DNA of 64,000 nt. Origin: a virus. Position numbers and translations under genes: made by a program. A model generated the notes under the pieces. The model did not search any database and was not told the DNA's origin. It saw only the letters and a list, made by a program, of their open reading frames with translations. Position 1 is the first letter of the stretch, and each line of letters starts with the position of its first letter. Below are positions 1-64,000 of the stretch, piece after piece. The stretch is taken from positions 1-64,000 of IMG/VR virus record IMGVR_UViG_3300042549_005585; one strand, given 5' to 3'.

Positions 1-368
1 ATAGCGGCATCATCCTCTTGTCTATCATAATAAAATACCCCTGCTATAAGTGTGTTTGGATGAGTATGTGCTTTATGAAATTGTCCTGGCATTTTATATG
101 TTAGCCAAGATTGAGCAAACTGTAATTCTTTGTAATCATAACGCATTACTTCAGTCGCAAATTCTTTGAAACATCCCATTATCCAATTAGACAATGGAGC
201 ACATACTGGGCTATCAATGATATAGCTGTTTTTTGAGATCATTCCATAACCAGGATTGGTCTCATTCATCTCAGCAGAATCAAAATACTTTACTATTTCA
301 GTAGTATCTCCAGGGTATGTGTTTACATACAGTGGTGTCGGGAACAAATTAAATACTTGAGCACTCAT
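1..368 (-). CDS. 2OG-Fe(II) oxygenase-like protein, C-terminus cut by window edge
   Basis: The reading frame starts with ATG at 368 (MSAQVFNLFPTPLYVNTYPG) and runs off the left edge, so about 122 residues are visible. The segment HKAHTHPNTLIAGVFYYD, with an HxH pair, has the form of the metal-binding strand of phage 2-oxoglutarate/Fe(II) oxygenases of the TIGR02466 type. The final His and Arg would lie outside the window. It is the fourth consecutive oxygenase-like gene and resembles its neighbour at 388-978 most closely. The substrate is unknown. Confidence 0.65.
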   Translation of the reverse strand, partial: MSAQVFNLFPTPLYVNTYPGDTTEIVKYFDSAEMNETNPGYGMISKNSYIIDSPVCAPLSNWIMGCFKEFATEVMRYDYKELQFAQSWLTYKMPGQFHKAHTHPNTLIAGVFYYDRQEDDAA

Positions 369-387
369 AACAATTAAATATAACTAA

Positions 388-978
388 TTACTTTGGTAAA
401 ACAAAGTTAAATGCGATAGAGATTCTCTCTAAATCACTATCATTTCTATCTACTCTATGACGAGTAAATGATGGGAACAAATAAGTCATTCCAGTTAATG
501 GTTGCTTAGATGATGATTGAGAAGTGAATGGAGTTAAACCTTGTACTTGTGATGGTAAAAAGTATTCCATATGGTCATTTCTCTCTAATATCAAATTTCC
601 CATGTTTGACGTTGGTACGTCTACATAATAAACGCCTGAAATAATACCTCCAAAATGATCATGAAGTAAATTATAGTCATGTTTACCATTAATATTGATC
701 CAAAAATTACCTAACTCTAATCCAGAAATACCAGTGGTTTTAGCACAGTAGGTATTAACAAACTCAGTTAAATCTTTGAATAATGCCTCTAGTTCTGTAG
801 GCAATGGTGTTAGTATTTCTCTTGAGTGCCAACCACCTTTATTTGATAATTGTACACCTTGAGTTTTCTCACGTGTTTCTAAACAATACTCTTTAATTTT
901 AGTATTGTCCAAATCTTTTGCATAAACGCTCCATAACGGAGTATAGAAGAGTAACTCTTCATTTACATTAAATTCCAT
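388..978 (-). CDS. 2OG-Fe(II) oxygenase (TIGR02466-like)
   Basis: A 196-aa protein. The central segment LLHDHFGGIISGVYYVD supplies an HxH metal motif. The C-terminal segment PSFTRHRVDRNDSDLERISI supplies the distal metal-binding His and the Arg that binds 2-oxoglutarate. This is the layout of the TIGR02466 oxygenases common in marine T4-like phages. Such enzymes use Fe(II), O2 and 2-oxoglutarate to hydroxylate a substrate, which cannot be read from the sequence. It is followed on the same strand by a similar partial gene and preceded after 5 nt by another oxygenase gene, which suggests one transcript. Confidence 0.75.
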   Translation of the reverse strand: MEFNVNEELLFYTPLWSVYAKDLDNTKIKEYCLETREKTQGVQLSNKGGWHSREILTPLPTELEALFKDLTEFVNTYCAKTTGISGLELGNFWININGKHDYNLLHDHFGGIISGVYYVDVPTSNMGNLILERNDHMEYFLPSQVQGLTPFTSQSSSKQPLTGMTYLFPSFTRHRVDRNDSDLERISIAFNFVLPK

Positions 979-983
979 AACTA

Positions 984-1598
984 TTATTTATAAGGTTCAC
1001 CTCCTGTCCAGAATACCAATGCTTTTCTTGTTCCTTTAGTTACAGGAGTCACACGGTGCATTAGGAAAGAAGGAAATATTAATACTGTACCTTTCTCTTT
1101 AGGCATAGTAATGAAGTGTCCTTCATCACCTCCATACCAAATATGGAAATCGCCACCTTCATATTCGCTCGGGTCGCTTAATTGCACGGTTAGTGACAAT
1201 TTACGGCGGTTAACTTCGCCGTACCCTACATCCATATGCCATCTTAGGTGTCCTCCTTCAGGCGGGTAAATCACGTAATGAATTGGATCAGTCACGTATT
1301 GGATGTCAAAATTATATAATTCTCTATTGGCTTGTAATACTAGTGGTTCTAGTGCGTCATACAACCATTTTGAGTGTTCTACGGGGTTAACATAAGCGAT
1401 TCGTCTAACATTTGATGTTGGATCATCACTTGAGTTACCATATGAGTCAGATGTTTTTCCATTCTCAAATTTATACCCATTAGAATAGATCATGTCATCT
1501 AATCTCTTAAGCATGTCATCTGTGAAGGCAGACTTAAAATAATAAAAGTCAGAGAAGTTAGTTTTTGTCTCTTGATGGAGATGGGGTCTTAATAACAT
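984..1598 (-). CDS. 2OG-Fe(II) oxygenase, prolyl 4-hydroxylase-like
   Basis: A 204-aa protein with the classic P4Hc arrangement: HxD in LRWHMDVGYG near residue 120, a distal His in FPSFLMHRVTPV near residue 180, and the 2-oxoglutarate Arg in GTRKALVFW. This is a double-stranded beta-helix dioxygenase fold. It belongs to a different subfamily from the gene at 388-978, so the cluster is not a simple tandem duplication. The start ATG lies 8 nt after the stop of the upstream oxygenase gene. Substrate unknown; protein hydroxylation is the usual role of P4Hc enzymes. Confidence 0.8.
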   Translation of the reverse strand: MLLRPHLHQETKTNFSDFYYFKSAFTDDMLKRLDDMIYSNGYKFENGKTSDSYGNSSDDPTSNVRRIAYVNPVEHSKWLYDALEPLVLQANRELYNFDIQYVTDPIHYVIYPPEGGHLRWHMDVGYGEVNRRKLSLTVQLSDPSEYEGGDFHIWYGGDEGHFITMPKEKGTVLIFPSFLMHRVTPVTKGTRKALVFWTGGEPYK

Positions 1599-1605
1599 AA
1601 AACAT

Positions 1606-2184
1606 TTATTTGTAGTGGACGTACCACCCTGTTAAAACATATTTTGTTTGTGTTTGTGAAGTTAAACCACGGTGTAAGTACATCCAATCACTAGGCCAGA
1701 TAATTAATTTACCTGCTTGTGGTTGTTCAATGTGTTGTTGGTAGTAGAACTGAGTTCCACCACCATCTGTTACATCGTTTAAATAAAACATCCAAGCCAA
1801 TATTCTGTTTGAATGAGTCAATCCTGCTCTCTCACAATGCCATCCATGAAATCCTTCTCCTGGAGTGTAGCGTTGCATATTGAATTGATCATTCAGTCGA
1901 AAATCATCCATATTGTTCATCGCCATATCAAACCTAGAAATATAATCTTCCATACCATGAGATAAAGTATCAACTACTGCTTGTAATTGAGGACCCCATA
2001 CTGGATCTTTAATAAATGAAGGATCAAAAGTAATGTCAGTGGAAGACTTAACGTCATGTTTCTCGACTGTTTCTCCTAGGTACCCTATAGCACCTCGTTT
2101 CTGTAATGGAGACTGTTCAAAACTTTGAATCAACACGTTACACAGATCTACTGGTAACGCGTTGGGCTTAGAATATAAAAACAT
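1606..2184 (-). CDS. 2OG-Fe(II) oxygenase with HxE metal motif
   Basis: A 192-aa protein. The segment YTPGEGFHGWHCERAG gives His-x-Glu in place of the more common His-x-Asp. A distal His follows in WMYLHRGLTS, and the C-terminus ends in VLTGWYVHYK. The overall pattern is that of phage prolyl-hydroxylase-like dioxygenases. HxE is known in some members of the wider superfamily, so the protein need not be inactive. The start follows the upstream stop almost directly (TAATAAATG), implying co-translation with the coiled-coil protein gene at 2188-2925. Confidence 0.75.
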   Translation of the reverse strand: MFLYSKPNALPVDLCNVLIQSFEQSPLQKRGAIGYLGETVEKHDVKSSTDITFDPSFIKDPVWGPQLQAVVDTLSHGMEDYISRFDMAMNNMDDFRLNDQFNMQRYTPGEGFHGWHCERAGLTHSNRILAWMFYLNDVTDGGGTQFYYQQHIEQPQAGKLIIWPSDWMYLHRGLTSQTQTKYVLTGWYVHYK

Positions 2185-2187
2185 TTA

Positions 2188-2925
2188 TTACTGGTTTTGT
2201 TCTGGTTGTGCTGCTTGTAGTTCTGGTGTTAAGTGACCGTTTGGATTGAACGATAATTTCTTAATTGTCTTACCATCACCACCTTCAGCTAACAAGTTTT
2301 GTTCTTTCAAGCGATGCATTGTTTGTAATGGACCCATGATGTTTTGTACTTCAGTTGGATCTGAATGTTCATTCAATGTTTGTGCTCTATTTAACAATGT
2401 TAAGTGTAACGCTTCAACTTGATGCGTGTTAACATTCTTATTATCGAATTGACCGTTGTCTAATTCTTTTTTGATTTCAGACCATGTATTGATCTCACGT
2501 ACTCTATCTTTAGCTGTTTGCTCCATAGATGCACGCTCGTATATGTTTTGATCTAAGTCAATAGAGATTTCAGCAGCGTCTAACTCATCTTGAGTCTCGC
2601 TTAATTTTTTCTCTAATTTTTTACGCTTAATTTCATTACGTCTTAATTCAAACGATAATGATACTAAATTCTCAAACATAGCTGACTGTTCTCTCACTGC
2701 TTGCCAATACTTGGATGCAGGAGTTGGATGTTTAACGTCGTTTAATACTGAAACGCGCATTTCGGTTTCGGTTCTAAAGATCTGACGTTTAGACCAAGTG
2801 TCAGTTAATTCTTCTCTTAATTCTTTAATGATTTGAGCGTCATGCTCTTTCAATACATTAAGAACAGGAGCAAGTTCGCTAACCGGAGTTAGTTCAACTT
2901 GCTCGTTTGTTTTATTTTCTTCCAT
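2188..2925 (-). CDS. Coiled-coil phage protein of unknown function
   Basis: A 245-aa hydrophilic protein rich in Glu, Lys and Gln. A long helical, probably coiled-coil stretch lies at about residues 85-125 (FELRRNEIKRKKLEKKLSET). No catalytic motif is visible. Proteins with a similar central segment (KYWQAVREQSAMFENLV) occur beside oxygenase and fibre genes in marine T4-like phages, as far as I recall, without known function. It opens the oxygenase gene group, being upstream of the four oxygenase genes in transcription order. Confidence 0.7.
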   Translation of the reverse strand: MEENKTNEQVELTPVSELAPVLNVLKEHDAQIIKELREELTDTWSKRQIFRTETEMRVSVLNDVKHPTPASKYWQAVREQSAMFENLVSLSFELRRNEIKRKKLEKKLSETQDELDAAEISIDLDQNIYERASMEQTAKDRVREINTWSEIKKELDNGQFDNKNVNTHQVEALHLTLLNRAQTLNEHSDPTEVQNIMGPLQTMHRLKEQNLLAEGGDGKTIKKLSFNPNGHLTPELQAAQPEQNQ

Positions 2926-2975
2926 ATGTGTTATAACAATTTATTGAATGTAACTAATTTATTTGGACAAGCCAA

Positions 2976-2996
2976 ACACCTCCATTAAGGAAGTGT
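2976..2996 (-). terminator. Possible terminator hairpin overlapping a stop codon
   Basis: On the minus strand an 8-bp stem (ACACTTCC with GGAGGTGT, one G-T pair) encloses the loop TTAAT, which contains the stop codon of the 87-aa gene. It is followed by TTTGG. The U tract is weak, so termination may be partial. Confidence 0.35.
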
Positions 2997-3248
2997 AATG
3001 TCTTGTGGTCCAACTTGGTTTGGCTCATTTTCGTTAGGAACGAAGTTAGCTTTTGCTTCAGCAATTACCGCGTCAACGATAGCTTGAGCTTCTGCTTTTG
3101 TTTTCTCAACTGCACTTACACGTGCACCCCATGCTGCGTTTTCTGTTACGAATACGTTTCCTGGGTATTCAGCGATATGTGCTGTTGCGTTGTCAGCGTG
3201 AGTGATAAATCCTTCAACACCTGGGTTTTGAATAACGAAATATTTCAT
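2985..3248 (-). CDS. Small phage protein, unknown function
   Basis: An 87-aa soluble protein starting MKYFVIQNPGVEGFITHADN, with an Ala-rich helical middle (VEKTKAEAQAIVDAVIAEAK). I recognise no domain. The gene has its own ATATTTAT motif 22 nt upstream of the ATG. The last codons overlap a hairpin at 2976-2996. It lies between the giant propeller-fibre gene and the oxygenase group. Confidence 0.6.
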   Translation of the reverse strand: MKYFVIQNPGVEGFITHADNATAHIAEYPGNVFVTENAAWGARVSAVEKTKAEAQAIVDAVIAEAKANFVPNENEPNQVGPQDITLP

Positions 3249-3270
3249 TTGTTTTTTGTTTTATGTGATT

Positions 3271-3278
3271 ATAAATAT
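3271..3278 (-). promoter_or_regulatory. ATATTTAT motif, putative phage promoter element
   Basis: Coding strand reads ACATATTTATAA, 22 nt before the ATG at 3248 and just after the stop of the propeller gene. Confidence 0.45.
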
Positions 3279-3285
3279 GTTATTA

Positions 3286-6213
3286 TTATTTAGAAACTGA
3301 TGAGTATTTTTGTAATTCATCTAAGTTAAAGTATAGTGGTTGGTATGTGATACCTGTGTGATTATACTTTTGTGTAGCAGCCGATGTTGTAGGAGCATTT
3401 CCTCCAAACATTGCAGCTCTTGATTGAGTACCAGATACTCCAAAATTTGAAGTTGCTGTAAGTAAAGGAGAAGTAACAGACCAAGCTGTTCCATTATATT
3501 CTTCAGTACAAGTGGCAATAGTTGGTGTTGTTCCTCCAGAGTATAAAGCGGCATTTTGAGTACCAGCGTTATTACCTTGAGATCTAGCTGTGTTTAAGTT
3601 ACCACCTGATGACCAAGATGAGCCATTATATTTACAAGAAGAACTTAATAATGCTGGGAAAGTACCTCCTGCAATTAAGCCAGAGTTTTGTGTACCAGCT
3701 CCTGAACCACCTCTGTATCGAGCAGCTCCTAAAGCACAACCCGCTGACCAAGACGTACCATTAAATACTTCAACACAAGCGTTTACTGAAGCAGCTGTAC
3801 TATATCCTCCAGCTACTACTGCCGCGTTTTGAGTACCTATACCATAAAGTTGGTATCTAGCAGTACTTAAAGCTCCAGACGCTGCCCAAGCTGATCCATT
3901 ATACAATTCAGTACATGTTACATAAGCTGGAGCTGCTAATCCGCCAGCACCCCAAGCGGCGTTTTGTTGGCCACCTCCTGCTAAAGCTCTTCTAGCAGTA
4001 ATTAATGGACTTGATACAGTCCAAGAATAACCATTAAATGCTTCTGAACAAGCACAATCTACATTCACTACTCCACCAAATGCTAAAGCACTATTTTGAG
4101 TACCAGCTCCTGCTAAGTTAAATCTAGCAGTGTTTAAGTTAGCTGAGTTATTCCAAACACCATTACCACCATTAATTGTGACATTAAATTGGTTAGTATC
4201 ACGGTTATAGAATATTTGTCCTGGTTCACATATACGTTTGATTTCGTTTGCGGTCACATTACCAATTGAGGTAAGTGTGCATGTAGTATATGTGGTTGGG
4301 ACGTTGTAAAGTTCAGTACAAGTCACATTAGTCGGAGTCTGACCTCCAAAAGCAACAGCGGCTGTTTGAGAACCAGCACCACCACCTACTGCTCTAGATG
4401 TAATTAAACTACCTCCTGTTGACCAAGCTACACCATTGTATTCATAAGACCTATTTGTAACAGTAGGTTGAGCTGGAGCATACCCTCCCATAGATAAAGC
4501 TGAGTTTTGTGTTCCTGATCCTATTGGGTAGTTGGTTGGTTGAGGAAGAGCAGCTGCAGCATACCAAGTAGTTCCATTATATGCTTCTGTACAACTACAT
4601 ACATTCGGTCCACATGTACCACCAAATCCTAAAGCAGCATTTTGAGTACCAACACCAGTACCTAGTTGTCTTGGATTGTTAATATTATTTCCTGCGGCCC
4701 AAGTTGAACCATTAAATTTTTCTGTAGTAGATAAGCCACCACCACTACCACCAGCGGAAACAGCAGCATTTTGTGTACCGGCTACCATAGAACCGTATCT
4801 AGCGTTGATTAAAGCTCCTGTAGTAGACCAGGTTGATCCATTCCATTTTTCTGTACAACCACAAGTACTAGAGTTGAAACCGCCTATGACTAATCCAGCA
4901 GAAGTAGATCCTACTCCATTTGTTAATCTTCTAGCTGTAATTAAACCAGTACAAGAAGACCAAGTTGAGCCGTTAAATGCTTCTACACAAGATACTACTG
5001 TAGGTGTATACCCTCCAGCACTCAGAGCAGATGTTTGAGTACCGAATCCAGCATTACGAGCTACAGCATTAATCATTGCACCACTAGCACTCCAAGTACC
5101 AGCACCATAAGACACACCCACAGCCTTAAATTGGCCTGAGTTGTTGTCATAATATATTTTACCTGCTGTTGGATCAAGTTGTTGTTCCGCAGGTTGATTA
5201 GTTACTGTTTCAATAGTGGCTATCTTACAGGTTTTTATGTTTGTTGTTGTGTAAGCTTCTGTGCATGTGTTTGAAACTCCTGGAGATGAAGATCCACCAA
5301 ATGCTAAACCTTGTGACTGAGTACCTGAACCTCCTAATCTACATCTATTTGTAATCATACTGCCACCTACTGTCCAAGATGTACCATTATATTCTTCTGT
5401 TCCTACTAATCCTGAGTCGCCATAACCACCAAATGATAAAGCGATATTTTGAGTACCAGCTAAGCTAGAGGCTCTTTTAGCATTAATCATAGATGGGCCA
5501 GCCGCCCAAGAAACACCATTAGATAATTCTGTACATGCTACAATAGCAGATGGAGAATTACCACCAGTAGCGATAGCGGCGTTTTGAGTACCCCCACCAG
5601 CGCCTGCTCTTACAGCTGTAATTAAACCACTACAACTTGACCAAGATATACCGTTGAATCCTTCTGTATATGGTGAAGTAGCACCACCAAATGCTAATGC
5701 TGCATTTTGAGTACCAGCGCCTGATAGAATACCTCTAGCATTAATTACACCTCCTGTAGCAGCCCAAGCCGTACCATTAAATTTTTCAGTACATGTTATT
5801 TGTGTATTTACTGATTGGTAACCAGCAATTGCTAAGCCAGCGTTTTGAGTACCAGCGGCTGCTGAGCCATGTCTACCATTTATTAAAGCAGTAGCAGCTG
5901 ACCAAACAGTGCCATTATATCTTTCAACGCATGAAGTATGGGTTGGAGTAACATAACCACCAAATGATAAAGCTGCGTTTTGTGTACCAGTACCCGCTAT
6001 AGCTACTCTTGCTGTAATTAACGCACCTCCACTAGCCCATACACCACCTCCTGTACCTAAACCTGTTACTTGTAAATCTTCACTAGCTATATCGAAATAA
6101 GCTTGACCAACTGATGATGTCACAGGTGAAGATCCTGATGTGTAACTGGCGTATGTTAAGGGCGTGTTACTTAATATTACTGAACCTGTTATGACTGCGT
6201 TATGAATTAACAT
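3286..6213 (-). CDS. Giant tail-fibre-type protein with three six-bladed Kelch-like propellers
   Basis: A 975-aa protein built almost wholly of 40-50-residue Kelch-like blades of the form W..GG.LITAR...GAGTQNAALAFGG......CTE.YNG. I count 18 blades in three groups of six. Each group opens after a short linker of the type G.I.YD......F.V.G....GVW. The N-terminus (MLIHNAVITGSVILS) is fibre-like, and the C-terminus (YNHTGITYQPLYFNLDELQK) closely matches that of the 1307-aa neighbour, so the two are paralogues. Kelch propellers bind proteins or glycans, and the setting among fibre genes suggests host-surface recognition. The assignment to the tail is an inference. Confidence 0.8.
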   Translation of the reverse strand: MLIHNAVITGSVILSNTPLTYASYTSGSSPVTSSVGQAYFDIASEDLQVTGLGTGGGVWASGGALITARVAIAGTGTQNAALSFGGYVTPTHTSCVERYNGTVWSAATALINGRHGSAAAGTQNAGLAIAGYQSVNTQITCTEKFNGTAWAATGGVINARGILSGAGTQNAALAFGGATSPYTEGFNGISWSSCSGLITAVRAGAGGGTQNAAIATGGNSPSAIVACTELSNGVSWAAGPSMINAKRASSLAGTQNIALSFGGYGDSGLVGTEEYNGTSWTVGGSMITNRCRLGGSGTQSQGLAFGGSSSPGVSNTCTEAYTTTNIKTCKIATIETVTNQPAEQQLDPTAGKIYYDNNSGQFKAVGVSYGAGTWSASGAMINAVARNAGFGTQTSALSAGGYTPTVVSCVEAFNGSTWSSCTGLITARRLTNGVGSTSAGLVIGGFNSSTCGCTEKWNGSTWSTTGALINARYGSMVAGTQNAAVSAGGSGGGLSTTEKFNGSTWAAGNNINNPRQLGTGVGTQNAALGFGGTCGPNVCSCTEAYNGTTWYAAAALPQPTNYPIGSGTQNSALSMGGYAPAQPTVTNRSYEYNGVAWSTGGSLITSRAVGGGAGSQTAAVAFGGQTPTNVTCTELYNVPTTYTTCTLTSIGNVTANEIKRICEPGQIFYNRDTNQFNVTINGGNGVWNNSANLNTARFNLAGAGTQNSALAFGGVVNVDCACSEAFNGYSWTVSSPLITARRALAGGGQQNAAWGAGGLAAPAYVTCTELYNGSAWAASGALSTARYQLYGIGTQNAAVVAGGYSTAASVNACVEVFNGTSWSAGCALGAARYRGGSGAGTQNSGLIAGGTFPALLSSSCKYNGSSWSSGGNLNTARSQGNNAGTQNAALYSGGTTPTIATCTEEYNGTAWSVTSPLLTATSNFGVSGTQSRAAMFGGNAPTTSAATQKYNHTGITYQPLYFNLDELQKYSSVSK

Positions 6214-9200
6214 GCGTTATTGTGTTTTGTATATTGTATTTCAAATAAATATTAAATAGATTTAGTAGAAAAACGTTGTAATTCAGCTAAGTTGAAATAT
6301 ACTGGTTGGTAAGTAACGCCTGTATGATTATATTTTTCTACACAAGTTACAGCGCCAGGAGCATATCCTCCTGCAGCTAATGATCTACCCTGAGTACCAA
6401 TATTTTGGCCAACACTTTTTCTAGCTGTACCCATAGTACCTCCGGATGACCATGATGTTCCATTATATTCTTCTGTGCATGCTATGTTTGTTGGTGTAGC
6501 TCCACCAAATGTCACAGCTGAGTTTTGAAGTCCGCCGTTAGAGTTATCAAATCTACCTGTTATTAAAGCAGGTCCTGTTAACCAAGTAGAACCATTAAAT
6601 AATTCTGTACACGCTCCCGCTCCAGGAGCACCACCAGTCACAATAGCGGCATTTTGAGTACCACTTCCACCTCCGCGATATCTAGCAGCTGATAAAGCCC
6701 CACTAGAAGCCCATGCTGTTCCATTATATTTTTCAGTACAAGAAAGATTACCAGGGCCATATCCTCCAGATGCTAAAGCAGCATTTTGAGAACCTGCTCC
6801 AAATAAGAATCTTCTAGCTGTGATTAAAGCAGTGCCTGCTGCCCAAGTCACACCATTAAATGCTTCTACACATGATACGTTTGTAGCGCCGGAAGGAGTA
6901 GCACCTCCAAATCCTAAAGTTGCGTTTTGAACACCAGAAGCGGCTAGTCTAGCCCTTCCTGTAATTAAAACAGCTCCGGATGTCCAAGAATAACCATTAA
7001 ATAATTCTGTACACCCAACAATACCAGTAGGGGAGCTATAACCCCCCATAAGTATAGCGGCATTTTGTGTACCAGTTCCTGCAGCTTCTGCTCTAACTGT
7101 TGTTAAACTAGTTGTATTACTCCAAACACCATTACCATCATTAATTGTTACTGCTAATTGGTTAGTATCTCTATTATAGAATAATTGTCCTGGTTCACAA
7201 ATACGTTTAATTTCATTTGCTGTCACGTTACCTATTGATGTAAGAGTACATGTTGTTGTGATAGTTGGGATTGTGTAAAGTTCTGTACATGATACAACTG
7301 ATGGAGCTTGTCCACCAAATGCTAATCCTGATGTTTGTGTTCCTGCGCCTGCTGTAAATGATCTAGCAGTAGTTATATTTCCTCCTATATTCCAAGATAC
7401 ACCATTAAATTCTTCAGTTGTATTGCTTATTGCTGGGTTTTGTCCTGCTGCTATAACAGCGTTGTTTTGTGTGCCAAATCCTGCAGCTACACGGTGATTA
7501 CAGTTAGTAGACGTTGCGGCGTACCAAGTTGTACCATCAAACTTAATAGCACATTTAGTATTAGTTGGAGTGTTTATACTTATATATAAAGCTGCGTTTT
7601 GTGTACCTACAAGAGTACCACCTTCTGTAACTTGAGGTGTACCAGTAGATGTGGCCCATGTTGAACCATTGAATTTTTCAGTGCATGTTCTTGCTGTAGC
7701 TGGAGCAGAGGGAGAATATCCTCCAACAGCTAAAGCTGAATTTTGAGTGCCGGTTCCAGTTAAAATATATCTAGCAAATCCTAAAGTACCTGTGGAAGAC
7801 CAAGTAGAACCATTATATTTTTCAGTGCATGCTACTACAGCTCCTGGTCCTGTAGCTCCACCAAATATCAATCCAGCATTTGTAGTACCCGCAGCCCCTC
7901 CTAAAAATCTAGCAGTAATTATAGCCCCACCCGCTGCCCAAGTAGAACCATTATATATTTCTGTACATGTTAATTTAGCTCCTGCTGGAGAATCACCACC
8001 AGCTGCTAAAGCCGCGGTTGAAGTACCTGCACCAAAAATACCTTGTCTAGCTGAGATTAAAGCCGTTACGACGCTCCAAGTACCAGCACCATATGACTGA
8101 CCAGTTACTTTAAATTGTTTTGAGTTGGTGTCATAAAATATTTTTCCTTCAATATCAGGCAATTGTTGTTGTGCCTTATCTTGAGTTGCAAATTCAATTG
8201 TTGGGATATAACATGTTTGGATGTTTGTTGTGTTATATGCTTCAGTAGATGAGGCTGCTGCTGGTGTGAGACCACCAAATGCTAAAGCAGCGGCTTGAGT
8301 ACCTGTTCCACCTAATTTTTCACGAGCAGTAATCATAGCATTATTTGTAGACCAAGTAGTACCATTATATTCTTCAACACATGAAACTATAGCTCCATTA
8401 TTACCTCCCATTGCTATAGCAACATTTTGAGTACCTCCAGCAGCTAAACGATTTCTACCAGTAATCATGTTACCACCTATAGTCCAAGCTATACCATTGT
8501 ATGCTTGAGTACAAGTAGGATCACCACCTACTGTTAAAGCTGCATTTTGAGTACCAGCGGCTGCTGAACTATGTAATCCAGTAATTAAAGCTCCACCTAC
8601 AGTCCAAGCTACACTATTAAAAGATTCAACACATGTTCTTCCTGTAGGAGCAATATAAGCACCCATTGCTAAAGCGGCATTTTGAACACCAGTAGAAGCT
8701 AAATAAGCACGAGCACAGTTTAAGTTACCAGTTGCTGACCATGCAATTCCATTATATTTTTCAGTATTAGCTGCAGCTCCTGGGTTACCACCGCCTGCAG
8801 ATAAAGCAGCGTTTTGAGTACCTACACCTCCAAATGAAAATCCTCTAGCTGTAATTAAACCTCCAGTAGTGGACCAAGTTGATCCATTATATCTTTCTGT
8901 GCATGATACTACAGTAGGAGCAAAACCACCAAATGATAAAGCAGCATTTGTTGTACCCGCACTAGTTTGACTATTAATAGCAGTAATCATAGCACCTCCA
9001 CTTGACCATACACCACCACCACTACCAACACCACTTATTCTTAAAGTTGTGTTTGTGCTATCAAAAAATATTTGTCCTGCTGAACCTGTAACTGGGGCGC
9101 TACCAGTAGCAAATGGGGCTAAAGCTAAACTACCACTTAATATTGAAATATTTCCTGTAACTGTTGAATAGTCAAGTGACTTGATACAAGTAAATACTGT

Positions 9201-10060
9201 AGTACCAGGTGTACCTGGTGTACCTGCAGTGAATACTTCAGTAGTTGCTGTAGAAGGAGCGGCTCCAACACATTTACCACCAAATGCTAAAGCTGATGCT
9301 TGAGTACCGGCACCATTTCCACATCTTCTACCTGTAATCATAGCTACAGAAGTAGACCAAGTAGTACCATTAAATAATTCTGTACAAGTAGCGGTTGCAG
9401 GGGTACCACCAAAAACAATAGCTGCTGTTTGAGTACCAGCTCCTGCTACTTCTCTAGCAGTACTTAACGCACCAGTTGAAGACCAAGTAGATCCATTATA
9501 AAGTTCTGTACATGTTAGGACAGTGAAAGAAGCACCTTGACCACCAGCAAATAAACCTGCGTTTGTTGTACCTGCTCCAGCTCCATATTGTCTAGCAGTG
9601 ATTATAGCTCCACCAGCAGACCAAGCGGTACCATTAAATATTTCTGTACATCTAACTTGAGTAGGTGAAAAACATCCTCCTACTGCTAAAGCGGCGTTTT
9701 GGGTTCCTAATCCAGCGATTCCACATCTAGCTGTGATCATTGCTCCTGTTGATGACCAAGCAGAGCCATTATATTTTTCAGCACAAGTTAGCATGGCACT
9801 TGGGAAATTTGACTTATATCCACCAAATGCTAAAGCAGCATTTGCTGTTCCTGCTCCACCTAAACCTACTCTTCCTGTAATCATTGCTCCACCTCCAGAC
9901 CAAGATGAACCGTTGTATGCTTCTGTACATGCAAATGGACCAGGAGCTACACTTGAATAACCTCCAAATGCTAAAGCGGCTGTAGCAGTACCTGCGCTAC
10001 CCATACCATATCTAGCTGTACTTAAAGCACCACCCGCTGTCCAAACAGCAGTTATTGGGG
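3350..10060 (-). repeat. Diverged Kelch-blade DNA repeats, units of about 130-150 nt
   Basis: 42 related coding units recur across two adjacent genes. On the plus strand each contains sequences like gcattttgagtacc and ccattatattcttc. The units are diverged, directly repeated and interrupted by linker segments after every sixth unit. Confidence 0.75.
6245..6252 (-). promoter_or_regulatory. ATATTTAT motif, putative phage promoter element
   Basis: Coding strand reads TAATATTTATTT, 31 nt before the ATG at 6213, overlapping the stop region of the upstream propeller gene. Confidence 0.4.
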
Positions 10061-10175
10061 CAATAGCTCCTGATACAGAAGATGAAAAGTAATTTAAAGT
10101 GACATTCCCAGTTAGCGCTGTGCTGCCGCTCATTGTTAGACTACCACTGATTGTTGTTGACTGTAATATTGCCAT
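6252..10175 (-). CDS. Giant tail-fibre-type protein with four six-bladed Kelch-like propellers
   Basis: A 1307-aa protein and the larger paralogue of the 975-aa protein downstream. I count 24 Kelch-like blades (core GTQNAALAFGG, then CTE.YNG, then W..GGALITAR) in four groups of six. Linkers between groups include SAGQIFFDSTNTTLRISGVG, EGKIFYDTNSKQFKVTGQSY and EPGQLFYNRDTNQLAVTING; two have near-identical partners in the paralogue. The N-terminus (MAILQSTTISGSLTMSGST) matches the Gly/Ser-rich starts of nearby fibre genes. Probably a receptor-binding or virion surface protein. The strongly repeated DNA is a likely site of recombination between blades. Confidence 0.8.
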   Translation of the reverse strand: MAILQSTTISGSLTMSGSTALTGNVTLNYFSSSVSGAIAPITAVWTAGGALSTARYGMGSAGTATAALAFGGYSSVAPGPFACTEAYNGSSWSGGGAMITGRVGLGGAGTANAALAFGGYKSNFPSAMLTCAEKYNGSAWSSTGAMITARCGIAGLGTQNAALAVGGCFSPTQVRCTEIFNGTAWSAGGAIITARQYGAGAGTTNAGLFAGGQGASFTVLTCTELYNGSTWSSTGALSTAREVAGAGTQTAAIVFGGTPATATCTELFNGTTWSTSVAMITGRRCGNGAGTQASALAFGGKCVGAAPSTATTEVFTAGTPGTPGTTVFTCIKSLDYSTVTGNISILSGSLALAPFATGSAPVTGSAGQIFFDSTNTTLRISGVGSGGGVWSSGGAMITAINSQTSAGTTNAALSFGGFAPTVVSCTERYNGSTWSTTGGLITARGFSFGGVGTQNAALSAGGGNPGAAANTEKYNGIAWSATGNLNCARAYLASTGVQNAALAMGAYIAPTGRTCVESFNSVAWTVGGALITGLHSSAAAGTQNAALTVGGDPTCTQAYNGIAWTIGGNMITGRNRLAAGGTQNVAIAMGGNNGAIVSCVEEYNGTTWSTNNAMITAREKLGGTGTQAAALAFGGLTPAAASSTEAYNTTNIQTCYIPTIEFATQDKAQQQLPDIEGKIFYDTNSKQFKVTGQSYGAGTWSVVTALISARQGIFGAGTSTAALAAGGDSPAGAKLTCTEIYNGSTWAAGGAIITARFLGGAAGTTNAGLIFGGATGPGAVVACTEKYNGSTWSSTGTLGFARYILTGTGTQNSALAVGGYSPSAPATARTCTEKFNGSTWATSTGTPQVTEGGTLVGTQNAALYISINTPTNTKCAIKFDGTTWYAATSTNCNHRVAAGFGTQNNAVIAAGQNPAISNTTEEFNGVSWNIGGNITTARSFTAGAGTQTSGLAFGGQAPSVVSCTELYTIPTITTTCTLTSIGNVTANEIKRICEPGQLFYNRDTNQLAVTINDGNGVWSNTTSLTTVRAEAAGTGTQNAAILMGGYSSPTGIVGCTELFNGYSWTSGAVLITGRARLAASGVQNATLGFGGATPSGATNVSCVEAFNGVTWAAGTALITARRFLFGAGSQNAALASGGYGPGNLSCTEKYNGTAWASSGALSAARYRGGGSGTQNAAIVTGGAPGAGACTELFNGSTWLTGPALITGRFDNSNGGLQNSAVTFGGATPTNIACTEEYNGTSWSSGGTMGTARKSVGQNIGTQGRSLAAGGYAPGAVTCVEKYNHTGVTYQPVYFNLAELQRFSTKSI

Positions 10176-10176
10176 A

Positions 10177-12018
10177 TTAGCTTATATTGTTATTGTTTTT
10201 TAACATTTGTTCCAAACGCTCAATGCGTTGTTGTTGTTCCTGAATCACTTTAACCAAAACCGGTGCAAACTTAGTATAAGATATACTTAGTCCATCACGT
10301 GATATCTCGGAATAAATATCGTGTACCTCCTCAGCTATGAAACCAATTTCTTTAGTTCCTGTATTGTTCAATGTGTACGACACAGGAGCAAGTTTCATAA
10401 ATTCGGCTGTGCTGTATGATAAAGGCGTAATATCTGATTTTGCAGTACGAGTTGATAATTCAGTAATGCTACCTGATACGATTAAATTATTTATAATTGT
10501 AAGTGAACCTGATATCATTCCATCTCCATATGTTGAGACGAAACTGCCACTTATACCACTAAATTCTGCTACGGCAACACCTGTTGTTGGTACTGCAAAA
10601 TAAATTTCACTACCACTAGGAGATAATGCTTTAATACCTGCTGGTATTAATACTTCATCATTGTCACCGTATATTTGGAATACAGGATACTTAGTGTTTA
10701 AGTTGTGATCAAAACTCCAAGTAACAGCTGCTGATGATTGAGATAAGAATGCTTGAGATCCTGTTGGACTAAAACCACCACCATTAGATAACATAGCATA
10801 TCCTGATGTAGGTACTAAGAATTCAACCTTAACAGTACCATTATCAACACCAGTAATAGCGTTAGGAATAATTTGATTATAACTTAAATCATACACTTGT
10901 ACCATTGGAGATTGTGTCCTCAAAGTGTGAGGTATAATCCAAGATGCTGTAGGTGTAGTTTGAGTAAATTGAGTTGTATTGTATCCTAATCCTGCGTTTA
11001 ATGCGTAGGATGAAGTTAATGCTTGAGATGCAGTACCAAATAAAGTACCTGTAAATGCTCCTGTGAAACTAGAAGTTACAGAGTTGAATATTACATCTGC
11101 AGATTGAGAAATGCTTTGAGCAAGGTCAAATGATGCAATACGAGTTGTATTGTCAAATGTCACATATACACCTTTGCTTAACGAGCCACTTAATGTTAAA
11201 GATTGTGTTTTAAGATCAATAGTACCACTAGTCATTAAACCACTAGATGATAAAGCACCTGTAACAGCTAATGTTGTAACAACACCTGTTAAATTAGCAC
11301 CATCACCTTTAAATGAACCACTAAATGATCCAGTCAATAAAGCAGTTCCAATATGAGAACCACTAAATGATCCTGTCATGTTGGCTGTAGCACTAGTAAC
11401 AGCACCTGCAAAGGCGCCGCTTACTGAGCCAGTAGCGTTAACAGCTCCTGTGAATGACCCTGTTAATGAACCAGTAGCAAATGATATACCTGTAAATGAA
11501 CCTGTACTAGTACCTGTAAATGATCCTGTTAATGAACCAGATAAACGAGCGTTAGCACTAACTACTTGACCAGCGAATGAACCTGTAAACGAACCAGTAG
11601 CTAAAACACTACCAGTAAATGAACCTGTTACACCTCCTGAAAACGAACCAGTGAATGCTGATGCTGATACACTACCTACAATTTGTAATGCGTTTATACC
11701 ATCATCTACACTCTTACCCATCATTATATTATTAGTTGTAGAACTAATAGCAAATGCAGTAGCTGTTGCTGTTGTAAACAAAGCAGCAAACCCACCACTA
11801 GGTGAGTTAACATGTAGTGATGCTGAAGGTTTTACTTGGTTAATACCAAGATAACCAGACGATGTATCGTAGATGGTTACGATAGCTTTAGATCCTGTAC
11901 CGTAGCCATAAAACGTCACACTTCCTGTAGCGTCTGTAAGTAATTCTATACTGTTTACTAAGCTTCCGCTAAATTGTATAGATGACTTACCTGGGGTTAT
12001 TAAAATATTGTTGGGCAT
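10177..12018 (-). CDS. Tail fibre with C-terminal S74 intramolecular chaperone
   Basis: A 613-aa protein. The first half is rich in repeats of the type TGSFTGSFxG, common in marine phage fibres. Two copies of a roughly 65-residue domain follow (signature W.. .H.L.T..P.VQVYD ... GYAMLSNGG). The last 100 residues start near TAKSDITPLSY, contain KEIGFIAEEVHDIYSEIS and end in a coiled coil; this is a Peptidase_S74 chaperone-of-endosialidase domain, which trimerises the fibre and cuts itself off. The gene starts 35 nt after the stop of the next fibre gene upstream and is followed after 1 nt by the 1307-aa propeller gene. Confidence 0.85.
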   Translation of the reverse strand: MPNNILITPGKSSIQFSGSLVNSIELLTDATGSVTFYGYGTGSKAIVTIYDTSSGYLGINQVKPSASLHVNSPSGGFAALFTTATATAFAISSTTNNIMMGKSVDDGINALQIVGSVSASAFTGSFSGGVTGSFTGSVLATGSFTGSFAGQVVSANARLSGSLTGSFTGTSTGSFTGISFATGSLTGSFTGAVNATGSVSGAFAGAVTSATANMTGSFSGSHIGTALLTGSFSGSFKGDGANLTGVVTTLAVTGALSSSGLMTSGTIDLKTQSLTLSGSLSKGVYVTFDNTTRIASFDLAQSISQSADVIFNSVTSSFTGAFTGTLFGTASQALTSSYALNAGLGYNTTQFTQTTPTASWIIPHTLRTQSPMVQVYDLSYNQIIPNAITGVDNGTVKVEFLVPTSGYAMLSNGGGFSPTGSQAFLSQSSAAVTWSFDHNLNTKYPVFQIYGDNDEVLIPAGIKALSPSGSEIYFAVPTTGVAVAEFSGISGSFVSTYGDGMISGSLTIINNLIVSGSITELSTRTAKSDITPLSYSTAEFMKLAPVSYTLNNTGTKEIGFIAEEVHDIYSEISRDGLSISYTKFAPVLVKVIQEQQQRIERLEQMLKNNNNIS

Positions 12019-12044
12019 GCCTTCAGATAATTTGTATGTCTTAA

Positions 12045-12052
12045 ATAAATAT
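12045..12052 (-). promoter_or_regulatory. ATATTTAT motif, putative phage promoter element
   Basis: Coding strand reads ACATATTTATTT, 26 nt before the ATG at 12018 and directly after the stop of the 1355-aa fibre gene. Confidence 0.4.
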
Positions 12053-12053
12053 G

Positions 12054-15000
12054 TTAATGTTTATCAATATGTCTCTTAATTGCCTTTAGTTCCTTTCTCA
12101 TTTCCTCGATGGTTTCCTGCTGGCGTTGTACAATATCAATTAAAATTGGCGTCAACTTAGTGTAAGACATGGATTTACCATCCTCCGCAACTATTTCAGG
12201 GAATAATTCCTGAACATGTTCCGCGATGAAACCTATATCTTTACGTTTATTTTCTTTCCACTTGTATGAAACTGGTTGTAAAGCCATAAACTTAGCGAGT
12301 GGAGTCACAAAGTCTTTAATGTTTTGTTTTAACTCAATGGTTGATGTTTCAGTCAATGTACCTACTGTTAATGCATTTGTACTTGGATTATATGATATTC
12401 CAGCATCAGCGTAAACAGGACCTAATCCAGATAAAGTATCAGTGAATGTTATGTAACGAGTAGCATTTGTACCATCAGTTTGAACAACTGTATTTTGAGC
12501 ACTTGTAACAGAACCACTAAAACCATTTACTGTTGCCACAGCGTAACCAGAAGTTGCAGTTGCAAAAGTAATTTGTGATGAACTTGGACTCATCAAAGTA
12601 ACTCTAGCAGGTATAACTTGACTATAGTCAGAACCATAAACATCAATGTTTATAAGTCTTGAATTCAAATTATGATTAAAACTCCAAGTAACGGCTGCTG
12701 ATGATTGAGATAAAACAGATGTAGATCCAGTAACAAATAATCCTCCAGGATTAAACACTGCAACTCCAGATTGAGGAGAACTAAATGTTATTACTGAGTT
12801 GTTAGCATCAATATTGGTAATGTTTTGAGGTATAATTACATTGTATCCAAAATCATAGACAGTAATGTTTATGTTTCTAGAGTTCAAAGCATGATTAACA
12901 TTCCAAGTTGAAGATGAAGCCGCTTGAGTATGAGTGTAAGCATTTGTTCCACCTCCACCACTACCACCATTCAAAGCATAAGATGCAGTTAAAGCATAAG
13001 ATGAACTTATAGCTTGAGATGCTGTTAAACTACTTGTTGTATTACCTCTTACTATTAAGCTACCAGTTATATTAAATGAACCAGTGACATTATGAGTATC
13101 AGTTAATGCATTACCAAGAGATGATCCAGTAGATGATATTAAGAATTCATTTACATTATTTACAGTGACTGCAAATGTACCAGATACAGTAGTTAAACCA
13201 CTAGAACTAACATATAAGAATGTATTTGATCCACTTACTACTCTAAATGTAGCATCACTACCACTTACACTAGCTGTAACACTACCTGTAGCGATTTGAG
13301 TTGTACTTAAGTTAGCAATAGATGCAACATATGATGCTGTTAAAGCAAAAGATGAACTTAATCCTTGAACAGCATAAGATGAAGTTCCTAATAATGAACC
13401 TGTTATACCACCTGAAACCTTTACACTACCAGTAATTGAAACAGAACCAGTAGAAGTAAATGAACCACTAAATACAATTGTATCTACATTAGCGCTTAAT
13501 ATTGTAGTACCAGCACTACCTGATAAGTTAGTTGATCCTGTTACATTTAAACCACCATTAATAGAAACAATTTGAGTTAATGGGTTAACACTAGATGCTG
13601 TTAATGCTTGAGAAGCAGTACCAAATAAAGTACCTATAAATGATCCTGTAAATGAACCACTTCTGAATGAGCCACTTAGATTAGAATAAGAAGCAGAAAC
13701 TGTAGCAAATGAAGCACTTGCTGTAGTTAAGGTACTAGCTGTTCCTTCTAATCTTGTTATACGAGCACTATCTGAACCACTTGCAATAGCATAAGACGCA
13801 GACATATTAATCAATGTGGCAACTGATGCTGATAATGAACCTGATGCTAATTCTAATATTGTAAAGCGAGTACTGTTAGATCCACTTTGTAAAGCAAATG
13901 ACGCACTAGCGTTTTCTAATACTGTAAAGCGAGTACTATTAGATCCACTATTAATGGCTAATGAAGCACTAGCATTAGTTAGTGTTACAATTGAAGATGA
14001 GAACGAAGCACTTGCTACTACAAATGCACTAGCTGTACTTTCTAAGTTAGTAACACGAGATGAGATAGAAGCGCTTGTTGTGCTAAATGAACTAGTTAGA
14101 ACATAATAAGGTGCTCCAACCGCATTTTGTGCCCAAGATGAAGTACCAAATAACGATCCTGTAAATCCATAGTTTGCAGTTACACTTCCTGTTACTTCAA
14201 ATGATCCTGTTATTTTAACTGAACCAGTAAATTGATGAGTATCGCCTGTATCATCTCCAAATTTAGTACTACCACTACTGAATGATTCAGTAAAGTAAGA
14301 TACTGAAGATGAAATTATAAATGTTTGTGCTGTTAGATTACCTTGAACTGTCCAATCACCTGTTACAGTACCATTACCAGTTATGGTTTGAGTACCAATA
14401 AATGTATTTGATCCTGTAGTGGCATAAGAACCTGTTCTAGAATTTAATGCTCCTGTAGTTGCGTTTAATGCGCCAGTAGTAGCATTTAAAGCACCTGTAG
14501 TAACGTTTAATGCTCCTGTAGTTGCATTTACTGATGAAGTAAATGCTAAGAATGAACTAGTTAAAGTATAACTAGGTGCTACAGATGCTGTTGTGGCGTA
14601 TGATGAAGTAGTAACTAATAAAGATGAAGTTGATACAGCCACTGGGTAACTGTTTGAATCACCTATCCAAGTGAAACCTGATTGAATATTAGGTAATTCT
14701 ACTGGACCTGGATTTAATACTAATCCTTTGCCTCCATTTCCTTCTTTAGTTACTATACCTAACACTTGCACAATTGCTGTTCCCGTAGGTCTAGTTGACG
14801 TCCAACCACCTCCTACAGCAACATAAACTTCTGTTCCTGCTGGGTAGCCAGTTAAATTAATTCCTTCAATTAAACCAAGTACAATGCCTCTTGTAGTATT
14901 ACCTGCGGCAATTGTTTCTGATGCAATGTATACTACTGGCATTTTAGCTGCATTTGCAGCGTCTGCTTTGTACACAATTGGATTTGCTCCTTGTGAACCT

Positions 15001-16121
15001 GAAATATATAATGGATCACTTTTAGTAATGTTTTCACCTGTATAAACTATTTCATACATTGTATTTACGTCACCAAATGCTAAATCGTTAGTGCCATCTG
15101 TTTTTAATACTTGGTTTTCTAAACCATCAGTAGTAGGATATCTTAATCCTGATGCTGTTAGACTATTTCTAACTATAAAAGCATCAGCTGATGAGGCGGT
15201 TGTGGCGTAAGAACTACTAAATGAGTAGATTGCTGATGATGCTGTAACAGCATAAGATGAACTTACAGTATTATCTTGTAATCCATTTATACCACTAAAT
15301 TCAGCTACAGCGACACCTGTTGTAGGTGTAGCGAAAGTAATTTGAGTAGTATTAGTATCAATTGCTGTGATAGTTGCGGGTACAATAACGCTATCATTAG
15401 CATCATATACCTGTACTACAGGATATTTTGTATTAAGTGAGTGAGTAAAACTCCATGTTACAGCAGCAATTGATTGAGTCAAACGAGCTGATGAGCCACT
15501 AATGAATAAGTTACCTCCGTTAGATAAAACAGCATATCCTGTTTGTGCCGCACCAACATTAACAGTTAATAAACTATTGCTTGATCCTGAAATATACTCT
15601 GTAAGTATAGAGTTATAATTCGCATCATATATTTGAACAATAGGTGTCTTTGTATTAAGAGGATGTTCAATCAACCATGTGCTTGACGCTGATGCTTGAG
15701 TAAAATTAAATGTTGAACCAGTAATTACTAAACCACCACCTGTACCTATTACAGCGTATCCTGATTGGATTGAGCTGAAAGATAATACAGTAGTATTAGG
15801 ATCAGTACTCTGAATATTTTGAGGTATAATTACATTACGCCCGTAATCATATACGGTAATTTGTGGCGTAAGCGTGTTTAAATTGTGGGTAAACGTCCAA
15901 GTCGATGCTGATGCCGCCTGCGTAAAGGTAGTCGTAGTACCCAAGTTAGGTGCGACTGCTGCATATAAAGCGTATGAGGATGTAAGTGCGTAAGAAGAGC
16001 TGCCTTGAAGAGATCCTGTAAAATTTCCACTAAATGTTGACGCTGAAATGTATGTGTTTACATTAAGCGAATTCAGACTGGCATCCGAGCCAGACACGAT
16101 GACTTTCTTCCAATTTGGCAT
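12054..16121 (-). CDS. Long tail fibre with S74 intramolecular chaperone
   Basis: A 1355-aa fibre. The N-terminus MPNWKKVIVSGSDASLNSLN is shared with the 386-aa fibre at 16467-17627 (M..WKKVVVSGS.AQLQSLQ) and is probably the attachment segment. Five copies of the 65-residue domain (W.F.H.LNT..P...VYD ... GYAV...GG) follow, three near the N-terminus and two near residue 1100. The middle contains 7-residue repeats (ALNATTG) and alternating SASF/SGSNS heptad-like repeats. The C-terminal S74 domain contains KDIGFIAEHVQELFPEIVAE and a final coiled coil. Likely a trimeric receptor-binding fibre. Confidence 0.85.
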   Translation of the reverse strand: MPNWKKVIVSGSDASLNSLNVNTYISASTFSGNFTGSLQGSSSYALTSSYALYAAVAPNLGTTTTFTQAASASTWTFTHNLNTLTPQITVYDYGRNVIIPQNIQSTDPNTTVLSFSSIQSGYAVIGTGGGLVITGSTFNFTQASASSTWLIEHPLNTKTPIVQIYDANYNSILTEYISGSSNSLLTVNVGAAQTGYAVLSNGGNLFISGSSARLTQSIAAVTWSFTHSLNTKYPVVQVYDANDSVIVPATITAIDTNTTQITFATPTTGVAVAEFSGINGLQDNTVSSSYAVTASSAIYSFSSSYATTASSADAFIVRNSLTASGLRYPTTDGLENQVLKTDGTNDLAFGDVNTMYEIVYTGENITKSDPLYISGSQGANPIVYKADAANAAKMPVVYIASETIAAGNTTRGIVLGLIEGINLTGYPAGTEVYVAVGGGWTSTRPTGTAIVQVLGIVTKEGNGGKGLVLNPGPVELPNIQSGFTWIGDSNSYPVAVSTSSLLVTTSSYATTASVAPSYTLTSSFLAFTSSVNATTGALNVTTGALNATTGALNATTGALNSRTGSYATTGSNTFIGTQTITGNGTVTGDWTVQGNLTAQTFIISSSVSYFTESFSSGSTKFGDDTGDTHQFTGSVKITGSFEVTGSVTANYGFTGSLFGTSSWAQNAVGAPYYVLTSSFSTTSASISSRVTNLESTASAFVVASASFSSSIVTLTNASASLAINSGSNSTRFTVLENASASFALQSGSNSTRFTILELASGSLSASVATLINMSASYAIASGSDSARITRLEGTASTLTTASASFATVSASYSNLSGSFRSGSFTGSFIGTLFGTASQALTASSVNPLTQIVSINGGLNVTGSTNLSGSAGTTILSANVDTIVFSGSFTSTGSVSITGSVKVSGGITGSLLGTSSYAVQGLSSSFALTASYVASIANLSTTQIATGSVTASVSGSDATFRVVSGSNTFLYVSSSGLTTVSGTFAVTVNNVNEFLISSTGSSLGNALTDTHNVTGSFNITGSLIVRGNTTSSLTASQAISSSYALTASYALNGGSGGGGTNAYTHTQAASSSTWNVNHALNSRNINITVYDFGYNVIIPQNITNIDANNSVITFSSPQSGVAVFNPGGLFVTGSTSVLSQSSAAVTWSFNHNLNSRLINIDVYGSDYSQVIPARVTLMSPSSSQITFATATSGYAVATVNGFSGSVTSAQNTVVQTDGTNATRYITFTDTLSGLGPVYADAGISYNPSTNALTVGTLTETSTIELKQNIKDFVTPLAKFMALQPVSYKWKENKRKDIGFIAEHVQELFPEIVAEDGKSMSYTKLTPILIDIVQRQQETIEEMRKELKAIKRHIDKH
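14443..14526 (-). repeat. 21-nt tandem repeat within a fibre gene
   Basis: Four direct copies of a 21-nt unit (plus-strand form tttaatgctcctgtagttgc) encode repeated ALNATTG heptapeptides. The copies differ at third positions and at one Val/Ala codon. Confidence 0.8.
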
Positions 16122-16226
16122 GTTCTCTAATTACGGTTGGTTACTTAACGACTTGTTAAGCCCACTTCTCCTTGCGGAGACGCATAATCAGATTCTATCA
16201 CTAGAAACTAATTAAAATGGCTAGTT

Positions 16227-16234
16227 ATAAATAT
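16227..16234 (-). promoter_or_regulatory. ATATTTAT motif followed by a structured leader
   Basis: Coding strand reads TCATATTTATAA. The next ATG (16121) is 105 nt away. The leader holds two small hairpins: TCTCC-GCAA-GGAGA with a GNRA loop (about 16168-16181) and CTTAAC-AAGTC-GTTAAG (about 16144-16160). Confidence 0.4.
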
Positions 16235-16236
16235 GA

Positions 16237-16446
16237 TTAGGGCGTACGTTCAGAAATCTCGTTATACATTGTCTGTAATTTATTCACGAGGTTGTACACG
16301 GATTCAATGGTGTCGCCCTTGAATGTTGATTGGCGTACCATCATTAACAATAACTTAATTTCATCTGACGTGAATGGAGTAGTAGTAGAAGGAGCCTCTG
16401 TAGGTACAGAAGCTCCTCTATTAATAACGTTCTTTAAATTGATCAT
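16237..16446 (-). CDS. Small phage protein, unknown function
   Basis: A 69-aa protein starting MINLKNVINRG. A longer frame would need a TTG start at 16476 and would overlap the upstream fibre gene, so I chose the ATG at 16446. The second half (FTSDEIKLLLMMVRQSTFKG ... ESVYNLVNKLQTMYNEI) resembles short helical proteins commonly seen beside phage fibre genes. No function is known to me. It sits between two fibre genes. Confidence 0.6.
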   Translation of the reverse strand: MINLKNVINRGASVPTEAPSTTTPFTSDEIKLLLMMVRQSTFKGDTIESVYNLVNKLQTMYNEISERTP

Positions 16447-16466
16447 AACAGTTTTAAAAATATTAA

Positions 16467-17627
16467 TTAAGCCCAAATGTATATATCTGATGTTGATGTA
16501 TTAACCCACATATTACCAATACCATTTGTTGTACTACCCCATGTTGGTGGAGTTGCGTCTGATGGATCAGCAGATGTAAATTTAGTTGTGTTCATATATT
16601 CATCTGCAACAACTGATGAAGCAGAAGCATGAACATCATAAGCAACAGCAAAACGACCATATGCTCCAGCAGTAGCTGATTCTACAAAGAATGCAGATCC
16701 TGAAATACCACCACCTCCAGTTGAAGAGGCAATAATAATACCACCATCAGTCAATGAAGTAGAACCAGAAGCAAACACCGCGAATCTATCAGCAATTAAT
16801 AAGTTTTGAGTATTATTAAAGCTAGCTGTACCTGCAACTGTTAAGTCACCTGTAACAGTTAAATTACTATTAACAGTAACTGGAATACCTGAACCTATTG
16901 AAACAGCACTGCCGTTATCTGTAATATTTGAATTTACTAATTGTCCATTACTACTATCCCATTTAGTTACAATGTTGTTTGTTAATGAACTTGCATTCTT
17001 TAATTCTACAGTTTGAGCTGTTGAACCATCAAATGTGAAAGTAGTAATACCAGTACCTTGAGTTAATGATGCTTTTGTAGTATCTGCAATACCAGCTCTT
17101 TCTGAACGAGAAGCACTAGTTGCAAATGAAGCACTTAGTGAATATACAGCGGAAGAAGCAGTTAAAGCATATGATGCTGAAGTAGCATTAGTAGCAACAC
17201 CAGTTAATGATCCACTAAATGAACCAGTAACACCAGCAAATGTAACTTGAGCGTCAGTTTTAATACTTTGAGCTAAGTCAATGCTTACTGTATTGTTTGC
17301 AACACTAACATACAAACCTTCTAAAGTTGAACCAGAAATAACTAAGGCTTCATTTCTAAGATTAATTACGTCATTGCTATCACCACCACCAATAGCATTA
17401 GATGCTGAAATGGCTAAAGATGAAGCTATACCTGTTAATCCTGTACCATCACCAGTAAATGAACCAGTAAACGAACCAGTTAATTTAGTAGATGCTTGAG
17501 CACTTGTTATGATTTGGTTAGTACTAACTAGTAACGAACCCGTTACGCTTACGTTAGCATCTACCTGTAGTGATTGAAGTTGGGCGGCCGAGCCTGAGAC
17601 TACGACCTTTTTCCATGTTGCTGCCAT
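16467..17627 (-). CDS. Tail fibre or virion surface protein
   Basis: A 386-aa Gly/Ser/Thr-rich protein. The N-terminus MAATWKKVVVSGSAAQLQSL is shared with the 1355-aa fibre. TGSFTGSFTGDGTGLTGIAS repeats follow. The C-terminal half has beta-rich segments (TVTGDLTVAGTASFNNTQNL, PPTWGSTTNGIGNMWVN) often seen in marine phage structural proteins. It lacks an S74 domain. The shared N-terminus suggests attachment to the same virion site as the longer fibre. Confidence 0.7.
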   Translation of the reverse strand: MAATWKKVVVSGSAAQLQSLQVDANVSVTGSLLVSTNQIITSAQASTKLTGSFTGSFTGDGTGLTGIASSLAISASNAIGGGDSNDVINLRNEALVISGSTLEGLYVSVANNTVSIDLAQSIKTDAQVTFAGVTGSFSGSLTGVATNATSASYALTASSAVYSLSASFATSASRSERAGIADTTKASLTQGTGITTFTFDGSTAQTVELKNASSLTNNIVTKWDSSNGQLVNSNITDNGSAVSIGSGIPVTVNSNLTVTGDLTVAGTASFNNTQNLLIADRFAVFASGSTSLTDGGIIIASSTGGGGISGSAFFVESATAGAYGRFAVAYDVHASASSVVADEYMNTTKFTSADPSDATPPTWGSTTNGIGNMWVNTSTSDIYIWA

Positions 17628-17657
17628 GTTCTAATTTTAATTTTGTGTTGTGCAATG

Positions 17658-17665
17658 ATAAATAT
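17658..17665 (-). promoter_or_regulatory. ATATTTAT motif, putative phage promoter element
   Basis: Coding strand reads TCATATTTATCA, 30 nt before the ATG at 17627 and directly after the stop of the upstream gene. Confidence 0.45.
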
Positions 17666-17669
17666 GATA

Positions 17670-18116
17670 TTATTCTAGACCAACATAAAAGTTAGATGCG
17701 GAATATATCAATCCCCCACTATACGCTTGTGGCGTTGTGAGTTGGTCTCGTAACACAATCGTACCACTACTATTAATCTTGAACAATGTCTCGTTTGAGG
17801 TGCGATTTTTTATAATGAAGAAATCATCAACTGTACTTTCCATTGATAACACTACACCTTGGTTTTGCACAAATGCAAATGAACCATTAGTATTAGTTAT
17901 GGATAGACTACCTGTTAATGATACTGTATCGTTTCTATATGTTAATGCTTGTGAACCAGTGGCGTTACCTGATCCATCTAATGTGACAATAGCATATGGT
18001 GAATTAATAGATAGAGCAGAAGCAGTTACATTGGCAAATATACCATTAAAACTACCACTAAAACTACCCGTTAAATGGACGGGGTTCTCTATCTGTTCAC
18101 TTCTTATTAATGCCAT
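17670..18116 (-). CDS. Short fibre-like structural protein
   Basis: A 148-aa protein (MALIRSEQIENPVHLTGSFS) with one TGSFSGSFNG element and a beta-rich C-terminus ending in GGLIYSASNFYVGLE. It looks like a minimal member of the local fibre family. Its start overlaps the stop of the gp15-like gene by one base, so it is translated from the same transcript as the tail-completion genes. Confidence 0.6.
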   Translation of the reverse strand: MALIRSEQIENPVHLTGSFSGSFNGIFANVTASALSINSPYAIVTLDGSGNATGSQALTYRNDTVSLTGSLSITNTNGSFAFVQNQGVVLSMESTVDDFFIIKNRTSNETLFKINSSGTIVLRDQLTTPQAYSGGLIYSASNFYVGLE

Positions 18117-19348
18117 TATGACGAGAATTTACCTATTAATGTTATAATATCTGTTGATTTCAATGTGTATCCTAATATTGTAGTGTTAAATGTTACTGTT
18201 ACAGGACCATCAGTTATACTTGTTACTGAACCAGCAGGAGCAAATTGACCGTTTACAAATACTGTAAAGTTAGTAGCTGATGTAGTTGGTAAACTTGGTG
18301 GGGCCGGAGCAAAACTTCTACCTGTAAATACGGCTGTATTGGTTGTTATTATATCAGCATCATGTTGAATATTAGTATTCAAGTAATCTATAGTTGATTG
18401 ATCCACACCTGATGTTTGAGTAATAAGTACATTTGTAGCTCCACCTGAAGTAATGTTTACTGTTGGTGGTGCGGAACTTCCTAGTCCACTTAATACAGTT
18501 TCACCGTTAATAATTACTTTAGTAACACTATAAGCTAAGTCTGAGTTTGCTTTGTATCTGTTTATAGTGTCAGGTACTAAGTAACCACTTAAAATAATAT
18601 CAAAATTAGTTTTAACTGCCCTATCATTATCATTAACAACTTCAGTTACTGTATTGAATGAGTTAATTCTAGCTCTAAAATTAAATTTATTAGGATCACC
18701 CCAATATGAGTCAGAAGCAAATTCAATTGCTTCAACTATCTTATTCATTTGTTCTACAAAATCTGTGAATACAACACAGTTGTAGGTGATAGTAACGTAG
18801 TCAGGTATTACACCTACTACAAATTCTTTTTCAGGTAATTGTCCTCTCAACACACTAAAATTATCATATATGTTTCTTTTAGTATATCTCTTTTCAAACA
18901 ATTGAACGTTATGAACAATATTACCGTCTAATTTGTTTCCTAGTTCTCTATTCTTCTCAATAGTATTTCTCTTATACATGATAAGAGGTACCATTCCTTT
19001 TCCGTCTTTGTCTCTGTAATAACCATCTGCTTGAACTGATTTCCAACGTTCAGGTGAGCCATAAATTACAGGTACATGTATTTGAGAGCCATTGTTATAA
19101 ACAGTTGGCTTAATAACATTATCAAAATAATATTTAATAGTCTCATCATTATCCTCTAAACTAATAGAAAACTTTTTAGTGTCTTCATTTTTATGAGACA
19201 TTTGTAATGCTCTATTAATTTCAGGAGCGCCAGGTACAAGAGGTTCACTCTCAATTTGGTTAGGATTACCTATGTTTTGATCATAGGGCATAACCAAAGT
19301 ATCGAGAAATTCTCTTCTATTCTGTGGGCGTGGTTTATAGTTAGACAT
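18116..19348 (-). CDS. 15: Tail sheath stabiliser/completion protein, T4 gp15-like, with C-terminal extension
   Basis: A 410-aa protein. Residues about 95-290 follow the layout of T4 gp15: a strand like GSQIHVPVIYGSPERWKSVQ, then PLIMYKRNTIEKN, then IPDYVTITYNCVVFTDFVEQ with MNKIVEAIEFASDSYWGDP, then a strand ending in ILSGYLVPDT. In T4, gp15 caps the tail tube and sheath and joins the tail to the neck. The last 100 residues (GSSAPPTVNITSGGATNVL onward) are beta-rich, fibre-like and absent from T4 gp15. It overlaps the gp14-like gene by one base, in the T4-type 13-14-15 order. The assignment is by remembered sequence pattern, not a search. Confidence 0.6.
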   Translation of the reverse strand: MSNYKPRPQNRREFLDTLVMPYDQNIGNPNQIESEPLVPGAPEINRALQMSHKNEDTKKFSISLEDNDETIKYYFDNVIKPTVYNNGSQIHVPVIYGSPERWKSVQADGYYRDKDGKGMVPLIMYKRNTIEKNRELGNKLDGNIVHNVQLFEKRYTKRNIYDNFSVLRGQLPEKEFVVGVIPDYVTITYNCVVFTDFVEQMNKIVEAIEFASDSYWGDPNKFNFRARINSFNTVTEVVNDNDRAVKTNFDIILSGYLVPDTINRYKANSDLAYSVTKVIINGETVLSGLGSSAPPTVNITSGGATNVLITQTSGVDQSTIDYLNTNIQHDADIITTNTAVFTGRSFAPAPPSLPTTSATNFTVFVNGQFAPAGSVTSITDGPVTVTFNTTILGYTLKSTDIITLIGKFSS

Positions 19349-19839
19349 TAAATTCTTTGTTTAGTTATACCTAATTTTTCTGCACGTGTGTAATGGGTAG
19401 AGCAAATAATAGACCAACTAGAACCAAAATTTTCTAATCCTTCTGAGTAAGCATAATCATTATCTTTACCTAGAATAAGTTGGTTTTGGTTTACTTCATC
19501 TACTTCATAATACAACTCATTATACATTATAACATCACCTATTTCAGGTACAACGTTTGCGTTTATTAAATCATTTTTTAAAAAACGATACTTTACTGCT
19601 CGATCTATATCTTGACCAAAATCATCTGATGATGAATTAAAGTCTCCTCTTTCAATAAGACAAGACATTAGTACTGGACCTAGATACATTTTTTCAGTTG
19701 ACTCACCATATAAATTAGCAGGTACATCATTTAAAATTATCTTATAATAACCTATCTCTTGAGATATTACGTCATGTAGTAACTCATTATTTACAGATAA
19801 GAATAGATTTATGTCTCTCGACCTTCCAAACATTGCCAT
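19348..19839 (-). CDS. 14: Neck protein, T4 gp14-like
   Basis: A 163-aa protein. The segment VVPEIGDVIMYNELYYEVDE, followed by ILGKDNDYAY, resembles the T4 gp14 strand [20 protein letters not shown]. Early residues include PVLMSCLIERGDFNSSSDDF. It is shorter than T4 gp14 (about 256 aa). It lies between the gp13-like and gp15-like genes as in T4, which supports a neck role: completing the head after packaging and binding the tail. The similarity is weak, so context carries much of the call. Confidence 0.55.
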   Translation of the reverse strand: MAMFGRSRDINLFLSVNNELLHDVISQEIGYYKIILNDVPANLYGESTEKMYLGPVLMSCLIERGDFNSSSDDFGQDIDRAVKYRFLKNDLINANVVPEIGDVIMYNELYYEVDEVNQNQLILGKDNDYAYSEGLENFGSSWSIICSTHYTRAEKLGITKQRI

Positions 19840-19841
19840 AA

Positions 19842-21002
19842 TTAACCTATAAAGATTGGTAAAGGAACATTTTCAAAAGTAGACTTCATAGCAACATTTT
19901 CGGCTTGTCTACGTTCAAGTTGTTTTTGTCTTGTCGCTTCATCTAAATCACCTCTTAATTTCTCTAACAATGCTATTTTTTCTGTTCTAGCATCTGTTAA
20001 CAAATCAGATTGGTTTAAAGTAGTTTCAGCGCCAGGAATAGGAACTGTAGTGTACTTACCTCTAATATATCCTAATAATTCTTTAGCTAATGCTAATGTA
20101 TATAAGAAGATCCATTGTCTACCTGGAGCGTTAATTTGCTGATAAGTAGGATTATTAAATGGAACATTACTTATATTAGTAACCATATTAGAACCACTAT
20201 AAGGCGCTTTAGCAGGTGCTCCTCGTTCCATACGAGAAATATATTTAAAGATCATTTTTCCTGGTCTATCTGTAGGTACAGGGAATACTTCTAATTTATT
20301 ATTAACAATGTTAAATGAGAAAGCACTCTTTCTAACCTGATCATTCAATTCAATTGCTTGTATTTTTTGAATATCCCAATATATAGGCATCATCATAAAG
20401 TTAATACCTGGGGAATAAGAACCAAACCCAAATGTATCTAATAATGATTGCACACCTGTACCTGTACCAGCATATGGGTCAAAATATCTTACAATAGCAG
20501 GTGGTGCTTGGTAAAATACTTCTTTAACTTCTATTGTATCGCCTGGTTGTAATGATGCTGATTGTTGAGCCCATACATCTAGGTCATATATTTGTTTTCC
20601 ATTTTCTAAGTCAAGAGATCCAGTATGGTAATCTACAAATCCACCAACACCTGCTTCAGTACCATAATCTTCAGCAATTCTAATCATGTTACCAAGATTA
20701 GGTGAAATTACAGTATTGTTTAATGCTGATCCAGTAGGTGTAGCTTCAAGTGATAAAAAGTTATCACGTATTTTGAACAAGTAAACCTCGTTACCGTATG
20801 TTGTTACTGCTTCTTCGAAGCAAGCGTAGAATGAGCCAGATTGTAATTCAACATCCATTAATGGGTAACCCAAACGAGCTGCACAAAATTTTGATACTTT
20901 GTCAGCGTCCGCAGCGAATGCAGGATCTGTATCGTAAAATCCGAATGGTGTTGAGCCGCTATTAAATGTTGATGAACCGTCCCAAATTGCTATATTGGCC
21001 AT
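19842..21002 (-). CDS. 13: Neck protein, T4 gp13-like
   Basis: A 386-aa protein. The C-terminal third contains the neck-family pattern RQWIFLYTLALAKELLGYIR followed by GKYTTVPIPGAETTLNQSDL and a helix of TDARTEKIALLEKLRGDLDE. The N-terminal part (SKFCAARLGYPLMDVELQSG ... CFEEAVTTYGNEV) is also typical of gp13-type proteins. In T4, gp13 with gp14 seals the filled head. Its position upstream of the gp14- and gp15-like genes fits. Confidence 0.7.
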   Translation of the reverse strand: MANIAIWDGSSTFNSGSTPFGFYDTDPAFAADADKVSKFCAARLGYPLMDVELQSGSFYACFEEAVTTYGNEVYLFKIRDNFLSLEATPTGSALNNTVISPNLGNMIRIAEDYGTEAGVGGFVDYHTGSLDLENGKQIYDLDVWAQQSASLQPGDTIEVKEVFYQAPPAIVRYFDPYAGTGTGVQSLLDTFGFGSYSPGINFMMMPIYWDIQKIQAIELNDQVRKSAFSFNIVNNKLEVFPVPTDRPGKMIFKYISRMERGAPAKAPYSGSNMVTNISNVPFNNPTYQQINAPGRQWIFLYTLALAKELLGYIRGKYTTVPIPGAETTLNQSDLLTDARTEKIALLEKLRGDLDEATRQKQLERRQAENVAMKSTFENVPLPIFIG

Positions 21003-21019
21003 AGTTAGTTATTTCCAAT

Positions 21020-21027
21020 ATAAATAT
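21020..21027 (-). promoter_or_regulatory. ATATTTAT motif, putative phage promoter element
   Basis: Coding strand reads GTATATTTATATT, 17 nt before the ATG at 21002, between the phoH and gp13-like genes. Confidence 0.45.
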
Positions 21028-21036
21028 ACTTATTAG

Positions 21037-21705
21037 TTATTTCCCATATTCATATTCTAGTATCTTACCTACTAGGTCAGAGCGGTGATTTTCCTTGAGT
21101 TTAATCCACTTAATCTCGTCAATTTTCTTGGATAATTCAATAGCATACGATAGTCCGTTCATCTCACCTGTCGACGTTTTAATGTCGGTTTGCTCATTGT
21201 CTCCATTGATTACAATCTTACCATTTTTACCTAAACGTGTTAGTATGGCTAGCATTTCACCCTTAGTTAGGTTTTGTGCTTCCTCAACAATTAATATATC
21301 ATCAACTGTTTTACCACGAATAAATTGTACTGGTATTGCTTTGATTTTCTCGTCTTGAAGTAATTTGGGTACTTCGTTTTTATCAGCGCAGCATTTAGTT
21401 AAGTTTTCAACTAATGCCTCCATGTATGGGTCAAATTTTTCATTTAAAGCACCAGGTAAGAAACCTAAGCTTCTACCAACCTCAATGGCTGCTCTAGTAT
21501 TGTAAATGCAATTGATTTGTTTTTTCTTAAGAAAATCTAACGCGGCTTGAGCACATACTAATGATTTACCACTTCCTGCTCTACCTGTCACTATAACAAC
21601 TTGATTTTCTACTATTAAACGTTTTGCTTCTTTCTGCTCTTCATTTAACTGCAAAACATTAATTGACTTGATTTCACTTTTTCTCTCGCGATTAGGTTCT
21701 CTCAT
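21037..21705 (-). CDS. phoH: PhoH-like P-loop ATPase
   Basis: A 222-aa protein covering the PhoH core. The Walker A motif GRAGSGKS is at residues 41-48. The Walker B-like segment DDILIVEEAQN lies near residue 140. A sensor-like GKIVINGDNEQTD follows, and the C-terminus has KENHRSDLVGKILEYEYGK. Phage PhoH proteins are common in marine phages. Their role is unsettled, with RNA helicase/nuclease-associated activity proposed. The gene has its own motif and is isolated from the upstream unit by a strong terminator. Confidence 0.85.
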   Translation of the reverse strand: MREPNRERKSEIKSINVLQLNEEQKEAKRLIVENQVVIVTGRAGSGKSLVCAQAALDFLKKKQINCIYNTRAAIEVGRSLGFLPGALNEKFDPYMEALVENLTKCCADKNEVPKLLQDEKIKAIPVQFIRGKTVDDILIVEEAQNLTKGEMLAILTRLGKNGKIVINGDNEQTDIKTSTGEMNGLSYAIELSKKIDEIKWIKLKENHRSDLVGKILEYEYGK

Positions 21706-21724
21706 GTATAACGATTTGTTCGAT

Positions 21725-21732
21725 ATAAATAT
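21725..21732 (-). promoter_or_regulatory. ATATTTAT motif between a terminator and phoH
   Basis: Coding strand reads TTCATATTTATATC, 19 nt before the phoH ATG and 3 nt after the terminator U tract. This is one of the clearest terminator-then-motif junctions. Confidence 0.55.
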
Positions 21733-21735
21733 GAA

Positions 21736-21760
21736 TAAAAAACCCTACATTTCTGTAGGG
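21736..21760 (-). terminator. Rho-independent terminator
   Basis: Minus strand: 7-bp stem CCCTACA/TGTAGGG, loop GAAA, then TTTTTT. It closes the unit that includes the 35-aa membrane protein. Confidence 0.85.
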
Positions 21761-21768
21761 CTTTTAGT

Positions 21769-21876
21769 TTATTTTTTAAACTTAGAAACTAAATTTTTGA
21801 TGTGTGGGCCTACCACTACACCAACTACTACACCTAACAAAAAATGCCAATGTAGAATGAATGCTAATTGCTCCAT
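21769..21876 (-). CDS. 35-aa single-span membrane peptide
   Basis: A 35-codon frame from ATG at 21876: MEQLAFILHWHFLLGVVVGV, then a Val/Gly-rich hydrophobic run, ending in a basic tail NLVSKFKK. One transmembrane helix with an Lys-rich end. An ATATTTAT motif lies 55 nt upstream and a terminator sits 8 nt after the stop, so the peptide probably has a dedicated transcript. A small membrane or holin-accessory role is possible but unsupported. Confidence 0.6.
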   Translation of the reverse strand: MEQLAFILHWHFLLGVVVGVVVGPHIKNLVSKFKK

Positions 21877-21931
21877 GTTTTAATGGGTTTTGAGTGAAAA
21901 AATGCAAAACGCGCATTAGTTGGTACCATGG

Positions 21932-21939
21932 ATAAATAT
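21932..21939 (-). promoter_or_regulatory. ATATTTAT motif, putative phage promoter element
   Basis: Coding strand reads TTAATATTTATCC, 55 nt before the ATG of the 35-aa peptide, overlapping the stop region of the 212-aa gene. Confidence 0.45.
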
Positions 21940-22577
21940 TAACCTACTCTATTAGCTGTCACTATTAATGACGGTACGGCTGGCCCATAAGTAGGTGAGG
22001 CATTATATTGTATTCGAGCATCAGAAGCAGCAGATGCCCACATTAATTGAATAAAATCATTAGCATTAACATTAACAAACCAGTTCCAAGCAGCTACAGT
22101 TTTAGCATTACTACCTCCTAATACAGTCACAGCTGTATTACTAATAGGAACATCACTGTTATTTTGTTTTATCCAAATATAAATAATAAAATCAGATCCA
22201 GCTGATGTTTTGTCTAATTGAGCTGAAAATTGAATATCATAAATTCCTGCATTAGTAAACTTAATTTTATCATTAATAGAACCAGAAATAATAACACCTT
22301 GAGAAATATCTGTTGTACTTAAAGACATTGTATTAGCAGTTCCTGGTGCTGGGTTAAGCATTGAAGCTGTATGTAAAAATGAACCATAATAATTAGTCAC
22401 ACCAAAAGATCCAGTTTGACTAGGTAATATAACTGAATTTGATATTTGGTTAAATACAGTATTACCAACTGCTTGTACAGTTGTTTTTTTAGTTATGCCA
22501 CCATTAACAATAGCAAATACATCTGTTGAGGTTGGAGTGACTAGGGATGGTAGTCCGGATATTGGTAAATCTGGCAT
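21939..22577 (-). CDS. Virion surface or fibre-like protein, jelly-roll C-terminus
   Basis: A 212-aa protein. The N-terminus MPDLPISGLPSLVTPTSTDV with FAIVNGGITKKTTVQAV is a widespread phage fibre adaptor segment. The C-terminal 130 residues (GIYDIQFSAQLDKTSAGSDF, IYIWIKQNNSDVPISNT, WNWFVNVNANDFIQLMWASA) look like a C1q/TNF-type jelly roll, which usually trimerises. It lies directly after the major capsid operon, so a head-surface decoration role is as plausible as a tail role. Confidence 0.65.
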   Translation of the reverse strand: MPDLPISGLPSLVTPTSTDVFAIVNGGITKKTTVQAVGNTVFNQISNSVILPSQTGSFGVTNYYGSFLHTASMLNPAPGTANTMSLSTTDISQGVIISGSINDKIKFTNAGIYDIQFSAQLDKTSAGSDFIIYIWIKQNNSDVPISNTAVTVLGGSNAKTVAAWNWFVNVNANDFIQLMWASAASDARIQYNASPTYGPAVPSLIVTANRVG

Positions 22578-22581
22578 ATTG

Positions 22582-22845
22582 TTATTCTTCTATAGTTATG
22601 TAAATTTTAGATCCATCTTCTTGTAGTATATAATATAAGTCCTCTTGTTGAAGAAACCCACTAGTTATTATACGTTTTGGAGCTGGTCCTTTAGGTTGGG
22701 AATTATACCAGTTTTGGTAGTGTAAATTACTTAGTTGATCAAGATAAGCATTATAACGCTTCACCTGTTCTTGTAACGGTAATTTATTAATATGCGGTTG
22801 TTGTTTAAACAACGGCCATGGCATTTCATCTACAATCAAACTCAT
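22582..22845 (-). CDS. Small phage protein, unknown function
   Basis: An 87-aa protein starting MSLIVDEMPWPLFKQQPHIN. A longer frame would need a TTG at 22863 inside the terminator/motif region, so the ATG at 22845 is preferred. It is aromatic- and Gln-rich, with no known domain. The C-terminus has LYYILQEDGSKIYITIEE. It is the first gene after the capsid terminator and is probably co-transcribed with the jelly-roll protein gene. Confidence 0.6.
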   Translation of the reverse strand: MSLIVDEMPWPLFKQQPHINKLPLQEQVKRYNAYLDQLSNLHYQNWYNSQPKGPAPKRIITSGFLQQEDLYYILQEDGSKIYITIEE

Positions 22846-22850
22846 ATAAT

Positions 22851-22858
22851 ATAAATAT
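22851..22858 (-). promoter_or_regulatory. ATATTTAT motif just after the capsid terminator
   Basis: Coding strand reads TCATATTTATATT, 3 nt after the terminator U tract and 5 nt before the ATG at 22845. That is too close for a normal -10 box if this ATG is used. Confidence 0.45.
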
Positions 22859-22861
22859 GAC

Positions 22862-22894
22862 AAAAAGAGACCCGAGCTTACAGGCTCGGGTCTC
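22862..22894 (-). terminator. Strong rho-independent terminator after the major capsid gene
   Basis: Minus strand: perfect 11-bp stem GAGACCCGAGC/GCTCGGGTCTC, 6-nt loop, then TTTTT. It lies 27 nt after the capsid stop codon. Confidence 0.9.
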
Positions 22895-22920
22895 AGGTAT
22901 CTAAACTAGACGGTTAAATA

Positions 22921-24573
22921 CTAGATAGTGTTTAAGTCTAATACATAGATCTTACCATAGAATTCAGGACGAACCATCTTCTTAGCGTAACGAGTCATGA
23001 TACCTTTACGTGGAGTGAAGGTATTTGGATCGTACACTAATGGAGTCATGATCAATGGAATGTATGGAGCGTAAACGGCACCTGATTCTAAGAATTGGTT
23101 ACCACGGAAGCCCATTAAGATAACGTTTTCAGTCATATAAGGATTCTTATAAACTTTGTAACGGCTATTTAATTGACCTACTTTTTGTACTCCAAACGCA
23201 TACTTCATAGTATCTGCTGCACCATCTGTATCAGCTGCGAATCCTGGGATTGATTCTAAAACAGTAGCTACTGAAGGAGAAGTAACTAAGAAGTTAGCAC
23301 CACCACGTAATGTTCTTTGGTGGATTGTGTTAGAGATCTTTTGCATTTTAGTTCCTAAAGTTTGGAACCAACCACCTTGTGTGTTGTAGTATCCACCAGC
23401 AGCAACTGAACTATCAACATAAGTGATAGCACCGTTAGCAGCAACAGTTACGAATCTGTTAGACTGTGCAGACCATGCTTCAACAGTTGGAGCTGCTTCA
23501 ACTAACATATCTAAGATTTCCAAATCAATCTCTAAAGAGATGTATTCAGATAAGATAGAAGTTAATTCAGCTTCAGCGTCTAATGAATGGTAAGCGTTCA
23601 AGTCTTGTGCAAATTCTGGAGTCCATTGTGCTTTTAACTTACGAGTTTTAGCAGCAATAGTCTCAGAACGTAACTGAACGTTAATTTCTGGAATAGAAAT
23701 TGTAGTTGCAGATTGAGCGTTTGGAACAGCGTATGTAGAACCATCTTCGAAATCACCACGAGCGTTAAAATCAGTTTGCTTATTATAGAAAACTGTTGTA
23801 GCTAATGGAGAAGTGAATGGATTCAAACCAGAAGAAGCAGTAACGAAGAATTCGATATTGCTGCCGTTGATCTTAGTGAACTGAGGTAAAACTTGCTCAG
23901 GAGCAATATTACTAGTAGCTGAGATAACAAATGCACCTACACCTAAAGTATCGTAGTTAGGGATGTTAGAAACAGCAACAACTACTTTCTTAATACCACC
24001 TGCTACTTGAGAAGCAGAGAAGTTAGCATCACCTTGGATATCAGCGAAAGAAGCTGAAGTTACAGCTGAAGCTGTAGCTAAAGATACTACTGAAGATGTT
24101 TGGTTCATTGTGTAACCATAACGGCCAGCACCATATAAACCACCAGAAGCGAAGTTACCAAAGTTTGTAGATGTAGCACCATATAAAGAATTACCATCTT
24201 TGAAAGGATTCTTGTTAGTTCCATATTGGAAATCTAAGAAGAATACTAAACCAGCTGGTAAGCTCATTGGTTGTACAGAAACGAACTCTTTAGAAGCGAT
24301 TTGACCAAATACTTTACGTACTAAAGGTAAGGCAACGCCAGCCCATTGTTCACCAGTCCCTGGAGTGAATGTACCACCTGTACCAGTTTGAGAAGACTCA
24401 ACAACTAATTGCTTAGCTTGATTCTCCAACAACATAGCCATAGTAGTTCTGTCTTGTTCGCCAAGACCTTCCAAAAGACCTGATTTTGCCCATTTGCTAG
24501 CTAATTTGCTTGCATCAGATTGAACTGACTGCCATGGGTTAGCAGATTCGATTAAAGATTGAACAGTACTCAT
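22921..24573 (-). CDS. 23: Major capsid protein, T4 gp23-like
   Basis: A 550-aa HK97-fold major capsid protein of the T4 type. T4-like traits include SLIESANPWQS at the N-terminus, LPLVRKVFGQIASKEFVSVQ PMSLPAG (about residues 83-110), TRKLKAQWTPEFAQDLNAYH and GFRGNQFLESGAVYAPYIPL. It follows protease and scaffold genes, as in T4. T4 gp23 loses an N-terminal propeptide by gp21 cleavage. Here candidate sites are MLLE-N near residue 51 and LVVE-S near residue 60, followed by a Gly-rich SSQTGTGGTFTPGTG. It is transcribed with the scaffold gene and ended by a strong terminator. Confidence 0.92.
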   Translation of the reverse strand: MSTVQSLIESANPWQSVQSDASKLASKWAKSGLLEGLGEQDRTTMAMLLENQAKQLVVESSQTGTGGTFTPGTGEQWAGVALPLVRKVFGQIASKEFVSVQPMSLPAGLVFFLDFQYGTNKNPFKDGNSLYGATSTNFGNFASGGLYGAGRYGYTMNQTSSVVSLATASAVTSASFADIQGDANFSASQVAGGIKKVVVAVSNIPNYDTLGVGAFVISATSNIAPEQVLPQFTKINGSNIEFFVTASSGLNPFTSPLATTVFYNKQTDFNARGDFEDGSTYAVPNAQSATTISIPEINVQLRSETIAAKTRKLKAQWTPEFAQDLNAYHSLDAEAELTSILSEYISLEIDLEILDMLVEAAPTVEAWSAQSNRFVTVAANGAITYVDSSVAAGGYYNTQGGWFQTLGTKMQKISNTIHQRTLRGGANFLVTSPSVATVLESIPGFAADTDGAADTMKYAFGVQKVGQLNSRYKVYKNPYMTENVILMGFRGNQFLESGAVYAPYIPLIMTPLVYDPNTFTPRKGIMTRYAKKMVRPEFYGKIYVLDLNTI

Positions 24574-24593
24574 TTGTTAATGAAAATTTAAAT

Positions 24594-25739
24594 TTATTTA
24601 ATAATACCCGCTAATTTTTGTAAGCGGTTAATAACAGCATCGCTTTCTACAATTGTTTGCTTAGGAGCATTTCCAACTGCTTTAGAAGCGAAACCAATAG
24701 ATTCTTTCAATGAAGACTTCTTAGTCTCACTTACAGATTCTTTTAATGTTGCGTAAATGTTTTTAACCTCATTGATTGTAGTTGCACGATCAAATGCGTT
24801 AATAACTTTTACTTTTTGTGATTCAGCTAATGACTTAGCTTTGAAAATCTTATTAACGTAAAGTAATTTAGCGTTTAATAAGTTCACTTCGTTAATTGAT
24901 TCTTTCAATGTTTTGATAACACTGATAGCTTCTTTTAACTCTTTTTCAGCTTTTTCTGCTTTCTTTTCTGCCTTAGCAGCTTTTTCTTCAGCAGCTTTTT
25001 CCTTAGCTTTTTCAGCTTTGGTTTTTTCTTTTTTAGCTTCGTAAAGGTCATCATTAGATTCTTCATCTAATTCAGATAACATTTCGTCGATGTCGGTAAT
25101 TTCTGTGTCAGAAGTTTCCATGTCAGTTGGTTCCATATCAGGAGCTTCAGATCCACTTTGTCCCATTAACTCAGCTACAACATCATGAATGATGTCTCTT
25201 AACTCGTCAACAGTTAACTCAGTGATTTCTTCGTCACCTTCTTCTTCACCTTCTTCTTCTTCTTCTTCCTCTTTCAATTCGTCATCTTTAGCTTCTTCCA
25301 TGGTATCATCTTCTTCTGCTGCTTCCATCATAGAATCATCATCAGATTTTGCTTCTTCCATGTCAGCGCCTTTGTCTTCTCCCTCTAAAGCTTCAAGTTC
25401 AGCTAAGATTTCGTCTAAAGATTCTTCCATATCGTAAGTTTCGTCCATTTGGTCGTCACCTTCTTTAAGTTTGTCGTCTTCATCCTTATCAGCTGTTTCT
25501 TGCATTTCTTCTTTGTTAGAAGCAGGCTTCTTAATGCGATACTCTTCGATTCCTTCTTCCATCTCATCTTTAACTTCGTCTAATTCTTCCTCAACTTCTT
25601 CAGAAAGTTTTAACGAAATCATTTCTTTGATTCGTGGAGCAAAGGTTTCTTCAAGAGCGGCTTTTGCATTAGCTAACGCGGCTTCGCGTACAGCTTTAGC
25701 ATCAGCGATCGCTTGTGCGAACAATGCTTGATTTGACAT
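24594..25739 (-). CDS. 22: Prohead core scaffold, T4 gp22-like
   Basis: A 381-aa highly acidic, Glu/Asp-rich helical protein. It has a long acidic stretch at about residues 75-235, a Lys/Glu/Ala coiled coil (about 240-270) and a helical C-terminus ending RLQKLAGIIK. Several (L/I)-x-E tripeptides are scattered through it, as expected for a core protein degraded by the prohead protease. The position between protease and capsid genes matches T4 gene 22. The C-terminal LAGIIK recurs in the 282-aa protein at 33950-34798. Confidence 0.8.
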   Translation of the reverse strand: MSNQALFAQAIADAKAVREAALANAKAALEETFAPRIKEMISLKLSEEVEEELDEVKDEMEEGIEEYRIKKPASNKEEMQETADKDEDDKLKEGDDQMDETYDMEESLDEILAELEALEGEDKGADMEEAKSDDDSMMEAAEEDDTMEEAKDDELKEEEEEEEGEEEGDEEITELTVDELRDIIHDVVAELMGQSGSEAPDMEPTDMETSDTEITDIDEMLSELDEESNDDLYEAKKEKTKAEKAKEKAAEEKAAKAEKKAEKAEKELKEAISVIKTLKESINEVNLLNAKLLYVNKIFKAKSLAESQKVKVINAFDRATTINEVKNIYATLKESVSETKKSSLKESIGFASKAVGNAPKQTIVESDAVINRLQKLAGIIK

Positions 25740-25804
25740 AATAAAATTTTTGTCGGGGATTGTCTATTTAATTTGAGACAATATAAGGGTATGTAATTAA
25801 AACG

Positions 25805-25825
25805 ATAGGATATTAGAGATCCTAT
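25805..25825 (-). promoter_or_regulatory. Leader hairpin between motif and scaffold gene
   Basis: Minus strand: 7-bp stem ATAGGAT/ATCCTAT, loop CTCTAAT, then CGTTTTAATT. It lies 65 nt upstream of the scaffold ATG and downstream of an ATATTTAT motif, so it may be an attenuator, an RNA-stability hairpin or a weak terminator. Confidence 0.4.
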
Positions 25826-25835
25826 ATGGGTATCA

Positions 25836-25843
25836 ATAAATAT
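25836..25843 (-). promoter_or_regulatory. ATATTTAT motif upstream of the scaffold-capsid unit
   Basis: Coding strand reads CATATATTTATTG, 96 nt before the scaffold ATG. It would drive scaffold and major capsid genes, the most highly expressed head genes. Confidence 0.45.
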
Positions 25844-25870
25844 ATGTAGATATGTCTAAGCGATAAAGTC

Positions 25871-26515
25871 CTAGATAGGCTTTATGCAACATATCCCAGT
25901 TTGAGAACAAATAATCTCAGATATTAACTGGTTGATTTTACCATATTTGCTAGGTTTAGCAATTGTTGTTGGGTCATATGACTCGTTCATTGTTCCACCT
26001 GTTGGACGCATAAATGCACCTTGTGTAGATGGTGTTGATACAAAATCCCAACATAACAATTCGAAATCGTCTTGTACCTCTACTGTACCTTCACCTAATG
26101 GTTTAACTGAACCCATACCACGAGATGAAATACCTACAGTAATATTATTAACAAATAACTGCTTTAAGATATTACCACTTGGTGTCGGTAATACTTCGAT
26201 TCTACCCATTAAATCATCTCCGTCCCACCATAATTTAGTAATGTTATGGCATACGTTTTTAAGATTGATAATAGATGAATCTGGGTGATCTAGTTCGCCT
26301 AATGCTCTATTTTCAGCGATAGGTCCACTAACATACTTTTCTACTTCACGTTTTAAAGTATCTTTAGGATAAACACGTCCATTTTGATTTTTAGCATCAG
26401 CACGTTGTACCACACCCTCAACAATTAAGTTTTTAGATGGATTAAACTTCGCCTCATTCAATGATTGAGGTGATGGCTGGAATGAGAAATATTCTATTAA
26501 AACTTGTTTGGACAT
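25871..26515 (-). CDS. 21: Prohead core protease, T4 gp21-like (S77)
   Basis: A 214-aa serine protease of the prohead type. NGRVYPKDTLKREVEKYV precedes ALGELDHP with the catalytic His at 77. VGISSRGMGSV holds the catalytic Ser at 130 or 131. LLCWDFVSTPS follows. In T4, gp21 is activated inside the prohead and cuts capsid, scaffold and internal proteins after (L/I)-x-E. The N-terminal SLNE-A (residues 18-21) and a C-terminal LISE-I could be self-processing sites. This enzyme is the proposed partner of the many tagged proteins in this window. Confidence 0.88.
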   Translation of the reverse strand: MSKQVLIEYFSFQPSPQSLNEAKFNPSKNLIVEGVVQRADAKNQNGRVYPKDTLKREVEKYVSGPIAENRALGELDHPDSSIINLKNVCHNITKLWWDGDDLMGRIEVLPTPSGNILKQLFVNNITVGISSRGMGSVKPLGEGTVEVQDDFELLCWDFVSTPSTQGAFMRPTGGTMNESYDPTTIAKPSKYGKINQLISEIICSQTGICCIKPI

Positions 26516-26525
26516 GATTAGTATA

Positions 26526-27665
26526 TTATACGTCTGTTGTTGTTGTTTGAACTCCTTTTTTAGCTAAACTAGCTTGTATGTCTGATACTTGATTATCTGG
26601 TACTACATCAATAGTTGTTCCTGTAGTTTTAGACTTAATAAGTTTAGTTTCTTTCTTTAACTTAGCTTTGATTTTAGCAATATTTTTAGTTTTCTTATCT
26701 ACTTCTACTTCTTCGTTCTCAGTTAAAAAAAAATCTTTGAATGAAACACCTTCTTTAACCACTTTTGGTTTACCAGGCATATCCATTACTTTGCTAATTC
26801 CTTTAGCTTTCTTAGGTGTCATAGTCATTTCCTTAACACCTTTTGGAGATGCAGTTCCTTGCTCTTTCTTACCTAAATTATCTTTAACATTTGCTTTAGC
26901 ATTCTTACCAGCACCTTTTTTCAACATTCCATCAGCAGTTGCTTGCATTCCTGGTTTGTTAGTTTCAGTTTCTTTAAAAGTGTAAGGTGATTTTTTAGCA
27001 TTTAACGTTGTGTAGTAGTTAGAATCTTTAGCTAAATTTCTTAATGTTTTAGCTTTAGCTTTTTCTAAACCCTCATCAGTATAGTCATCAGAACATTCTA
27101 ATTCATATTGAATACCTAAACGGTATTGGTATGGATTAGCATGATCCGCGTCAAGCGCTTTTGGTTGTTTTTTCTTACCTTCTTGTAATGAATCAGACTC
27201 AGCAAATTCTCTTCTACGAGACTTATATCTGTCTTTGAATCTTAAAACATCCATTACATCGTCAACGTCATTATAGAAACCATAATGTTTCAATAAAGCG
27301 TCTTCTTCTCTTTCATATAAGTTATTTTCAGCGAAGAATTTACCTAACATTTTTTTATCAACACTTGTACCCAATTCGTCAACATATATTTCAATATCTT
27401 CATCACTTACTGGTTCCAATTTTTCATCTACAGAAGTATCTTCATAAGACATTTCTTCCATAGGTGCTTCTTCAGTAGTATCTACTTTAATTTCTTCTAC
27501 AGACTCACGGATAATACCCTTGTTCTTAAGGATTTTAATAGCATCATCATATGATGTTACACTAATAATCCAAGGTAACTTAGCGTCACGTCTAACCTCG
27601 TATAAAAATTTCTCGCGACTTACCTCGCCTGCTTTATGCTTTTTGTATAAATCTATTGTTGTCAT
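26526..27665 (-). CDS. Probable prohead core or internal head protein
   Basis: A 379-aa hydrophilic protein rich in Lys and Glu, lying directly before the protease gene. The N-terminus is MTTIDLYKKHKAGEVSREKF. An acidic region spans about 60-110, and a basic Lys/Ala/Gly region about 215-300. Near residue 320 is KDFFLTE-NEEVEV, very close in form to the T4 gp23 cleavage site FLTE-A. The location is that of T4 core genes 67/68, but sequence identity with those is not apparent. A core or DNA-associated internal protein is the best guess. Confidence 0.55.
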   Translation of the reverse strand: MTTIDLYKKHKAGEVSREKFLYEVRRDAKLPWIISVTSYDDAIKILKNKGIIRESVEEIKVDTTEEAPMEEMSYEDTSVDEKLEPVSDEDIEIYVDELGTSVDKKMLGKFFAENNLYEREEDALLKHYGFYNDVDDVMDVLRFKDRYKSRRREFAESDSLQEGKKKQPKALDADHANPYQYRLGIQYELECSDDYTDEGLEKAKAKTLRNLAKDSNYYTTLNAKKSPYTFKETETNKPGMQATADGMLKKGAGKNAKANVKDNLGKKEQGTASPKGVKEMTMTPKKAKGISKVMDMPGKPKVVKEGVSFKDFFLTENEEVEVDKKTKNIAKIKAKLKKETKLIKSKTTGTTIDVVPDNQVSDIQASLAKKGVQTTTTDV

Positions 27666-27669
27666 ACTG

Positions 27670-27677
27670 ATAAATAT
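27670..27677 (-). promoter_or_regulatory. ATATTTAT motif, very close to ATG
   Basis: Coding strand reads ATAATATTTATCAGT, only 4 nt before the ATG at 27665, and overlaps the stop codon of the 42-aa gene. The spacing is unusual for a promoter -10 element. Confidence 0.35.
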
Positions 27678-27805
27678 TATCTTCCTTGGCCACGATACGC
27701 TTTAGGGCGTGGTGTGTGTTTGTTAAATGATTTTTGTGCTGATCCTATTTTGCGTTTACCGAATGAAACTTTGGTACTATTGCTTGCTGATTTTGCTTTA
27801 GCCAT
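27677..27805 (-). CDS. 42-aa basic protein in the head gene cluster
   Basis: A 42-codon frame from ATG at 27805: MAKAKSASNSTKVSFGKRKI, then GSAQKSFNKHTPRPKAYRGQ and GR. It is strongly basic and has no acidic residue, so it could bind DNA or the acidic scaffold. It is tightly packed between the 70-aa and 379-aa genes (6 and 11 nt gaps), supporting a real gene. Small head or core proteins occupy this place in T4-like phages. It lacks an (L/I)-x-E site. Confidence 0.65.
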   Translation of the reverse strand: MAKAKSASNSTKVSFGKRKIGSAQKSFNKHTPRPKAYRGQGR

Positions 27806-27811
27806 TATTTT

Positions 27812-28024
27812 TTATTTTGGGTTATATAATCCTTGTCTTACAAGTGATTGGATAATAGCGAATACAGCATCTTGATCACTATACTCATAAAACTTAGCTA
27901 AATCCTTTACATATCCTAATACTTTAGAATCAAGTTCAGGGTTAACAGCCTCTTTAACTTCCATATTTTCGTTTATGTTAGCCTTAGCGTTAAATACGAA
28001 TTTTTTATAGTCAAAATTATCCAT
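27812..28024 (-). CDS. Small head-cluster protein with FDYKKF N-terminus
   Basis: A 70-aa protein. The N-terminus MDNFDYKKFVFNAKANINEN belongs to a recurrent FDYKK tag also seen at 33097-33264 and 33950-34798. The C-terminal half (SKVLGYVKDLAKFYEYSDQD, AVFAIIQSLVRQGLYNPK) looks like a small helical domain. INE at residues 17-19 is a candidate prohead-protease site. Location suggests an internal or core head protein. Confidence 0.55.
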   Translation of the reverse strand: MDNFDYKKFVFNAKANINENMEVKEAVNPELDSKVLGYVKDLAKFYEYSDQDAVFAIIQSLVRQGLYNPK

Positions 28025-28035
28025 TGTTATTTTAT

Positions 28036-28551
28036 TTAATATTCAGGGTTTCTATCTTTTTCATCAAACGCACCTTGTATGTAAGCGTATCTACTTTCAT
28101 TTCCTCCATCCCATACATTGTAGTTTTCATCATCATCCTTTCCAGTAAAGAAAATAATATCATATACTTCATCATAAAACTTAGTGTCAGTAGCCATTAG
28201 TTTTTCAAATTTTTCTAATGTATTAGGTCTAAGTTTAAATGCTATATAATTATCAGCTCCTGGTTTGTTTATTTTATATTCTTTCCATAATTGCTTATAG
28301 TCTATTGCTTTAGACTTACGGTTAGGAACAGAAGGAGCATTTGTGAAACCAAAATGAGATACAGCGTAATTATTTTTTACTTTACCTCCAGCAAGTTGTG
28401 GAGCGTCTTCTTTCTTGATTTTTTTAAATGCTTTAGCAGTAGCGATTTGTGGATTGGAAACACCAGGAGCAAAACCAGCACCTGTACCAGTACCAGACAT
28501 TTCTTTTACTAGTTGTGTAGTATACTCCTTAATATATTTTCTAATGTCCAT
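28036..28551 (-). CDS. Head-cluster protein with two putative protease-cut modules
   Basis: A 171-aa protein. The N-terminus MDIRKYIKE-YTTQLVKE-M carries two candidate (L/I/V)-x-E sites, then a Gly-rich TGTGAGFAPGVSNPQ like the segment after the capsid propeptide. At residues 89-98, WKE-YKINKPG matches the junction found in the internal-protein cluster at 39-44 kb. The C-terminal 80 residues (YIAFKLRPNTLEKFEKLMAT ... VYDIIFFTGKDDDENY) would be a separate product. Function unknown; probably packaged in the head. Confidence 0.6.
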   Translation of the reverse strand: MDIRKYIKEYTTQLVKEMSGTGTGAGFAPGVSNPQIATAKAFKKIKKEDAPQLAGGKVKNNYAVSHFGFTNAPSVPNRKSKAIDYKQLWKEYKINKPGADNYIAFKLRPNTLEKFEKLMATDTKFYDEVYDIIFFTGKDDDENYNVWDGGNESRYAYIQGAFDEKDRNPEY

Positions 28552-29409
28552 TTACTTAGATACTTTTTTTAATTCATCTAGTAACTCATGGTATTGTAAT
28601 AATGAGATCATATGCTCATCTTTTACAGTTTTACCTTTAGGAACACCAACCATTAAATTCAATATCTCGTTTAGTTTGATCTGAGTAGTTTTGTCATCTA
28701 GTTTAGGAATGAATGCTTGTAACTCAGCTTTTAAACCATTAACATTCTTGTTAACAAACTCACGTAGTTGTTCTGTATTAGAAATATTATTGATGAATTC
28801 TTTCAACACATTCTTTTGGGTAGTACTGAAATATGAATATTTGTCATTAAATTTCTCAATAAGTAATTTATAAGCCAAGATACGAATATCTTTATCAGCT
28901 CTTGTGAACTCATTGATGACAGCACTTTGAATTTTTTCTTCAGTCAATGGAATTTTTGTGATATGTTCCAACAATGTTAACTTATTAGTGACAATTGTTT
29001 TAGGATCATCAAATTCCTTGCTGTTTTTAGACTCAATTAACGTAGAGATAGACGCTAATACTTTGTAATTATTGATCTTAGCCTTGAAGAAATCATCAAG
29101 ATCGTAGTTCTTCTTGATCTCTTTGATCAAGTTGTACTTATCTTTGTTGATTTGCTCACGATTCAACTTAGTACTTAAATCAAGTACAGTATTAATCAAT
29201 GACTCGGCTTTAGACTCGCTCAACTTTTCAGCTGAAGCAATAGTATAATATAATTTATGCTCCTTGGCTAATTCGCTGTTGGAGAAAAATTTCTTAATGA
29301 TTTTAACCGACGATGAATCTTTGGCTGATAGCACATCAGATGCGATCTGGCGGACAAGTAATTCAAATAAAATACCTGTATTTTTAAATTTGCTGTGTTT
29401 GGCTTTCAT
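28552..29409 (-). CDS. Helical protein between portal and core genes, unknown function
   Basis: A 285-aa, Lys-rich, almost all-helical protein (MKAKHSKFKNTGILFELLVR ... LNEILNLMVGVPKGKTVKD ... LLQYHELLDELKKVSK). No catalytic motif. The position immediately after the portal gene and before the core genes suggests a role in prohead assembly. It has its own ATATTTAT motif, and the next gene begins directly at its stop codon. Confidence 0.6.
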   Translation of the reverse strand: MKAKHSKFKNTGILFELLVRQIASDVLSAKDSSSVKIIKKFFSNSELAKEHKLYYTIASAEKLSESKAESLINTVLDLSTKLNREQINKDKYNLIKEIKKNYDLDDFFKAKINNYKVLASISTLIESKNSKEFDDPKTIVTNKLTLLEHITKIPLTEEKIQSAVINEFTRADKDIRILAYKLLIEKFNDKYSYFSTTQKNVLKEFINNISNTEQLREFVNKNVNGLKAELQAFIPKLDDKTTQIKLNEILNLMVGVPKGKTVKDEHMISLLQYHELLDELKKVSK

Positions 29410-29431
29410 ATAAAGTTAATGCGCACTACTT

Positions 29432-29439
29432 ATAAATAT
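29432..29439 (-). promoter_or_regulatory. ATATTTAT motif, putative phage promoter element
   Basis: Coding strand reads ACATATTTATAA, 22 nt before the ATG at 29409, just after the portal stop codon. Confidence 0.45.
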
Positions 29440-29443
29440 GTTA

Positions 29444-31375
29444 TTAATCAAGTTGCTCACGGATATTGTCCTCGTTTAACAAATCGCTCTGTTCAAATAA
29501 CGTGATCTTGCGATTAGCTTTAGGTGCGTTTGCTAATGCTGCTTTAAGACCAGCCAATGTTGATGATGCTTTTGCCTCCATCGCTAATGCTGAGTTGCCT
29601 TTGTAGCTAGCGCGCAATGTACCGTCTTCTTGGTCATCATTGCTCTTCATAAACTTATTACCTAAACGATCTTTACCTAATGGATCTTTTTGAGTACCAA
29701 TAAATGATGGATGTTCAGTTGGTCTACCTTGTAATGGTTTAGGTTCGTTTGGATTAGTTTCATCAAATCCTACAGGAACTTCATTATTTGCATTATATCG
29801 ACCCGTACCGTAAGCAGTAGCCAATTGTGATGGTGTACCGTAGGCTTGACCAGAATCATATGGATCATTACCCTCAGTTTGTATTTGGTCTAGGCGGAAT
29901 TTAGTTTTCTTATCTTCAACCAATTGATCACGTAAGTCATCCATTTGTTCTTCACTCATGTGGAATAAATGCTCATAAATCCAACTAGTTGGCATTAATT
30001 CTTTATCAATCATGTTACCTGCTAAGTCAACCTTTTGAGCGAGTAACGCCATACGTTCTTGATCATATATAATTGATGGTGTAGTTAAGTCTAACTCAAA
30101 GTTAGTTAATGACTCACCTTCATATCCCTGAACATATAAGTGTACAATAGCGATTTTGTATAATTCTGATAGTACAATACGTTGAATACGTTCAACTGTA
30201 CGAGCAAAACGAATATCTTCAGCGGCAAGTGTTGCTTTACCAGATAAATCTTTCTCGTAACCCATAAATGCTTTAGGTATCTTAAGAGCAGCAAATAACT
30301 TATCACGTAAGTAAGCAACGTCATCAATACCATTATATTCTAATCCTTTAGTAGTATCAATACGAGTTGAACTATCATTACCACGAACAGGAATATAAAA
30401 ATCCTCCATCGTGTTCTGCATATTGTACTTAAGATTGTATTGGCCAGTTTGAGGATCAATATAAGGAACTTTCTTCATCTTATTGACCATCTTCTGCATG
30501 TAGTTTTCTACTTCATTTGGTGGGATAGAACCTACGTTAACATAGAAAACACGTTTTTCAGGAGCGCGAACAATTCTATGAATCAACATTGCATCTTCCA
30601 TCAAAACATATTGTTTGAATATTTTACGTCCTGGTTCTAAGTAACTTCTGCCATATGGTAAAAAGTTAACATCACTTAATAGACGGAAGTGAGCCATTTC
30701 ATAGTTCTCAAAGTAAATACCTTCAGCTCCACCTAACATAGCATTTGGAGGTATAACTCCATATCCCATAGTTGTACCAGCAACCGATGTAGGATCGTAC
30801 TTAAAACGCACATAGGTTGGGTTTTTAACGTCTACTCCCTCCTCTCGTATAATTGCATATGCTGAGAAAGGTATGACGTTATATACGCCGAATTTTTCTG
30901 ATATTTCTAATTTAAGATAAAAATCACCGTACTTACACATGTTTCTAGTCCATGACCATAAGTTAAACTCGATGTTTAACACGTCATAAAACAAGTTACG
31001 TAATATTTTCTGTACGTTTTCGTCTGATGATTTGATATGAATAACTTCACCGAAGTCATTCTTTAAAGTACATTCGTCAGCAATGATATCAAGCGCAGAT
31101 GCTACGATAGCGTCTGTATCCATTGCTTCATAGTCTGTGTATAATTGAACACGTAAGGTTTGGTAGTTTAAAACGTTGTTAAGGTTATAAACTCCTGCGC
31201 CTGATGTTGTATATATTTTGGTAAAGCGGTCAACTAATGCGTTTGTTTGCAACGCACCTAACGATTGTATTCGGTCAGTATCAACTACTTTTAGTTGATC
31301 ACCACCAACGTTTCTAATAATAACATCAGATGAGAATAATCGTTTTAACCTACCAAAGAGTGATGTATCAGCCAT
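29444..31375 (-). CDS. 20: Portal protein, T4 gp20-like
   Basis: A 643-aa portal protein. Characteristic gp20 segments are RIVRAPEKRVFYVNVGSIPP, NEVENYMQKMVNKMKKVPYI, DFYIPVRGNDSSTRIDTTKG and KAFMGYEKDLSGKATLAAED. Twelve copies form the DNA channel at the head vertex and nucleate prohead assembly. It lies directly downstream of the terminase gene, as in most tailed phages. The C-terminal extension ends SDLLNE-DNIREQLD, an excellent prohead-protease site 8 residues from the end, suggesting tail trimming. Confidence 0.92.
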   Translation of the reverse strand: MADTSLFGRLKRLFSSDVIIRNVGGDQLKVVDTDRIQSLGALQTNALVDRFTKIYTTSGAGVYNLNNVLNYQTLRVQLYTDYEAMDTDAIVASALDIIADECTLKNDFGEVIHIKSSDENVQKILRNLFYDVLNIEFNLWSWTRNMCKYGDFYLKLEISEKFGVYNVIPFSAYAIIREEGVDVKNPTYVRFKYDPTSVAGTTMGYGVIPPNAMLGGAEGIYFENYEMAHFRLLSDVNFLPYGRSYLEPGRKIFKQYVLMEDAMLIHRIVRAPEKRVFYVNVGSIPPNEVENYMQKMVNKMKKVPYIDPQTGQYNLKYNMQNTMEDFYIPVRGNDSSTRIDTTKGLEYNGIDDVAYLRDKLFAALKIPKAFMGYEKDLSGKATLAAEDIRFARTVERIQRIVLSELYKIAIVHLYVQGYEGESLTNFELDLTTPSIIYDQERMALLAQKVDLAGNMIDKELMPTSWIYEHLFHMSEEQMDDLRDQLVEDKKTKFRLDQIQTEGNDPYDSGQAYGTPSQLATAYGTGRYNANNEVPVGFDETNPNEPKPLQGRPTEHPSFIGTQKDPLGKDRLGNKFMKSNDDQEDGTLRASYKGNSALAMEAKASSTLAGLKAALANAPKANRKITLFEQSDLLNEDNIREQLD

Positions 31376-31397
31376 TAATTATTTTGTTTGTATGAGT

Positions 31398-31405
31398 ATA
31401 AATAT
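31398..31405 (-). promoter_or_regulatory. ATATTTAT motif upstream of the portal gene
   Basis: Coding strand reads TAAATATTTATAC, 22 nt before the portal ATG and 6 nt after the terminase stop region. Confidence 0.5.
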
Positions 31406-31413
31406 TTACCGTA

Positions 31414-33006
31414 TTATCTAATCAACCAATCCATATCCTCCGTACCATGACCTGTGTCCATCTGCCATGGGTTTAAGTAACTTCCATTAGATGTATGGCG
31501 GTATACAGAATTATCATTATATCCTGTTTTCATCATACCTCCTACACTCACTTTAGATAGATCTAAACCTGTTTGTCTATAACGTAATGCTGTATCTCGT
31601 AAGAATAAACCAATACCTAAAGACATCACCAAGTCATCATTATAGCCATCTAAAGCTTGTGCTTTACCATTCTTCCATACAAATGTTCTTAGTTCCTCAA
31701 GTGTACGTTTTGATTGAATAACGCAACTCTTCTCGTGAATGTATGAAACCATCTTTGAGATAACAAGTGGTCTTGTCTTTAAGGAGTTAGTAAATCCAGG
31801 AACCATACCTTCATCACGATCAAATCTATTCAAATACATTTCAACGTTAGTCATAGCAATATCTGAACGTGGTGAGTAATATAAATTGCGATATCCACGC
31901 TCAATAGCAGTTTGGATAACATCCCAACCAATATTGGCGTTTTCAATTACTAATAATGCGTCATTATATTCAGTGGCTAATCCAATTAAGAAATTTCCAT
32001 AGTCACGAGTACCAACTTGTCCTTTATATTCAGCTACTTGTTTAGCATCTTCTACATCAATAACATGACATGCAGAATAGTCTTTACTATCACCTCTAGC
32101 TACGTCAGCTACAACCATATATGTTTTAGAGTAGTCTGGTGATTCCCAAATCCATAAGTTTCCATCAAATCCTCTTCTTTCCATAGGCTCAACCATAAAT
32201 GTTTCCATATAAAAGTTAAGCATAGGAGGTTCTACTACTGTATCTCCTGAAGTACTAAAGTCACAATCACACTCCTGAGCAGCGTTTCTAAGTCCTAGAA
32301 TATCATCTTGCTCATCTCTCCATTTTTGATCTCGTTCTGGGTGTACAGTCCAAGGTAATTTAATAGCAATAAAGCCATTTGATCCTTGTTCAGCGCCAAT
32401 AAACGTTCTATGGAACCAGTTACCTGTACCATATGGAGTTGATATAGCAATACATTGACCTCCAGTGGCTAAGGTTTGTTGAGCAGAAGCGAATATCTCA
32501 TCAATACCCTCAATGAAGGCAGCCTCATCTAATAATAGTAAGGACACGGCTTCAGATCTACCTGCATCTGCAGTTGCACCAACAGCTTTAATTTGAGAAC
32601 CATTTGATAAACGGAGTGATAACTTATTATCCTCATCTGCTTTTACTTTAAGCCAATTAGGTAAGTTATTATAGGCAAAACGCACTTTAGTAACCATATT
32701 TTTAGCAGTTTCCTGCTTAGTAGCGATACAAAGTATATTCTTGTCCTTATGAAATAACATTAGCCATAAAGCATATGCTGATGATAAGGTAGAGATACCT
32801 AACTGTCTTGATTTATTTACTACGTTGTAAGTATTCTTTTGAAATAAACGTAATACTTTTTCTTGGAAAGGATATAAATTAAATTGGATTCTACCACGCT
32901 TAGGGTGTTGAATCATATAATACTTCTTCATGAAGTGAACAGGATCTGTAGCACACTTAATATACTCCTGTTTAATTATCTCCTTAATATTTTGCTGTTC
33001 GCTCAT
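31414..33006 (-). CDS. terL: Large terminase subunit, T4 gp17-like
   Basis: A 530-aa packaging motor. The ATPase half has Walker A KSRQLGIST at residues 65-73 and Walker B SLLLLDEA with Asp160 and Glu161. The RNase H-like nuclease half shows acidic positions in VVADVARGD (Asp301), LLVIENANIG (Glu355) and LDGYNDDLV (about Asp457/458). It docks on the portal and cuts concatemeric DNA at headful packaging in T4-like phages. No small-terminase gene is recognisable nearby. The gene is preceded by a terminator and an ATATTTAT motif. Confidence 0.95.
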   Translation of the reverse strand: MSEQQNIKEIIKQEYIKCATDPVHFMKKYYMIQHPKRGRIQFNLYPFQEKVLRLFQKNTYNVVNKSRQLGISTLSSAYALWLMLFHKDKNILCIATKQETAKNMVTKVRFAYNNLPNWLKVKADEDNKLSLRLSNGSQIKAVGATADAGRSEAVSLLLLDEAAFIEGIDEIFASAQQTLATGGQCIAISTPYGTGNWFHRTFIGAEQGSNGFIAIKLPWTVHPERDQKWRDEQDDILGLRNAAQECDCDFSTSGDTVVEPPMLNFYMETFMVEPMERRGFDGNLWIWESPDYSKTYMVVADVARGDSKDYSACHVIDVEDAKQVAEYKGQVGTRDYGNFLIGLATEYNDALLVIENANIGWDVIQTAIERGYRNLYYSPRSDIAMTNVEMYLNRFDRDEGMVPGFTNSLKTRPLVISKMVSYIHEKSCVIQSKRTLEELRTFVWKNGKAQALDGYNDDLVMSLGIGLFLRDTALRYRQTGLDLSKVSVGGMMKTGYNDNSVYRHTSNGSYLNPWQMDTGHGTEDMDWLIR

Positions 33007-33023
33007 ATAACGGGGTTGTGTAT

Positions 33024-33031
33024 ATAAATAT
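33024..33031 (-). promoter_or_regulatory. ATATTTAT motif upstream of terL
   Basis: Coding strand reads TATATATTTATATA, 17 nt before the terL ATG and 6 nt after a terminator stem. Confidence 0.55.
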
Positions 33032-33037
33032 ATAAGA

Positions 33038-33064
33038 GGAGCCTAACCTTAGCGGTCAGGCTCC
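33038..33064 (-). terminator. Rho-independent terminator upstream of terL
   Basis: Minus strand: 11-bp stem GGAGCCTGACC/GGTTAGGCTCC with one G-U pair that works only on the minus strand, loop GCTAA, then TCTTATAT. The U tract is short. Confidence 0.75.
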
Positions 33065-33096
33065 AGAGCCATAATACTGAGACTATGGCGGGGCAA

Positions 33097-33264
33097 TTAT
33101 TTTCCTGAAAGACGTTGTTTAATCCTGTTTGGATCTATTTTTTTAGTGTCTGTTTTTGTACTAGTTAGGGGCTTTTTTGTTTCAGCTGTTTCCTTCATTG
33201 CTTTAGAATAAGGACCTAACTTATTGTCTTGTAAATACTTCTTGTAATCGAAATTGTCTGCCAT
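33097..33264 (-). CDS. 55-aa basic protein with FDYKK N-terminus
   Basis: A 55-codon frame from ATG at 33264: MADNFDYKKYLQDNKLGPYS, then a Lys/Thr-rich stretch (ETAETKKPLTSTKTDTKK) and IDPNRIKQRLSGK. It shares its first ten residues with the 70-aa head protein and the 282-aa protein. It is the last gene before a terminator, 5 nt after the membrane-protein gene. Function unknown. Confidence 0.65.
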   Translation of the reverse strand: MADNFDYKKYLQDNKLGPYSKAMKETAETKKPLTSTKTDTKKIDPNRIKQRLSGK

Positions 33265-33269
33265 ATTGT

Positions 33270-33944
33270 TTATTTTGCAATCATTAAGTATACTAAACCA
33301 CCAACTACAACTCCAGCTCCAATCTTAGTGATTTTGTTTTTGAACTTAAGTTTCTGGTTTTGTAAGTATATTTGATTGTATTGGTTTTTCCAATCTTTGA
33401 TCTGTATGTCTTGATTAAACATAATATTTTTGTATGTGCCTTCTTTTTTAGTAAATAAAGCAATAACACTATCTTTACCATTTACTCTTGATTCAGTTAA
33501 TGCAATAACACTATCTTTAAATGTAATTATTTGTTTTGCACCATCTAATTCTACCAAATCCTTAGCAACATACGTTAATACTGGTTGTGCTATAGGTAAT
33601 TTATTAGTTACAGTATCTTTAGGGTAGCGGTTGTTGAAGAAAGTAACTAATTCTTTTTCATTGTATGTATCAACTGCTGCTTTAGATGAGTCAACAAACT
33701 GAATTACTTTAATTACTTTACCTTTAGCATGAACTAACTTGTCTTGTAATTGTTCATCAACTACTACTAATGAATCTATTGCTTTATCTTTTTCAGCGAT
33801 ATCTAATTTCATTGAGTCAACAGCTTGTACTAAACTGTCTTGTTTTTGTATAAATTCTTTTGACAAACCAGCATCTCCGATTTTGTCAAATACAATATAC
33901 CCTACTACTAGTAAGGCTAAAATTCCTAAAACTACTTTTTTCAT
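33270..33944 (-). CDS. Membrane-anchored coiled-coil protein, possible lysis role
   Basis: A 224-aa protein. An N-terminal hydrophobic segment (VVLGILALLVVGYIVF) follows MKK. A periplasm-sized hydrophilic, partly coiled-coil region spans about 25-195, and a second hydrophobic segment near the C-terminus is IGAGVVVGGLVYLMIA. Two anchors flanking a long helical region recall spanin-type proteins, but no lipobox is present. Neighbouring genes are tagged internal proteins and a kinase, not lysis genes, so the role stays open. Confidence 0.55.
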   Translation of the reverse strand: MKKVVLGILALLVVGYIVFDKIGDAGLSKEFIQKQDSLVQAVDSMKLDIAEKDKAIDSLVVVDEQLQDKLVHAKGKVIKVIQFVDSSKAAVDTYNEKELVTFFNNRYPKDTVTNKLPIAQPVLTYVAKDLVELDGAKQIITFKDSVIALTESRVNGKDSVIALFTKKEGTYKNIMFNQDIQIKDWKNQYNQIYLQNQKLKFKNKITKIGAGVVVGGLVYLMIAK

Positions 33945-33949
33945 ATATT

Positions 33950-34798
33950 TTATTTTATAATTCCAGCGTAATATTTCATTTTATTAATGATATACTCATC
34001 TAATTGTTCCTCATCACTTGGTTCTTCTCCTGGTTCTTCAATTGGTGGAGGTGGAGGAGCTGATTGAGCATCTATTTTTTGCAGATATGATGATTTAGAT
34101 ACTAGATCAGCAATACGTTGTTCTAATGATACTTTCAAGTCACGTAAACGTTGTAATTCATCACTTGGTCTATCCTTAATATCTCCAGCTGTTGGTCTTG
34201 ATTTTCTTAATGATAAGATATTTCCTCTAGTCGCAGCTAAACGACGTTGTAATTCACTATACTTTAATGAGTCCTCAAAATCTTGATCTGATATTTTAGG
34301 AGCAAGGATTGGTTCTGCTTTTTCTATCTCATCATCTGATGGTTCCTCTTCTGGTTCTTCCTCGTCTGATTTTCTTTTGCTTAGTTTAGTTGTACCAACA
34401 AACAAATCATCTTCATTATCAGGTAAATCTAACACATCATCTTCGCTTGGTTCTTCTTCTGGTTCTTCTTCTGGTTGAACTGAAGTTGAGCGTAATAGAT
34501 TTTGTTTTAGGTCTGGGATTAGAGTGAATGACTTTCCAGGTACTGTTTCTTTCTCTATTTTACTCTTTAACAATTCAATCTCCATTGGTTCAACACCTTG
34601 ATCAGCTGCTTGTGAAACAAAATAATTGATGATTTGTTGACGTCTATCATCCTTGTAATCAGATGGATTCTTAATTCTGTTTTCCAAGTCAGGAAACTCA
34701 GGATTAAGTTTATATTTTTCCTTTGCTATTCTAGCCAATTCACTAACGCGAAATGACTGCTGCTCAGTTACGAATTTTTTATAATCAAAATCTGCCAT
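33950..34798 (-). CDS. Acidic FDYKK-tagged protein with repeats, possible head-internal protein
   Basis: A 282-aa protein. The N-terminus MADFDYKKFVTE-Q carries the FDYKK tag and a VTE tripeptide. Acidic PEEEPS-type repeats occur at about 110-160 and 255-268, and a coiled coil lies at about 195-240. The C-terminus reads EEQLDE-YIINKMKYYAGIIK, combining a YKINK-like junction with the AGIIK ending of the scaffold protein. These traits tie it to the prohead system, though it is not a known family. Confidence 0.55.
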   Translation of the reverse strand: MADFDYKKFVTEQQSFRVSELARIAKEKYKLNPEFPDLENRIKNPSDYKDDRRQQIINYFVSQAADQGVEPMEIELLKSKIEKETVPGKSFTLIPDLKQNLLRSTSVQPEEEPEEEPSEDDVLDLPDNEDDLFVGTTKLSKRKSDEEEPEEEPSDDEIEKAEPILAPKISDQDFEDSLKYSELQRRLAATRGNILSLRKSRPTAGDIKDRPSDELQRLRDLKVSLEQRIADLVSKSSYLQKIDAQSAPPPPPIEEPGEEPSDEEQLDEYIINKMKYYAGIIK

Positions 34799-34807
34799 GA
34801 TTTGTGT

Positions 34808-35326
34808 TTATATATTTTTTAATATTGTTTGCATTCTATCATATGTTGAACCACTAATAACAACTAATTTCTTAGGTGGAAATAATGATAACAAACGAAG
34901 TATTTCTTGGTTGATATTAGTTCTGTACTCTAAATTAGTTTCACGTACACCATTATCTTCCATATTAGTACCAATAGGATCGATATAAAATACGACATCA
35001 TATTGATCACGCAATAACATTGCAGTGTTAACTAACGTCGATTTATACGCGCTATCTACCGATTTAGCCAGCATAGTAAATGCAGATACATCCCATACTG
35101 TTCTATCTGTAATTAAATCTTTATGTAGTAACTCACCAGAACGTTCAGCGATGAATAATAGTTGACCGTTTATAGTTGAATCTGTATTTAATGGTACACC
35201 TAAGTCACGCAAATACTTGCTACGTTCAGTAGCAATATGATAATGTTCAAGTTCAGGTAGTTCAGCCAACGCTTTTACAAGTGTTGTCTTACCAACTGAC
35301 ATAGTTCCGCATAATCCTATTTTCAT
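34808..35326 (-). CDS. P-loop kinase, NadR/AAA_28-like
   Basis: A 172-aa NTPase. The P-loop GTMSVGKTTL is at residues 7-16. ATERSKYLRDLGV follows, then DRTVWDVSAFTMLAKSV (a kinase-type Asp-Arg pair) and a strand VVFYIDPIG. This is the pattern of the AAA_28 family, which includes the ribosylnicotinamide kinase domain of NadR and related deoxynucleoside-kinase-like phage enzymes. The substrate cannot be fixed. A phage nucleotidyltransferase at 54621-55925 could belong to the same nucleotide-salvage theme. Confidence 0.7.
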   Translation of the reverse strand: MKIGLCGTMSVGKTTLVKALAELPELEHYHIATERSKYLRDLGVPLNTDSTINGQLLFIAERSGELLHKDLITDRTVWDVSAFTMLAKSVDSAYKSTLVNTAMLLRDQYDVVFYIDPIGTNMEDNGVRETNLEYRTNINQEILRLLSLFPPKKLVVISGSTYDRMQTILKNI

Positions 35327-35345
35327 AATGTGTATTTGGTAATGT

Positions 35346-35353
35346 ATAAATAT
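35346..35353 (-). promoter_or_regulatory. ATATTTAT motif, putative phage promoter element
   Basis: Coding strand reads TCAATATTTATAC, 19 nt before the ATG of the P-loop kinase gene. Confidence 0.45.
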
Positions 35354-35356
35354 TGA

Positions 35357-35593
35357 TTAAAGACGTGTTTCAAATTTCGGATCTTTTGCTGGTGGTACAC
35401 CATTCACATCACGTTTACGATCTGTCCATTGATCTTTAGTGTATTGAAACCCAAATAACCAATATTCTTTTTTACCATCTGGATGTATGACTGCAACGTC
35501 ATCCCAATTGTGCAATTTACCATTCCAAACATAAACGACAGTTCCATCCGGTTTCTTTAGTCGTTTTGTTGGTTCTAAAATTTTCTTCGCCAT
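35357..35593 (-). CDS. Small protein, unknown function
   Basis: A 78-aa basic protein with a beta-rich look: KKPDGTVVYVWNGKLHNWDD, then VAVIHPDGKKEYWLFGFQYT and DRKRDVNGVPP. The two PDG-type turns suggest a small repeat. No family recognised. It ends just before an ATATTTAT motif and lies between the 328-aa gene and the kinase gene. Confidence 0.55.
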   Translation of the reverse strand: MAKKILEPTKRLKKPDGTVVYVWNGKLHNWDDVAVIHPDGKKEYWLFGFQYTKDQWTDRKRDVNGVPPAKDPKFETRL

Positions 35594-35638
35594 ATTTTCT
35601 TATAAAGGTAGGAAAAATAGTGTTGAAGGCCAAACTAT

Positions 35639-36625
35639 CTATTTGTTGGAAATTTTACCTAATGTATCTTTAGCCCACTTCTCTTGACCAGCACTTAACT
35701 CACCATTAATAGCGTTTTGAATGAAGTCACGTAGTTGTGGATAAGGTAATTCAACTAATTTAGCAATGAATATATCACGAACATATGGATCACTAACATT
35801 GCTTTTGTTATAAAACTTATTGATGGCATCTGAAATAGCATCTAACATGAATTTACCATAACGTAAATCGTCTGGTTCGTTTCTTAGTTTATCAACACTA
35901 GCAACTGATGCTTGGTTTAATGCTTTATTTTTACTCCATCCTCTTGATCCAATAACTGAGTATATTCCTTTAACTATTTCATGTATTAGAATAGGAAAGT
36001 TAATAGCGCGTGCTTTTACTATCCATTGTTTGTTTGCTTTATCATATACAGGTAAACTACTACCTCCAGGCATGTTATTATCATTAGCAATACCAGCTAA
36101 TATTTGAGCGATAAAATTCTCATCATCATATCCACCTAAAGCAACGTCTAATATTTTACCATATTTGTCTACTAATGTTGGGTCAACACTATCCAAATAA
36201 TCTTTCATTAATAAAAATGAACGAGAACCTCTAACACCAGCACCTTGAGTTAACGCGTTTATTAAACGACGTTTAGCATCCATATCTTCTTTCTCTTCAG
36301 GTGAATATCCTTGTTCGCCTGGTTTGTCTTGGAATTCACCTCTAGGAATAGCGGTGTTTTGAGACATTGGCTCTATCTTAGCATCAATCTTGATATTGTA
36401 TTTGTCAACAATTGGGTAAGCATCTTTAACTACCTCAACTGCTAATTGCTCCAATTCATCTTGGTATCCACGTTCTGCTCTAGCAATTTCACTTGCTAAA
36501 CGCATTGTTTCACCACCATAATTTTTGGCGCCTTGTTTTTCTCTAGCTTGTTGAGATAGTCCCTTTAGCTTCCCCATTGTTTGGGGAGTGAACATTTTTT
36601 CGTATTCCTTCTCCTGTAATTTCAT
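35639..36625 (-). CDS. Phage protein of unknown function with HEIVKG motif
   Basis: A 328-aa protein starting MKLQEKEYEKMFTPQTMGKL. The middle has GIANDNNMPGGSSLPVYDK and the hydrophobic segment ARAINFPILIHEIVKGIYSV. HEIVKG resembles half of a zinc-peptidase HExxH motif but lacks the second His, so I do not call it a peptidase. It overlaps the upstream 86-aa gene by one base. Similar IHEIVKG segments occur in other phage genomes, as I recall, without assigned roles. Confidence 0.55.
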   Translation of the reverse strand: MKLQEKEYEKMFTPQTMGKLKGLSQQAREKQGAKNYGGETMRLASEIARAERGYQDELEQLAVEVVKDAYPIVDKYNIKIDAKIEPMSQNTAIPRGEFQDKPGEQGYSPEEKEDMDAKRRLINALTQGAGVRGSRSFLLMKDYLDSVDPTLVDKYGKILDVALGGYDDENFIAQILAGIANDNNMPGGSSLPVYDKANKQWIVKARAINFPILIHEIVKGIYSVIGSRGWSKNKALNQASVASVDKLRNEPDDLRYGKFMLDAISDAINKFYNKSNVSDPYVRDIFIAKLVELPYPQLRDFIQNAINGELSAGQEKWAKDTLGKISNK

Positions 36626-36885
36626 TACTTACCCGCTTTTAAACGATTGAATATTTTTTGTATGCCTGCTTTCTCGTTTTCACGCATACGAGCTTTTGGA
36701 TTCTCGTCAGGTAAAGCGTCAGGATCCATTGGTTCAAGTGGATTTTCCTCTGGCTCAACTTCTGGCTCTTCTTCTGGTTCAGCAATTTCAGGACTAGGAT
36801 ATGGTTTCCTAATTGGAGCCACAGATGGCAATGTATATTCTTTTATAATATCGCGTACAAGTTCGCGTAATTGTGCTTTGGTCAT
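36625..36885 (-). CDS. Small acidic protein with prohead-protease-type N-terminus
   Basis: An 86-aa protein. MTKAQLRELVRDIIKE-YTL ends in an IKE site followed by Tyr, like the YKINKP-tagged proteins. The rest is Pro/Glu-rich (PEIAEPEEEPEVEPEENP) with a basic C-terminus (KIFNRLKAGK). The size and acidity recall core proteins such as T4 gp67, but the gene lies outside the head cluster. Very likely an internal head protein. Confidence 0.55.
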   Translation of the reverse strand: MTKAQLRELVRDIIKEYTLPSVAPIRKPYPSPEIAEPEEEPEVEPEENPLEPMDPDALPDENPKARMRENEKAGIQKIFNRLKAGK

Positions 36886-36887
36886 TA

Positions 36888-38198
36888 TTACCTATTTGCC
36901 AATAAATATTCAGATACGTATATTCCATGCGCACCACTTACTGTGATACCACGAGCAGATAAAGCATCACCTACAAAGTGTACATTTGGATAATCATTTA
37001 ATGACAAATCATTATAATTAACTAACGGTTCAGGGCTCAAATACTTTACTTCAGGTACATACATTCCCCAATCATCACCAAATTCAAATACAGTATTCAT
37101 ATTATCAATAAAGTCAGTAATATAAGTTAAATATTCTCCATAAGCTTCAGCTAATGGTACTAAAGTATCTATTGGATAAGATGTCACTGTAGTACCTTCT
37201 GATGTTAATCCTGGAATACGAGTACGATTAGGTGAATAGTATAATCCTTTTCCATTGACTTGTAATTTAGATACTGCATCTCTACACCACTTAAATGGAT
37301 CATCAATACCTTTAATTTCCATTAAGATACCAAAGTTAGTCATATCATTTCTAAATTCCTCACCTTTCTTAGCGTGACCATTATAACTTAAATCACCATA
37401 TGTTTCTTCTACCGCTACATAAGCTGCATTGTTGTTAGTACAAAATGAGCGAATAGAAACATTATCATGTTTTTGATATAACTTAAAATCATAAGATACA
37501 TCAATCAATTTTTGGAAATATTTTTGTGGCGCTTCAAATCGAACACCAATTTGTACTGCTTTAGCTTCAGTTGGCAATTTGTAAGTGTCAGATAATTGTT
37601 GAGCAAAATCAATACCTGATTTACCTACTGCAAATATCAATTCATCATAAGCATTTAACGCTACAAACTCATCTTCACCTTGTTTATACTTGATAATTAA
37701 GTCTTGAAAATCAATATTAGTAATAGTAGTGTTCCAACTAAAGTTAACACCTTTATCTAACAAATATTGATACCAGTTTTTAGCAATCTCATGTAAATAG
37801 TTTGAACCAATATGCCATACAAGCGACATACGTAAGTCAAAATATGGTTTAATAAAGTCAGGTTCTTGTTTAGGATCAGAACATGATATGTCTTCTGGTT
37901 TAGGGTGGAAACGAGTAAAATTAGCTACTACTTCATTCATTAATTCCATAGCTTTTTCTTCACCACAATACTTGGACAATTGTCCACCTTGTACTGTTGA
38001 TACTACTAATTTACCATCTGACCAACCACCAGCACCTAACATTCCTGTCATTACCTCTTCAGGTAAACGATTAATTGGATCATTACCTCTATCAATGATA
38101 GTGATTAATTCACCAGGGTATCCATTATCTACTAATTTAGTTGCCGCATTAATACCAGCTACTCCAGCTCCAACAATTAAAATTCTTTTATTTTCCAT
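36888..38198 (-). CDS. FAD-dependent oxidoreductase (COG2509-like)
   Basis: A 436-aa flavoprotein. The Rossmann nucleotide-binding motif GAGVAGINAATKLVDNGY is at residues 10-27, followed by IIDRG. A family-type GAGGWSDGKL segment lies near residue 55. A C-terminal FAD motif VHFVGDALSARGITVSGAHG occurs near 410. This fits the uncharacterised FAD-dependent dehydrogenases of COG2509. Such enzymes are rare in phages, and the substrate is unknown. The start overlaps the upstream denV-like gene by 11 nt, so the two are co-expressed. Confidence 0.8.
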   Translation of the reverse strand: MENKRILIVGAGVAGINAATKLVDNGYPGELITIIDRGNDPINRLPEEVMTGMLGAGGWSDGKLVVSTVQGGQLSKYCGEEKAMELMNEVVANFTRFHPKPEDISCSDPKQEPDFIKPYFDLRMSLVWHIGSNYLHEIAKNWYQYLLDKGVNFSWNTTITNIDFQDLIIKYKQGEDEFVALNAYDELIFAVGKSGIDFAQQLSDTYKLPTEAKAVQIGVRFEAPQKYFQKLIDVSYDFKLYQKHDNVSIRSFCTNNNAAYVAVEETYGDLSYNGHAKKGEEFRNDMTNFGILMEIKGIDDPFKWCRDAVSKLQVNGKGLYYSPNRTRIPGLTSEGTTVTSYPIDTLVPLAEAYGEYLTYITDFIDNMNTVFEFGDDWGMYVPEVKYLSPEPLVNYNDLSLNDYPNVHFVGDALSARGITVSGAHGIYVSEYLLANR

Positions 38199-38550
38199 TT
38201 AGTCTTTCATTTATACGTTGTCTAATAATTTGTTCATCTTGTTCTGTTGGAGTATAGTCATTCATAAATTGTGATGGGACTCCTTCCCAAGCACTACCAT
38301 AGTATGTCATATTAAATCCTCTATTGAGGCATTCCTGGTATATTTCTTCATATCGATTCTTAAGATATAATAACTTATCGTAAAAGAATGCTACATGTCC
38401 TTTACCTAGTGTAAACATAGGAGGTATACTTTTCAAATTATACCTACCTCTAGTGATAAGATTAGGTACACGTTTAATTTCACGATGTTCTGCAATTAAG
38501 TGTTTATTAGTTAATTGCTGTGGTGGTATTGCTACATTAATTCTTGTCAT
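38188..38550 (-). CDS. denV: Endonuclease V, pyrimidine-dimer DNA glycosylase (DenV-like)
   Basis: A 120-aa protein with clear similarity to T4 endonuclease V. MTRINVAIPP keeps Thr2 (the N-terminal nucleophile after Met removal) and Arg3. QQLTNKHLIAEHREIKRVPN keeps the catalytic Glu (Glu24 here). PPMFTLGKGHVAFFYDKLLY and ECLNRGFNM match the T4 core. It excises UV photodimers. It is shorter than the T4 enzyme (138 aa) and lacks its aromatic WYKYYG-type C-terminal tail, which takes part in dimer recognition. Confidence 0.88.
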   Translation of the reverse strand: MTRINVAIPPQQLTNKHLIAEHREIKRVPNLITRGRYNLKSIPPMFTLGKGHVAFFYDKLLYLKNRYEEIYQECLNRGFNMTYYGSAWEGVPSQFMNDYTPTEQDEQIIRQRINERLNGK

Positions 38551-38900
38551 AATATTCTTAATTCAGTTAATATTTCATTTAATGGTTTAGTAATTAATTT
38601 ACTAAATTGATATCTAGCATATTCAGAATATATGTTAGTTTGTCCAGATGCTGGTGAATTTGATTCTTTTCTTGCAAAAACTATTAATTTTCCATTAATA
38701 AATCCTTCAATATAAAATGATTTAGATCCATTTTGTCTATGTCCTATATAAACAGTTGATGGAAGAAATTGTGTTATGTTTGATAATTTAGCAATATTAC
38801 TAAATGTTGTTTTGGTTAATTGTTCCAAACCATTATCCTCAACAGAATATGATACAATATCCTCATCACGTCCTAACTTATATTTGCCAACTATAATCAT
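38547..38900 (-). CDS. Protein of unknown function upstream of denV
   Basis: A 117-aa protein (MIIVGKYKLGRDEDIVSYSV). It has an alternating beta pattern in the first two thirds (KSFYIEGFINGKLIVFARKE) and a helical C-terminus (YQFSKLITKPLNEILTELRIL). LNE and LTE occur at the very end. It overlaps denV by 4 nt (ATGA), indicating translational coupling. The leader upstream contains a 9-bp hairpin. No family recognised. Confidence 0.55.
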   Translation of the reverse strand: MIIVGKYKLGRDEDIVSYSVEDNGLEQLTKTTFSNIAKLSNITQFLPSTVYIGHRQNGSKSFYIEGFINGKLIVFARKESNSPASGQTNIYSEYARYQFSKLITKPLNEILTELRIL

Positions 38901-38942
38901 ATTATAAAATTAACTATAATGTTGAGGCTAGCCAAACTAAGA

Positions 38943-38965
38943 TGGCCCACCTTTTGGGTGGGCCA
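38943..38965 (-). terminator. Hairpin in leader, possible attenuator
   Basis: A 9-bp GC-rich stem TGGCCCACC/GGTGGGCCA with loop CAAAA on the minus strand, followed by TCTTAGTTT. It lies between an ATATTTAT motif and the ATG at 38900, so it would sit in the transcript leader. It could also end the long upstream unit. Confidence 0.5.
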
Positions 38966-39020
38966 CTACTCCGAATTATTTTATTGATGCGAACAGGTAA
39001 TGAATCTGTTCTGTATGAGT

Positions 39021-39028
39021 ATAAATAT
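39021..39028 (-). promoter_or_regulatory. ATATTTAT motif upstream of the denV unit
   Basis: Coding strand reads CTAATATTTATAC, overlapping the stop of the 133-aa gene, 120 nt before the ATG at 38900. Confidence 0.45.
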
Positions 39029-39429
39029 TAGTCTTCTATAAGATAATATTTAATAGAAATAGGATTATAATGGTCTTCTTCAGTTTTATAGGCAATATCT
39101 TTTAAAAATGATCCTTTATTTTCTTCAACATATTGATCCCATTCATTTTCTAAATACTCATCTTCTTCTTCCTGTTCCCAAGTTTCAAAACCTTTACCCA
39201 TTATTGTGATCACCATAGAATTATCATTTTCATCATCATCACTAACATCAACAAGCCATTCAAATGGTTCATAAGAATCATTTTTAACATTATCTGAACA
39301 GTATTTATCATTGATTATAGCACCATATTCTCCATCAGTTGTTTGGTCTGGTTCTACTATTTTTAGCTTATACTTTTTAGATGGGTTATTTATTTTATAT
39401 TCATTAAGTATATCTATTAATTTGATCAT
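39028..39429 (-). CDS. Tagged putative internal head protein
   Basis: A 133-aa acidic protein. MIKLIDILNE-YKINNPSKK is the archetype of the tag: an amphipathic helix ending in LNE, then YKINNP. Past the tag it contains KYKLKIVEPDQTTDGEYGA and an Asp/Glu-rich region (VDVSDDDENDNSMVI, EEDEYLENEWDQYVEENKG). No catalytic motif. By analogy with T4 internal proteins it should be targeted into the prohead, cut after Glu10 and injected. This is the last gene of a tightly packed unit. Confidence 0.6.
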   Translation of the reverse strand: MIKLIDILNEYKINNPSKKYKLKIVEPDQTTDGEYGAIINDKYCSDNVKNDSYEPFEWLVDVSDDDENDNSMVITIMGKGFETWEQEEEDEYLENEWDQYVEENKGSFLKDIAYKTEEDHYNPISIKYYLIED

Positions 39430-39430
39430 A

Positions 39431-40021
39431 TTATCGTTTTAATATTTTAAAGAAATCTTTAGTTGTGTCATTGTACTCCCACCAACCTTCACTTACATCT
39501 TCTTTCCATTGTCCTTTAATACATTCATAGTAATATTCATCATCTTCGTCTTTTTTTAATTCCCATATGTCACCAACAACAAATAAATGAGCAAAATTAT
39601 CAAATATTTCATCTTTAGCATAATACTCATCTTCACGTGTTCGATCAGTACATAGGTATATATCTTTTACTACTTCTATTAATGCTGGTGGGCGTGAGCC
39701 TGGTTTGTTAATTTGGTATTCATCTAATTCTTCGTCTTCATCATCATCTTCTTCTTCTTCATCATAAACACTTTCATCACCTCCACTCTCAACATATTTC
39801 CAATTTTGTTTTATATAATAATATTCACTTGTGTCATCTACATAACTGGTAAAAAATTCAAAAAACTCATCTTTACTTATATTTTTTCCTTCAGGAAATG
39901 TTTTAAGAAAATCAGCCATTATATCTTCATCTTCATAACTTTTAACAATATCTAATACTAATTTATAATTACTATTAGGTCGATTAATTTTATACTCATT
40001 GAGTAAATCTATTAGTTTCAT
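39431..40021 (-). CDS. Tagged two-module putative internal protein
   Basis: A 196-aa acidic protein. The tag MKLIDLLNE-YKINRP is followed by a first module, then an acidic linker (about 84-101) ending ELDE-YQINKPG (cut after Glu101) and a second module. The modules are related: YYYIKQNWKYVESGGDE near residue 67 resembles YYYECIKGQWKEDVSEG near 165. Cleavage would release two proteins of about 92 and 95 residues. Function unknown. Confidence 0.65.
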   Translation of the reverse strand: MKLIDLLNEYKINRPNSNYKLVLDIVKSYEDEDIMADFLKTFPEGKNISKDEFFEFFTSYVDDTSEYYYIKQNWKYVESGGDESVYDEEEEDDDEDEELDEYQINKPGSRPPALIEVVKDIYLCTDRTREDEYYAKDEIFDNFAHLFVVGDIWELKKDEDDEYYYECIKGQWKEDVSEGWWEYNDTTKDFFKILKR

Positions 40022-40022
40022 A

Positions 40023-40382
40023 TTATTTATCTTTTACCATGTAATAAGTTGTTTGTCCTCTATCATCATCATAGTCATCCTCAATTGACACATCAAAATT
40101 TTTCAATGCTCTTAATATTTCTCTATCTTCAATCCATTCCCAATAACCATATTTCATCATTACTCGATCTAATGATGGTGATAATCTAAGTGAATCATCA
40201 AGTCTATTTTCTACTGGTTTTAGAGCGTTATAAACACGAATTAGTAATGATAATTCTTTATTATCTATTTTACGTAGTTTTGGATTGTAATCAACCCATA
40301 ACTTACCTTTAGATGAGTCAGTATTAAATAGTATTGGTTTGTTTATTTCATACTCGTTGAGTAAATCTATTAGTTTGATCAT
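40023..40382 (-). CDS. Tagged putative internal head protein
   Basis: A 119-aa protein. The tag MIKLIDLLNE-YEINKPIL is nearly identical to its neighbours. The body (KGKLWVDYNPKLRKIDNKEL, RLSPSLDRVMMKYGYWEWIE, DDDRGQTTYYMVKD) has no recognised domain. Start and stop are 2-4 nt from the neighbouring genes. Confidence 0.6.
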   Translation of the reverse strand: MIKLIDLLNEYEINKPILFNTDSSKGKLWVDYNPKLRKIDNKELSLLIRVYNALKPVENRLDDSLRLSPSLDRVMMKYGYWEWIEDREILRALKNFDVSIEDDYDDDRGQTTYYMVKDK

Positions 40383-40385
40383 AGT

Positions 40386-40745
40386 TTATACTATTTGTAC
40401 ATTAAATATTCTTTTTAAATCATCTATATTAGCTGTTACTCCAACATAATCACCTAATGCTTCAATCTTACCATTAGCTTTATCTCTAATAACCTTAAAA
40501 ACTTCAGGAGCATATTCTTCAAAAGCGTCATCTTCATCCATAAAATCACTAATATCATTATTTAATATTAATCCATATGAAACATTATTATCACTATCTA
40601 TATCACCTGTGTATTCTCCACTATATTCTTCATTATCAACATCTAATAAAGTTTCTCCATCATCATATATAACAAGAGTAGCGTCTGGGTATTTGTATGG
40701 GTTATTTACTTTATACTCGTTGAGTAAATCTATTAGTTTAATCAT
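40386..40745 (-). CDS. Tagged putative internal head protein
   Basis: A 119-aa acidic protein. The tag MIKLIDLLNE-YKVNNPYKY precedes a body with TLVIYDDGETLLDVDNEEYS and GEYTGDIDSDNNVSYGLI. The C-terminus is ALGDYVGVTANIDDLKRIFN. No family recognised; the body differs from the other tagged proteins, so the tag is modular. Confidence 0.6.
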   Translation of the reverse strand: MIKLIDLLNEYKVNNPYKYPDATLVIYDDGETLLDVDNEEYSGEYTGDIDSDNNVSYGLILNNDISDFMDEDDAFEEYAPEVFKVIRDKANGKIEALGDYVGVTANIDDLKRIFNVQIV

Positions 40746-40748
40746 ATA

Positions 40749-41228
40749 CTAAAAATAGTTAAAAAGTAAAACAACTACTCCTCCGTCTCTAAATCCTTCC
40801 TCATCAGTTACAATAACACCATCTAATTGATCATATTCGTTAGGTGATAAACGATCCCACTTAGTGATAACAGCATATCGTTCTTCACCTTGGTAACGTG
40901 TTCTTACTTCAGTATCACCATCTCCTTTAACAACAAGCATAGGCATATCCATATTCATTGAACCATGAACATATCCTTCGTCTTTAAGGAACTTATCAGC
41001 CAAATGTATTGCTCTAAAGTCTTCTGTTGGTTTAAACTCAACAGCGTATTGTACTGGTTTGTTAATTATAGCTGCTGTATTTAGTTTGAGTTCAGGATGA
41101 GCAGATTTAATTTCAGCGGGTGTTTTACCCACTAAATCCTTTCTAACTATTGGTTCATCAGGATTACCTAGTTGATTTACAACATCATCACCGAATGCTT
41201 CTTTAAGTATGTCTATTAGTTTTTTCAT
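40749..41228 (-). CDS. Tagged putative internal protein, tag variant
   Basis: A 159-aa protein. The tag is MKKLIDILKE-AFGDDVV, with LKE-A in place of LNE-Y. The body includes VGKTPAEIKSAHPELKLNTA, AAIINKPVQYAVEFKPTEDF and a phosphodiesterase-unlike beta region (MDMPMLVVKGDGDTEVRTRY, YAVITKWDRLSPNEYDQLDG). INKPVQY at about residue 55 recalls the YKINKP junction but lacks a preceding (L/I)-x-E. Function unknown. Confidence 0.55.
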   Translation of the reverse strand: MKKLIDILKEAFGDDVVNQLGNPDEPIVRKDLVGKTPAEIKSAHPELKLNTAAIINKPVQYAVEFKPTEDFRAIHLADKFLKDEGYVHGSMNMDMPMLVVKGDGDTEVRTRYQGEERYAVITKWDRLSPNEYDQLDGVIVTDEEGFRDGGVVVLLFNYF

Positions 41229-41587
41229 TAGTATAAAATTAGTAAAAGTATATTATCGTCTTCTTTAATAATTAGTTTAGAATATTTTCTTATGTCCATA
41301 TCAACATTACCTATATCACTAGCTTCATCTTGTCCATCATATAAATAAGCTGCGAATTTATGATGAAAATTTTTGATAACTTGTTCCATTTTATTGAATT
41401 GTTCTTCATTTATACCTTGATCATCTATAAACTTTTCTTTATCATCATATCCCCAAGTTTTTAACATATCTTCTATGCTGTTAGCTTTTGACATAGATGG
41501 ATACCAATAAAATAATTCAGGGTCGTATTTGAATACAGCGGGACTATTTATTTTGTATTCGTCTAATATTTCTGCTAGTTTAATCAT
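41228..41587 (-). CDS. Tagged putative internal head protein
   Basis: A 119-aa protein. The tag is MIKLAEILDE-YKINSPAVF. The body (KYDPELFYWYPSMSKANSIE, MLKTWGYDDKEKFIDDQGIN, KNFHHKFAAYLYDGQDEASD) is helical and has no recognised family. It overlaps both neighbours (4 nt with the 813-aa gene, 1 nt with the 159-aa gene), so it is translationally coupled. Confidence 0.6.
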   Translation of the reverse strand: MIKLAEILDEYKINSPAVFKYDPELFYWYPSMSKANSIEDMLKTWGYDDKEKFIDDQGINEEQFNKMEQVIKNFHHKFAAYLYDGQDEASDIGNVDMDIRKYSKLIIKEDDNILLLILY

Positions 41588-44025
41588 AGTTTAATTGTTT
41601 TAATATCAACAAAGTCTCTTTCAGTTTCATCATATACTCTTACATTAGCGTATAAACCATCAATTTCAGGATCTAAATTTATCCTTTCAATTTCAGTGTA
41701 ACGAGGTATATTGTCATCTCCTAAATTTTGTTCTATTACAGCCCAATATTCATAAGATTTTCTATATAAGTATTGTCCTTTTAGTGTATCTAAAGCTAAT
41801 TTCTCAGCATTAGTGAATGTTGTTTCAACTTTTTCCTGTTGGAATTGGTTTGGTCCTTCATACCAAGATATTCTATAGTTTCCTGAGTTTGGTTTGTTAA
41901 TTTTATACTCATTTAAACCATCTTTAAATGGAAATTCATCTGGGTGTGATGTTAAGAAAAAGCTCATTTCTGATGTGGCAAAATCTTCAATATCTTCATC
42001 TGTAGCGTTTTCAAAATCAAAGTCACTTAATCCATTTAATGTAGATTCTTCCCAACCTTCTTCATCACTCATAAAAGTTTCTACATCATCAATATATTCA
42101 GGATCAATTACTGATTCAAGGTAACTATGTATTAGACCTTTATCTATAACATAGTATCTGTTTCCATCTTCATCTTTTTCTAAACTAATATACTTGTTAC
42201 GTTTTGGTTTATTAATTTTATACTCTTTAATTTTGTTTGAATCTCTAATAACATCTGTTTTAAGTAAGAAATCAATTAAACCATCAAGTTCTCCTATCCA
42301 TATGTTTTTTCCTACTTCACTTTTTAACCAAGTATCAATTTCATTAGTGTTTACTGTTTCTACTTGACTTATATCAACTATATCATTTAACATTAAGCAA
42401 GCATCAGCTACATCCTCACCATATAATCTGTTAACATTATGATAATCATTCATACCATACTCATACTTAACCCAATCAGCTACTTTATATGTTTTAGATG
42501 GTTTGTTGATTTTGTATTCATTAATAAAGTCAGACTTAAGTAAAGTATTGTTTACTTGTTGAACAAAATCATTCTCATTAAATATCTCAGATGGTTCTAT
42601 ATAGTAGTCCACTACTTTTTCTATAAGAAGTGGAATATATACATCATAATAATCTTTTGTATTGCGTGTATGAGGAAGGTCTGGGTGTTCTTTAGTTTTG
42701 ATATAGTTGAATACTTTGTTTCGTATTTCATTTATATCAATAGCTTCAAAATATGCTTTCCAAATAACTTTGTTTATATAACGTTTTAAGTCAACATTAT
42801 CATTAAGATAGTCTAATACATCCTCACCACTAATTGTACTTACATTCAATGGGCTAGCAATAATTTCCTTACCATCTTTTTCAAACTCATAATGGTTAAC
42901 AACCATATGTTCTTTGATAAAATCAATTATGATGTCGTGAGTATCATACTTCTCATCCTTAACAAATTCAACAGCAGGAGTATCATAATATTCTTCATGG
43001 TCTTTAACTAGACTAACTATATGTCTGTTAATAGCATCCTTCACATCGTTCATAAAGTCAGATGGAAGTGAATCAGTAGGTTTATTAATCTTATATTCGT
43101 TAAGTGGCTGATTTTTTTTAATTAACACCATACCAAGTAAGTACTCAAGTATTTCATCTATTGTGTTATCTTTCAAATTACTATGAGGAGCATTTTTCCA
43201 ACGTTCAATATCAGCTTTAGTTACTGTGTTACGGTCAAAAATATTCATATTGAAATACAATATAGTTAACGCGTTTAATTCGTCTGAGTATGGACCTAAA
43301 CGATATTCTGCTTTGTCCCAATCAAGTTCATATGGATCTTCAGTAAAATAATTATACACCCAATCTGCTATTTTATATCCAGGATCAGGAGTGTTAATTT
43401 TATATTCTTCAACATTTTCATTAAGGGCATTGGTGTTTGTCATTAATATAGTGTCATCAATAACAATTGCTTTTACATCACGTTCACGTAAGTGTTTAAC
43501 AATTCTATTTAATACACTTTCCTTAAATGTATTTGACATTAATGAATTATCAGGATAATATCCTAAAGCATCATCATGTTGTAAACGGTATTGAGGTGAG
43601 TTATCAATTCTTAACTCAACAAACTTAGTGTTAGGCATTACTTTATAACTAACATTATCATACCCATCAATGCTGATAGTTTTCTTTTCGTTGTTAGTAT
43701 TAGTAATTATATTCTCATTAATGTTGTTGTATGGTTGTAATTCTTCTTCTGTCCACCATGTTGGACTAGCATCTTTATTATGCTCTAACCATTGAATCAA
43801 ATACCAAGGTTCATTTATTGTATTATCATCTTCATATGGATGTTGAAATATATATTCCCGATTAGTGGGATTTGATATTACCGCTTCCCAATTAGGTCTT
43901 CTATCTAATATTTTACATGATTCTTCATCACCATATAATTCACGTACAATTTCACCTACCTTATACTTGTAAGTAGTAGGTTTGTTTACTTTGTACTCGT
44001 TTAATATTTCTGTTAGTTTAATCAT
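41584..44025 (-). CDS. Putative internal-protein polyprotein with repeated protease junctions
   Basis: An 813-aa protein that starts MIKLTEILNE-YKVNKP and repeats the same junction inside: VEE-YKINTP after residue 207, LNE-YKINKP after 310, INE-YKINKP after 503, IKE-YKINKP after 601 and LNE-YKINKP after 706. Cutting at these sites gives products of about 197, 103, 193, 98, 105 and 107 residues, close to the sizes of the single-module neighbours. The 208-310 and 504-601 modules are paralogues (YKIADWVYNYF and YKVADWVKYEYG, each followed by an N-terminal-type E..DW/TWL..E and a DxLI/LEYLL helix). No enzymatic motif is visible. Confidence 0.7.
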   Translation of the reverse strand: MIKLTEILNEYKVNKPTTYKYKVGEIVRELYGDEESCKILDRRPNWEAVISNPTNREYIFQHPYEDDNTINEPWYLIQWLEHNKDASPTWWTEEELQPYNNINENIITNTNNEKKTISIDGYDNVSYKVMPNTKFVELRIDNSPQYRLQHDDALGYYPDNSLMSNTFKESVLNRIVKHLRERDVKAIVIDDTILMTNTNALNENVEEYKINTPDPGYKIADWVYNYFTEDPYELDWDKAEYRLGPYSDELNALTILYFNMNIFDRNTVTKADIERWKNAPHSNLKDNTIDEILEYLLGMVLIKKNQPLNEYKINKPTDSLPSDFMNDVKDAINRHIVSLVKDHEEYYDTPAVEFVKDEKYDTHDIIIDFIKEHMVVNHYEFEKDGKEIIASPLNVSTISGEDVLDYLNDNVDLKRYINKVIWKAYFEAIDINEIRNKVFNYIKTKEHPDLPHTRNTKDYYDVYIPLLIEKVVDYYIEPSEIFNENDFVQQVNNTLLKSDFINEYKINKPSKTYKVADWVKYEYGMNDYHNVNRLYGEDVADACLMLNDIVDISQVETVNTNEIDTWLKSEVGKNIWIGELDGLIDFLLKTDVIRDSNKIKEYKINKPKRNKYISLEKDEDGNRYYVIDKGLIHSYLESVIDPEYIDDVETFMSDEEGWEESTLNGLSDFDFENATDEDIEDFATSEMSFFLTSHPDEFPFKDGLNEYKINKPNSGNYRISWYEGPNQFQQEKVETTFTNAEKLALDTLKGQYLYRKSYEYWAVIEQNLGDDNIPRYTEIERINLDPEIDGLYANVRVYDETERDFVDIKTIKL

Positions 44026-46075
44026 TCTTGATATTAGCTAATTGTTTTAACCTATCCGCTTCTTCTTTTAACACACTAGAGGCAGGTGAGCCATTAAGTG
44101 TTACTTCTTTAGCGCTATAAACACGTTTAGGTGATTCATTGTCTGAGAAATATCCTCCACTTATACTTTCATCATTAATGAATGATTCATCACCATCAAT
44201 ATTTGATTCTACTACTTTACCATTACTATCTAATAATACCCAATTTGTGTAACGTCCTTCAGTTTCTTCTACTGGTAGTAGAGTATAATAGTTTCCTCCT
44301 GATTGGATAAAGAATGGTAATGCGTAAAGCATTGTTAAGTATTTTTGATCCCCATTCACCTTATTAGCTAGATCAAGTAATGTTTTTCTTTCTTGTGGTG
44401 ATAATGTAAGCCACTGTTTAGCTAAAATAGGAGCAGGATCTACATCTTGGTTTGGTGAATCAAAAAATGTAGCCATTTTCTCTTCATCAGGATTAAGATT
44501 TTCTCCAAATTTCCAGTTAACAAATAACTTACTATATATTGAAAATAAATTTTTTAATTTATCATTATCAATGTACTTGATAGCAGATGGAGGTAAGTAA
44601 TCTAATTCTTTAAGATGTTTCTTAACAAACTCCTTAGATGATTTTTCTCCAAAATATTTTTCTACTAACTCAAGAGATAAAACATTATCATAAGCATCCA
44701 TATACTTTTCCTTAGCAGGCTCATCTAGATACTGAATGAAAGGTAATGGTATAGGTGTTTTACTATAGTCTGTATGTCTAAAACGATATATAGCATAACG
44801 ACTAGCTAATGATGGATAATCTTTTAAGTCAGCGTAAGTGAATTTTTGACCACTATCAATAGCAATATTAGCTAAAGTAGTAGTTCTACCTTCAAGTGAA
44901 ATCTTATATTTAGGTAATATGCTTAGTATGTCTTGTTTCAAAGCGTTTTTCATTGCTTTAGCTTGAACATACATTATTTTCTCATCTTGAGTTAATTCCT
45001 TAAATTCATCAACAGATAAATTTTTACCTTGAGCAAACTTTCTAGCACGTTCACTACCTGATAACGCTACTGGTTTGAATAATTCTTTTAAGTTTTTAAT
45101 TTTAGCCCAAGTGTCAGCAGGAACAATTTTAGATATATCATCCCAACTAGCGGCTTTATTATCTCCAGCATTATCAGCATTAGTGACTACATATGATTTA
45201 CCATCAGCATTAGCTTGCAAAGCGATTGCATGGTACGGATCATCAAAATAAGAATGTTCAGGAGCTGATGTTTTACTACGATCAAAAATAAAATAAAATG
45301 TAGGTGCTTCTTCTTTGAATCGATAATAATCGTAGTTAGTATTTCCGGGTTGTGCGACACACCAACCATATTTTTTTCTGTTAGTTGATGCTACTGTAGG
45401 ATTGTATTGAATACACTTATGTACTTCATCACACTTATAAACCTCAATATCTCCTTTACTATATATCTTATCAGCGTCAGTTTCAGCTAAGTTTTCACCT
45501 TCCTCTCCAACTTTAATTTGTGTTGGAAATAAAGCATCTAGCATTTGCTCTAAACTTTGCCATCTGTAATTACGAGGATCTAAATATAAATCATTAGCTA
45601 ACAAACGAGCAGGTATAAATTTCTTAACTTCCTCCTTAGTGAATCTTTCATCTTCAGTACCATTCTCAACAGCATACTTTAAATCTTTCTTCTTATTCAT
45701 GAAGCGAGCCACGTATGATTGAGCTGTAGTTTTGTCTATTTGCTCTTTATCAACAAATTTCTTAATGGCTTCTTTCTTAATTTTCTCCTCGTTTTGAGGT
45801 AAAGACTTAAGTAAGTTTACCATATCATTGTAAGAATACTTATCAATGTTAAGATAATTATTATTTTGTTTTAAATCATCTGGTAGTACAATTATGTCTA
45901 GTTTCTGTGCTAATGATGATTTCTTTTGATCAAATTGTTGAATTAATTGACGAGCAGCATTAACAGCGGCTTTATCATTAGAATCAATACCCCATCTAGC
46001 AATAGTATCATTTATTGTCTTTTCTGTGTATTCTCTTAGCAAAACTTCTTGTAATATATTGGATAATCGCGTCAT
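44018..46075 (-). CDS. Large tagged protein, putative injected head protein
   Basis: A 685-aa protein with the N-terminus MTRLSNILQE-VLLRE, a tag variant with LQE and LRE sites. The middle contains a distinctive segment: YGWCVAQPGNTNYDYYRFKE, then APTFYFIFDRSKTS, then YHAIALQANADGKSYVVTNA. I recall such GWCVA segments in other large phage proteins but not their activity. A long helical C-terminal region ends RLKQLANIKND, like scaffold-type C-termini. Size and tag recall T4 Alt, a large injected protein, but no ADP-ribosyltransferase motif is evident. Confidence 0.6.
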   Translation of the reverse strand: MTRLSNILQEVLLREYTEKTINDTIARWGIDSNDKAAVNAARQLIQQFDQKKSSLAQKLDIIVLPDDLKQNNNYLNIDKYSYNDMVNLLKSLPQNEEKIKKEAIKKFVDKEQIDKTTAQSYVARFMNKKKDLKYAVENGTEDERFTKEEVKKFIPARLLANDLYLDPRNYRWQSLEQMLDALFPTQIKVGEEGENLAETDADKIYSKGDIEVYKCDEVHKCIQYNPTVASTNRKKYGWCVAQPGNTNYDYYRFKEEAPTFYFIFDRSKTSAPEHSYFDDPYHAIALQANADGKSYVVTNADNAGDNKAASWDDISKIVPADTWAKIKNLKELFKPVALSGSERARKFAQGKNLSVDEFKELTQDEKIMYVQAKAMKNALKQDILSILPKYKISLEGRTTTLANIAIDSGQKFTYADLKDYPSLASRYAIYRFRHTDYSKTPIPLPFIQYLDEPAKEKYMDAYDNVLSLELVEKYFGEKSSKEFVKKHLKELDYLPPSAIKYIDNDKLKNLFSIYSKLFVNWKFGENLNPDEEKMATFFDSPNQDVDPAPILAKQWLTLSPQERKTLLDLANKVNGDQKYLTMLYALPFFIQSGGNYYTLLPVEETEGRYTNWVLLDSNGKVVESNIDGDESFINDESISGGYFSDNESPKRVYSAKEVTLNGSPASSVLKEEADRLKQLANIKND

Positions 46076-46090
46076 TGGTAGTAATATATT

Positions 46091-46098
46091 ATAAATAT
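46091..46098 (-). promoter_or_regulatory. ATATTTAT motif upstream of the internal-protein unit
   Basis: Coding strand reads ACATATTTATAA, 15 nt before the ATG at 46075 and just after a terminator. No further copy occurs until 39028, so one transcript may cover eight genes. Confidence 0.55.
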
Positions 46099-46102
46099 GT
46101 AA

Positions 46103-46135
46103 TAAAAATGCGCCTTATTGTTAGTAAGACGCATT
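46103..46135 (-). terminator. Rho-independent terminator
   Basis: Minus strand: 11-bp stem AATGCGTCTTA/TAAGGCGCATT with one U-G pair, 7-nt loop, then TTTATTA. It follows the SH3-type gene. Confidence 0.75.
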
Positions 46136-46163
46136 ATTTAACGTTAATTTTTGAATATGGTAA

Positions 46164-46550
46164 TTATGCTGGTTCGTATTCTTTACCGCCAATTTTAGCG
46201 AATAAAATCGTTTTAGTGTTGATTATACGATAACCGTCGGACGTTTTAGCGGCGATCGGATCCCATACAGGCAATAAACCTTTAGCTACTGGATCGTACG
46301 GCAATTCACCACCATGTAGATATTTTTTAACTCCCAAGCGACAGTTCATGGTGCGTTCAGTACCATCTTTCTTAATAAACTTAACAGTGAAAAATGCACC
46401 TTTAGTATCCTTAATTAACTGAATGATATCATCCAATGGTAATTTAGTTGGTCCACTAGTGGGAGTTGAAGCAGGTGCTTCTTCTTCTTCACTAAGTATT
46501 TCCTTAATGATACTTTTTACTATTTGTCTTTTAATTTTGTCGCTTGCCAT
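46164..46550 (-). CDS. SH3 beta-barrel-type phage protein with protease-type N-terminus
   Basis: A 128-aa protein. The N-terminal 25 residues (MASDKIKRQIVKSIIKEILS with E-EEE) carry IKE and LSE sites, then a Pro/Thr linker. The body AFFTVKFIKKDGTERTMNCR, LGVKKYLHGGELPYDP and LLPVWDP matches a small domain annotated in many phages as an SH3 beta-barrel fold protein. The N-terminus suggests it is processed and packaged. It forms a one-gene unit between a motif and a terminator. Confidence 0.65.
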   Translation of the reverse strand: MASDKIKRQIVKSIIKEILSEEEEAPASTPTSGPTKLPLDDIIQLIKDTKGAFFTVKFIKKDGTERTMNCRLGVKKYLHGGELPYDPVAKGLLPVWDPIAAKTSDGYRIINTKTILFAKIGGKEYEPA

Positions 46551-46554
46551 ATTG

Positions 46555-46562
46555 ATAAATAT
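46555..46562 (-). promoter_or_regulatory. ATATTTAT motif, very close to ATG
   Basis: Coding strand reads ATAATATTTATCAAT, 4 nt before the ATG at 46550, overlapping the stop region of the exonuclease gene. Confidence 0.35.
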
Positions 46563-47341
46563 TATTCTTCTACTTTCGCTTCCTTAGCGGTTTTAGCTTC
46601 ATAAACTCTGTTAGAAACAGTATGATACTTATGACACTCATTACATTGTAATTGAATACGTGGTGTACCAGTTGCAGTATAGCGTTTTTGTGAGAAACGT
46701 AAATCTTCAGATCCACATTCAGGACATGAATACTTTTCACCACCATTTGCTACACCATAATGTGTTTTATGGGGAACATAGTTAGATAATTGATCGTGTA
46801 CTTTTTCAAGTATAGTAACATCATTTTTACAATATGTTACCATTTTCTCTAATGATTCCTTATCCTTATTTAAGACAATTTCTTTCCATAAGTCGAAACC
46901 ACCAGTCTCTAATTTTTCACCTACCTTCAAATACTGAGCGATATAGTCTAAACGATTCGAATTGAATCTAAATTTAGAGCGTGAGTGTTTTAAAGTGTCA
47001 ATTGTAGTGTATGTTGGGAAAACAGGTATACGATGGAATAGGCAACGTGTCCTAATCCAAGGTAAATCAAATTTATCTCCATTATGACCCACTAATTCAG
47101 ATGCTTCGTTTGCGATGCTTATGAATTTTTCTAACATTTTTTTGTCGTCTTGGTTGTTATCCCAAGTTAATGAATAAACCTTATCTTCACCTGCCCATTT
47201 ATAGCAGATACAGATAATGGCTCTTTCTTTGATAATATTGCTGTATGGTACATTTAATTTGTACCCTGCAGACCAAAAGAATCCGATGTTTGGACTAGTC
47301 TCTATGTCAAAGAATAGTCTTTTCTTCTTGTTTTCTATCAT
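46562..47341 (-). CDS. DEDDy-type 3'-5' exonuclease with zinc ribbon
   Basis: A 259-aa nuclease. Exo I motif FFDIETSP has Asp12 and Glu14. Exo II is VGHNGDKFDLPWI with Asp92. Exo III is YCKNDVTIL with Tyr170 and Asp174. This is the DnaQ/RNase H-like ribonuclease fold of proofreading-type exonucleases. A C-terminal zinc ribbon (CPECG at 206-210 and CNECH at 233-237) may hold nucleic acid. There is no polymerase domain. It would remove nucleotides from 3' ends in repair, recombination or host-DNA breakdown. It lies between two terminators. Confidence 0.82.
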   Translation of the reverse strand: MIENKKKRLFFDIETSPNIGFFWSAGYKLNVPYSNIIKERAIICICYKWAGEDKVYSLTWDNNQDDKKMLEKFISIANEASELVGHNGDKFDLPWIRTRCLFHRIPVFPTYTTIDTLKHSRSKFRFNSNRLDYIAQYLKVGEKLETGGFDLWKEIVLNKDKESLEKMVTYCKNDVTILEKVHDQLSNYVPHKTHYGVANGGEKYSCPECGSEDLRFSQKRYTATGTPRIQLQCNECHKYHTVSNRVYEAKTAKEAKVEE

Positions 47342-47361
47342 AACGATATATTGGTTAACAT

Positions 47362-47388
47362 GAAAATAGCTGCCCTTATTTGGGCAGC
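47362..47388 (-). terminator. Rho-independent terminator
   Basis: Minus strand: 7-bp stem GCTGCCC/GGGCAGC, loop AAATAA, then TATTTTCA. It lies 13 nt after the stop of the 315-aa gene. Confidence 0.75.
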
Positions 47389-47401
47389 CAAGCTTGTTTA
47401 T

Positions 47402-48349
47402 TTAATCTATGTCAAGATCGATTGAGTCATCGTTCTTGTCTACTATAATGAAATCCTTGACTCCACTATCACTAGTCATGTAGATTCGAATATCATTTCC
47501 GTACGCTTCAATTTTAGTGACAGTAACTTTATCTCCTTTAGAAAAATTACCCATTCCACTTGCTACAGTAAATGTATCTCCATCTTTGATATGAGCGGCA
47601 GATACCGCTTCGTTTGTTTTTTGTTTCATAACCTTGTTTATAATTCTTTGTTTAATTTCTTTAATAACACTACGTCTTCTCTTTTGCTCAGCCAACGGAG
47701 CCTCTTCCTCACCTGGTAATGCTAAACTACCTGGTTCACCTTCACCTTCACCAGGCGCTGGTGTTTCAGGAGCTGCTTCAGGTGCTGTTTCACCTCCTAT
47801 AGGTGTTTCAGGAGCAGGAGCTTCAGCTGATGTTTCTGTTCCTACTGCTTCAATAGGTTTAGGAGAGCCTATAGATAATAGAGTAGCAATTTTCTCAACC
47901 GCGTTCTCAAACTCACCTAAATTAAGTAAGTAATAACGTCTACCTCCTGCTTTTATCTCATATGTTTTACCCATAAACTTCATATAGAAGGATTGGTTAT
48001 TATGAAGTACAACTTTAAAAGTAGTTGGTTTAGGCGCTATAATATAGATACCTGTAACGTAATTTCTAAAGTCAGGAGTCATTAAATCCTCAATAGTACG
48101 ATTAAGTGAAGGGTATGTCTGTAAAATATATTCCAATGGATTAGACTCAAAAGTGATAGGTTCATCTTTTGGTTCTTCAATAGGTGTCTCTTCAGGAGTA
48201 TCTACAGGTGTTTCTTCAGGTGTGTCTACAGGTGTTTCTTCAGGAGTTTCCTCATCAACCTCCATAAGATCTACATCATGTCCTTTGATACGCTCTTGAA
48301 CTTTTTGTATTATTGCATTACGCAATATGTCTTTTTTAGTTTGTTCCAT
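47402..48349 (-). CDS. Protein with ETPVDTPE repeats, unknown function
   Basis: A 315-aa protein. The N-terminal helix [20 protein letters not shown] is followed by an acidic Pro/Thr repeat (about 35-60). A globular module (about 68-160: EYILQTYPSLNRTIEDLMTP, FKVVLHNNQSFYMKFMGKTY) comes next, then a Pro/Gly/Glu linker. A second helix ends SVIKE-IKQRIINK, and a small beta module (HIKDGDTFTVASGMGNFSKG DKVTVTKIE) closes it. VIKE near residue 228 is a possible processing site between modules. No function assigned. Confidence 0.55.
   Translation of the reverse strand: MEQTKKDILRNAIIQKVQERIKGHDVDLMEVDEETPEETPVDTPEETPVDTPEETPIEEPKDEPITFESNPLEYILQTYPSLNRTIEDLMTPDFRNYVTGIYIIAPKPTTFKVVLHNNQSFYMKFMGKTYEIKAGGRRYYLLNLGEFENAVEKIATLLSIGSPKPIEAVGTETSAEAPAPETPIGGETAPEAAPETPAPGEGEGEPGSLALPGEEEAPLAEQKRRRSVIKEIKQRIINKVMKQKTNEAVSAAHIKDGDTFTVASGMGNFSKGDKVTVTKIEAYGNDIRIYMTSDSGVKDFIIVDKNDDSIDLDID
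48182..48253 (-). repeat. 24-nt tandem repeat encoding ETPVDTPE
   Basis: Three direct copies of a 24-nt unit (plus strand aggtgtttcttcaggtgtgt plus ctac) encode an acidic Pro/Thr linker. Copies differ at a few positions. Confidence 0.85.
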
Positions 48350-48711
48350 TAGTATGTTTCTTCATTGTTTTTTTCAGTCATATACTCAGTTACACTGTGT
48401 ATGTAGTCTGAAGCTAATGTAATGTAAGCTGATATCCAACCTGGAAGTTCAGTTCCTGGTTGTATCATTCTGTATGCTTTAGCTCCATTCATAAGCATAT
48501 CTCTTAATTCACCTTTAGCCATTGTAGCTTCATGGTCAGATGATGGTTGACCTAAAACATCTCCACCTTCGTTAGTTGTAGCTTTGCTAATTGCTTTACG
48601 ACGCTTAAGAAGATATTTGTCTGTTTTATCTACTTTTCCATCATTGTTGATGTCAGAATCTTCTTGTCCTACAGGATCCATTGATTCTAATATTTTGGAT
48701 AGTTTAATCAT
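48349..48711 (-). CDS. Tagged EF-hand/dockerin-like protein
   Basis: A 120-aa protein. The tag [13 protein letters not shown] ends in an ILE site. Next is [20 protein letters not shown], a dockerin/EF-hand-type calcium loop (Asp, Asn, Asp, Gly, Asp in order). The C-terminal part has [30 protein letters not shown], a helical segment I have seen in other phage proteins. It probably binds Ca2+. The start overlaps the stop of the endolysin gene by one base. Confidence 0.6.
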
Positions 48712-49310
48712 TACGATAATAAATTATGATATTCTTTAAAATGTTTAATACGATCAGCTAAACCGATAGTTCCTCCATTCACACGCTTAGTAATTGAAGT
48801 TACTACAGCATCTGTAGCACCACCATCAGCCATTATATGTAATTTGTTCTTATTAAAGAACCAAGCCGCTGATAATAAAGCGTATTTGTCTGCAACTACT
48901 GTTGGGTTAGCAGCTATGTCTTCGTTTATTGATTTACCAAATGCTGTGTAGTTATCTTTACCTGTTAATTGGATATAGCCACGACCACAGTACTTAGCTC
49001 CATCACCAGTAGATTCAGGACCGTTACCCATTCTACCACCATACACTTTATTAGCAATTTTTTCAGGTTTTCTTTCATAAGGCAAAGCTGATTCTAATGT
49101 AGGAAAATATTTTTTAAAAATACCATTTAATCCTTTTGCTGAATAATTTAAATTCTCTTTTGTTAATCTAAATCCACCACTTTCATGTCCACATTGAGCT
49201 AAAAAATGAGCTAAACGTAATGGGGTATTGATTTGGAACTTTTCCATTACTCCTGGAATTTGTTCAATTACTTTGTCAGGTATGTGTCCTTTTAATTTAT
49301 TTAAGTTCAT
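48711..49310 (-). CDS. GH19 (chitinase-class) endolysin
   Basis: A 199-aa single-domain enzyme of glycoside hydrolase family 19. The segment [20 protein letters not shown] contains the catalytic Glu43. [20 protein letters not shown] and [20 protein letters not shown] are conserved family segments. Phage GH19 enzymes cut peptidoglycan glycan strands at lysis. There is no signal peptide or cell-wall-binding domain, so it needs a holin; a two-span membrane protein is encoded at 51758-51964. Confidence 0.9.
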
Positions 49311-49329
49311 ATTATTTTATATAAATGGT

Positions 49330-50517
49330 TTAATTTTTATCCATAACCACCATAGCTTGGTAATTACCATTTGGCAATTGCCACATAGCTTCATCTACTA
49401 TAAAACTACCAAAACTAGCTTGGTCTGTTTTCATTTTTTTAAAAATTTGAGTTCTAGCATTTGCACGAGCTGCCATTCTTGCTGCTGATTCTGTTTGTCC
49501 AACAGCTTCACCAAACGCTTTAGATGTAGTAGAATCACTATTATACCCACTCCATTCTTTTCTTATTTTTTCTAAATCTCTATCTTGAGTTCGTTTGCCA
49601 GGTATCATTACAGTTTTTGGCTCGTCTTGTTTCTTTTGTATTTTACTTTGAACAAAAGATACACCTTGCTTAACCTTATCTTTTAGTCCTTGAAAATTTT
49701 GCGCTTGTCCTGTTTTAGGAGTACCTAATGACATTAAAGTAATTCCGGCTCCAGCTAATGCTTGTTTCCAATTCATTTCTGTTATATTTTCTTTTAATGA
49801 TTTATCATCATTGTAATTCTTAACAAGGAAAGCATCTATAGTTGATTTCTTATAACCCAATAATTCACCCATACGTTTAGTATCTTCATATGATGCTTTA
49901 GAAGAAGCATACCCACCGTATCTATTAATTATATTAGTAAATTCTTTAGCATCTGCTTCAGCTCCAGGAACATACACTACATATACTTCAGCCCCTGGTC
50001 TTTGGTCTATACCTATTTTTTTAAGTCCGTTATCATTAATTATTTTAATAGTTTCAGCAGCATCAGATTGTCCTCTTAAAGCAATCATAGCTACTTTTCT
50101 TTTACCATTAACTAATGTTTGAACAGAGCCAACATTGCTGTACGCCTCAGATGGATCAATATTTTCTTTCATTTTATTTAAACGTTGTGTTTTTGCTTTA
50201 GATGCTTCTCTACGTTTTTCAATATAGTCTAAAGCACGTTTTAAACGAGATTTTACATCAGGATCTTTAGCTTTACTATATGCTGCTCTTACACGTTGAT
50301 GAATTACATTAATAATTTGTGATTTACGAGCATGTGGTTTAGACTTAAATGATGATTTTGATAAAGTATCTTTTATATCTTGAGTTGTTTTAAATTTAAT
50401 ACTTACAGTATCTTTTGGATTTTCATCAGTATATAAACGACGGCCTGATCCTTTAGGTTTTTTTCCTGTACCTACTTTAGGATCTGTTTCATTTAATATA
50501 TCTAATAACTCGTTCAT
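49330..50517 (-). CDS. Tagged multi-module protein, putative processed internal protein
   Basis: A 395-aa protein from the ATG at 50517; a longer frame would overlap the upstream gene. The tag is MNELLDILNE-TDPK. Module 1 is very basic: KVGTGKKPKGSGRRLYTDEN, then ARKSQIINVIHQRVRAAYSK. Module 2 (about 125-235) contains YGGYASSKASYEDTKRMGEL. Next comes LKENITE-MNWKQALAGAGI near residue 247, a T4-like cleavage site followed by a hydrophobic, signal-like stretch. The last module (ESAARMAARANARTQIFKKM, WQLPNGNYQAMVVMDKN) resembles LPP20-type domains. Cleavage would free that domain. Confidence 0.6.
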   Translation of the reverse strand: MNELLDILNETDPKVGTGKKPKGSGRRLYTDENPKDTVSIKFKTTQDIKDTLSKSSFKSKPHARKSQIINVIHQRVRAAYSKAKDPDVKSRLKRALDYIEKRREASKAKTQRLNKMKENIDPSEAYSNVGSVQTLVNGKRKVAMIALRGQSDAAETIKIINDNGLKKIGIDQRPGAEVYVVYVPGAEADAKEFTNIINRYGGYASSKASYEDTKRMGELLGYKKSTIDAFLVKNYNDDKSLKENITEMNWKQALAGAGITLMSLGTPKTGQAQNFQGLKDKVKQGVSFVQSKIQKKQDEPKTVMIPGKRTQDRDLEKIRKEWSGYNSDSTTSKAFGEAVGQTESAARMAARANARTQIFKKMKTDQASFGSFIVDEAMWQLPNGNYQAMVVMDKN

Positions 50518-50518
50518 A

Positions 50519-50884
50519 TTACCATTTTCTACAAGACCAATATCTAGCTTTAGTACGTGGTCCTGGGTTTTTACAATTATGTCTAGCTCTAAATGCAGCA
50601 CGACGTTTAGGATTATTTTTCTTTATATTCATTCCTTTAGCGCCGAAATTAACTTTAACTACTTTGCCAGCAGGATTTTTAACATATACTTTAAACTTCT
50701 TAACATCACCTTGCATTGGTTTACCTAACGCTACTTTACGACCACGGTATTCAGCTTCTGTTATATCAGACTCATCTAATTGTTTAACGTATTCTCTTAT
50801 GAATTGAACAAACTCTTTAATATCATCTGCGTTTTCAACATCATATTCATCTATTTCATTAATATTTGATTCTGGTGTTTTCAT
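50519..50884 (-). CDS. Conserved basic phage protein with ITE-AEYRG processing site
   Basis: A 121-aa protein. The first 44 residues are acidic (MKTPESNINE ... REYVKQLDESDITE-AEY). The remainder is strongly basic: RGRKVALGKPMQGDVKKFKV, YVKNPAGKVVKVNFGAKGMN, NPKRRAAFRARHNCKNPGPR and TKARYWSCRKW. That basic part is a family I recognise from many tailed phages, where its role is unknown. ITE-A mimics the T4 capsid site, so the acidic part may be a propeptide removed in the prohead, releasing a small basic, possibly DNA-bound protein. Confidence 0.65.
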   Translation of the reverse strand: MKTPESNINEIDEYDVENADDIKEFVQFIREYVKQLDESDITEAEYRGRKVALGKPMQGDVKKFKVYVKNPAGKVVKVNFGAKGMNIKKNNPKRRAAFRARHNCKNPGPRTKARYWSCRKW

Positions 50885-50889
50885 AGTTT

Positions 50890-51342
50890 TTATTTATTAA
50901 ATTTAACTTTTGCTTTTTTAGTGTTAGGTACAAATTGTTTTCCTTGTTTAGACCCAGCTATTTTTTTACGAGTAGTAGCGGCACGCTCAGCTTTAGTTAA
51001 ACTTTGAGCTTTAGCTTTAGGTAAACAACGTTGTGTTGGTTTACCTTTAGGCATTGAACCACAATCACCAGCTATATTTCCTTGAGTGTCAATTCTAACC
51101 CACTTTTCTTTATCAAACCAATTCTTTAATGACTCATTCTCAATTTCTTCCTTCCAAGTTTTTTGTTTTTTACCTTTAAACTTAATACTACCCTTACATA
51201 CTTTAACGGCACGACCAGATAGATAAGCAGATGATTTCTCACCAGCGGCTTTACGAGCTGCAAGATATGCTTTACCACGAGGGCAAAGTTTACTCTCAAC
51301 AATCTCAATAGCTAATGATTCAACAATTCTTTTTATGTCCAT
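50890..51342 (-). CDS. Basic Cys-containing phage protein, putative internal protein
   Basis: A 150-aa protein from ATG at 51342; an upstream in-frame ATG would overlap the neighbour. The N-terminus is MDIKRIVESLAIEIVE-SK. Next is CPRGKAYLAARKAAGEKSSA with CKGSIKFKGKK. The second half, WVRIDTQGNIAGDCGSMPKG then RCLPKAKAQSLTKAERAATT and a Lys-rich tail, resembles small Cys-containing domains of phages and large DNA viruses. Four Cys could bind zinc. The high Lys/Arg content suits binding to packaged DNA. Confidence 0.6.
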   Translation of the reverse strand: MDIKRIVESLAIEIVESKLCPRGKAYLAARKAAGEKSSAYLSGRAVKVCKGSIKFKGKKQKTWKEEIENESLKNWFDKEKWVRIDTQGNIAGDCGSMPKGKPTQRCLPKAKAQSLTKAERAATTRKKIAGSKQGKQFVPNTKKAKVKFNK

Positions 51343-51343
51343 G

Positions 51344-51577
51344 TTACTTATTAGTTGGATGCCACCAATTGCAGCAATATTCATCAGCGGGATATGGAAC
51401 TTCAGCTTTATCATCATTCCATTGTAGCCAATATTTGTTATTACATTTGTTACCTTTTGCTACCCAATATTCACAGTTAGCACACATAGAACCACCTTTA
51501 GTCACCCTCATACCAGGCTGATGGTCAGCTGGGTATTCAATTGGTCCTTCTAGTAGTAGAGCGTCTATTAGTTTCAT
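51344..51577 (-). CDS. Tagged Cys-rich mini-protein
   Basis: A 77-aa protein. The tag MKLIDALLLE-GPIEYP is followed by GSMCANCEYWVAKGNKCNNK and a C-terminal PYPADEYCCNWWHPTNK. Five Cys in the order CxxC...C...CC with Trp/Tyr between suggest a zinc or iron-sulphur site, similar to small high-potential-type cluster proteins, though this is not certain. It overlaps the upstream 63-aa gene by one base. Confidence 0.55.
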   Translation of the reverse strand: MKLIDALLLEGPIEYPADHQPGMRVTKGGSMCANCEYWVAKGNKCNNKYWLQWNDDKAEVPYPADEYCCNWWHPTNK

Positions 51578-51768
51578 TATTTCTTTTTGTCTTTAGCAGA
51601 TAAATAAGCGGCTACAGCCATTTTTTGTCTTTTCTCTTTAGACTTACCTCTAAATTGAGGTGCTTTAGATTTTTCAAAATCAGAAATGTACTCACCTGCG
51701 CCCATTGAGGGTTTAAGTTTTTCTTGAATGATTTCTTTTACTAAAGCGCGTAATTTACTATTTGTCAT
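51577..51768 (-). CDS. 63-aa basic protein with IQE processing site
   Basis: A 63-aa protein from ATG at 51768, which overlaps the upstream gene by 11 nt. MTNSKLRALVKEIIQE-KLK parallels the N-terminus at 36625-36885 (MTKAQLRELVRDIIKE-YTL). The rest is SMGAGEYISDFEKSKAPQFR then GKSKEKRQKMAVAAYLSAKD, basic and helical. Probably an internal head protein. Confidence 0.55.
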   Translation of the reverse strand: MTNSKLRALVKEIIQEKLKPSMGAGEYISDFEKSKAPQFRGKSKEKRQKMAVAAYLSAKDKKK

Positions 51769-51964
51769 TTTTGCGTTTTTTATCTTTGATTCTGTAATAC
51801 ATTTGTACACATAGCCATCCTATAGAAGCAATGTAAAATAATCCTGTTAGGATAGGATTAAACATTTGAAAGAATGTATTTAGCGCCGCTAGGCATGTTG
51901 TTACTAATCCAGCTGTATTTGCTTCAGGTGTGTTCACTGCATTTAATAATTTAAGTAGTGTCAT
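51758..51964 (-). CDS. Small two-span membrane protein, holin candidate
   Basis: A 68-aa protein. Two hydrophobic stretches (GLVTTCLAALNTFFQMF and PILTGLFYIASIGWLCVQMY) are separated by a short turn, and the C-terminus is very basic (RIKDKKRKNDK). This is a class II holin-like layout. The GH19 endolysin is encoded 2.5 kb downstream in the same direction. No sequence family recognised, so the lysis role is an inference. Confidence 0.5.
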   Translation of the reverse strand: MTLLKLLNAVNTPEANTAGLVTTCLAALNTFFQMFNPILTGLFYIASIGWLCVQMYYRIKDKKRKNDK

Positions 51965-51974
51965 TTGGTTAACT

Positions 51975-52394
51975 TTATTTTTTTATCCAATGATATGTGT
52001 CAGCCATTGTCACTAATTTATATCCATCAGGTAAATTCTTTTCCATATATGTTTTATATACACGAGCACGTTTTTGTTCTGTGGGTCTAGCTATAAAATC
52101 ATCTGGTTGGTGTTTTTTGACAAAGTCTAATCCTATTTCAAATACTGTAGACAACACACGTAATGCTACATTCTCTTGAGTATCTCTTCCCATTTCCTCA
52201 ACAGTATTAAATAATAATTCATATGTGTTATTACCATTCCAAGTGATACCAACTGTGTATTTGTTTTCAGGAGTACGAAATGAATAGAAGTAGTTACCAT
52301 CATCATCAACAAAATCATATTTCCATTTATATGGGTTTTGGATTTCACCAACTTCAGTTAGTACTTCTTGTAATATGTTAGTTAACTTAATCAC
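51975..52394 (-). CDS. Tagged protein, paralogue of the 122-aa protein at 54251
   Basis: A 139-aa protein. The tag MIKLTNILQE-VLTE has LQE and LTE sites. The body (TPENKYTVGITWNGNNTYEL, LFNTVEEMGRDTQENVALRV, LSTVFEIGLDFVKKHQPDDF) aligns throughout with the untagged protein at 54251-54619. It is an alpha/beta single-domain protein with no known function. The paired tagged and untagged copies suggest one packaged and one made in the cell. Confidence 0.65.
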   Translation of the reverse strand: MIKLTNILQEVLTEVGEIQNPYKWKYDFVDDDGNYFYSFRTPENKYTVGITWNGNNTYELLFNTVEEMGRDTQENVALRVLSTVFEIGLDFVKKHQPDDFIARPTEQKRARVYKTYMEKNLPDGYKLVTMADTYHWIKK

Positions 52395-52750
52395 TAATAT
52401 GGTTTTGTTAATTGAACGTTACCAATAGGAGTAAAGTTTCTTACTCCTTCAATTCGTTTAATATCGTTAACTATAGTTTTAAGTGTTTGACTTGAGAATC
52501 CTTTATATGGATGGGGGTCAATCTTTAGATTAAGTTCTGTCTTATAGAATTTAGCACCTGTAACATCTCCTGATGTAGGCAATTCCTTAGATGTTGCTAC
52601 TGTAACACCTGCTATAGAACGTATATCAGATAATATTTCTGTTTGTCCGCGGTTTTCAGTATCAGTAATTAAAATACCTCTAAACTTGTAAACGTTTGGG
52701 TTTTCCGCTTCGGATAGTAACTCCGCTAATATGGTAGATAATTTAACCAT
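52394..52750 (-). CDS. Tagged protein with ferredoxin-like alternation
   Basis: A 118-aa protein. The tag MVKLSTILAE-LLSE-AEN carries LAE and LSE sites. The body has two similar beta-alpha-beta halves: TEILSDIRSIAGVTVATSKE, and LNLKIDPHPYKGFSSQTLKT with IVNDIKRIEGVRNFTPIGNV, suggesting a ferredoxin-like fold. Function unknown. One-base overlap with the upstream gene. Confidence 0.6.
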   Translation of the reverse strand: MVKLSTILAELLSEAENPNVYKFRGILITDTENRGQTEILSDIRSIAGVTVATSKELPTSGDVTGAKFYKTELNLKIDPHPYKGFSSQTLKTIVNDIKRIEGVRNFTPIGNVQLTKPY

Positions 52751-53157
52751 TAGTGTAGGTAGATTAACTTATATTTAGTGGATTCAATTAACGCTATAAG
52801 CTCATCAATTTGGTTCTGGATGTATGAGTCTTGTGGGAGCAATGGTCTGTTTTTCTCAACATACATGCAAAGTGCTTCAAAGTATTTAACTACTACATTT
52901 TCATCATATTCCAACACATCAGCCATGCCTTTGTATCCCTTTAATACACCGTAACGGCCTTGATATGATTCTATTAAACTGTCAACTAAATCAATGATAC
53001 TATCATAGTATTTGTTTAGTGCTTTATGAGCAGCGAATGAATTAGTTTGTAAATGAAAAGTGTGCGCTTGAGTACGAGAATGAAATAATGTTGAAACAAA
53101 GTTCGCCATTACTTCAGTAGGTGCGCCTTGAGGAGCCGTTGAGATATTAATATCCAT
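52750..53157 (-). CDS. Helical Dps/ferritin-like phage protein
   Basis: A 135-aa all-helical protein. FVSTLFHSRTQAHTFHLQTN, SFAAHKALNKYYDSIIDLVD and SLIESYQGRYG give the His/Asp/Glu spacing and helix pattern of small ferritin-like (Dps-like, DUF5856-type) phage proteins. Whether it binds iron is uncertain. The first gene after a double ATATTTAT motif, leading the long internal-protein and lysis unit. Confidence 0.6.
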   Translation of the reverse strand: MDINISTAPQGAPTEVMANFVSTLFHSRTQAHTFHLQTNSFAAHKALNKYYDSIIDLVDSLIESYQGRYGVLKGYKGMADVLEYDENVVVKYFEALCMYVEKNRPLLPQDSYIQNQIDELIALIESTKYKLIYLH

Positions 53158-53175
53158 ATTTGTGAAATTTCGTAT

Positions 53176-53189
53176 ATAAATATAAATAT
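53176..53189 (-). promoter_or_regulatory. Double, overlapping ATATTTAT motif
   Basis: Coding strand reads CATATTTATATTTATATACG, giving two overlapping copies, 18 nt before the ATG at 53157. It would start the long unit down to 47402. Confidence 0.5.
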
Positions 53190-53205
53190 GGAATAATGGA
53201 ATATG

Positions 53206-53787
53206 TTATATCTGTGTATCCCTGAATTTCTTGATGTTTTCTTTTAGTTGTTTTATAGCTTCATGTCGATTTTCGCCGCCACTCCACTGTTCAATATCAC
53301 CTGCTTCAGTAATAAACGCATCATCACGTTGATTAGCCCAATCATCTAGCATGGCTAGCATATCATCCATCTCAGCATTTTTGTTAAGATTAAGTAATCT
53401 ACTCTCATATTCCTTGTATTTTCCCTCAAGTTTCAGTTTAGATTCCATCCTAATCACACAATCTAGACACATCCCATGGATAAAATACATTTTACGTATA
53501 GTGTCACTATTTTTCATGGGTTTACTACAGTTAGGACATAGTAACGGTACTACTGATAGTTTCTTAATAGCGTCAAACTTAGTTACAGTTTGTTTGATAC
53601 CGTTTTTAATAGTCCATTTTCTACCATCTTCTTCCCATACTTCACCTTCACTATGTTCTACTACTTGTTTAGTATAACCAGATTGGATGCCAGTGGCGTC
53701 ACCAAATTTCTTAGTAAGTAAGTTTCTAGCACGGTTTACATCACGTTGACTAAATTCTTTTTTTAATGTATTATCATTTACACTCAT
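53206..53787 (-). CDS. Zinc-ribbon phage protein, unknown function
   Basis: A 193-aa protein. A basic N-terminal helix (LKKEFSQRDVNRARNLLTKK) precedes a four-Cys zinc knuckle: LCPNCSKPMKNSD, then FIHGMCLDCVIRMESKLKLE. The C-terminal half is helical with EQWSGGENRHEAIKQLKENI. I recall similar Cys segments in T4-like phage proteins of unknown role. It overlaps the HAD gene by 4 nt. Confidence 0.6.
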   Translation of the reverse strand: MSVNDNTLKKEFSQRDVNRARNLLTKKFGDATGIQSGYTKQVVEHSEGEVWEEDGRKWTIKNGIKQTVTKFDAIKKLSVVPLLCPNCSKPMKNSDTIRKMYFIHGMCLDCVIRMESKLKLEGKYKEYESRLLNLNKNAEMDDMLAMLDDWANQRDDAFITEAGDIEQWSGGENRHEAIKQLKENIKKFRDTQI

Positions 53788-54254
53788 AACCCTAATTCTT
53801 TAAGTTGTTTAATAGTATCTGCTGTTGATGTGTGGTGAATGCCAACGCCACCTTTAGCGTTCCATTCCTCAATAGTATTAGCCATGTCATCTATTAATAT
53901 TTTATTTTCACCAGAAAAATTTTGTTTTTCATGTCTTGGATATAGTAACAATGACTTATAGTCAGGTTTTAAATTCATTCTCACCCAAGCGTCTTTACCT
54001 ATTCTAGAGCTATTACTTCGTGATGGAGATGATAGAATATGTGGTTTATAACCTTTAATATAATCCCATAATAATTTTCCATCATTCATCCAATTCAAAG
54101 TAGCCCACCATCTTGGTCCTTCTCTATCAACAGGTATCCAAAATTGAGGAGTACTTGGTTGGTATTTTGATATGTTTAAGCCTGTTAACTTAAAATATCC
54201 ACCAGCGAAATCAACTAATACTCCATCTAAATCGCAATAAATTGTATAACTCAT
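53784..54254 (-). CDS. HAD-superfamily phosphatase, 5'-nucleotidase-like
   Basis: A 156-aa HAD enzyme. The nucleophile motif YCDLDGVLVDFAGGYFKLTG has Asp8 and Asp10. HILSSPSRSNSSRIGKDAWV includes the motif II Ser and later Lys. ENKILIDDMANTIEEWNAKG is the acidic motif IV. The length and order match 5'(3')-deoxyribonucleotidase-like and related phage HAD proteins. Overlaps both neighbours by 4 nt. Confidence 0.75.
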   Translation of the reverse strand: MSYTIYCDLDGVLVDFAGGYFKLTGLNISKYQPSTPQFWIPVDREGPRWWATLNWMNDGKLLWDYIKGYKPHILSSPSRSNSSRIGKDAWVRMNLKPDYKSLLLYPRHEKQNFSGENKILIDDMANTIEEWNAKGGVGIHHTSTADTIKQLKELGL

Positions 54255-54619
54255 TTTTTAACCATTTTTATTATATCGGGTCTGAAATAGAAATGATAGT
54301 CGTTAGGTGAAAAATTATTGTCTATAAATAACTTATACAACTTATGTCGACGCCCATCTCTGGGTTTGAAGGTAAGTGCTTTATATGGATAAGCCGCAAT
54401 AAAGTGCTGAACTATTTCTAGTATAGTAGCCATAACTTTAAATTGAACACCTTCGTTAGTTGAGTCTTCAAGTTTATCAACAGTTTTGAATACTACATTG
54501 TAGTCATCATTACCTTGATTTTCAAATTCAACTATATACTTGTTACCTGGGGTATTAAAAGTATAATTGTTAGGTGCTATTTCAATCCAATCATAACCAT
54601 GAAACTTTTTACCAACCAT
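54251..54619 (-). CDS. Untagged paralogue of the 139-aa protein at 51975
   Basis: A 122-aa protein from ATG at 54619, which directly follows the stop of the 434-aa gene; a longer frame would overlap that gene. The body (TPGNKYIVEFENQGNDDYNV, VFKTVDKLEDSTNEGVQFKV, MATILEIVQHFIAAYPYKAL) aligns with the tagged protein at 51975-52394 but begins MVGKKFHGYDW without a tag. Function unknown. Confidence 0.6.
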   Translation of the reverse strand: MVGKKFHGYDWIEIAPNNYTFNTPGNKYIVEFENQGNDDYNVVFKTVDKLEDSTNEGVQFKVMATILEIVQHFIAAYPYKALTFKPRDGRRHKLYKLFIDNNFSPNDYHFYFRPDIIKMVKK

Positions 54620-54620
54620 A

Positions 54621-55925
54621 TTATAACTTAGCTTTAGCCAATTTAGTGTAATATTTTGGGTCTTCCCATAAATGATCAATAGCAATTTTAAGTGCTGTTT
54701 TCTTATCTTTAGTATGTTCCATTTCTACATTAAGACCTTTTTTAAGTTCTTGTTTAATAACATTAATATCAACACTATGATGCTTAGCTATATCTTCTAA
54801 ATTCTTGCCCTTACCAACACCACTTAAACTTTCATATATTTCTTCATGTTGTTCACCATACTTTCTTAACAACACACCAGCCATAGCGTTAGCTTCATTT
54901 TCTTCAGGTGAGCCTGTTAAGCCTGAATCAGGATTAAGTTGGTTGTCTTCATCTTGTTTACGGTGTACTAATTCATGAGCGATAGTTCTTAAAATATCCG
55001 CTGTTAATCTATTATTAGTGATAACTAATAGTTTATTACTAGATGGATTATAACCACCTAATGAACGCATATCCTTAGCCATACTTGAATCATCAAGTAA
55101 TTCTATTTGAGGTAGTACTTTTAATCCTAATTCTAACCTAGCAAAGTCAATAAATTTATGTATTGCTTGTTCTTTTTCCTCATTTTCATTTAATATTCTC
55201 TTCCACCAACTAACATCAAATGTATTTTCTTGTAATTCATCTACAGAAATATAATCAATACCTAATACACGCATTATATCATCAAAAAATCCTTTTTGCA
55301 TAACAGCATCAGGAAAACAATTCTTAAATTCCTCTAGTGTGTTAAGATATCCATTTCTAGCTTTACTAAAGTCAGTTGTATCTCTTTGTGTTGAACGAAC
55401 TGCGGCAGCGTATTGATTAAGTCTAACTATAACTTCTCTAACATATGTGCTTGAGATAGGAGCGCCATTAACTAAAAATTTCTCTTGAACATATAATGGC
55501 ATTACTCTAGTACCAAATGCTTTAGTAAGTGCTTGAATATAACTCGCATCATCAGCCTCACCAGCACCCAATGCAACATATGCTTTTAAATTCAAATCAC
55601 CATCAAATGCTTGGAATATGTCTTGTATTGGTGTTTTGTTATTTGATAGTCTAATTTCTATTTTTGGATTTGGGTTAGCTTTTAAGAATATATCCCAAAT
55701 AGCCATACTTTCATCAGGTGTGATATTGTCATTAGTTTTACTACTAATAATAACAATAATTTTGATTGTGTATGCTCTAGCGGCCAATTCCATAACAGAT
55801 GCATAGTGTCCCTTATGTGGTGGTTTGAAGTTACCAGGATAGAATACTATTCCCGCTGGGTTAGCGAGATTATTAGATTCTTCTTCTTTTAATAATGAAG
55901 ACAATGATATATAGTTAGATGGCAT
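54621..55925 (-). CDS. Nucleotidyltransferase fused to M78-like metallopeptidase, tagged
   Basis: A 434-aa fusion. The N-terminus MPSNYISLSSLLKE-EE ends in LKE. Residues about 24-170 are a cytidylyltransferase-like domain with FYPGNFKPPHKGH (HxGH at 37-40) and APISSTYVRE (157-164), as in NMN/pantetheine adenylyltransferases. Residues about 250-360 form a zinc-peptidase domain with IAHELVH at 315-321 and SPEENEANAMAGVLL, the M78/ImmA-type third-ligand region. A C-terminal module (EMEHTKDKKTALKIAIDHLW, EDPKYYTKL) resembles DUF5661. RILNE-N at 243-248 lies between the two enzyme domains and could be cut by the prohead protease. Confidence 0.78.
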   Translation of the reverse strand: MPSNYISLSSLLKEEESNNLANPAGIVFYPGNFKPPHKGHYASVMELAARAYTIKIIVIISSKTNDNITPDESMAIWDIFLKANPNPKIEIRLSNNKTPIQDIFQAFDGDLNLKAYVALGAGEADDASYIQALTKAFGTRVMPLYVQEKFLVNGAPISSTYVREVIVRLNQYAAAVRSTQRDTTDFSKARNGYLNTLEEFKNCFPDAVMQKGFFDDIMRVLGIDYISVDELQENTFDVSWWKRILNENEEKEQAIHKFIDFARLELGLKVLPQIELLDDSSMAKDMRSLGGYNPSSNKLLVITNNRLTADILRTIAHELVHRKQDEDNQLNPDSGLTGSPEENEANAMAGVLLRKYGEQHEEIYESLSGVGKGKNLEDIAKHHSVDINVIKQELKKGLNVEMEHTKDKKTALKIAIDHLWEDPKYYTKLAKAKL

Positions 55926-55945
55926 ATTGTTATTTTTAACTGACG

Positions 55946-55953
55946 ATAAATAT
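55946..55953 (-). promoter_or_regulatory. ATATTTAT motif, putative phage promoter element
   Basis: Coding strand reads GTAAATATTTATCG, 20 nt before the ATG at 55925. Confidence 0.45.
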
Positions 55954-56742
55954 TTACTCAGCTAATTTAACAGTTGTAGGTAACGTTTCAGTAGCAGGTT
56001 TAGCGTCAGGGTTTTCAAGTCTATATATCTCGTATATATTTTGGAATATCTTGAAATTAGTATCGATGTCACTAATATGTTTTAATTCCCAACCTTTACC
56101 TTGAACTTTCTCGCCTTTTTTATCTTCTCCACGTGTATTTGCTTTTAACCATATAATACCTGTTTCCTCAATTTTCTCATTATGTGTTTCATTCCACGCT
56201 TTAGCATACGCAGCTAACTGTAAATCGTACGAAGTATGTAGTGAATTTGACGTTTTAACATCCATTAACCACAATTTATCACGGAATTTAACAATTAAGT
56301 CAGCAGTTCCAGCGTATTTGTGTTCATCTGAGAATAAATGGTACTCAGCAGCCACTAATTCTGGTTTAAATCTATTCCAAAAGTCAGCAAATTTAAGTAT
56401 CATCTTCCATACATCTAGTGAATACTTAGCATTACCATACTCATCAATCCATGAAATTTCCTCACCATTGATAAATGATTCAACCGCGTTGTGTACTTGA
56501 GTACCTTCAGCGGCGGCTTTATTAGCAATAATATCACTATTATGCCCTACATCCTTTAACCATGAATGGAAAAATTGATTCTTAGGAAAATAATTCAATA
56601 TACTAGATACTGATGGGTAGTAAGCATCATTTCGTCTATAGAAACGTTGGTCTAATACATTTATTTGTTTGTTGTCTTCACTGTACTCAACAATCCTTTT
56701 AATCTTAGGATCCTTGATGATGTTTGCGTTTTTGTCTATCAT
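55954..56742 (-). CDS. PD-(D/E)XK nuclease, RecB/Cas4-like
   Basis: A 262-aa nuclease of the PDDEXK_1 type. AAAEGTQVHNAVESF has the motif I His84. LVAAEYHLFSDEHKYAGTAD gives Glu133 and Asp148. LWLMDVKTSN gives Asp161 and Lys163. YDLQLAAYAKAW gives Gln175. This is the RecB-family nuclease set used in DNA end processing. The gene overlaps the primase gene by 4 nt, so it probably works in replication or recombination. There is no Fe-S Cys cluster of the Cas4 kind. Confidence 0.82.
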   Translation of the reverse strand: MIDKNANIIKDPKIKRIVEYSEDNKQINVLDQRFYRRNDAYYPSVSSILNYFPKNQFFHSWLKDVGHNSDIIANKAAAEGTQVHNAVESFINGEEISWIDEYGNAKYSLDVWKMILKFADFWNRFKPELVAAEYHLFSDEHKYAGTADLIVKFRDKLWLMDVKTSNSLHTSYDLQLAAYAKAWNETHNEKIEETGIIWLKANTRGEDKKGEKVQGKGWELKHISDIDTNFKIFQNIYEIYRLENPDAKPATETLPTTVKLAE

Positions 56743-57677
56743 GATAGTTCTATTTTTTTATATATTAATTCACTTAATGTTAGTTGTTCTGCTTTATGGA
56801 CTAATGAGGTAAATTTCTCAAAACCCATTTCAGATGGATCCTTATCATCTAAATCCACCAGATAAACGTCTTTACCCAAGTTAAGTAATTCCTCAGCGTA
56901 TTTCAAAGCATCCTTAAGAGCATCCTTATCTAACGCTATATAAACTGTTTTAACGTTAGTTTCTACTAGTTTCATCATCAATGCCTTAGGAATTGTTTTA
57001 CCAAATAATGGTATTACATTACGCTTAATAGCAATAGCATCAAATATACCTTCACATAGTATAACTGGTATATCCCAATTAATAAAATATTCTAGTCCAA
57101 TAATAGCGTTTTTATTACACTTAGGACTATCATACTTGCGTGATGGATCTTTTTCAAATGAACGAGCAATAAAATAATTAATAGACCCATCTTTATTATA
57201 CGATGGTACTACAATCATATTTTTGTAACGTCCTTCCTCACAAAAACCAATATTATATTTGAGAATATCTTCTTTAGTAATACCTCGTTTCTTAAGATAT
57301 GCTAATGCATGTTTAGCTGAAATATCTGTACGTTGTATACTGAGTAATGATTTGTATTCTTTGGGTAACTCTATTTTAGTAATATCTACTTCTTCCTCAT
57401 CCTTCTTATCAGTGTAGTTGAGTATAGAACGTAACTCAAGTATTTTGTCTTGAGGTACCTTAAGTTTCTTGAATAAACCAAGTAAGGATTTGCCTTTAGC
57501 GTTGCAAACCCAACAATGCCAAAAGTTCTCACCTTTGGAGTTAGGTACTAGATTAACCTCTAGTTTTGGCTTATGATGTTGACAGAATGGACAATGGTAC
57601 GCGTAGTTATTACCACTTGTTTCTTTTCCCTTACCCAACACACTATTTACTGTACTTACTAATGCGGCATTTAGCAT
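56739..57677 (-). CDS. DNA primase, DnaG/T4 gp61-type
   Basis: A 312-aa primase. The CHC2 zinc finger is YHCPFCQHHKPK (Cys29, Cys32, His34/35) and FWHCWVCNAKGKSL (Cys55, Cys58). A TOPRIM domain has ILCEGIFDAIAI (Glu209) and YIALDKDALKDA (Asp250, Asp252). It makes RNA primers for lagging-strand synthesis. There is no helicase domain, which must be encoded elsewhere. It lies between a GIY-YIG-like gene and the PD-(D/E)XK gene. Confidence 0.9.
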   Translation of the reverse strand: MLNAALVSTVNSVLGKGKETSGNNYAYHCPFCQHHKPKLEVNLVPNSKGENFWHCWVCNAKGKSLLGLFKKLKVPQDKILELRSILNYTDKKDEEEVDITKIELPKEYKSLLSIQRTDISAKHALAYLKKRGITKEDILKYNIGFCEEGRYKNMIVVPSYNKDGSINYFIARSFEKDPSRKYDSPKCNKNAIIGLEYFINWDIPVILCEGIFDAIAIKRNVIPLFGKTIPKALMMKLVETNVKTVYIALDKDALKDALKYAEELLNLGKDVYLVDLDDKDPSEMGFEKFTSLVHKAEQLTLSELIYKKIELS

Positions 57678-57694
57678 GCATAGAAGTTAACGTC

Positions 57695-58156
57695 TTATTC
57701 CTGCGGGGCCAAATCTTTACGGAAGAACTTGCCTAAAATGTTATCATTATAGCAATTCTCGGTATGTAGAACTCCATATACAATTTGATGATATATCTCA
57801 TAATATGTTTGTTGTTTTTTAGTATCACAGAATTGTAATATAACACGTTCAAATTGATCTTCACCTAATTGCTTCACATCCGCGAGTAATTCTTTAGAAC
57901 TGCCCCAATATGCTTTCCATCCACTATCTACCTGTTCGGTTTTAGTAGTTGACCTACGTCCTGGTCCGGATTGTTCAGCTAATTCTTTTTTGGTGAGTTT
58001 CTTCTTCTTGTTGTGGAAGAATGCTTTTTTACCTATATAAAACTTATTATTTGTTTTATTTCGGATAATATAGATAAAACCATAATATTGTGGTTCTAAT
58101 ATTTCTGGCCACTCAGCGAGTGTACCATCATCTAGGTAATGCAACCATTTATTCAT
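57695..58156 (-). CDS. GIY-YIG-like nuclease
   Basis: A 153-aa protein. YGFIYIIRNKTNNKFYIGKK has the GIY-YIG beta-hairpin (GFIYI ... FYIGKK). WKAYWGSSKELLADVKQLGE and QFERVILQFCDTKKQQTYYE follow, where a Glu in YYE is the likely metal ligand. Similar phage proteins are seen next to replication genes and are sometimes annotated Seg-like homing enzymes. The gene sits in frame in a compact operon with no sign of being an intron or insertion, so a resident role is as likely. Confidence 0.72.
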   Translation of the reverse strand: MNKWLHYLDDGTLAEWPEILEPQYYGFIYIIRNKTNNKFYIGKKAFFHNKKKKLTKKELAEQSGPGRRSTTKTEQVDSGWKAYWGSSKELLADVKQLGEDQFERVILQFCDTKKQQTYYEIYHQIVYGVLHTENCYNDNILGKFFRKDLAPQE

Positions 58157-58168
58157 AAACTTTAATTA

Positions 58169-58552
58169 TTACTCACCTTTTGTGATATTTTCATCTGGGA
58201 CTATGATAGCATTTATGCTTGATAAACCTGCGAGTTTAGCTGCAGTATATCTATGGTGACCATCTAAAATTTGAAATTTATTTCCTTTTTTACGAACTAA
58301 TATTGGATCTATTGTTTTGCCACTCTTATATTTACTAACTAAGCGCTTAACAATTTTAATAGATTCAGGTGATTTCATCTTTATAGCGGGTTCATAGCGA
58401 ACCAGCTTGCTAAGGGGTATCTGTACTTTAGGAGCATTCTTAATATCTTCATCAGAAAAATCTAAATCTGCTCCTACATCTTTCCCTTTATTATATAAGA
58501 CTATTTTAATATCTTCTTTTATCTCTTTTAATATGTTTATTAATTTAATCAT
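58169..58552 (-). CDS. Tagged ParB/sulfiredoxin-like protein
   Basis: A 127-aa protein. The tag is MIKLINILKE-IKED. The body has VQIPLSKLVRYEPAIKMKSP then IDPILVRKKGNKFQILDGHH and RYTAAKLAGLSSINAIIV, the ParB N-terminal (ParBc) domain with its ILDGHHR signature. Isolated ParBc domains in phages act as nucleases, CTP-binding switches or modifiers. There is no DNA-binding HTH. The tag suggests that it enters the cell with the DNA. Confidence 0.75.
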   Translation of the reverse strand: MIKLINILKEIKEDIKIVLYNKGKDVGADLDFSDEDIKNAPKVQIPLSKLVRYEPAIKMKSPESIKIVKRLVSKYKSGKTIDPILVRKKGNKFQILDGHHRYTAAKLAGLSSINAIIVPDENITKGE

Positions 58553-59439
58553 TATGTATCAAATTTAACAACAAATGTCATATCAGTGTTAGATGGTATA
58601 GGAATTGGAGTACTAAGCTTAGCTACAGCAAGTAACTCATTAGTATCATTATATAAACCAACAGTTGTTGCGTATGGATGAAAATAAGATTGTGTAGCAA
58701 ATGAATACATTGAACCACTACCATCTGATATGATTGATGGGTTTAATGACATGTTAAAGTCATTTTCATTGATATTACAACGTATTTCGTTGTTATAAAT
58801 GGTAGTATCACCCTTAAATGCCAAATTAAATGAACTAGTGAAAATATTTTGATATAATTGGTTAGTTATTACGGCTATACCGTGAGAATACGCGATATTA
58901 CCGACTAAAACATCAGAGTCATACAAGTTGCCGTCCCCATCATCAACAACGTTATACGCGCTACTATTGACAGTAAACGACGCAGGTACTATATTATTTC
59001 CAAATATATTGTATGGAATAGACAATATTTGGATAGTTTCGTTAGATCCTGTAGGGAAATATTTTTTTACCTCATTTCCTGTACCATATCCCGCAGTTGA
59101 CGTATCATAATTGTCATATGATGACGATGACTGCAACCATGAACTGGTTAGGTAATTTTGGTAGTATAGTTGTTTGATTGAACGATAAACTAATGCTTTA
59201 TATTCACCATTAGTTGTGGTCGCGAAGGTAGATGGATTAAATACAGGTCCACTGCCTACATAGTCGGCTAATCCTGATGGGTTAGTTCCGCCATATCCTT
59301 GTACAGGAGTATTTAAACCTTGAAAAACAGTTATGTTGTAATCACTTAAAGACGCACTTGTTATACTCCACTGTTTATTAGCGGAATAGGGAACGATTGT
59401 AACGTCCGACTGTTTTAATGTTTTGAAGGCTGAACTCAT
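58552..59439 (-). CDS. Structural protein, baseplate or tail-type
   Basis: A 295-aa protein (MSSAFKTLKQSDVTIVPYSA). The C-terminus YATTVGLYNDTNELLAVAKL with STPIPIPSNT is shared with the next upstream protein (TTVGMYNDNNELLAVAKMSK), so the two are paralogues in part. Such proteins occur in virion gene blocks of marine T4-like phages. They are near large structural genes here, so baseplate or tail is likely. The exact part is unknown. Confidence 0.65.
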   Translation of the reverse strand: MSSAFKTLKQSDVTIVPYSANKQWSITSASLSDYNITVFQGLNTPVQGYGGTNPSGLADYVGSGPVFNPSTFATTTNGEYKALVYRSIKQLYYQNYLTSSWLQSSSSYDNYDTSTAGYGTGNEVKKYFPTGSNETIQILSIPYNIFGNNIVPASFTVNSSAYNVVDDGDGNLYDSDVLVGNIAYSHGIAVITNQLYQNIFTSSFNLAFKGDTTIYNNEIRCNINENDFNMSLNPSIISDGSGSMYSFATQSYFHPYATTVGLYNDTNELLAVAKLSTPIPIPSNTDMTFVVKFDT

Positions 59440-59442
59440 TCA

Positions 59443-60447
59443 TTAGAAATCTAACTTAACTCGAATTAATGCTTCCTTAGTAAAATCCTTAACTAATGGT
59501 TTACTCATCTTAGCTACTGCTAACAATTCGTTATTATCATTGTACATACCAACTGTTGTCATGTATGTTTGAGGATTATTAACTAAAGTTGGGAATACTA
59601 ATTCACCACTACCACTTATAAATGATGGGTTAGTTGTATAGTTAAATTCACCATTCTTTACTCTAACAAACAAGTAGTTAGATGATATTGTTTCTTGGCT
59701 ATTCATTTGGAATGAAGCTCCTAATTTAATAGCGTTGAATAATGTTTCATTATTATTGCCTGGTGCATTACTTGATTGGCTAACATTTAAACTCATACCA
59801 CCATTTAATGATGTAAGAGCTAATGCTGATGGGTTTAAAACAATTAAACCTACATCTGGTAAGAACTTACCATAAACGCCAACTGATGTAGTTGTAGTTA
59901 AAGCTGAACCGTTACTTCCAGTAACGATATTATATATTCTACCAGCATCACAGAAGTTAATAACTGTTGAGTCATTACTATCATCTGTTAAATGTAATGT
60001 TGCAGGAGCACCTAAACTAGAACCTGAAAGTACCAAGTTGAAAGTACCAGGCATTAAAGATTCTTTATAACGAGCTCTATTAACATTAATCACAAATGCA
60101 TCTAATGATGCTGTGTTACCAGTACCAAAGTTGAAGAATGAATTTTCATCACCATAGATTAAGTTTCTATATTGACCATAAGTTGTTCTAGTAGGTGAAC
60201 TACCAGTAACTAATGGATTAAATAATATTGAACCTGATCCTTTGTAGTTACCATATGCGATTGAAAACTGAGTTTCCGATCCAGAAGCACCAGGGACTAG
60301 ATTATATATATCTAAATAAAATGATGATGTTACTGATGACCCTGTAAAAAAGGCATTCAATACTGGAGTGTTACCTGTCCATAATGGAGCGGTTACTGAC
60401 TCAGCACTTATTACAAAATCTTCAGGGTTAAACCTTACAAAGCTCAT
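59443..60447 (-). CDS. Structural protein, baseplate or tail-type
   Basis: A 334-aa protein (MSFVRFNPEDFVISAESVTA). It has LWTGNTPVLNAFFTGSSVTS near the start, repeated Ser/Gly-rich strands, and the shared C-terminal domain NGEFNYTTNPSFISGSGELV with TTVGMYNDNNELLAVAKMSK. It is paralogous to the 295-aa protein at its C-terminus. Located in the structural block with 2-10 nt gaps. Confidence 0.65.
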   Translation of the reverse strand: MSFVRFNPEDFVISAESVTAPLWTGNTPVLNAFFTGSSVTSSFYLDIYNLVPGASGSETQFSIAYGNYKGSGSILFNPLVTGSSPTRTTYGQYRNLIYGDENSFFNFGTGNTASLDAFVINVNRARYKESLMPGTFNLVLSGSSLGAPATLHLTDDSNDSTVINFCDAGRIYNIVTGSNGSALTTTTSVGVYGKFLPDVGLIVLNPSALALTSLNGGMSLNVSQSSNAPGNNNETLFNAIKLGASFQMNSQETISSNYLFVRVKNGEFNYTTNPSFISGSGELVFPTLVNNPQTYMTTVGMYNDNNELLAVAKMSKPLVKDFTKEALIRVKLDF

Positions 60448-60456
60448 AGTTTATTA

Positions 60457-61116
60457 TTAAGTTGTTACTTTAGTTACTACAATAGGAACGCTTATTCTAG
60501 CTCCAGAATCTCTACCAATCACAGTTAATGTAGTGTAAAGAGATGTTTGAGAACCAAATAATGAGTTAACAGTAGTTGCTGTAATATTGATTGTAGTACC
60601 TACGATTGTTTTACTTACGTTAGTACCAATAGTTGGAGTTGAATTTAAAGCTTGTGCTTCTGCTGTGTTGATACCAACACCTGTGAAGTTAGAACTTAAT
60701 CTAACATCACCAATAACAGCGACATAACCTGATGATTCAAATGTAGCTGATGCTCCTAAATAGTTTAATGTTTGAGGAGTGATTGCTAATGAAGCACCTT
60801 GACGTAATGAAATATTTGAATAACCAATATTAATAATTGGTAATTTAGCTGTACCTCTTGGTAGAGTAACTAACTTATATTTCATGATTTGTGTCTCGTC
60901 AGGAAACGCTTCAAGCACAGGCATCGCTTCAATGGCTTCGCCATAGAAAGCAGATCCTGATGGATGGTTTGGATTATACAAAGTGTAATCTACCTCATCA
61001 TCAGACAATGCAAATTGCGTGATTTGAAATGACCCGTTATTACGAGCTAACAGTTCTCTACCTTTTTTCGTTAAGATAGCGTCTACGGTTACTGTTGAAT
61101 TATTTAAATATCCCAT
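60457..61116 (-). CDS. Conserved structural protein, tail/baseplate-associated
   Basis: A 219-aa protein. The N-terminus MGYLNNSTVTVDAILTKKGR with FQITQFALSDDEVDYTLYNP and GEAIEAMPVLEAFPDE is a strongly conserved segment in marine phage structural genes. IMKYKLVTLPRGTAKLPII follows. The C-terminal part is an Ig-like beta domain (SKTIVGTTINITATTVNSLF). The role is not established to me. It leads a unit behind an ATATTTAT motif. Confidence 0.7.
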   Translation of the reverse strand: MGYLNNSTVTVDAILTKKGRELLARNNGSFQITQFALSDDEVDYTLYNPNHPSGSAFYGEAIEAMPVLEAFPDETQIMKYKLVTLPRGTAKLPIINIGYSNISLRQGASLAITPQTLNYLGASATFESSGYVAVIGDVRLSSNFTGVGINTAEAQALNSTPTIGTNVSKTIVGTTINITATTVNSLFGSQTSLYTTLTVIGRDSGARISVPIVVTKVTT

Positions 61117-61136
61117 AAATCTTGTTGATTGCTATT

Positions 61137-61144
61137 ATAAATAT
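61137..61144 (-). promoter_or_regulatory. ATATTTAT motif, putative phage promoter element
   Basis: Coding strand reads ATATATATTTATAA, 20 nt before the ATG at 61116, directly after the stop of the large structural gene. Confidence 0.45.
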
Positions 61145-61160
61145 ATATTAGTTACGGATT

Positions 61161-64000
61161 TTACGTTATTAAGTTTTGTGCTTTTAATTCCTTAACGATA
61201 TTACCTGCTTGATCTCTTAATTCCTGTGGTATGAATTCTGGTATAATAATACCTGATGAAGTCCTACCATCTTGTTTTTGGTAGTCAAGTACCACATTAG
61301 TTTCATCAGGTTGTTTCTTTAACACAATAAATCGATTAATTAGACGAGCATTTTCCAATGTTGTGCCAGGAACAACAGCTTCTTCGCAAGCATTCGATGG
61401 TATGACATCATTTAATTCAACCAATATACGTCTTCCTAGTCGGACAACCTCATCTGTTCTTGGAACTGTGATAGACTTAACTTCACGCTCAAATGCTCTT
61501 GGGAATGTGTTAGTTGTAACATCATAGAATCTAATCATATCTCCTGGTGTTAATAGGAATGGTGTTTCAATTAATTCATATGAACCTGATAATGAATATG
61601 ACACAGGTGTTGATCCTGAAACTCCAGTATATGAAGATGTAAATGAATTAGCTTGAGTAAACCCACCATACCAATATGACATTGATAATGAACCAGACAT
61701 AATTGCTTTATTATTCAAATCACGTAAAAAGAAACCTTTAGATAATGGTGTATCAACAACTTGAGTGGTCAATACTGTGTTTAAATTAGTTTCAATAGGT
61801 ACAAATAATGAAGCTGATGATGGAGGATTAGAATAAACACTACTTGTCACATCATATATAGCAGAAGCAGATGGTGGAATTGCTGTACTTCCACTATAAT
61901 AACTCGCTGTATATTCATAATTTCCAGGTTCATTAGTATATCTCCATGAGCCAGATATTGTTAATTCTCCTCTGTTAAATGGTTCAGGATATACAGCTCC
62001 TACTACAAGATCTCTAAGTGAACCTGTGTACTCAGTAACAGTAGCAGGTATTCTTAATGTAGTATTAAATATATAAGATGCACTTAATGGAGATGTTAAT
62101 ACAGGATTACCCAACCATTCAGTCACAGTTTTAGTACTTGTTGCTACAAAAGATCCAGTGACATGAACATCAATATCATAATTAATAAACACTGTTAATA
62201 AATCAGTTAATCTAGCAGCTGATGAAGAAATATAGTGATATCTATAATCTGCTATACCTAAATCATCTCCTAATATTAAATTACTACTTGTTAATGGGTT
62301 TGAACCAATATAAAGTTCATTTGAAGCACTAGTGGCTGGGAATATACCAATTGATACACTTGAAGTTGGGATGTAAGATACAGATGAAGTTAAAGTATAA
62401 GTCAATGTTGGTTGACCAGGTGCTGTTGGGTTATAAAGTATAGGGGCATATTTAAATCCTCCAGCAAATGTTTTCTTAAGACCATCCAAGAATTTTTGGT
62501 TGCTTGGGTTTTGGTTGTCTGTTAATGATATAACAACATTGTCTCCTGATTTGAAGATATTTTGAATATCATTTAAATTCTTATTTTGGCGATTCAATTC
62601 AACTACATCAGATAAAATGTTAATTAAGTATGTAATGTAAACATTTGTTCTACCAGGTAATGAAGAACCTGTTATGTACGCTTCATTAAAATAAGCGAAT
62701 GTTACAGGATAGTGATCAATAGCGGCTGTCTGACCATATGAAGTATCTCCTTTAGTATAAACATTATATCTAGCGCTTGTAGTTTTAGAACCTAAATATC
62801 TTGGGTTAATAATTCTAGCTGTTGTGTAGTTACTATCTTGAACATCTGCTCTAAAAATACTATTGTCATATTCAGGTGTTGAACCAGAGAATGACCAGCT
62901 TAATAAGTAACCAAAATCAGTAGGTCTAGTACTCACACCATTGTAATCAACAACAGTAAATTTATTAGTAGTTCTACTACCACTAACATTATTAAGTAAT
63001 GGCTGGAATGGTAATAATTGGTAATTGTTACCTATATCTTCACTTGATCCTGATGGTAAAGTATTTCTTTCAAATATAATATTTCCTGCTGATTGTGTAT
63101 AAACAGTTAATGTTGTACCACCAAAATCACCATTAAATAATTCTCTATTGTCATTTCTAACTAAGTATGTTTTAGAACCTGATGGGGTAGTAAATGAAGC
63201 AGTGTAAGAAGTATTATATTCTCTACCTGTAGCATTTGAACCAGTGATGGTCTCCATCTCAATAGATCCTGAAGGTGAATTATATTGTGGTATAACACCC
63301 GGTTCATGGCGTTCTATTTTACTTCTTTCAAGTATAGTAGGTTTAACTACAATACCTGTAGAAACATTAGCTCTACCAGGAACAAAATCCTTAATTAATT
63401 TAAATAATGAGTTGTCAAAATATTTAATTAAACGAACAAAATCTTGTACATTGTATCTATTAATGTATTTCTTTAAGTAGAAATCATTTAAGTCTGTTAG
63501 TTCTGGGTAAGATACTTTACTATTATCTCTAGGATCACCTATATAATTGTCTAGATTAATATAACCTAATTGGTCAATAATATCTCTATCAACTTCATTA
63601 GATGGAGAAAAAGCAACTTCTACAACATGTGAGTTAGGATTTTTCTCAAATGTAGGTTTAACTGTACTAGTAAATAAAGATAAAGTACTTCCTGAGATAA
63701 GTGGATTAGATTGGATTCTAATCTTATCGCTTACATTTCTATTAGCAGCATTAGGTGTACTAACTATTTCATAATAATTTGTTTTCTTGAAACTATTAGT
63801 AATAGTACTAGCATAGCTCCAACTAATATCACCATCAAAGAATGATTCAGAAATAGGTAAACCATTATTAATATAAGATGGATGTATAGAATGACTAACA
63901 TCAACTGTATTACTATAAACACTATTTAATGGGAGTCTAAATCCTAAAGTAGAATATGATGAACTATAAGTGTTACCAACATATGATGATGGGTTTAACA
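61161..64000 (-). CDS. Large structural protein, N-terminus beyond window edge
   Basis: The open frame continues without a stop from 61161 to the right edge, so at least 946 residues are visible. An internal ATG at 63257 is not the start, because the frame upstream encodes conserved-looking sequence, including DFVPGRANVSTGIVVKPTIL and VEVAFSPSNEVDRDIIDQLG. Those segments are typical of a large structural protein of marine and crAss-like phages. The middle (residues from about YNVYTKGDTSYGQ) is Ser/Thr/Gly-rich and beta-rich. The C-terminus is SGIIIPEFIPQELRDQAGNI. Baseplate or tail location is likely. Confidence 0.7.
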   Translation of the reverse strand, partial: LNPSSYVGNTYSSSYSTLGFRLPLNSVYSNTVDVSHSIHPSYINNGLPISESFFDGDISWSYASTITNSFKKTNYYEIVSTPNAANRNVSDKIRIQSNPLISGSTLSLFTSTVKPTFEKNPNSHVVEVAFSPSNEVDRDIIDQLGYINLDNYIGDPRDNSKVSYPELTDLNDFYLKKYINRYNVQDFVRLIKYFDNSLFKLIKDFVPGRANVSTGIVVKPTILERSKIERHEPGVIPQYNSPSGSIEMETITGSNATGREYNTSYTASFTTPSGSKTYLVRNDNRELFNGDFGGTTLTVYTQSAGNIIFERNTLPSGSSEDIGNNYQLLPFQPLLNNVSGSRTTNKFTVVDYNGVSTRPTDFGYLLSWSFSGSTPEYDNSIFRADVQDSNYTTARIINPRYLGSKTTSARYNVYTKGDTSYGQTAAIDHYPVTFAYFNEAYITGSSLPGRTNVYITYLINILSDVVELNRQNKNLNDIQNIFKSGDNVVISLTDNQNPSNQKFLDGLKKTFAGGFKYAPILYNPTAPGQPTLTYTLTSSVSYIPTSSVSIGIFPATSASNELYIGSNPLTSSNLILGDDLGIADYRYHYISSSAARLTDLLTVFINYDIDVHVTGSFVATSTKTVTEWLGNPVLTSPLSASYIFNTTLRIPATVTEYTGSLRDLVVGAVYPEPFNRGELTISGSWRYTNEPGNYEYTASYYSGSTAIPPSASAIYDVTSSVYSNPPSSASLFVPIETNLNTVLTTQVVDTPLSKGFFLRDLNNKAIMSGSLSMSYWYGGFTQANSFTSSYTGVSGSTPVSYSLSGSYELIETPFLLTPGDMIRFYDVTTNTFPRAFEREVKSITVPRTDEVVRLGRRILVELNDVIPSNACEEAVVPGTTLENARLINRFIVLKKQPDETNVVLDYQKQDGRTSSGIIIPEFIPQELRDQAGNIVKELKAQNLIT

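Follow-up and report, generated by a model that had tools for sequence, protein, structure and literature searches.

What do the recurring N-terminal peptides of this phage do? In a 64,000-nt stretch (the window) of IMG/VR record IMGVR_UViG_3300042549_005585, which comes from a T4-like phage, probably of host group Bacteroidota, at least fifteen otherwise unrelated proteins had been predicted to start with a short amphipathic helix ending in [LI]xE and to be targeted to the capsid. The N-termini quoted in the original prediction all occur in the sequence, encoded on the minus strand, and the set is larger than was described (Table 1). Within the block at 27677-58552, [LI]xE lies in residues 2 to 20 of 28 of the 46 genes, where internal windows of the same proteins lead us to expect 6.1; this places it at the end of a short putative propeptide of about 10 to 19 residues, as in T4. 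Outside the block, the count is 4 of 43 genes against 9.2 expected (Fisher p=2e-7 for block versus rest; because homologues are non-independent, most of our p-values are too small). Untagged genes are mixed among the tagged ones, and in total about 25 otherwise different proteins of this phage carry short tags. Counting [LI]xE over whole genomes proved too blunt, with little or no excess in immuto, S-PM2 and P-SSM2, so we worked with tag families and gene blocks.

Table 1. Tagged genes and head genes of the window. A slash marks the predicted cleavage site.
Position	Strand	Product or body	N-terminal tag	Remarks
22921..24573	-	gp23 major capsid protein		PF07068, E=2e-77
24594..25739	-	gp22-like scaffold		Between protease and gp23; ends ...TIVE/SDAVINRLQKLAGIIK (stop), the type D motif at the C-terminus
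25871..26515	-	gp21-like prohead protease, Peptidase_S77		PF03420, E=8e-30; PHROG 207, head maturation protease
27812..28024	-	70-aa protein	type B, MDNFDYKKFVFNAKANINE	
28036..28551	-		type A-like, MDIRKYIKE	Internal module KQLWKE/YKINKP
33097..33264	-	55-aa protein	type B, MADNFDYKKYLQDNKL...	
33950..34798	-		type B, MADFDYKKFVTE	C-terminal D-like motif LDE/YIINKMKYYAGIIK (stop)
36625..36885	-		type A, MTKAQLRELVRDIIKE	
39028..39429	-		type C, MIKLIDILNE/YKINNP	
39431..40021	-		type C, MKLIDLLNE/YKINRP	Internal LDE/YQINKP
40023..40382	-		type C, MIKLIDLLNE/YEINKP	
40386..40745	-		type C, MIKLIDLLNE/YKVNNP	
40749..41228	-		type C, MKKLIDILKE/A	
41228..41587	-		type C, MIKLAEILDE/YKINSP	
41584..44025	-	813-aa putative cargo polyprotein	MIKLTEILNE/YKVNKP	
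44018..46075	-	685-aa putative cargo	type C, MTRLSNILQE	C-terminal D-like motif LKE/EADRLKQLANIKND (stop)
46164..46550	-		type A, MASDKIKRQIVKSIIKEILSE	
47402..48349	-		possible type A (19 residues, weak)	
48349..48711	-	Dockerin/EF-hand-like	type C (10 residues)	
49330..50517	-		type C, MNELLDILNE	Starts at internal ATG
50890..51342	-	DUF5872	type A-like, MDIKRIVESLAIEIVE	
51344..51577	-		type C, MKLIDALLLE/G	Relatives: MISLIQILKE/G
51577..51768	-		type A, MTNSKLRALVKEIIQE	
51975..52394	-	DUF6934-like	type C, MIKLTNILQE/V	GTG start
52394..52750	-		type C, MVKLSTILAE	
54621..55925	-	Nucleotidyltransferase (CTP_transf_like)	MPSNYISLSSLLKE/E	Plus DUF5661; weak M78 match
58169..58552	-	ParB N-terminal domain	type C, MIKLINILKE/I	

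The tags fall into four families, all ending in [LI]xE: type A (MKKSxLRxIIKE), type B (MDNFDLKKFLxE), type C (MIKLxDILxE) and type D (RMQxLAGI-x-[LI]xE), although our search patterns are fuzzy and classes A and C overlap. The members listed originally are type C, of which we find 15 N-termini between 39028 and 58552; the list was sound but incomplete, lacking three type B tags (27812, 33097 and 33950) and the type A or A-like ones at 28036, 36625, 46164, 50890, 51577 and perhaps 47402. Some details also needed mending, namely the start codons at 51975 and 49330 (Table 1) and the site in the 48349 gene, whose tag ends ILE/S and is thus cut, if at all, at residue 9. A type A N-terminus is found, too, on a protein encoded among the baseplate genes (70287-70751 of the record; 81525 in immuto).

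Type C is hydrophobic at positions 4, 7 and 8 and has Glu at position 10, matching T4 IPIII, in which mutagenesis assigned positions 4 and 7 to targeting and 8 and 10 to processing (PMC9026906). Position 4 is hydrophobic at a frequency of 0.72 (0.33 in control windows) and position 7 at 0.57 (0.32 in control windows). This spacing is not seen in types A, B and D. The proposed amphipathic helix fared less well, since single type C tags have hydrophobic moments within the range of shuffled sequences. In a blind DNA scan of viral contigs, the type C pattern fell at ORF starts in 97 of 101 cases, versus 13 of 41 for a permuted pattern; a type B pattern searched without its Glu nonetheless retrieved FLxE in 75 of 78.

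Relatives had been expected to keep the tag while changing the body. In 82 type C proteins, only the tag columns are common (mean column identity, 6%), and comparison of homologues reveals bodies that exchange tags, e.g., the dockerin/EF-hand-like body of the 48349 gene, which carries C, B or D in relatives. The bodies within the window are unrelated only in part: the proteins at 39028, 39431, 40023, 40386, 41228 and 41584 share MIKLxxxLNE/YKINxP and include modules that are in part related to one another.

If these peptides are cut in the head, a suitable protease should accompany them. The genome does encode a gp21-type (S77) prohead protease, exactly where it had been placed, at 25871-26515. 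S77 is encoded by 26 of 28 tagged contigs of at least 98 kb and by 1 of 5 control contigs, and so the outcome that would have counted against the original prediction, a tag equally frequent in relatives lacking the protease, is not what we see; among type C contigs of all lengths half are without S77, mostly short fragments. The protease itself starts MSKQVLIE/YF, and gp23 starts MSTVQSLIE/SAN, similar to a short type C tag when the N-termini of relatives are compared.

Type D ties the tags to the head in another way, as the gp22-like scaffold ends in its motif. A blind scan for RMQxLAGI found 67 scaffold-like C-termini, 35 N-termini and 5 internal copies, with 6 cut by contig ends; [LIV]xE directly follows N-terminal copies in 75 of 83. 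The motif also occurs in RM378 and in a Mel-JY01 protein encoded just before gp23, and D-like motifs close the proteins of the 33950 and 44018 genes. Because RMQxLAGI is the scaffold's end, type D would seem to be a copy of that end joined to a cleavage site. Our literature search on the LAGI motif found no paper.

The 813-aa protein extends the same logic inward, with modules strung together at [LI]xE/YKINKP junctions after residues 207, 310, 503, 601 and 706. At these junctions, whole modules have been gained, lost or set free in relatives, as would be expected of a protease-processed polyprotein: a 98-aa module is absent from the relative L278 exactly between two junctions, the body of the 40023-40382 gene equals the second module of a longer L278 protein (92% identity), and a tagged gene that stands alone in L278 is similar to the second module of the 39431-40021 gene. 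Of 21 internal junctions, 19 fit [LI]xE (the exceptions are WKE in the 28036 gene and VEE once in the 41584 gene), and they retain the P3 and P1 residues, not the targeting half. As a general marker, E/YKINKP was discarded, its matches outside this lineage being due to chance. The AlphaFold model of the 813-aa protein (mean pLDDT, 35) is too poor to tell if the junctions fall in linkers. The 44018 protein is modeled better (pLDDT, 72.6), with the tag (residues 1 to 14) as a low-confidence appendage, and gave nothing significant in Foldseek against the PDB; the 54621 enzyme has no PDB relative by sequence, and PADLOC returned weak, scattered matches only, apart from a DEDDh exonuclease.

We consider it very probable that these N-termini are T4-style capsid-targeting sequences, borne by many cargo proteins that can be exchanged. 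The points that sequence can test (the S77 link, the IPIII positions, placement at ORF starts and tag swaps) all agree with it. The short tag would bind the assembling prohead core or shell and bring its protein inside; the gp21-type protease would then cut after [LI]xE, and the mature protein would remain in the DNA-filled head, presumably to be injected with the genome. In this lineage, a rapidly changing set of proteins would be served by four or more tag families that can replace one another. Type D cargo bears the scaffold's C-terminal peptide at its N-terminus (sometimes at its C-terminus), with a cleavage site facing the body, and so probably gains entry by imitating the end with which the scaffold binds; some cargo may be made as a polyprotein divided by the same protease. 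Whether all of this joins into one scheme, with the scaffold's binding end lent to cargo as a removable terminal tag, polyproteins diced into effectors inside the head, and tags and modules shuffling freely into an evolving injected repertoire, is in our judgment evenly balanced. The original idea holds at its core; what it missed are three tag families, one of which is identical to the scaffold end, and the polyprotein.

Could the shared N-termini instead be a footprint of duplication and recombination, with a common 5' segment that aids shuffling and has no head function? Genes 39028-41587 lie next to one another, have MIKLIDLLNEYKINxP in common and include some nearly identical tag DNA, and a module has been lost between YKINKP repeats, all as this would predict. 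We nevertheless find it improbable: tag residues stay constant across many synonymous codon differences, the [LI]xE ending recurs in all four families, different as they are, type D is found at C-termini too and equals the scaffold end, and tags match in 0 of 495 homologues from seven neighboring housekeeping families. The same codon variation makes it very improbable that the start is conserved as a signal in translation initiation or in the mRNA of late genes, with an incidental peptide, as do the C-terminal copies of peptide D and the untagged genes in the same block, although most tagged genes are without a clear Shine-Dalgarno sequence and their early coding region could therefore matter.

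The tags might also address another site in infection (host membrane, nucleoid, host protease or tail), with [LI]xE as a mere helix end. The baseplate-cluster protein and the unexceptional amphipathicity of individual tags suit such a destination, which we rate as marginally less probable still than the recombination footprint, given the tight S77 link, the match to T4 positions 4, 7, 8 and 10, internal junctions stripped of the targeting half, and tagged enzymes in published virion proteomes. These last come from Kyanoviridae (PMC3037559, PMC10665884), where nucleotidyltransferase cargo likewise has a tag ending in [LI]xE. S-SM1 T4-GC190, a cytidylyltransferase starting MKKFSAFLNE/A, was detected in virions by mass spectrometry, and the S-CREM2 virion enzymes gp6, gp14 and gp154 start with T4-type tags; the Cas9-like gp12 of S-CREM2 has one at residues 17-26. 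We identified these tags here, on enzymes that include a SAM hydrolase, an APH-like kinase and a cytidylyltransferase, and we found no paper that discusses tags in cyanophages. Counting against capsid targeting, SSCSM1_30 (MKTFKQFMSE/S) is not labeled as a virion protein in S-SCSM1. Unlike the present phage, cyanophages have the T4-like tag MKxFxxFLxE, in a small number of genes each (about 5 in S-CREM2, whose tags include MKDFDSFLEE, MKRFDAFLTE and MKNFSSFLTE).

Among known systems, the nearest is T4 itself, whose IPI, IPII, IPIII and Alt have 10- to 19-residue propeptides ending in [LI]xE, hydrophobic at 4, 7 and 8 with Glu at 10, common to unrelated bodies and encoded with an S77 protease (gp21). 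However, T4 has four cargo proteins, whereas here about 25 genes within 80 kb are tagged and there are also four tag families (one being the scaffold C-terminus), polyprotein cargo and other kinds of enzymes. In phiKZ and SPN3US, too, head and ejected proteins bear N-terminal propeptides that the giant-phage prohead protease removes by cutting after Glu, but the SPN3US motif is AxE and most of its propeptides span 111 to 254 residues; we rejected this class, as [AG]xE is not enriched in residues 2 to 20 (5 observed, 8.9 expected). A comparable packaging signal is known from P1 DarB, whose first 30 residues are enough to carry a reporter into the capsid (PMC9024508), although Dar proteins are without a shared consensus and P1 has no separate scaffold. 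Flavobacterium phage immuto (Immutovirus), the closest isolate (terminase, 62%), has a similar gene order and types A, B, C and D, but mostly A and B with fewer C, and the annotation of most of its tagged proteins is hypothetical. Its tags, in a phage that infects Flavobacterium sp. LMO8, include MIKLIDLLTE (24569-24994), MISIYNILKE (103366-103806), LAGIITE (25061 and 111675) and endings in FLVE or FLTE (1803, 103806, 117631 and 118632).

By analogy, then, the tags appear to be of a known kind, T4-style capsid-targeting sequences, while the tag families, cargo number, scaffold-end type and polyprotein go beyond T4. New here are the identity of type D with the scaffold end, the exchange of polyprotein modules, and the T4-type tags on published cyanophage virion enzymes. 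Such tags would explain the metabolic enzymes and kinases that recur in T4-like virions. If true, the scaffold-end mimic and the protease-diced polyprotein are novel routes by which cargo enters a virus head, and a readable address tag would make hundreds of unknown phage proteins predicted injected effectors.

Every gene concerned lies on the minus strand of a virus record of 79,814 bp (the window covers bases 1-64000), with families in T4-like order: gp17, gp20, Peptidase_S77 (gp21), the scaffold position and gp23. Among isolates, Flavobacterium phage immuto comes nearest (62% in the terminase). The gp21-like protease of the original prediction was confirmed (PF03420, E=8e-30), and every N-terminus it quoted is present in the window. 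Within the block 27677-58552, [LI]xE occurs in residues 2-20 of 28/46 genes, where internal windows of these proteins predict 6.1; elsewhere it occurs in 4/43 (9.2 expected; Fisher p=2e-7). The [LI] residue sits most commonly at position 7 or 8, and [AG]xE showed no enrichment in the same N-terminal residues.

Using relatives collected via terminase and whole genomes, we defined four tag families: type C (MIKLxDILxE) and, found through those relatives, types A (MKKSxLRxIIKE), B (MDNFDLKKFLxE) and D (NEIKRMQxLAGI-x-[LI]xE). A degenerate DNA pattern for each was run blindly across viral contigs; kinship within each family means that the counts are not independent trials. For type C, 97/101 matches were ORF starts. 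A permuted pattern with identical composition matched 41 times in the whole collection, 13 of them at starts of ORFs of at least 40 aa. With Glu omitted from the pattern, starts accounted for 78/89 distinct type B matches, 75 of the 78 carrying FLxE, and for 101/121 type A matches, among which 76 have IIKE and 96 have [LI]xE in residues 9-24. A type A-like helix (MKSAEFLKELRKIIREE...) also opens a protein within the baseplate gene cluster (record positions 70287-70751), kept in relatives (immuto 81525-81944); this protein may belong to the head or neck, with its gene placed among tail genes, or it may contradict the idea of head tags.

The tags are exchanged between bodies. The dockerin-like body of 48349 (genes are named by their lower coordinate) has type C in the window, B in relatives L019 and G006, and D in L609 and L170; a CPxPTQNIELNL body has type B in L071, L213 and L224 and type C in L217, L229, L181 and L220; and the 5'-nucleotidase, untagged in the window (53784), has type C in L216, L221, G002 and immuto. 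Tags differ by synonymous codons from gene to gene. In seven neighbouring families (53206, 34808, 36888, 55954, 56739, 57695, 28552), 0/495 homologues carry a tag. Many putative cargo bodies of the window belong to no recognised family.

Tagged, putative cargo of the window with recognised domains
Domain	Lower coordinate	Strand
Nucleotidyltransferase with DUF5661	54621	minus
ParB N-terminal domain	58169	minus
DUF5872	50890	minus
DUF6934 (weak match)	51975	minus

Type C proteins elsewhere (n=82) include zeta-toxin-like and other P-loop kinases, RNase_T, HD domain, DUF6934 and DUF5872 proteins. Several type C bodies (L169, L192, L224, MelJY01 60276-60926) open with HxTT-like or YRGV stretches that, by eye, hint at candidate ADP-ribosyltransferase-like folds of the kind seen in T4 Alt. 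A nucleotide-kinase-like P-loop protein (KIGLCGTMSVGKTTLVKAL, 34808-35326), an FAD-type oxidoreductase (36888-38198) and the nucleotidyltransferase (54621-55925) are kept in many relatives and possibly form an NAD-related gene set. S-SM1 SSM1_191 (T4-GC1454, L445:24422-25843) contains the DPVGQEDxDxDNDG...DKYLxxRRKAI segment that is tagged in the window lineage; this body is therefore common to cyanophages and the window group.

The type D motif, searched as [RK]-hydrophobic-[QKE]-x-[LIY]-A-G across 4,220 proteins of relatives, lay near N-termini 42 times, at C-termini 25 times and internally three times. Nearly all 25 C-terminal copies belong to the scaffold gene, which lies between those of the protease and gp23; the remainder include a Mel-JY01 protein directly ahead of gp23 and one RM378 protein. 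In a separate blind scan, 67 copies lay at C-termini, 35 at N-termini and 5 internally, and 6 were truncated. [LIV]xE comes next in 75/83 N-terminal copies, and [LI]xE lies at most 16 residues upstream in 100/123 C-terminal ones (0.42 expected by chance). Some cargo carries the motif C-terminally (33950 and 44018 in the window; L201, L224). We infer that the type D cargo tag may be the scaffold's putative binding end, borrowed. Type C resembles the gp23 N-termini of the window group (MSTVQSLIE↓S; MDLKNILNE↓G in L251; ↓, putative cut) and that of T4 gp24 (MAKINELLRE↓S), a weaker parallel. A 274-aa T4 protein (NC_000866, 76061-76885), near the gene 2 position, begins MAIFQIINE↓STP, as a capsid-targeting sequence might.

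Tags and the protease are linked. Among 32 type C-tagged contigs, S77 was found in 16, including all six above 100 kb, and gp23 in 14. With types A, B and D added, 26/28 distinct tagged contigs of at least ~98 kb have S77, and the other two, of 105 and 124 kb, may be incomplete; control-pattern contigs have it in 2/27 overall and 1/5 at that size. The putative cleavage site also recurs inside proteins. The 813-aa protein (41584-44025), a putative polyprotein, has five internal E↓YKIN(K/T)P junctions, 4/5 preceded by [LI]xE, and its L278 version lacks one 98-aa module, the gap falling exactly between two junctions. An L278 protein has the free-standing 40023 body as its second module, after LNE↓YEIKKP, and the second module of 39431 is similar to a free-standing tagged L278 gene. 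A 1,615-aa L632 protein has seven junctions, 7/7 LxE↓I(K/Q)(I/V)(N/K)KP. Overall, [LI]xE fits 19/21 internal junctions; the cleavage residues are retained and the MIKLxxI half is missing, as expected if junctions were kept for putative cutting, not targeting.

Published work on virions bears on these tags. In T4 IPIII mutants, residues 4 and 7 serve targeting and 8 and 10 processing (PMC9026906), a pattern that type C shows. The T4-GC190 cytidylyltransferase detected in S-SM1 virions by Sullivan et al. (PMC3037559) begins MKKFSAFLNE↓A. Proteins reported from S-CREM2 virions include a SAM hydrolase (MKDFDSFLEE), an APH-like kinase (MKRFDAFLTE), a cytidylyltransferase (MKNFSSFLTE) and a Cas9-like protein (PMC10665884); the latter, gp12 (L714:7704-10313), has a tag-like LRFASFMAE↓A at residues 17-26. 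Of six annotated S-CREM2 N-termini matching M..h..hh.E (h, hydrophobic), five belong to proteins found in virions, versus 52/219 CDS overall (p=0.003), in a virion set whose contamination the authors could not exclude (PMC10665884). In S-SCSM1, one of three matches is labelled a virion protein (NMNAT, MKSFLQFLKE↓A); the MKTFKQFMSE↓S protein lacks that label, and the third match, UvsX, is spurious. The S-CREM2 paper (PMC10665884) contains none of the terms searched for such a tag, and a search of one literature collection for capsid targeting in cyanophages found no paper beyond one T4 review.

Judged at the sequence level, the tags are predicted to work like T4 capsid targeting, and what is novel is their scale, their variety, the scaffold-end tag and the putative polyprotein. 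A phage-injected nuclease, as S-CREM2 gp12 would be, is worth attention.
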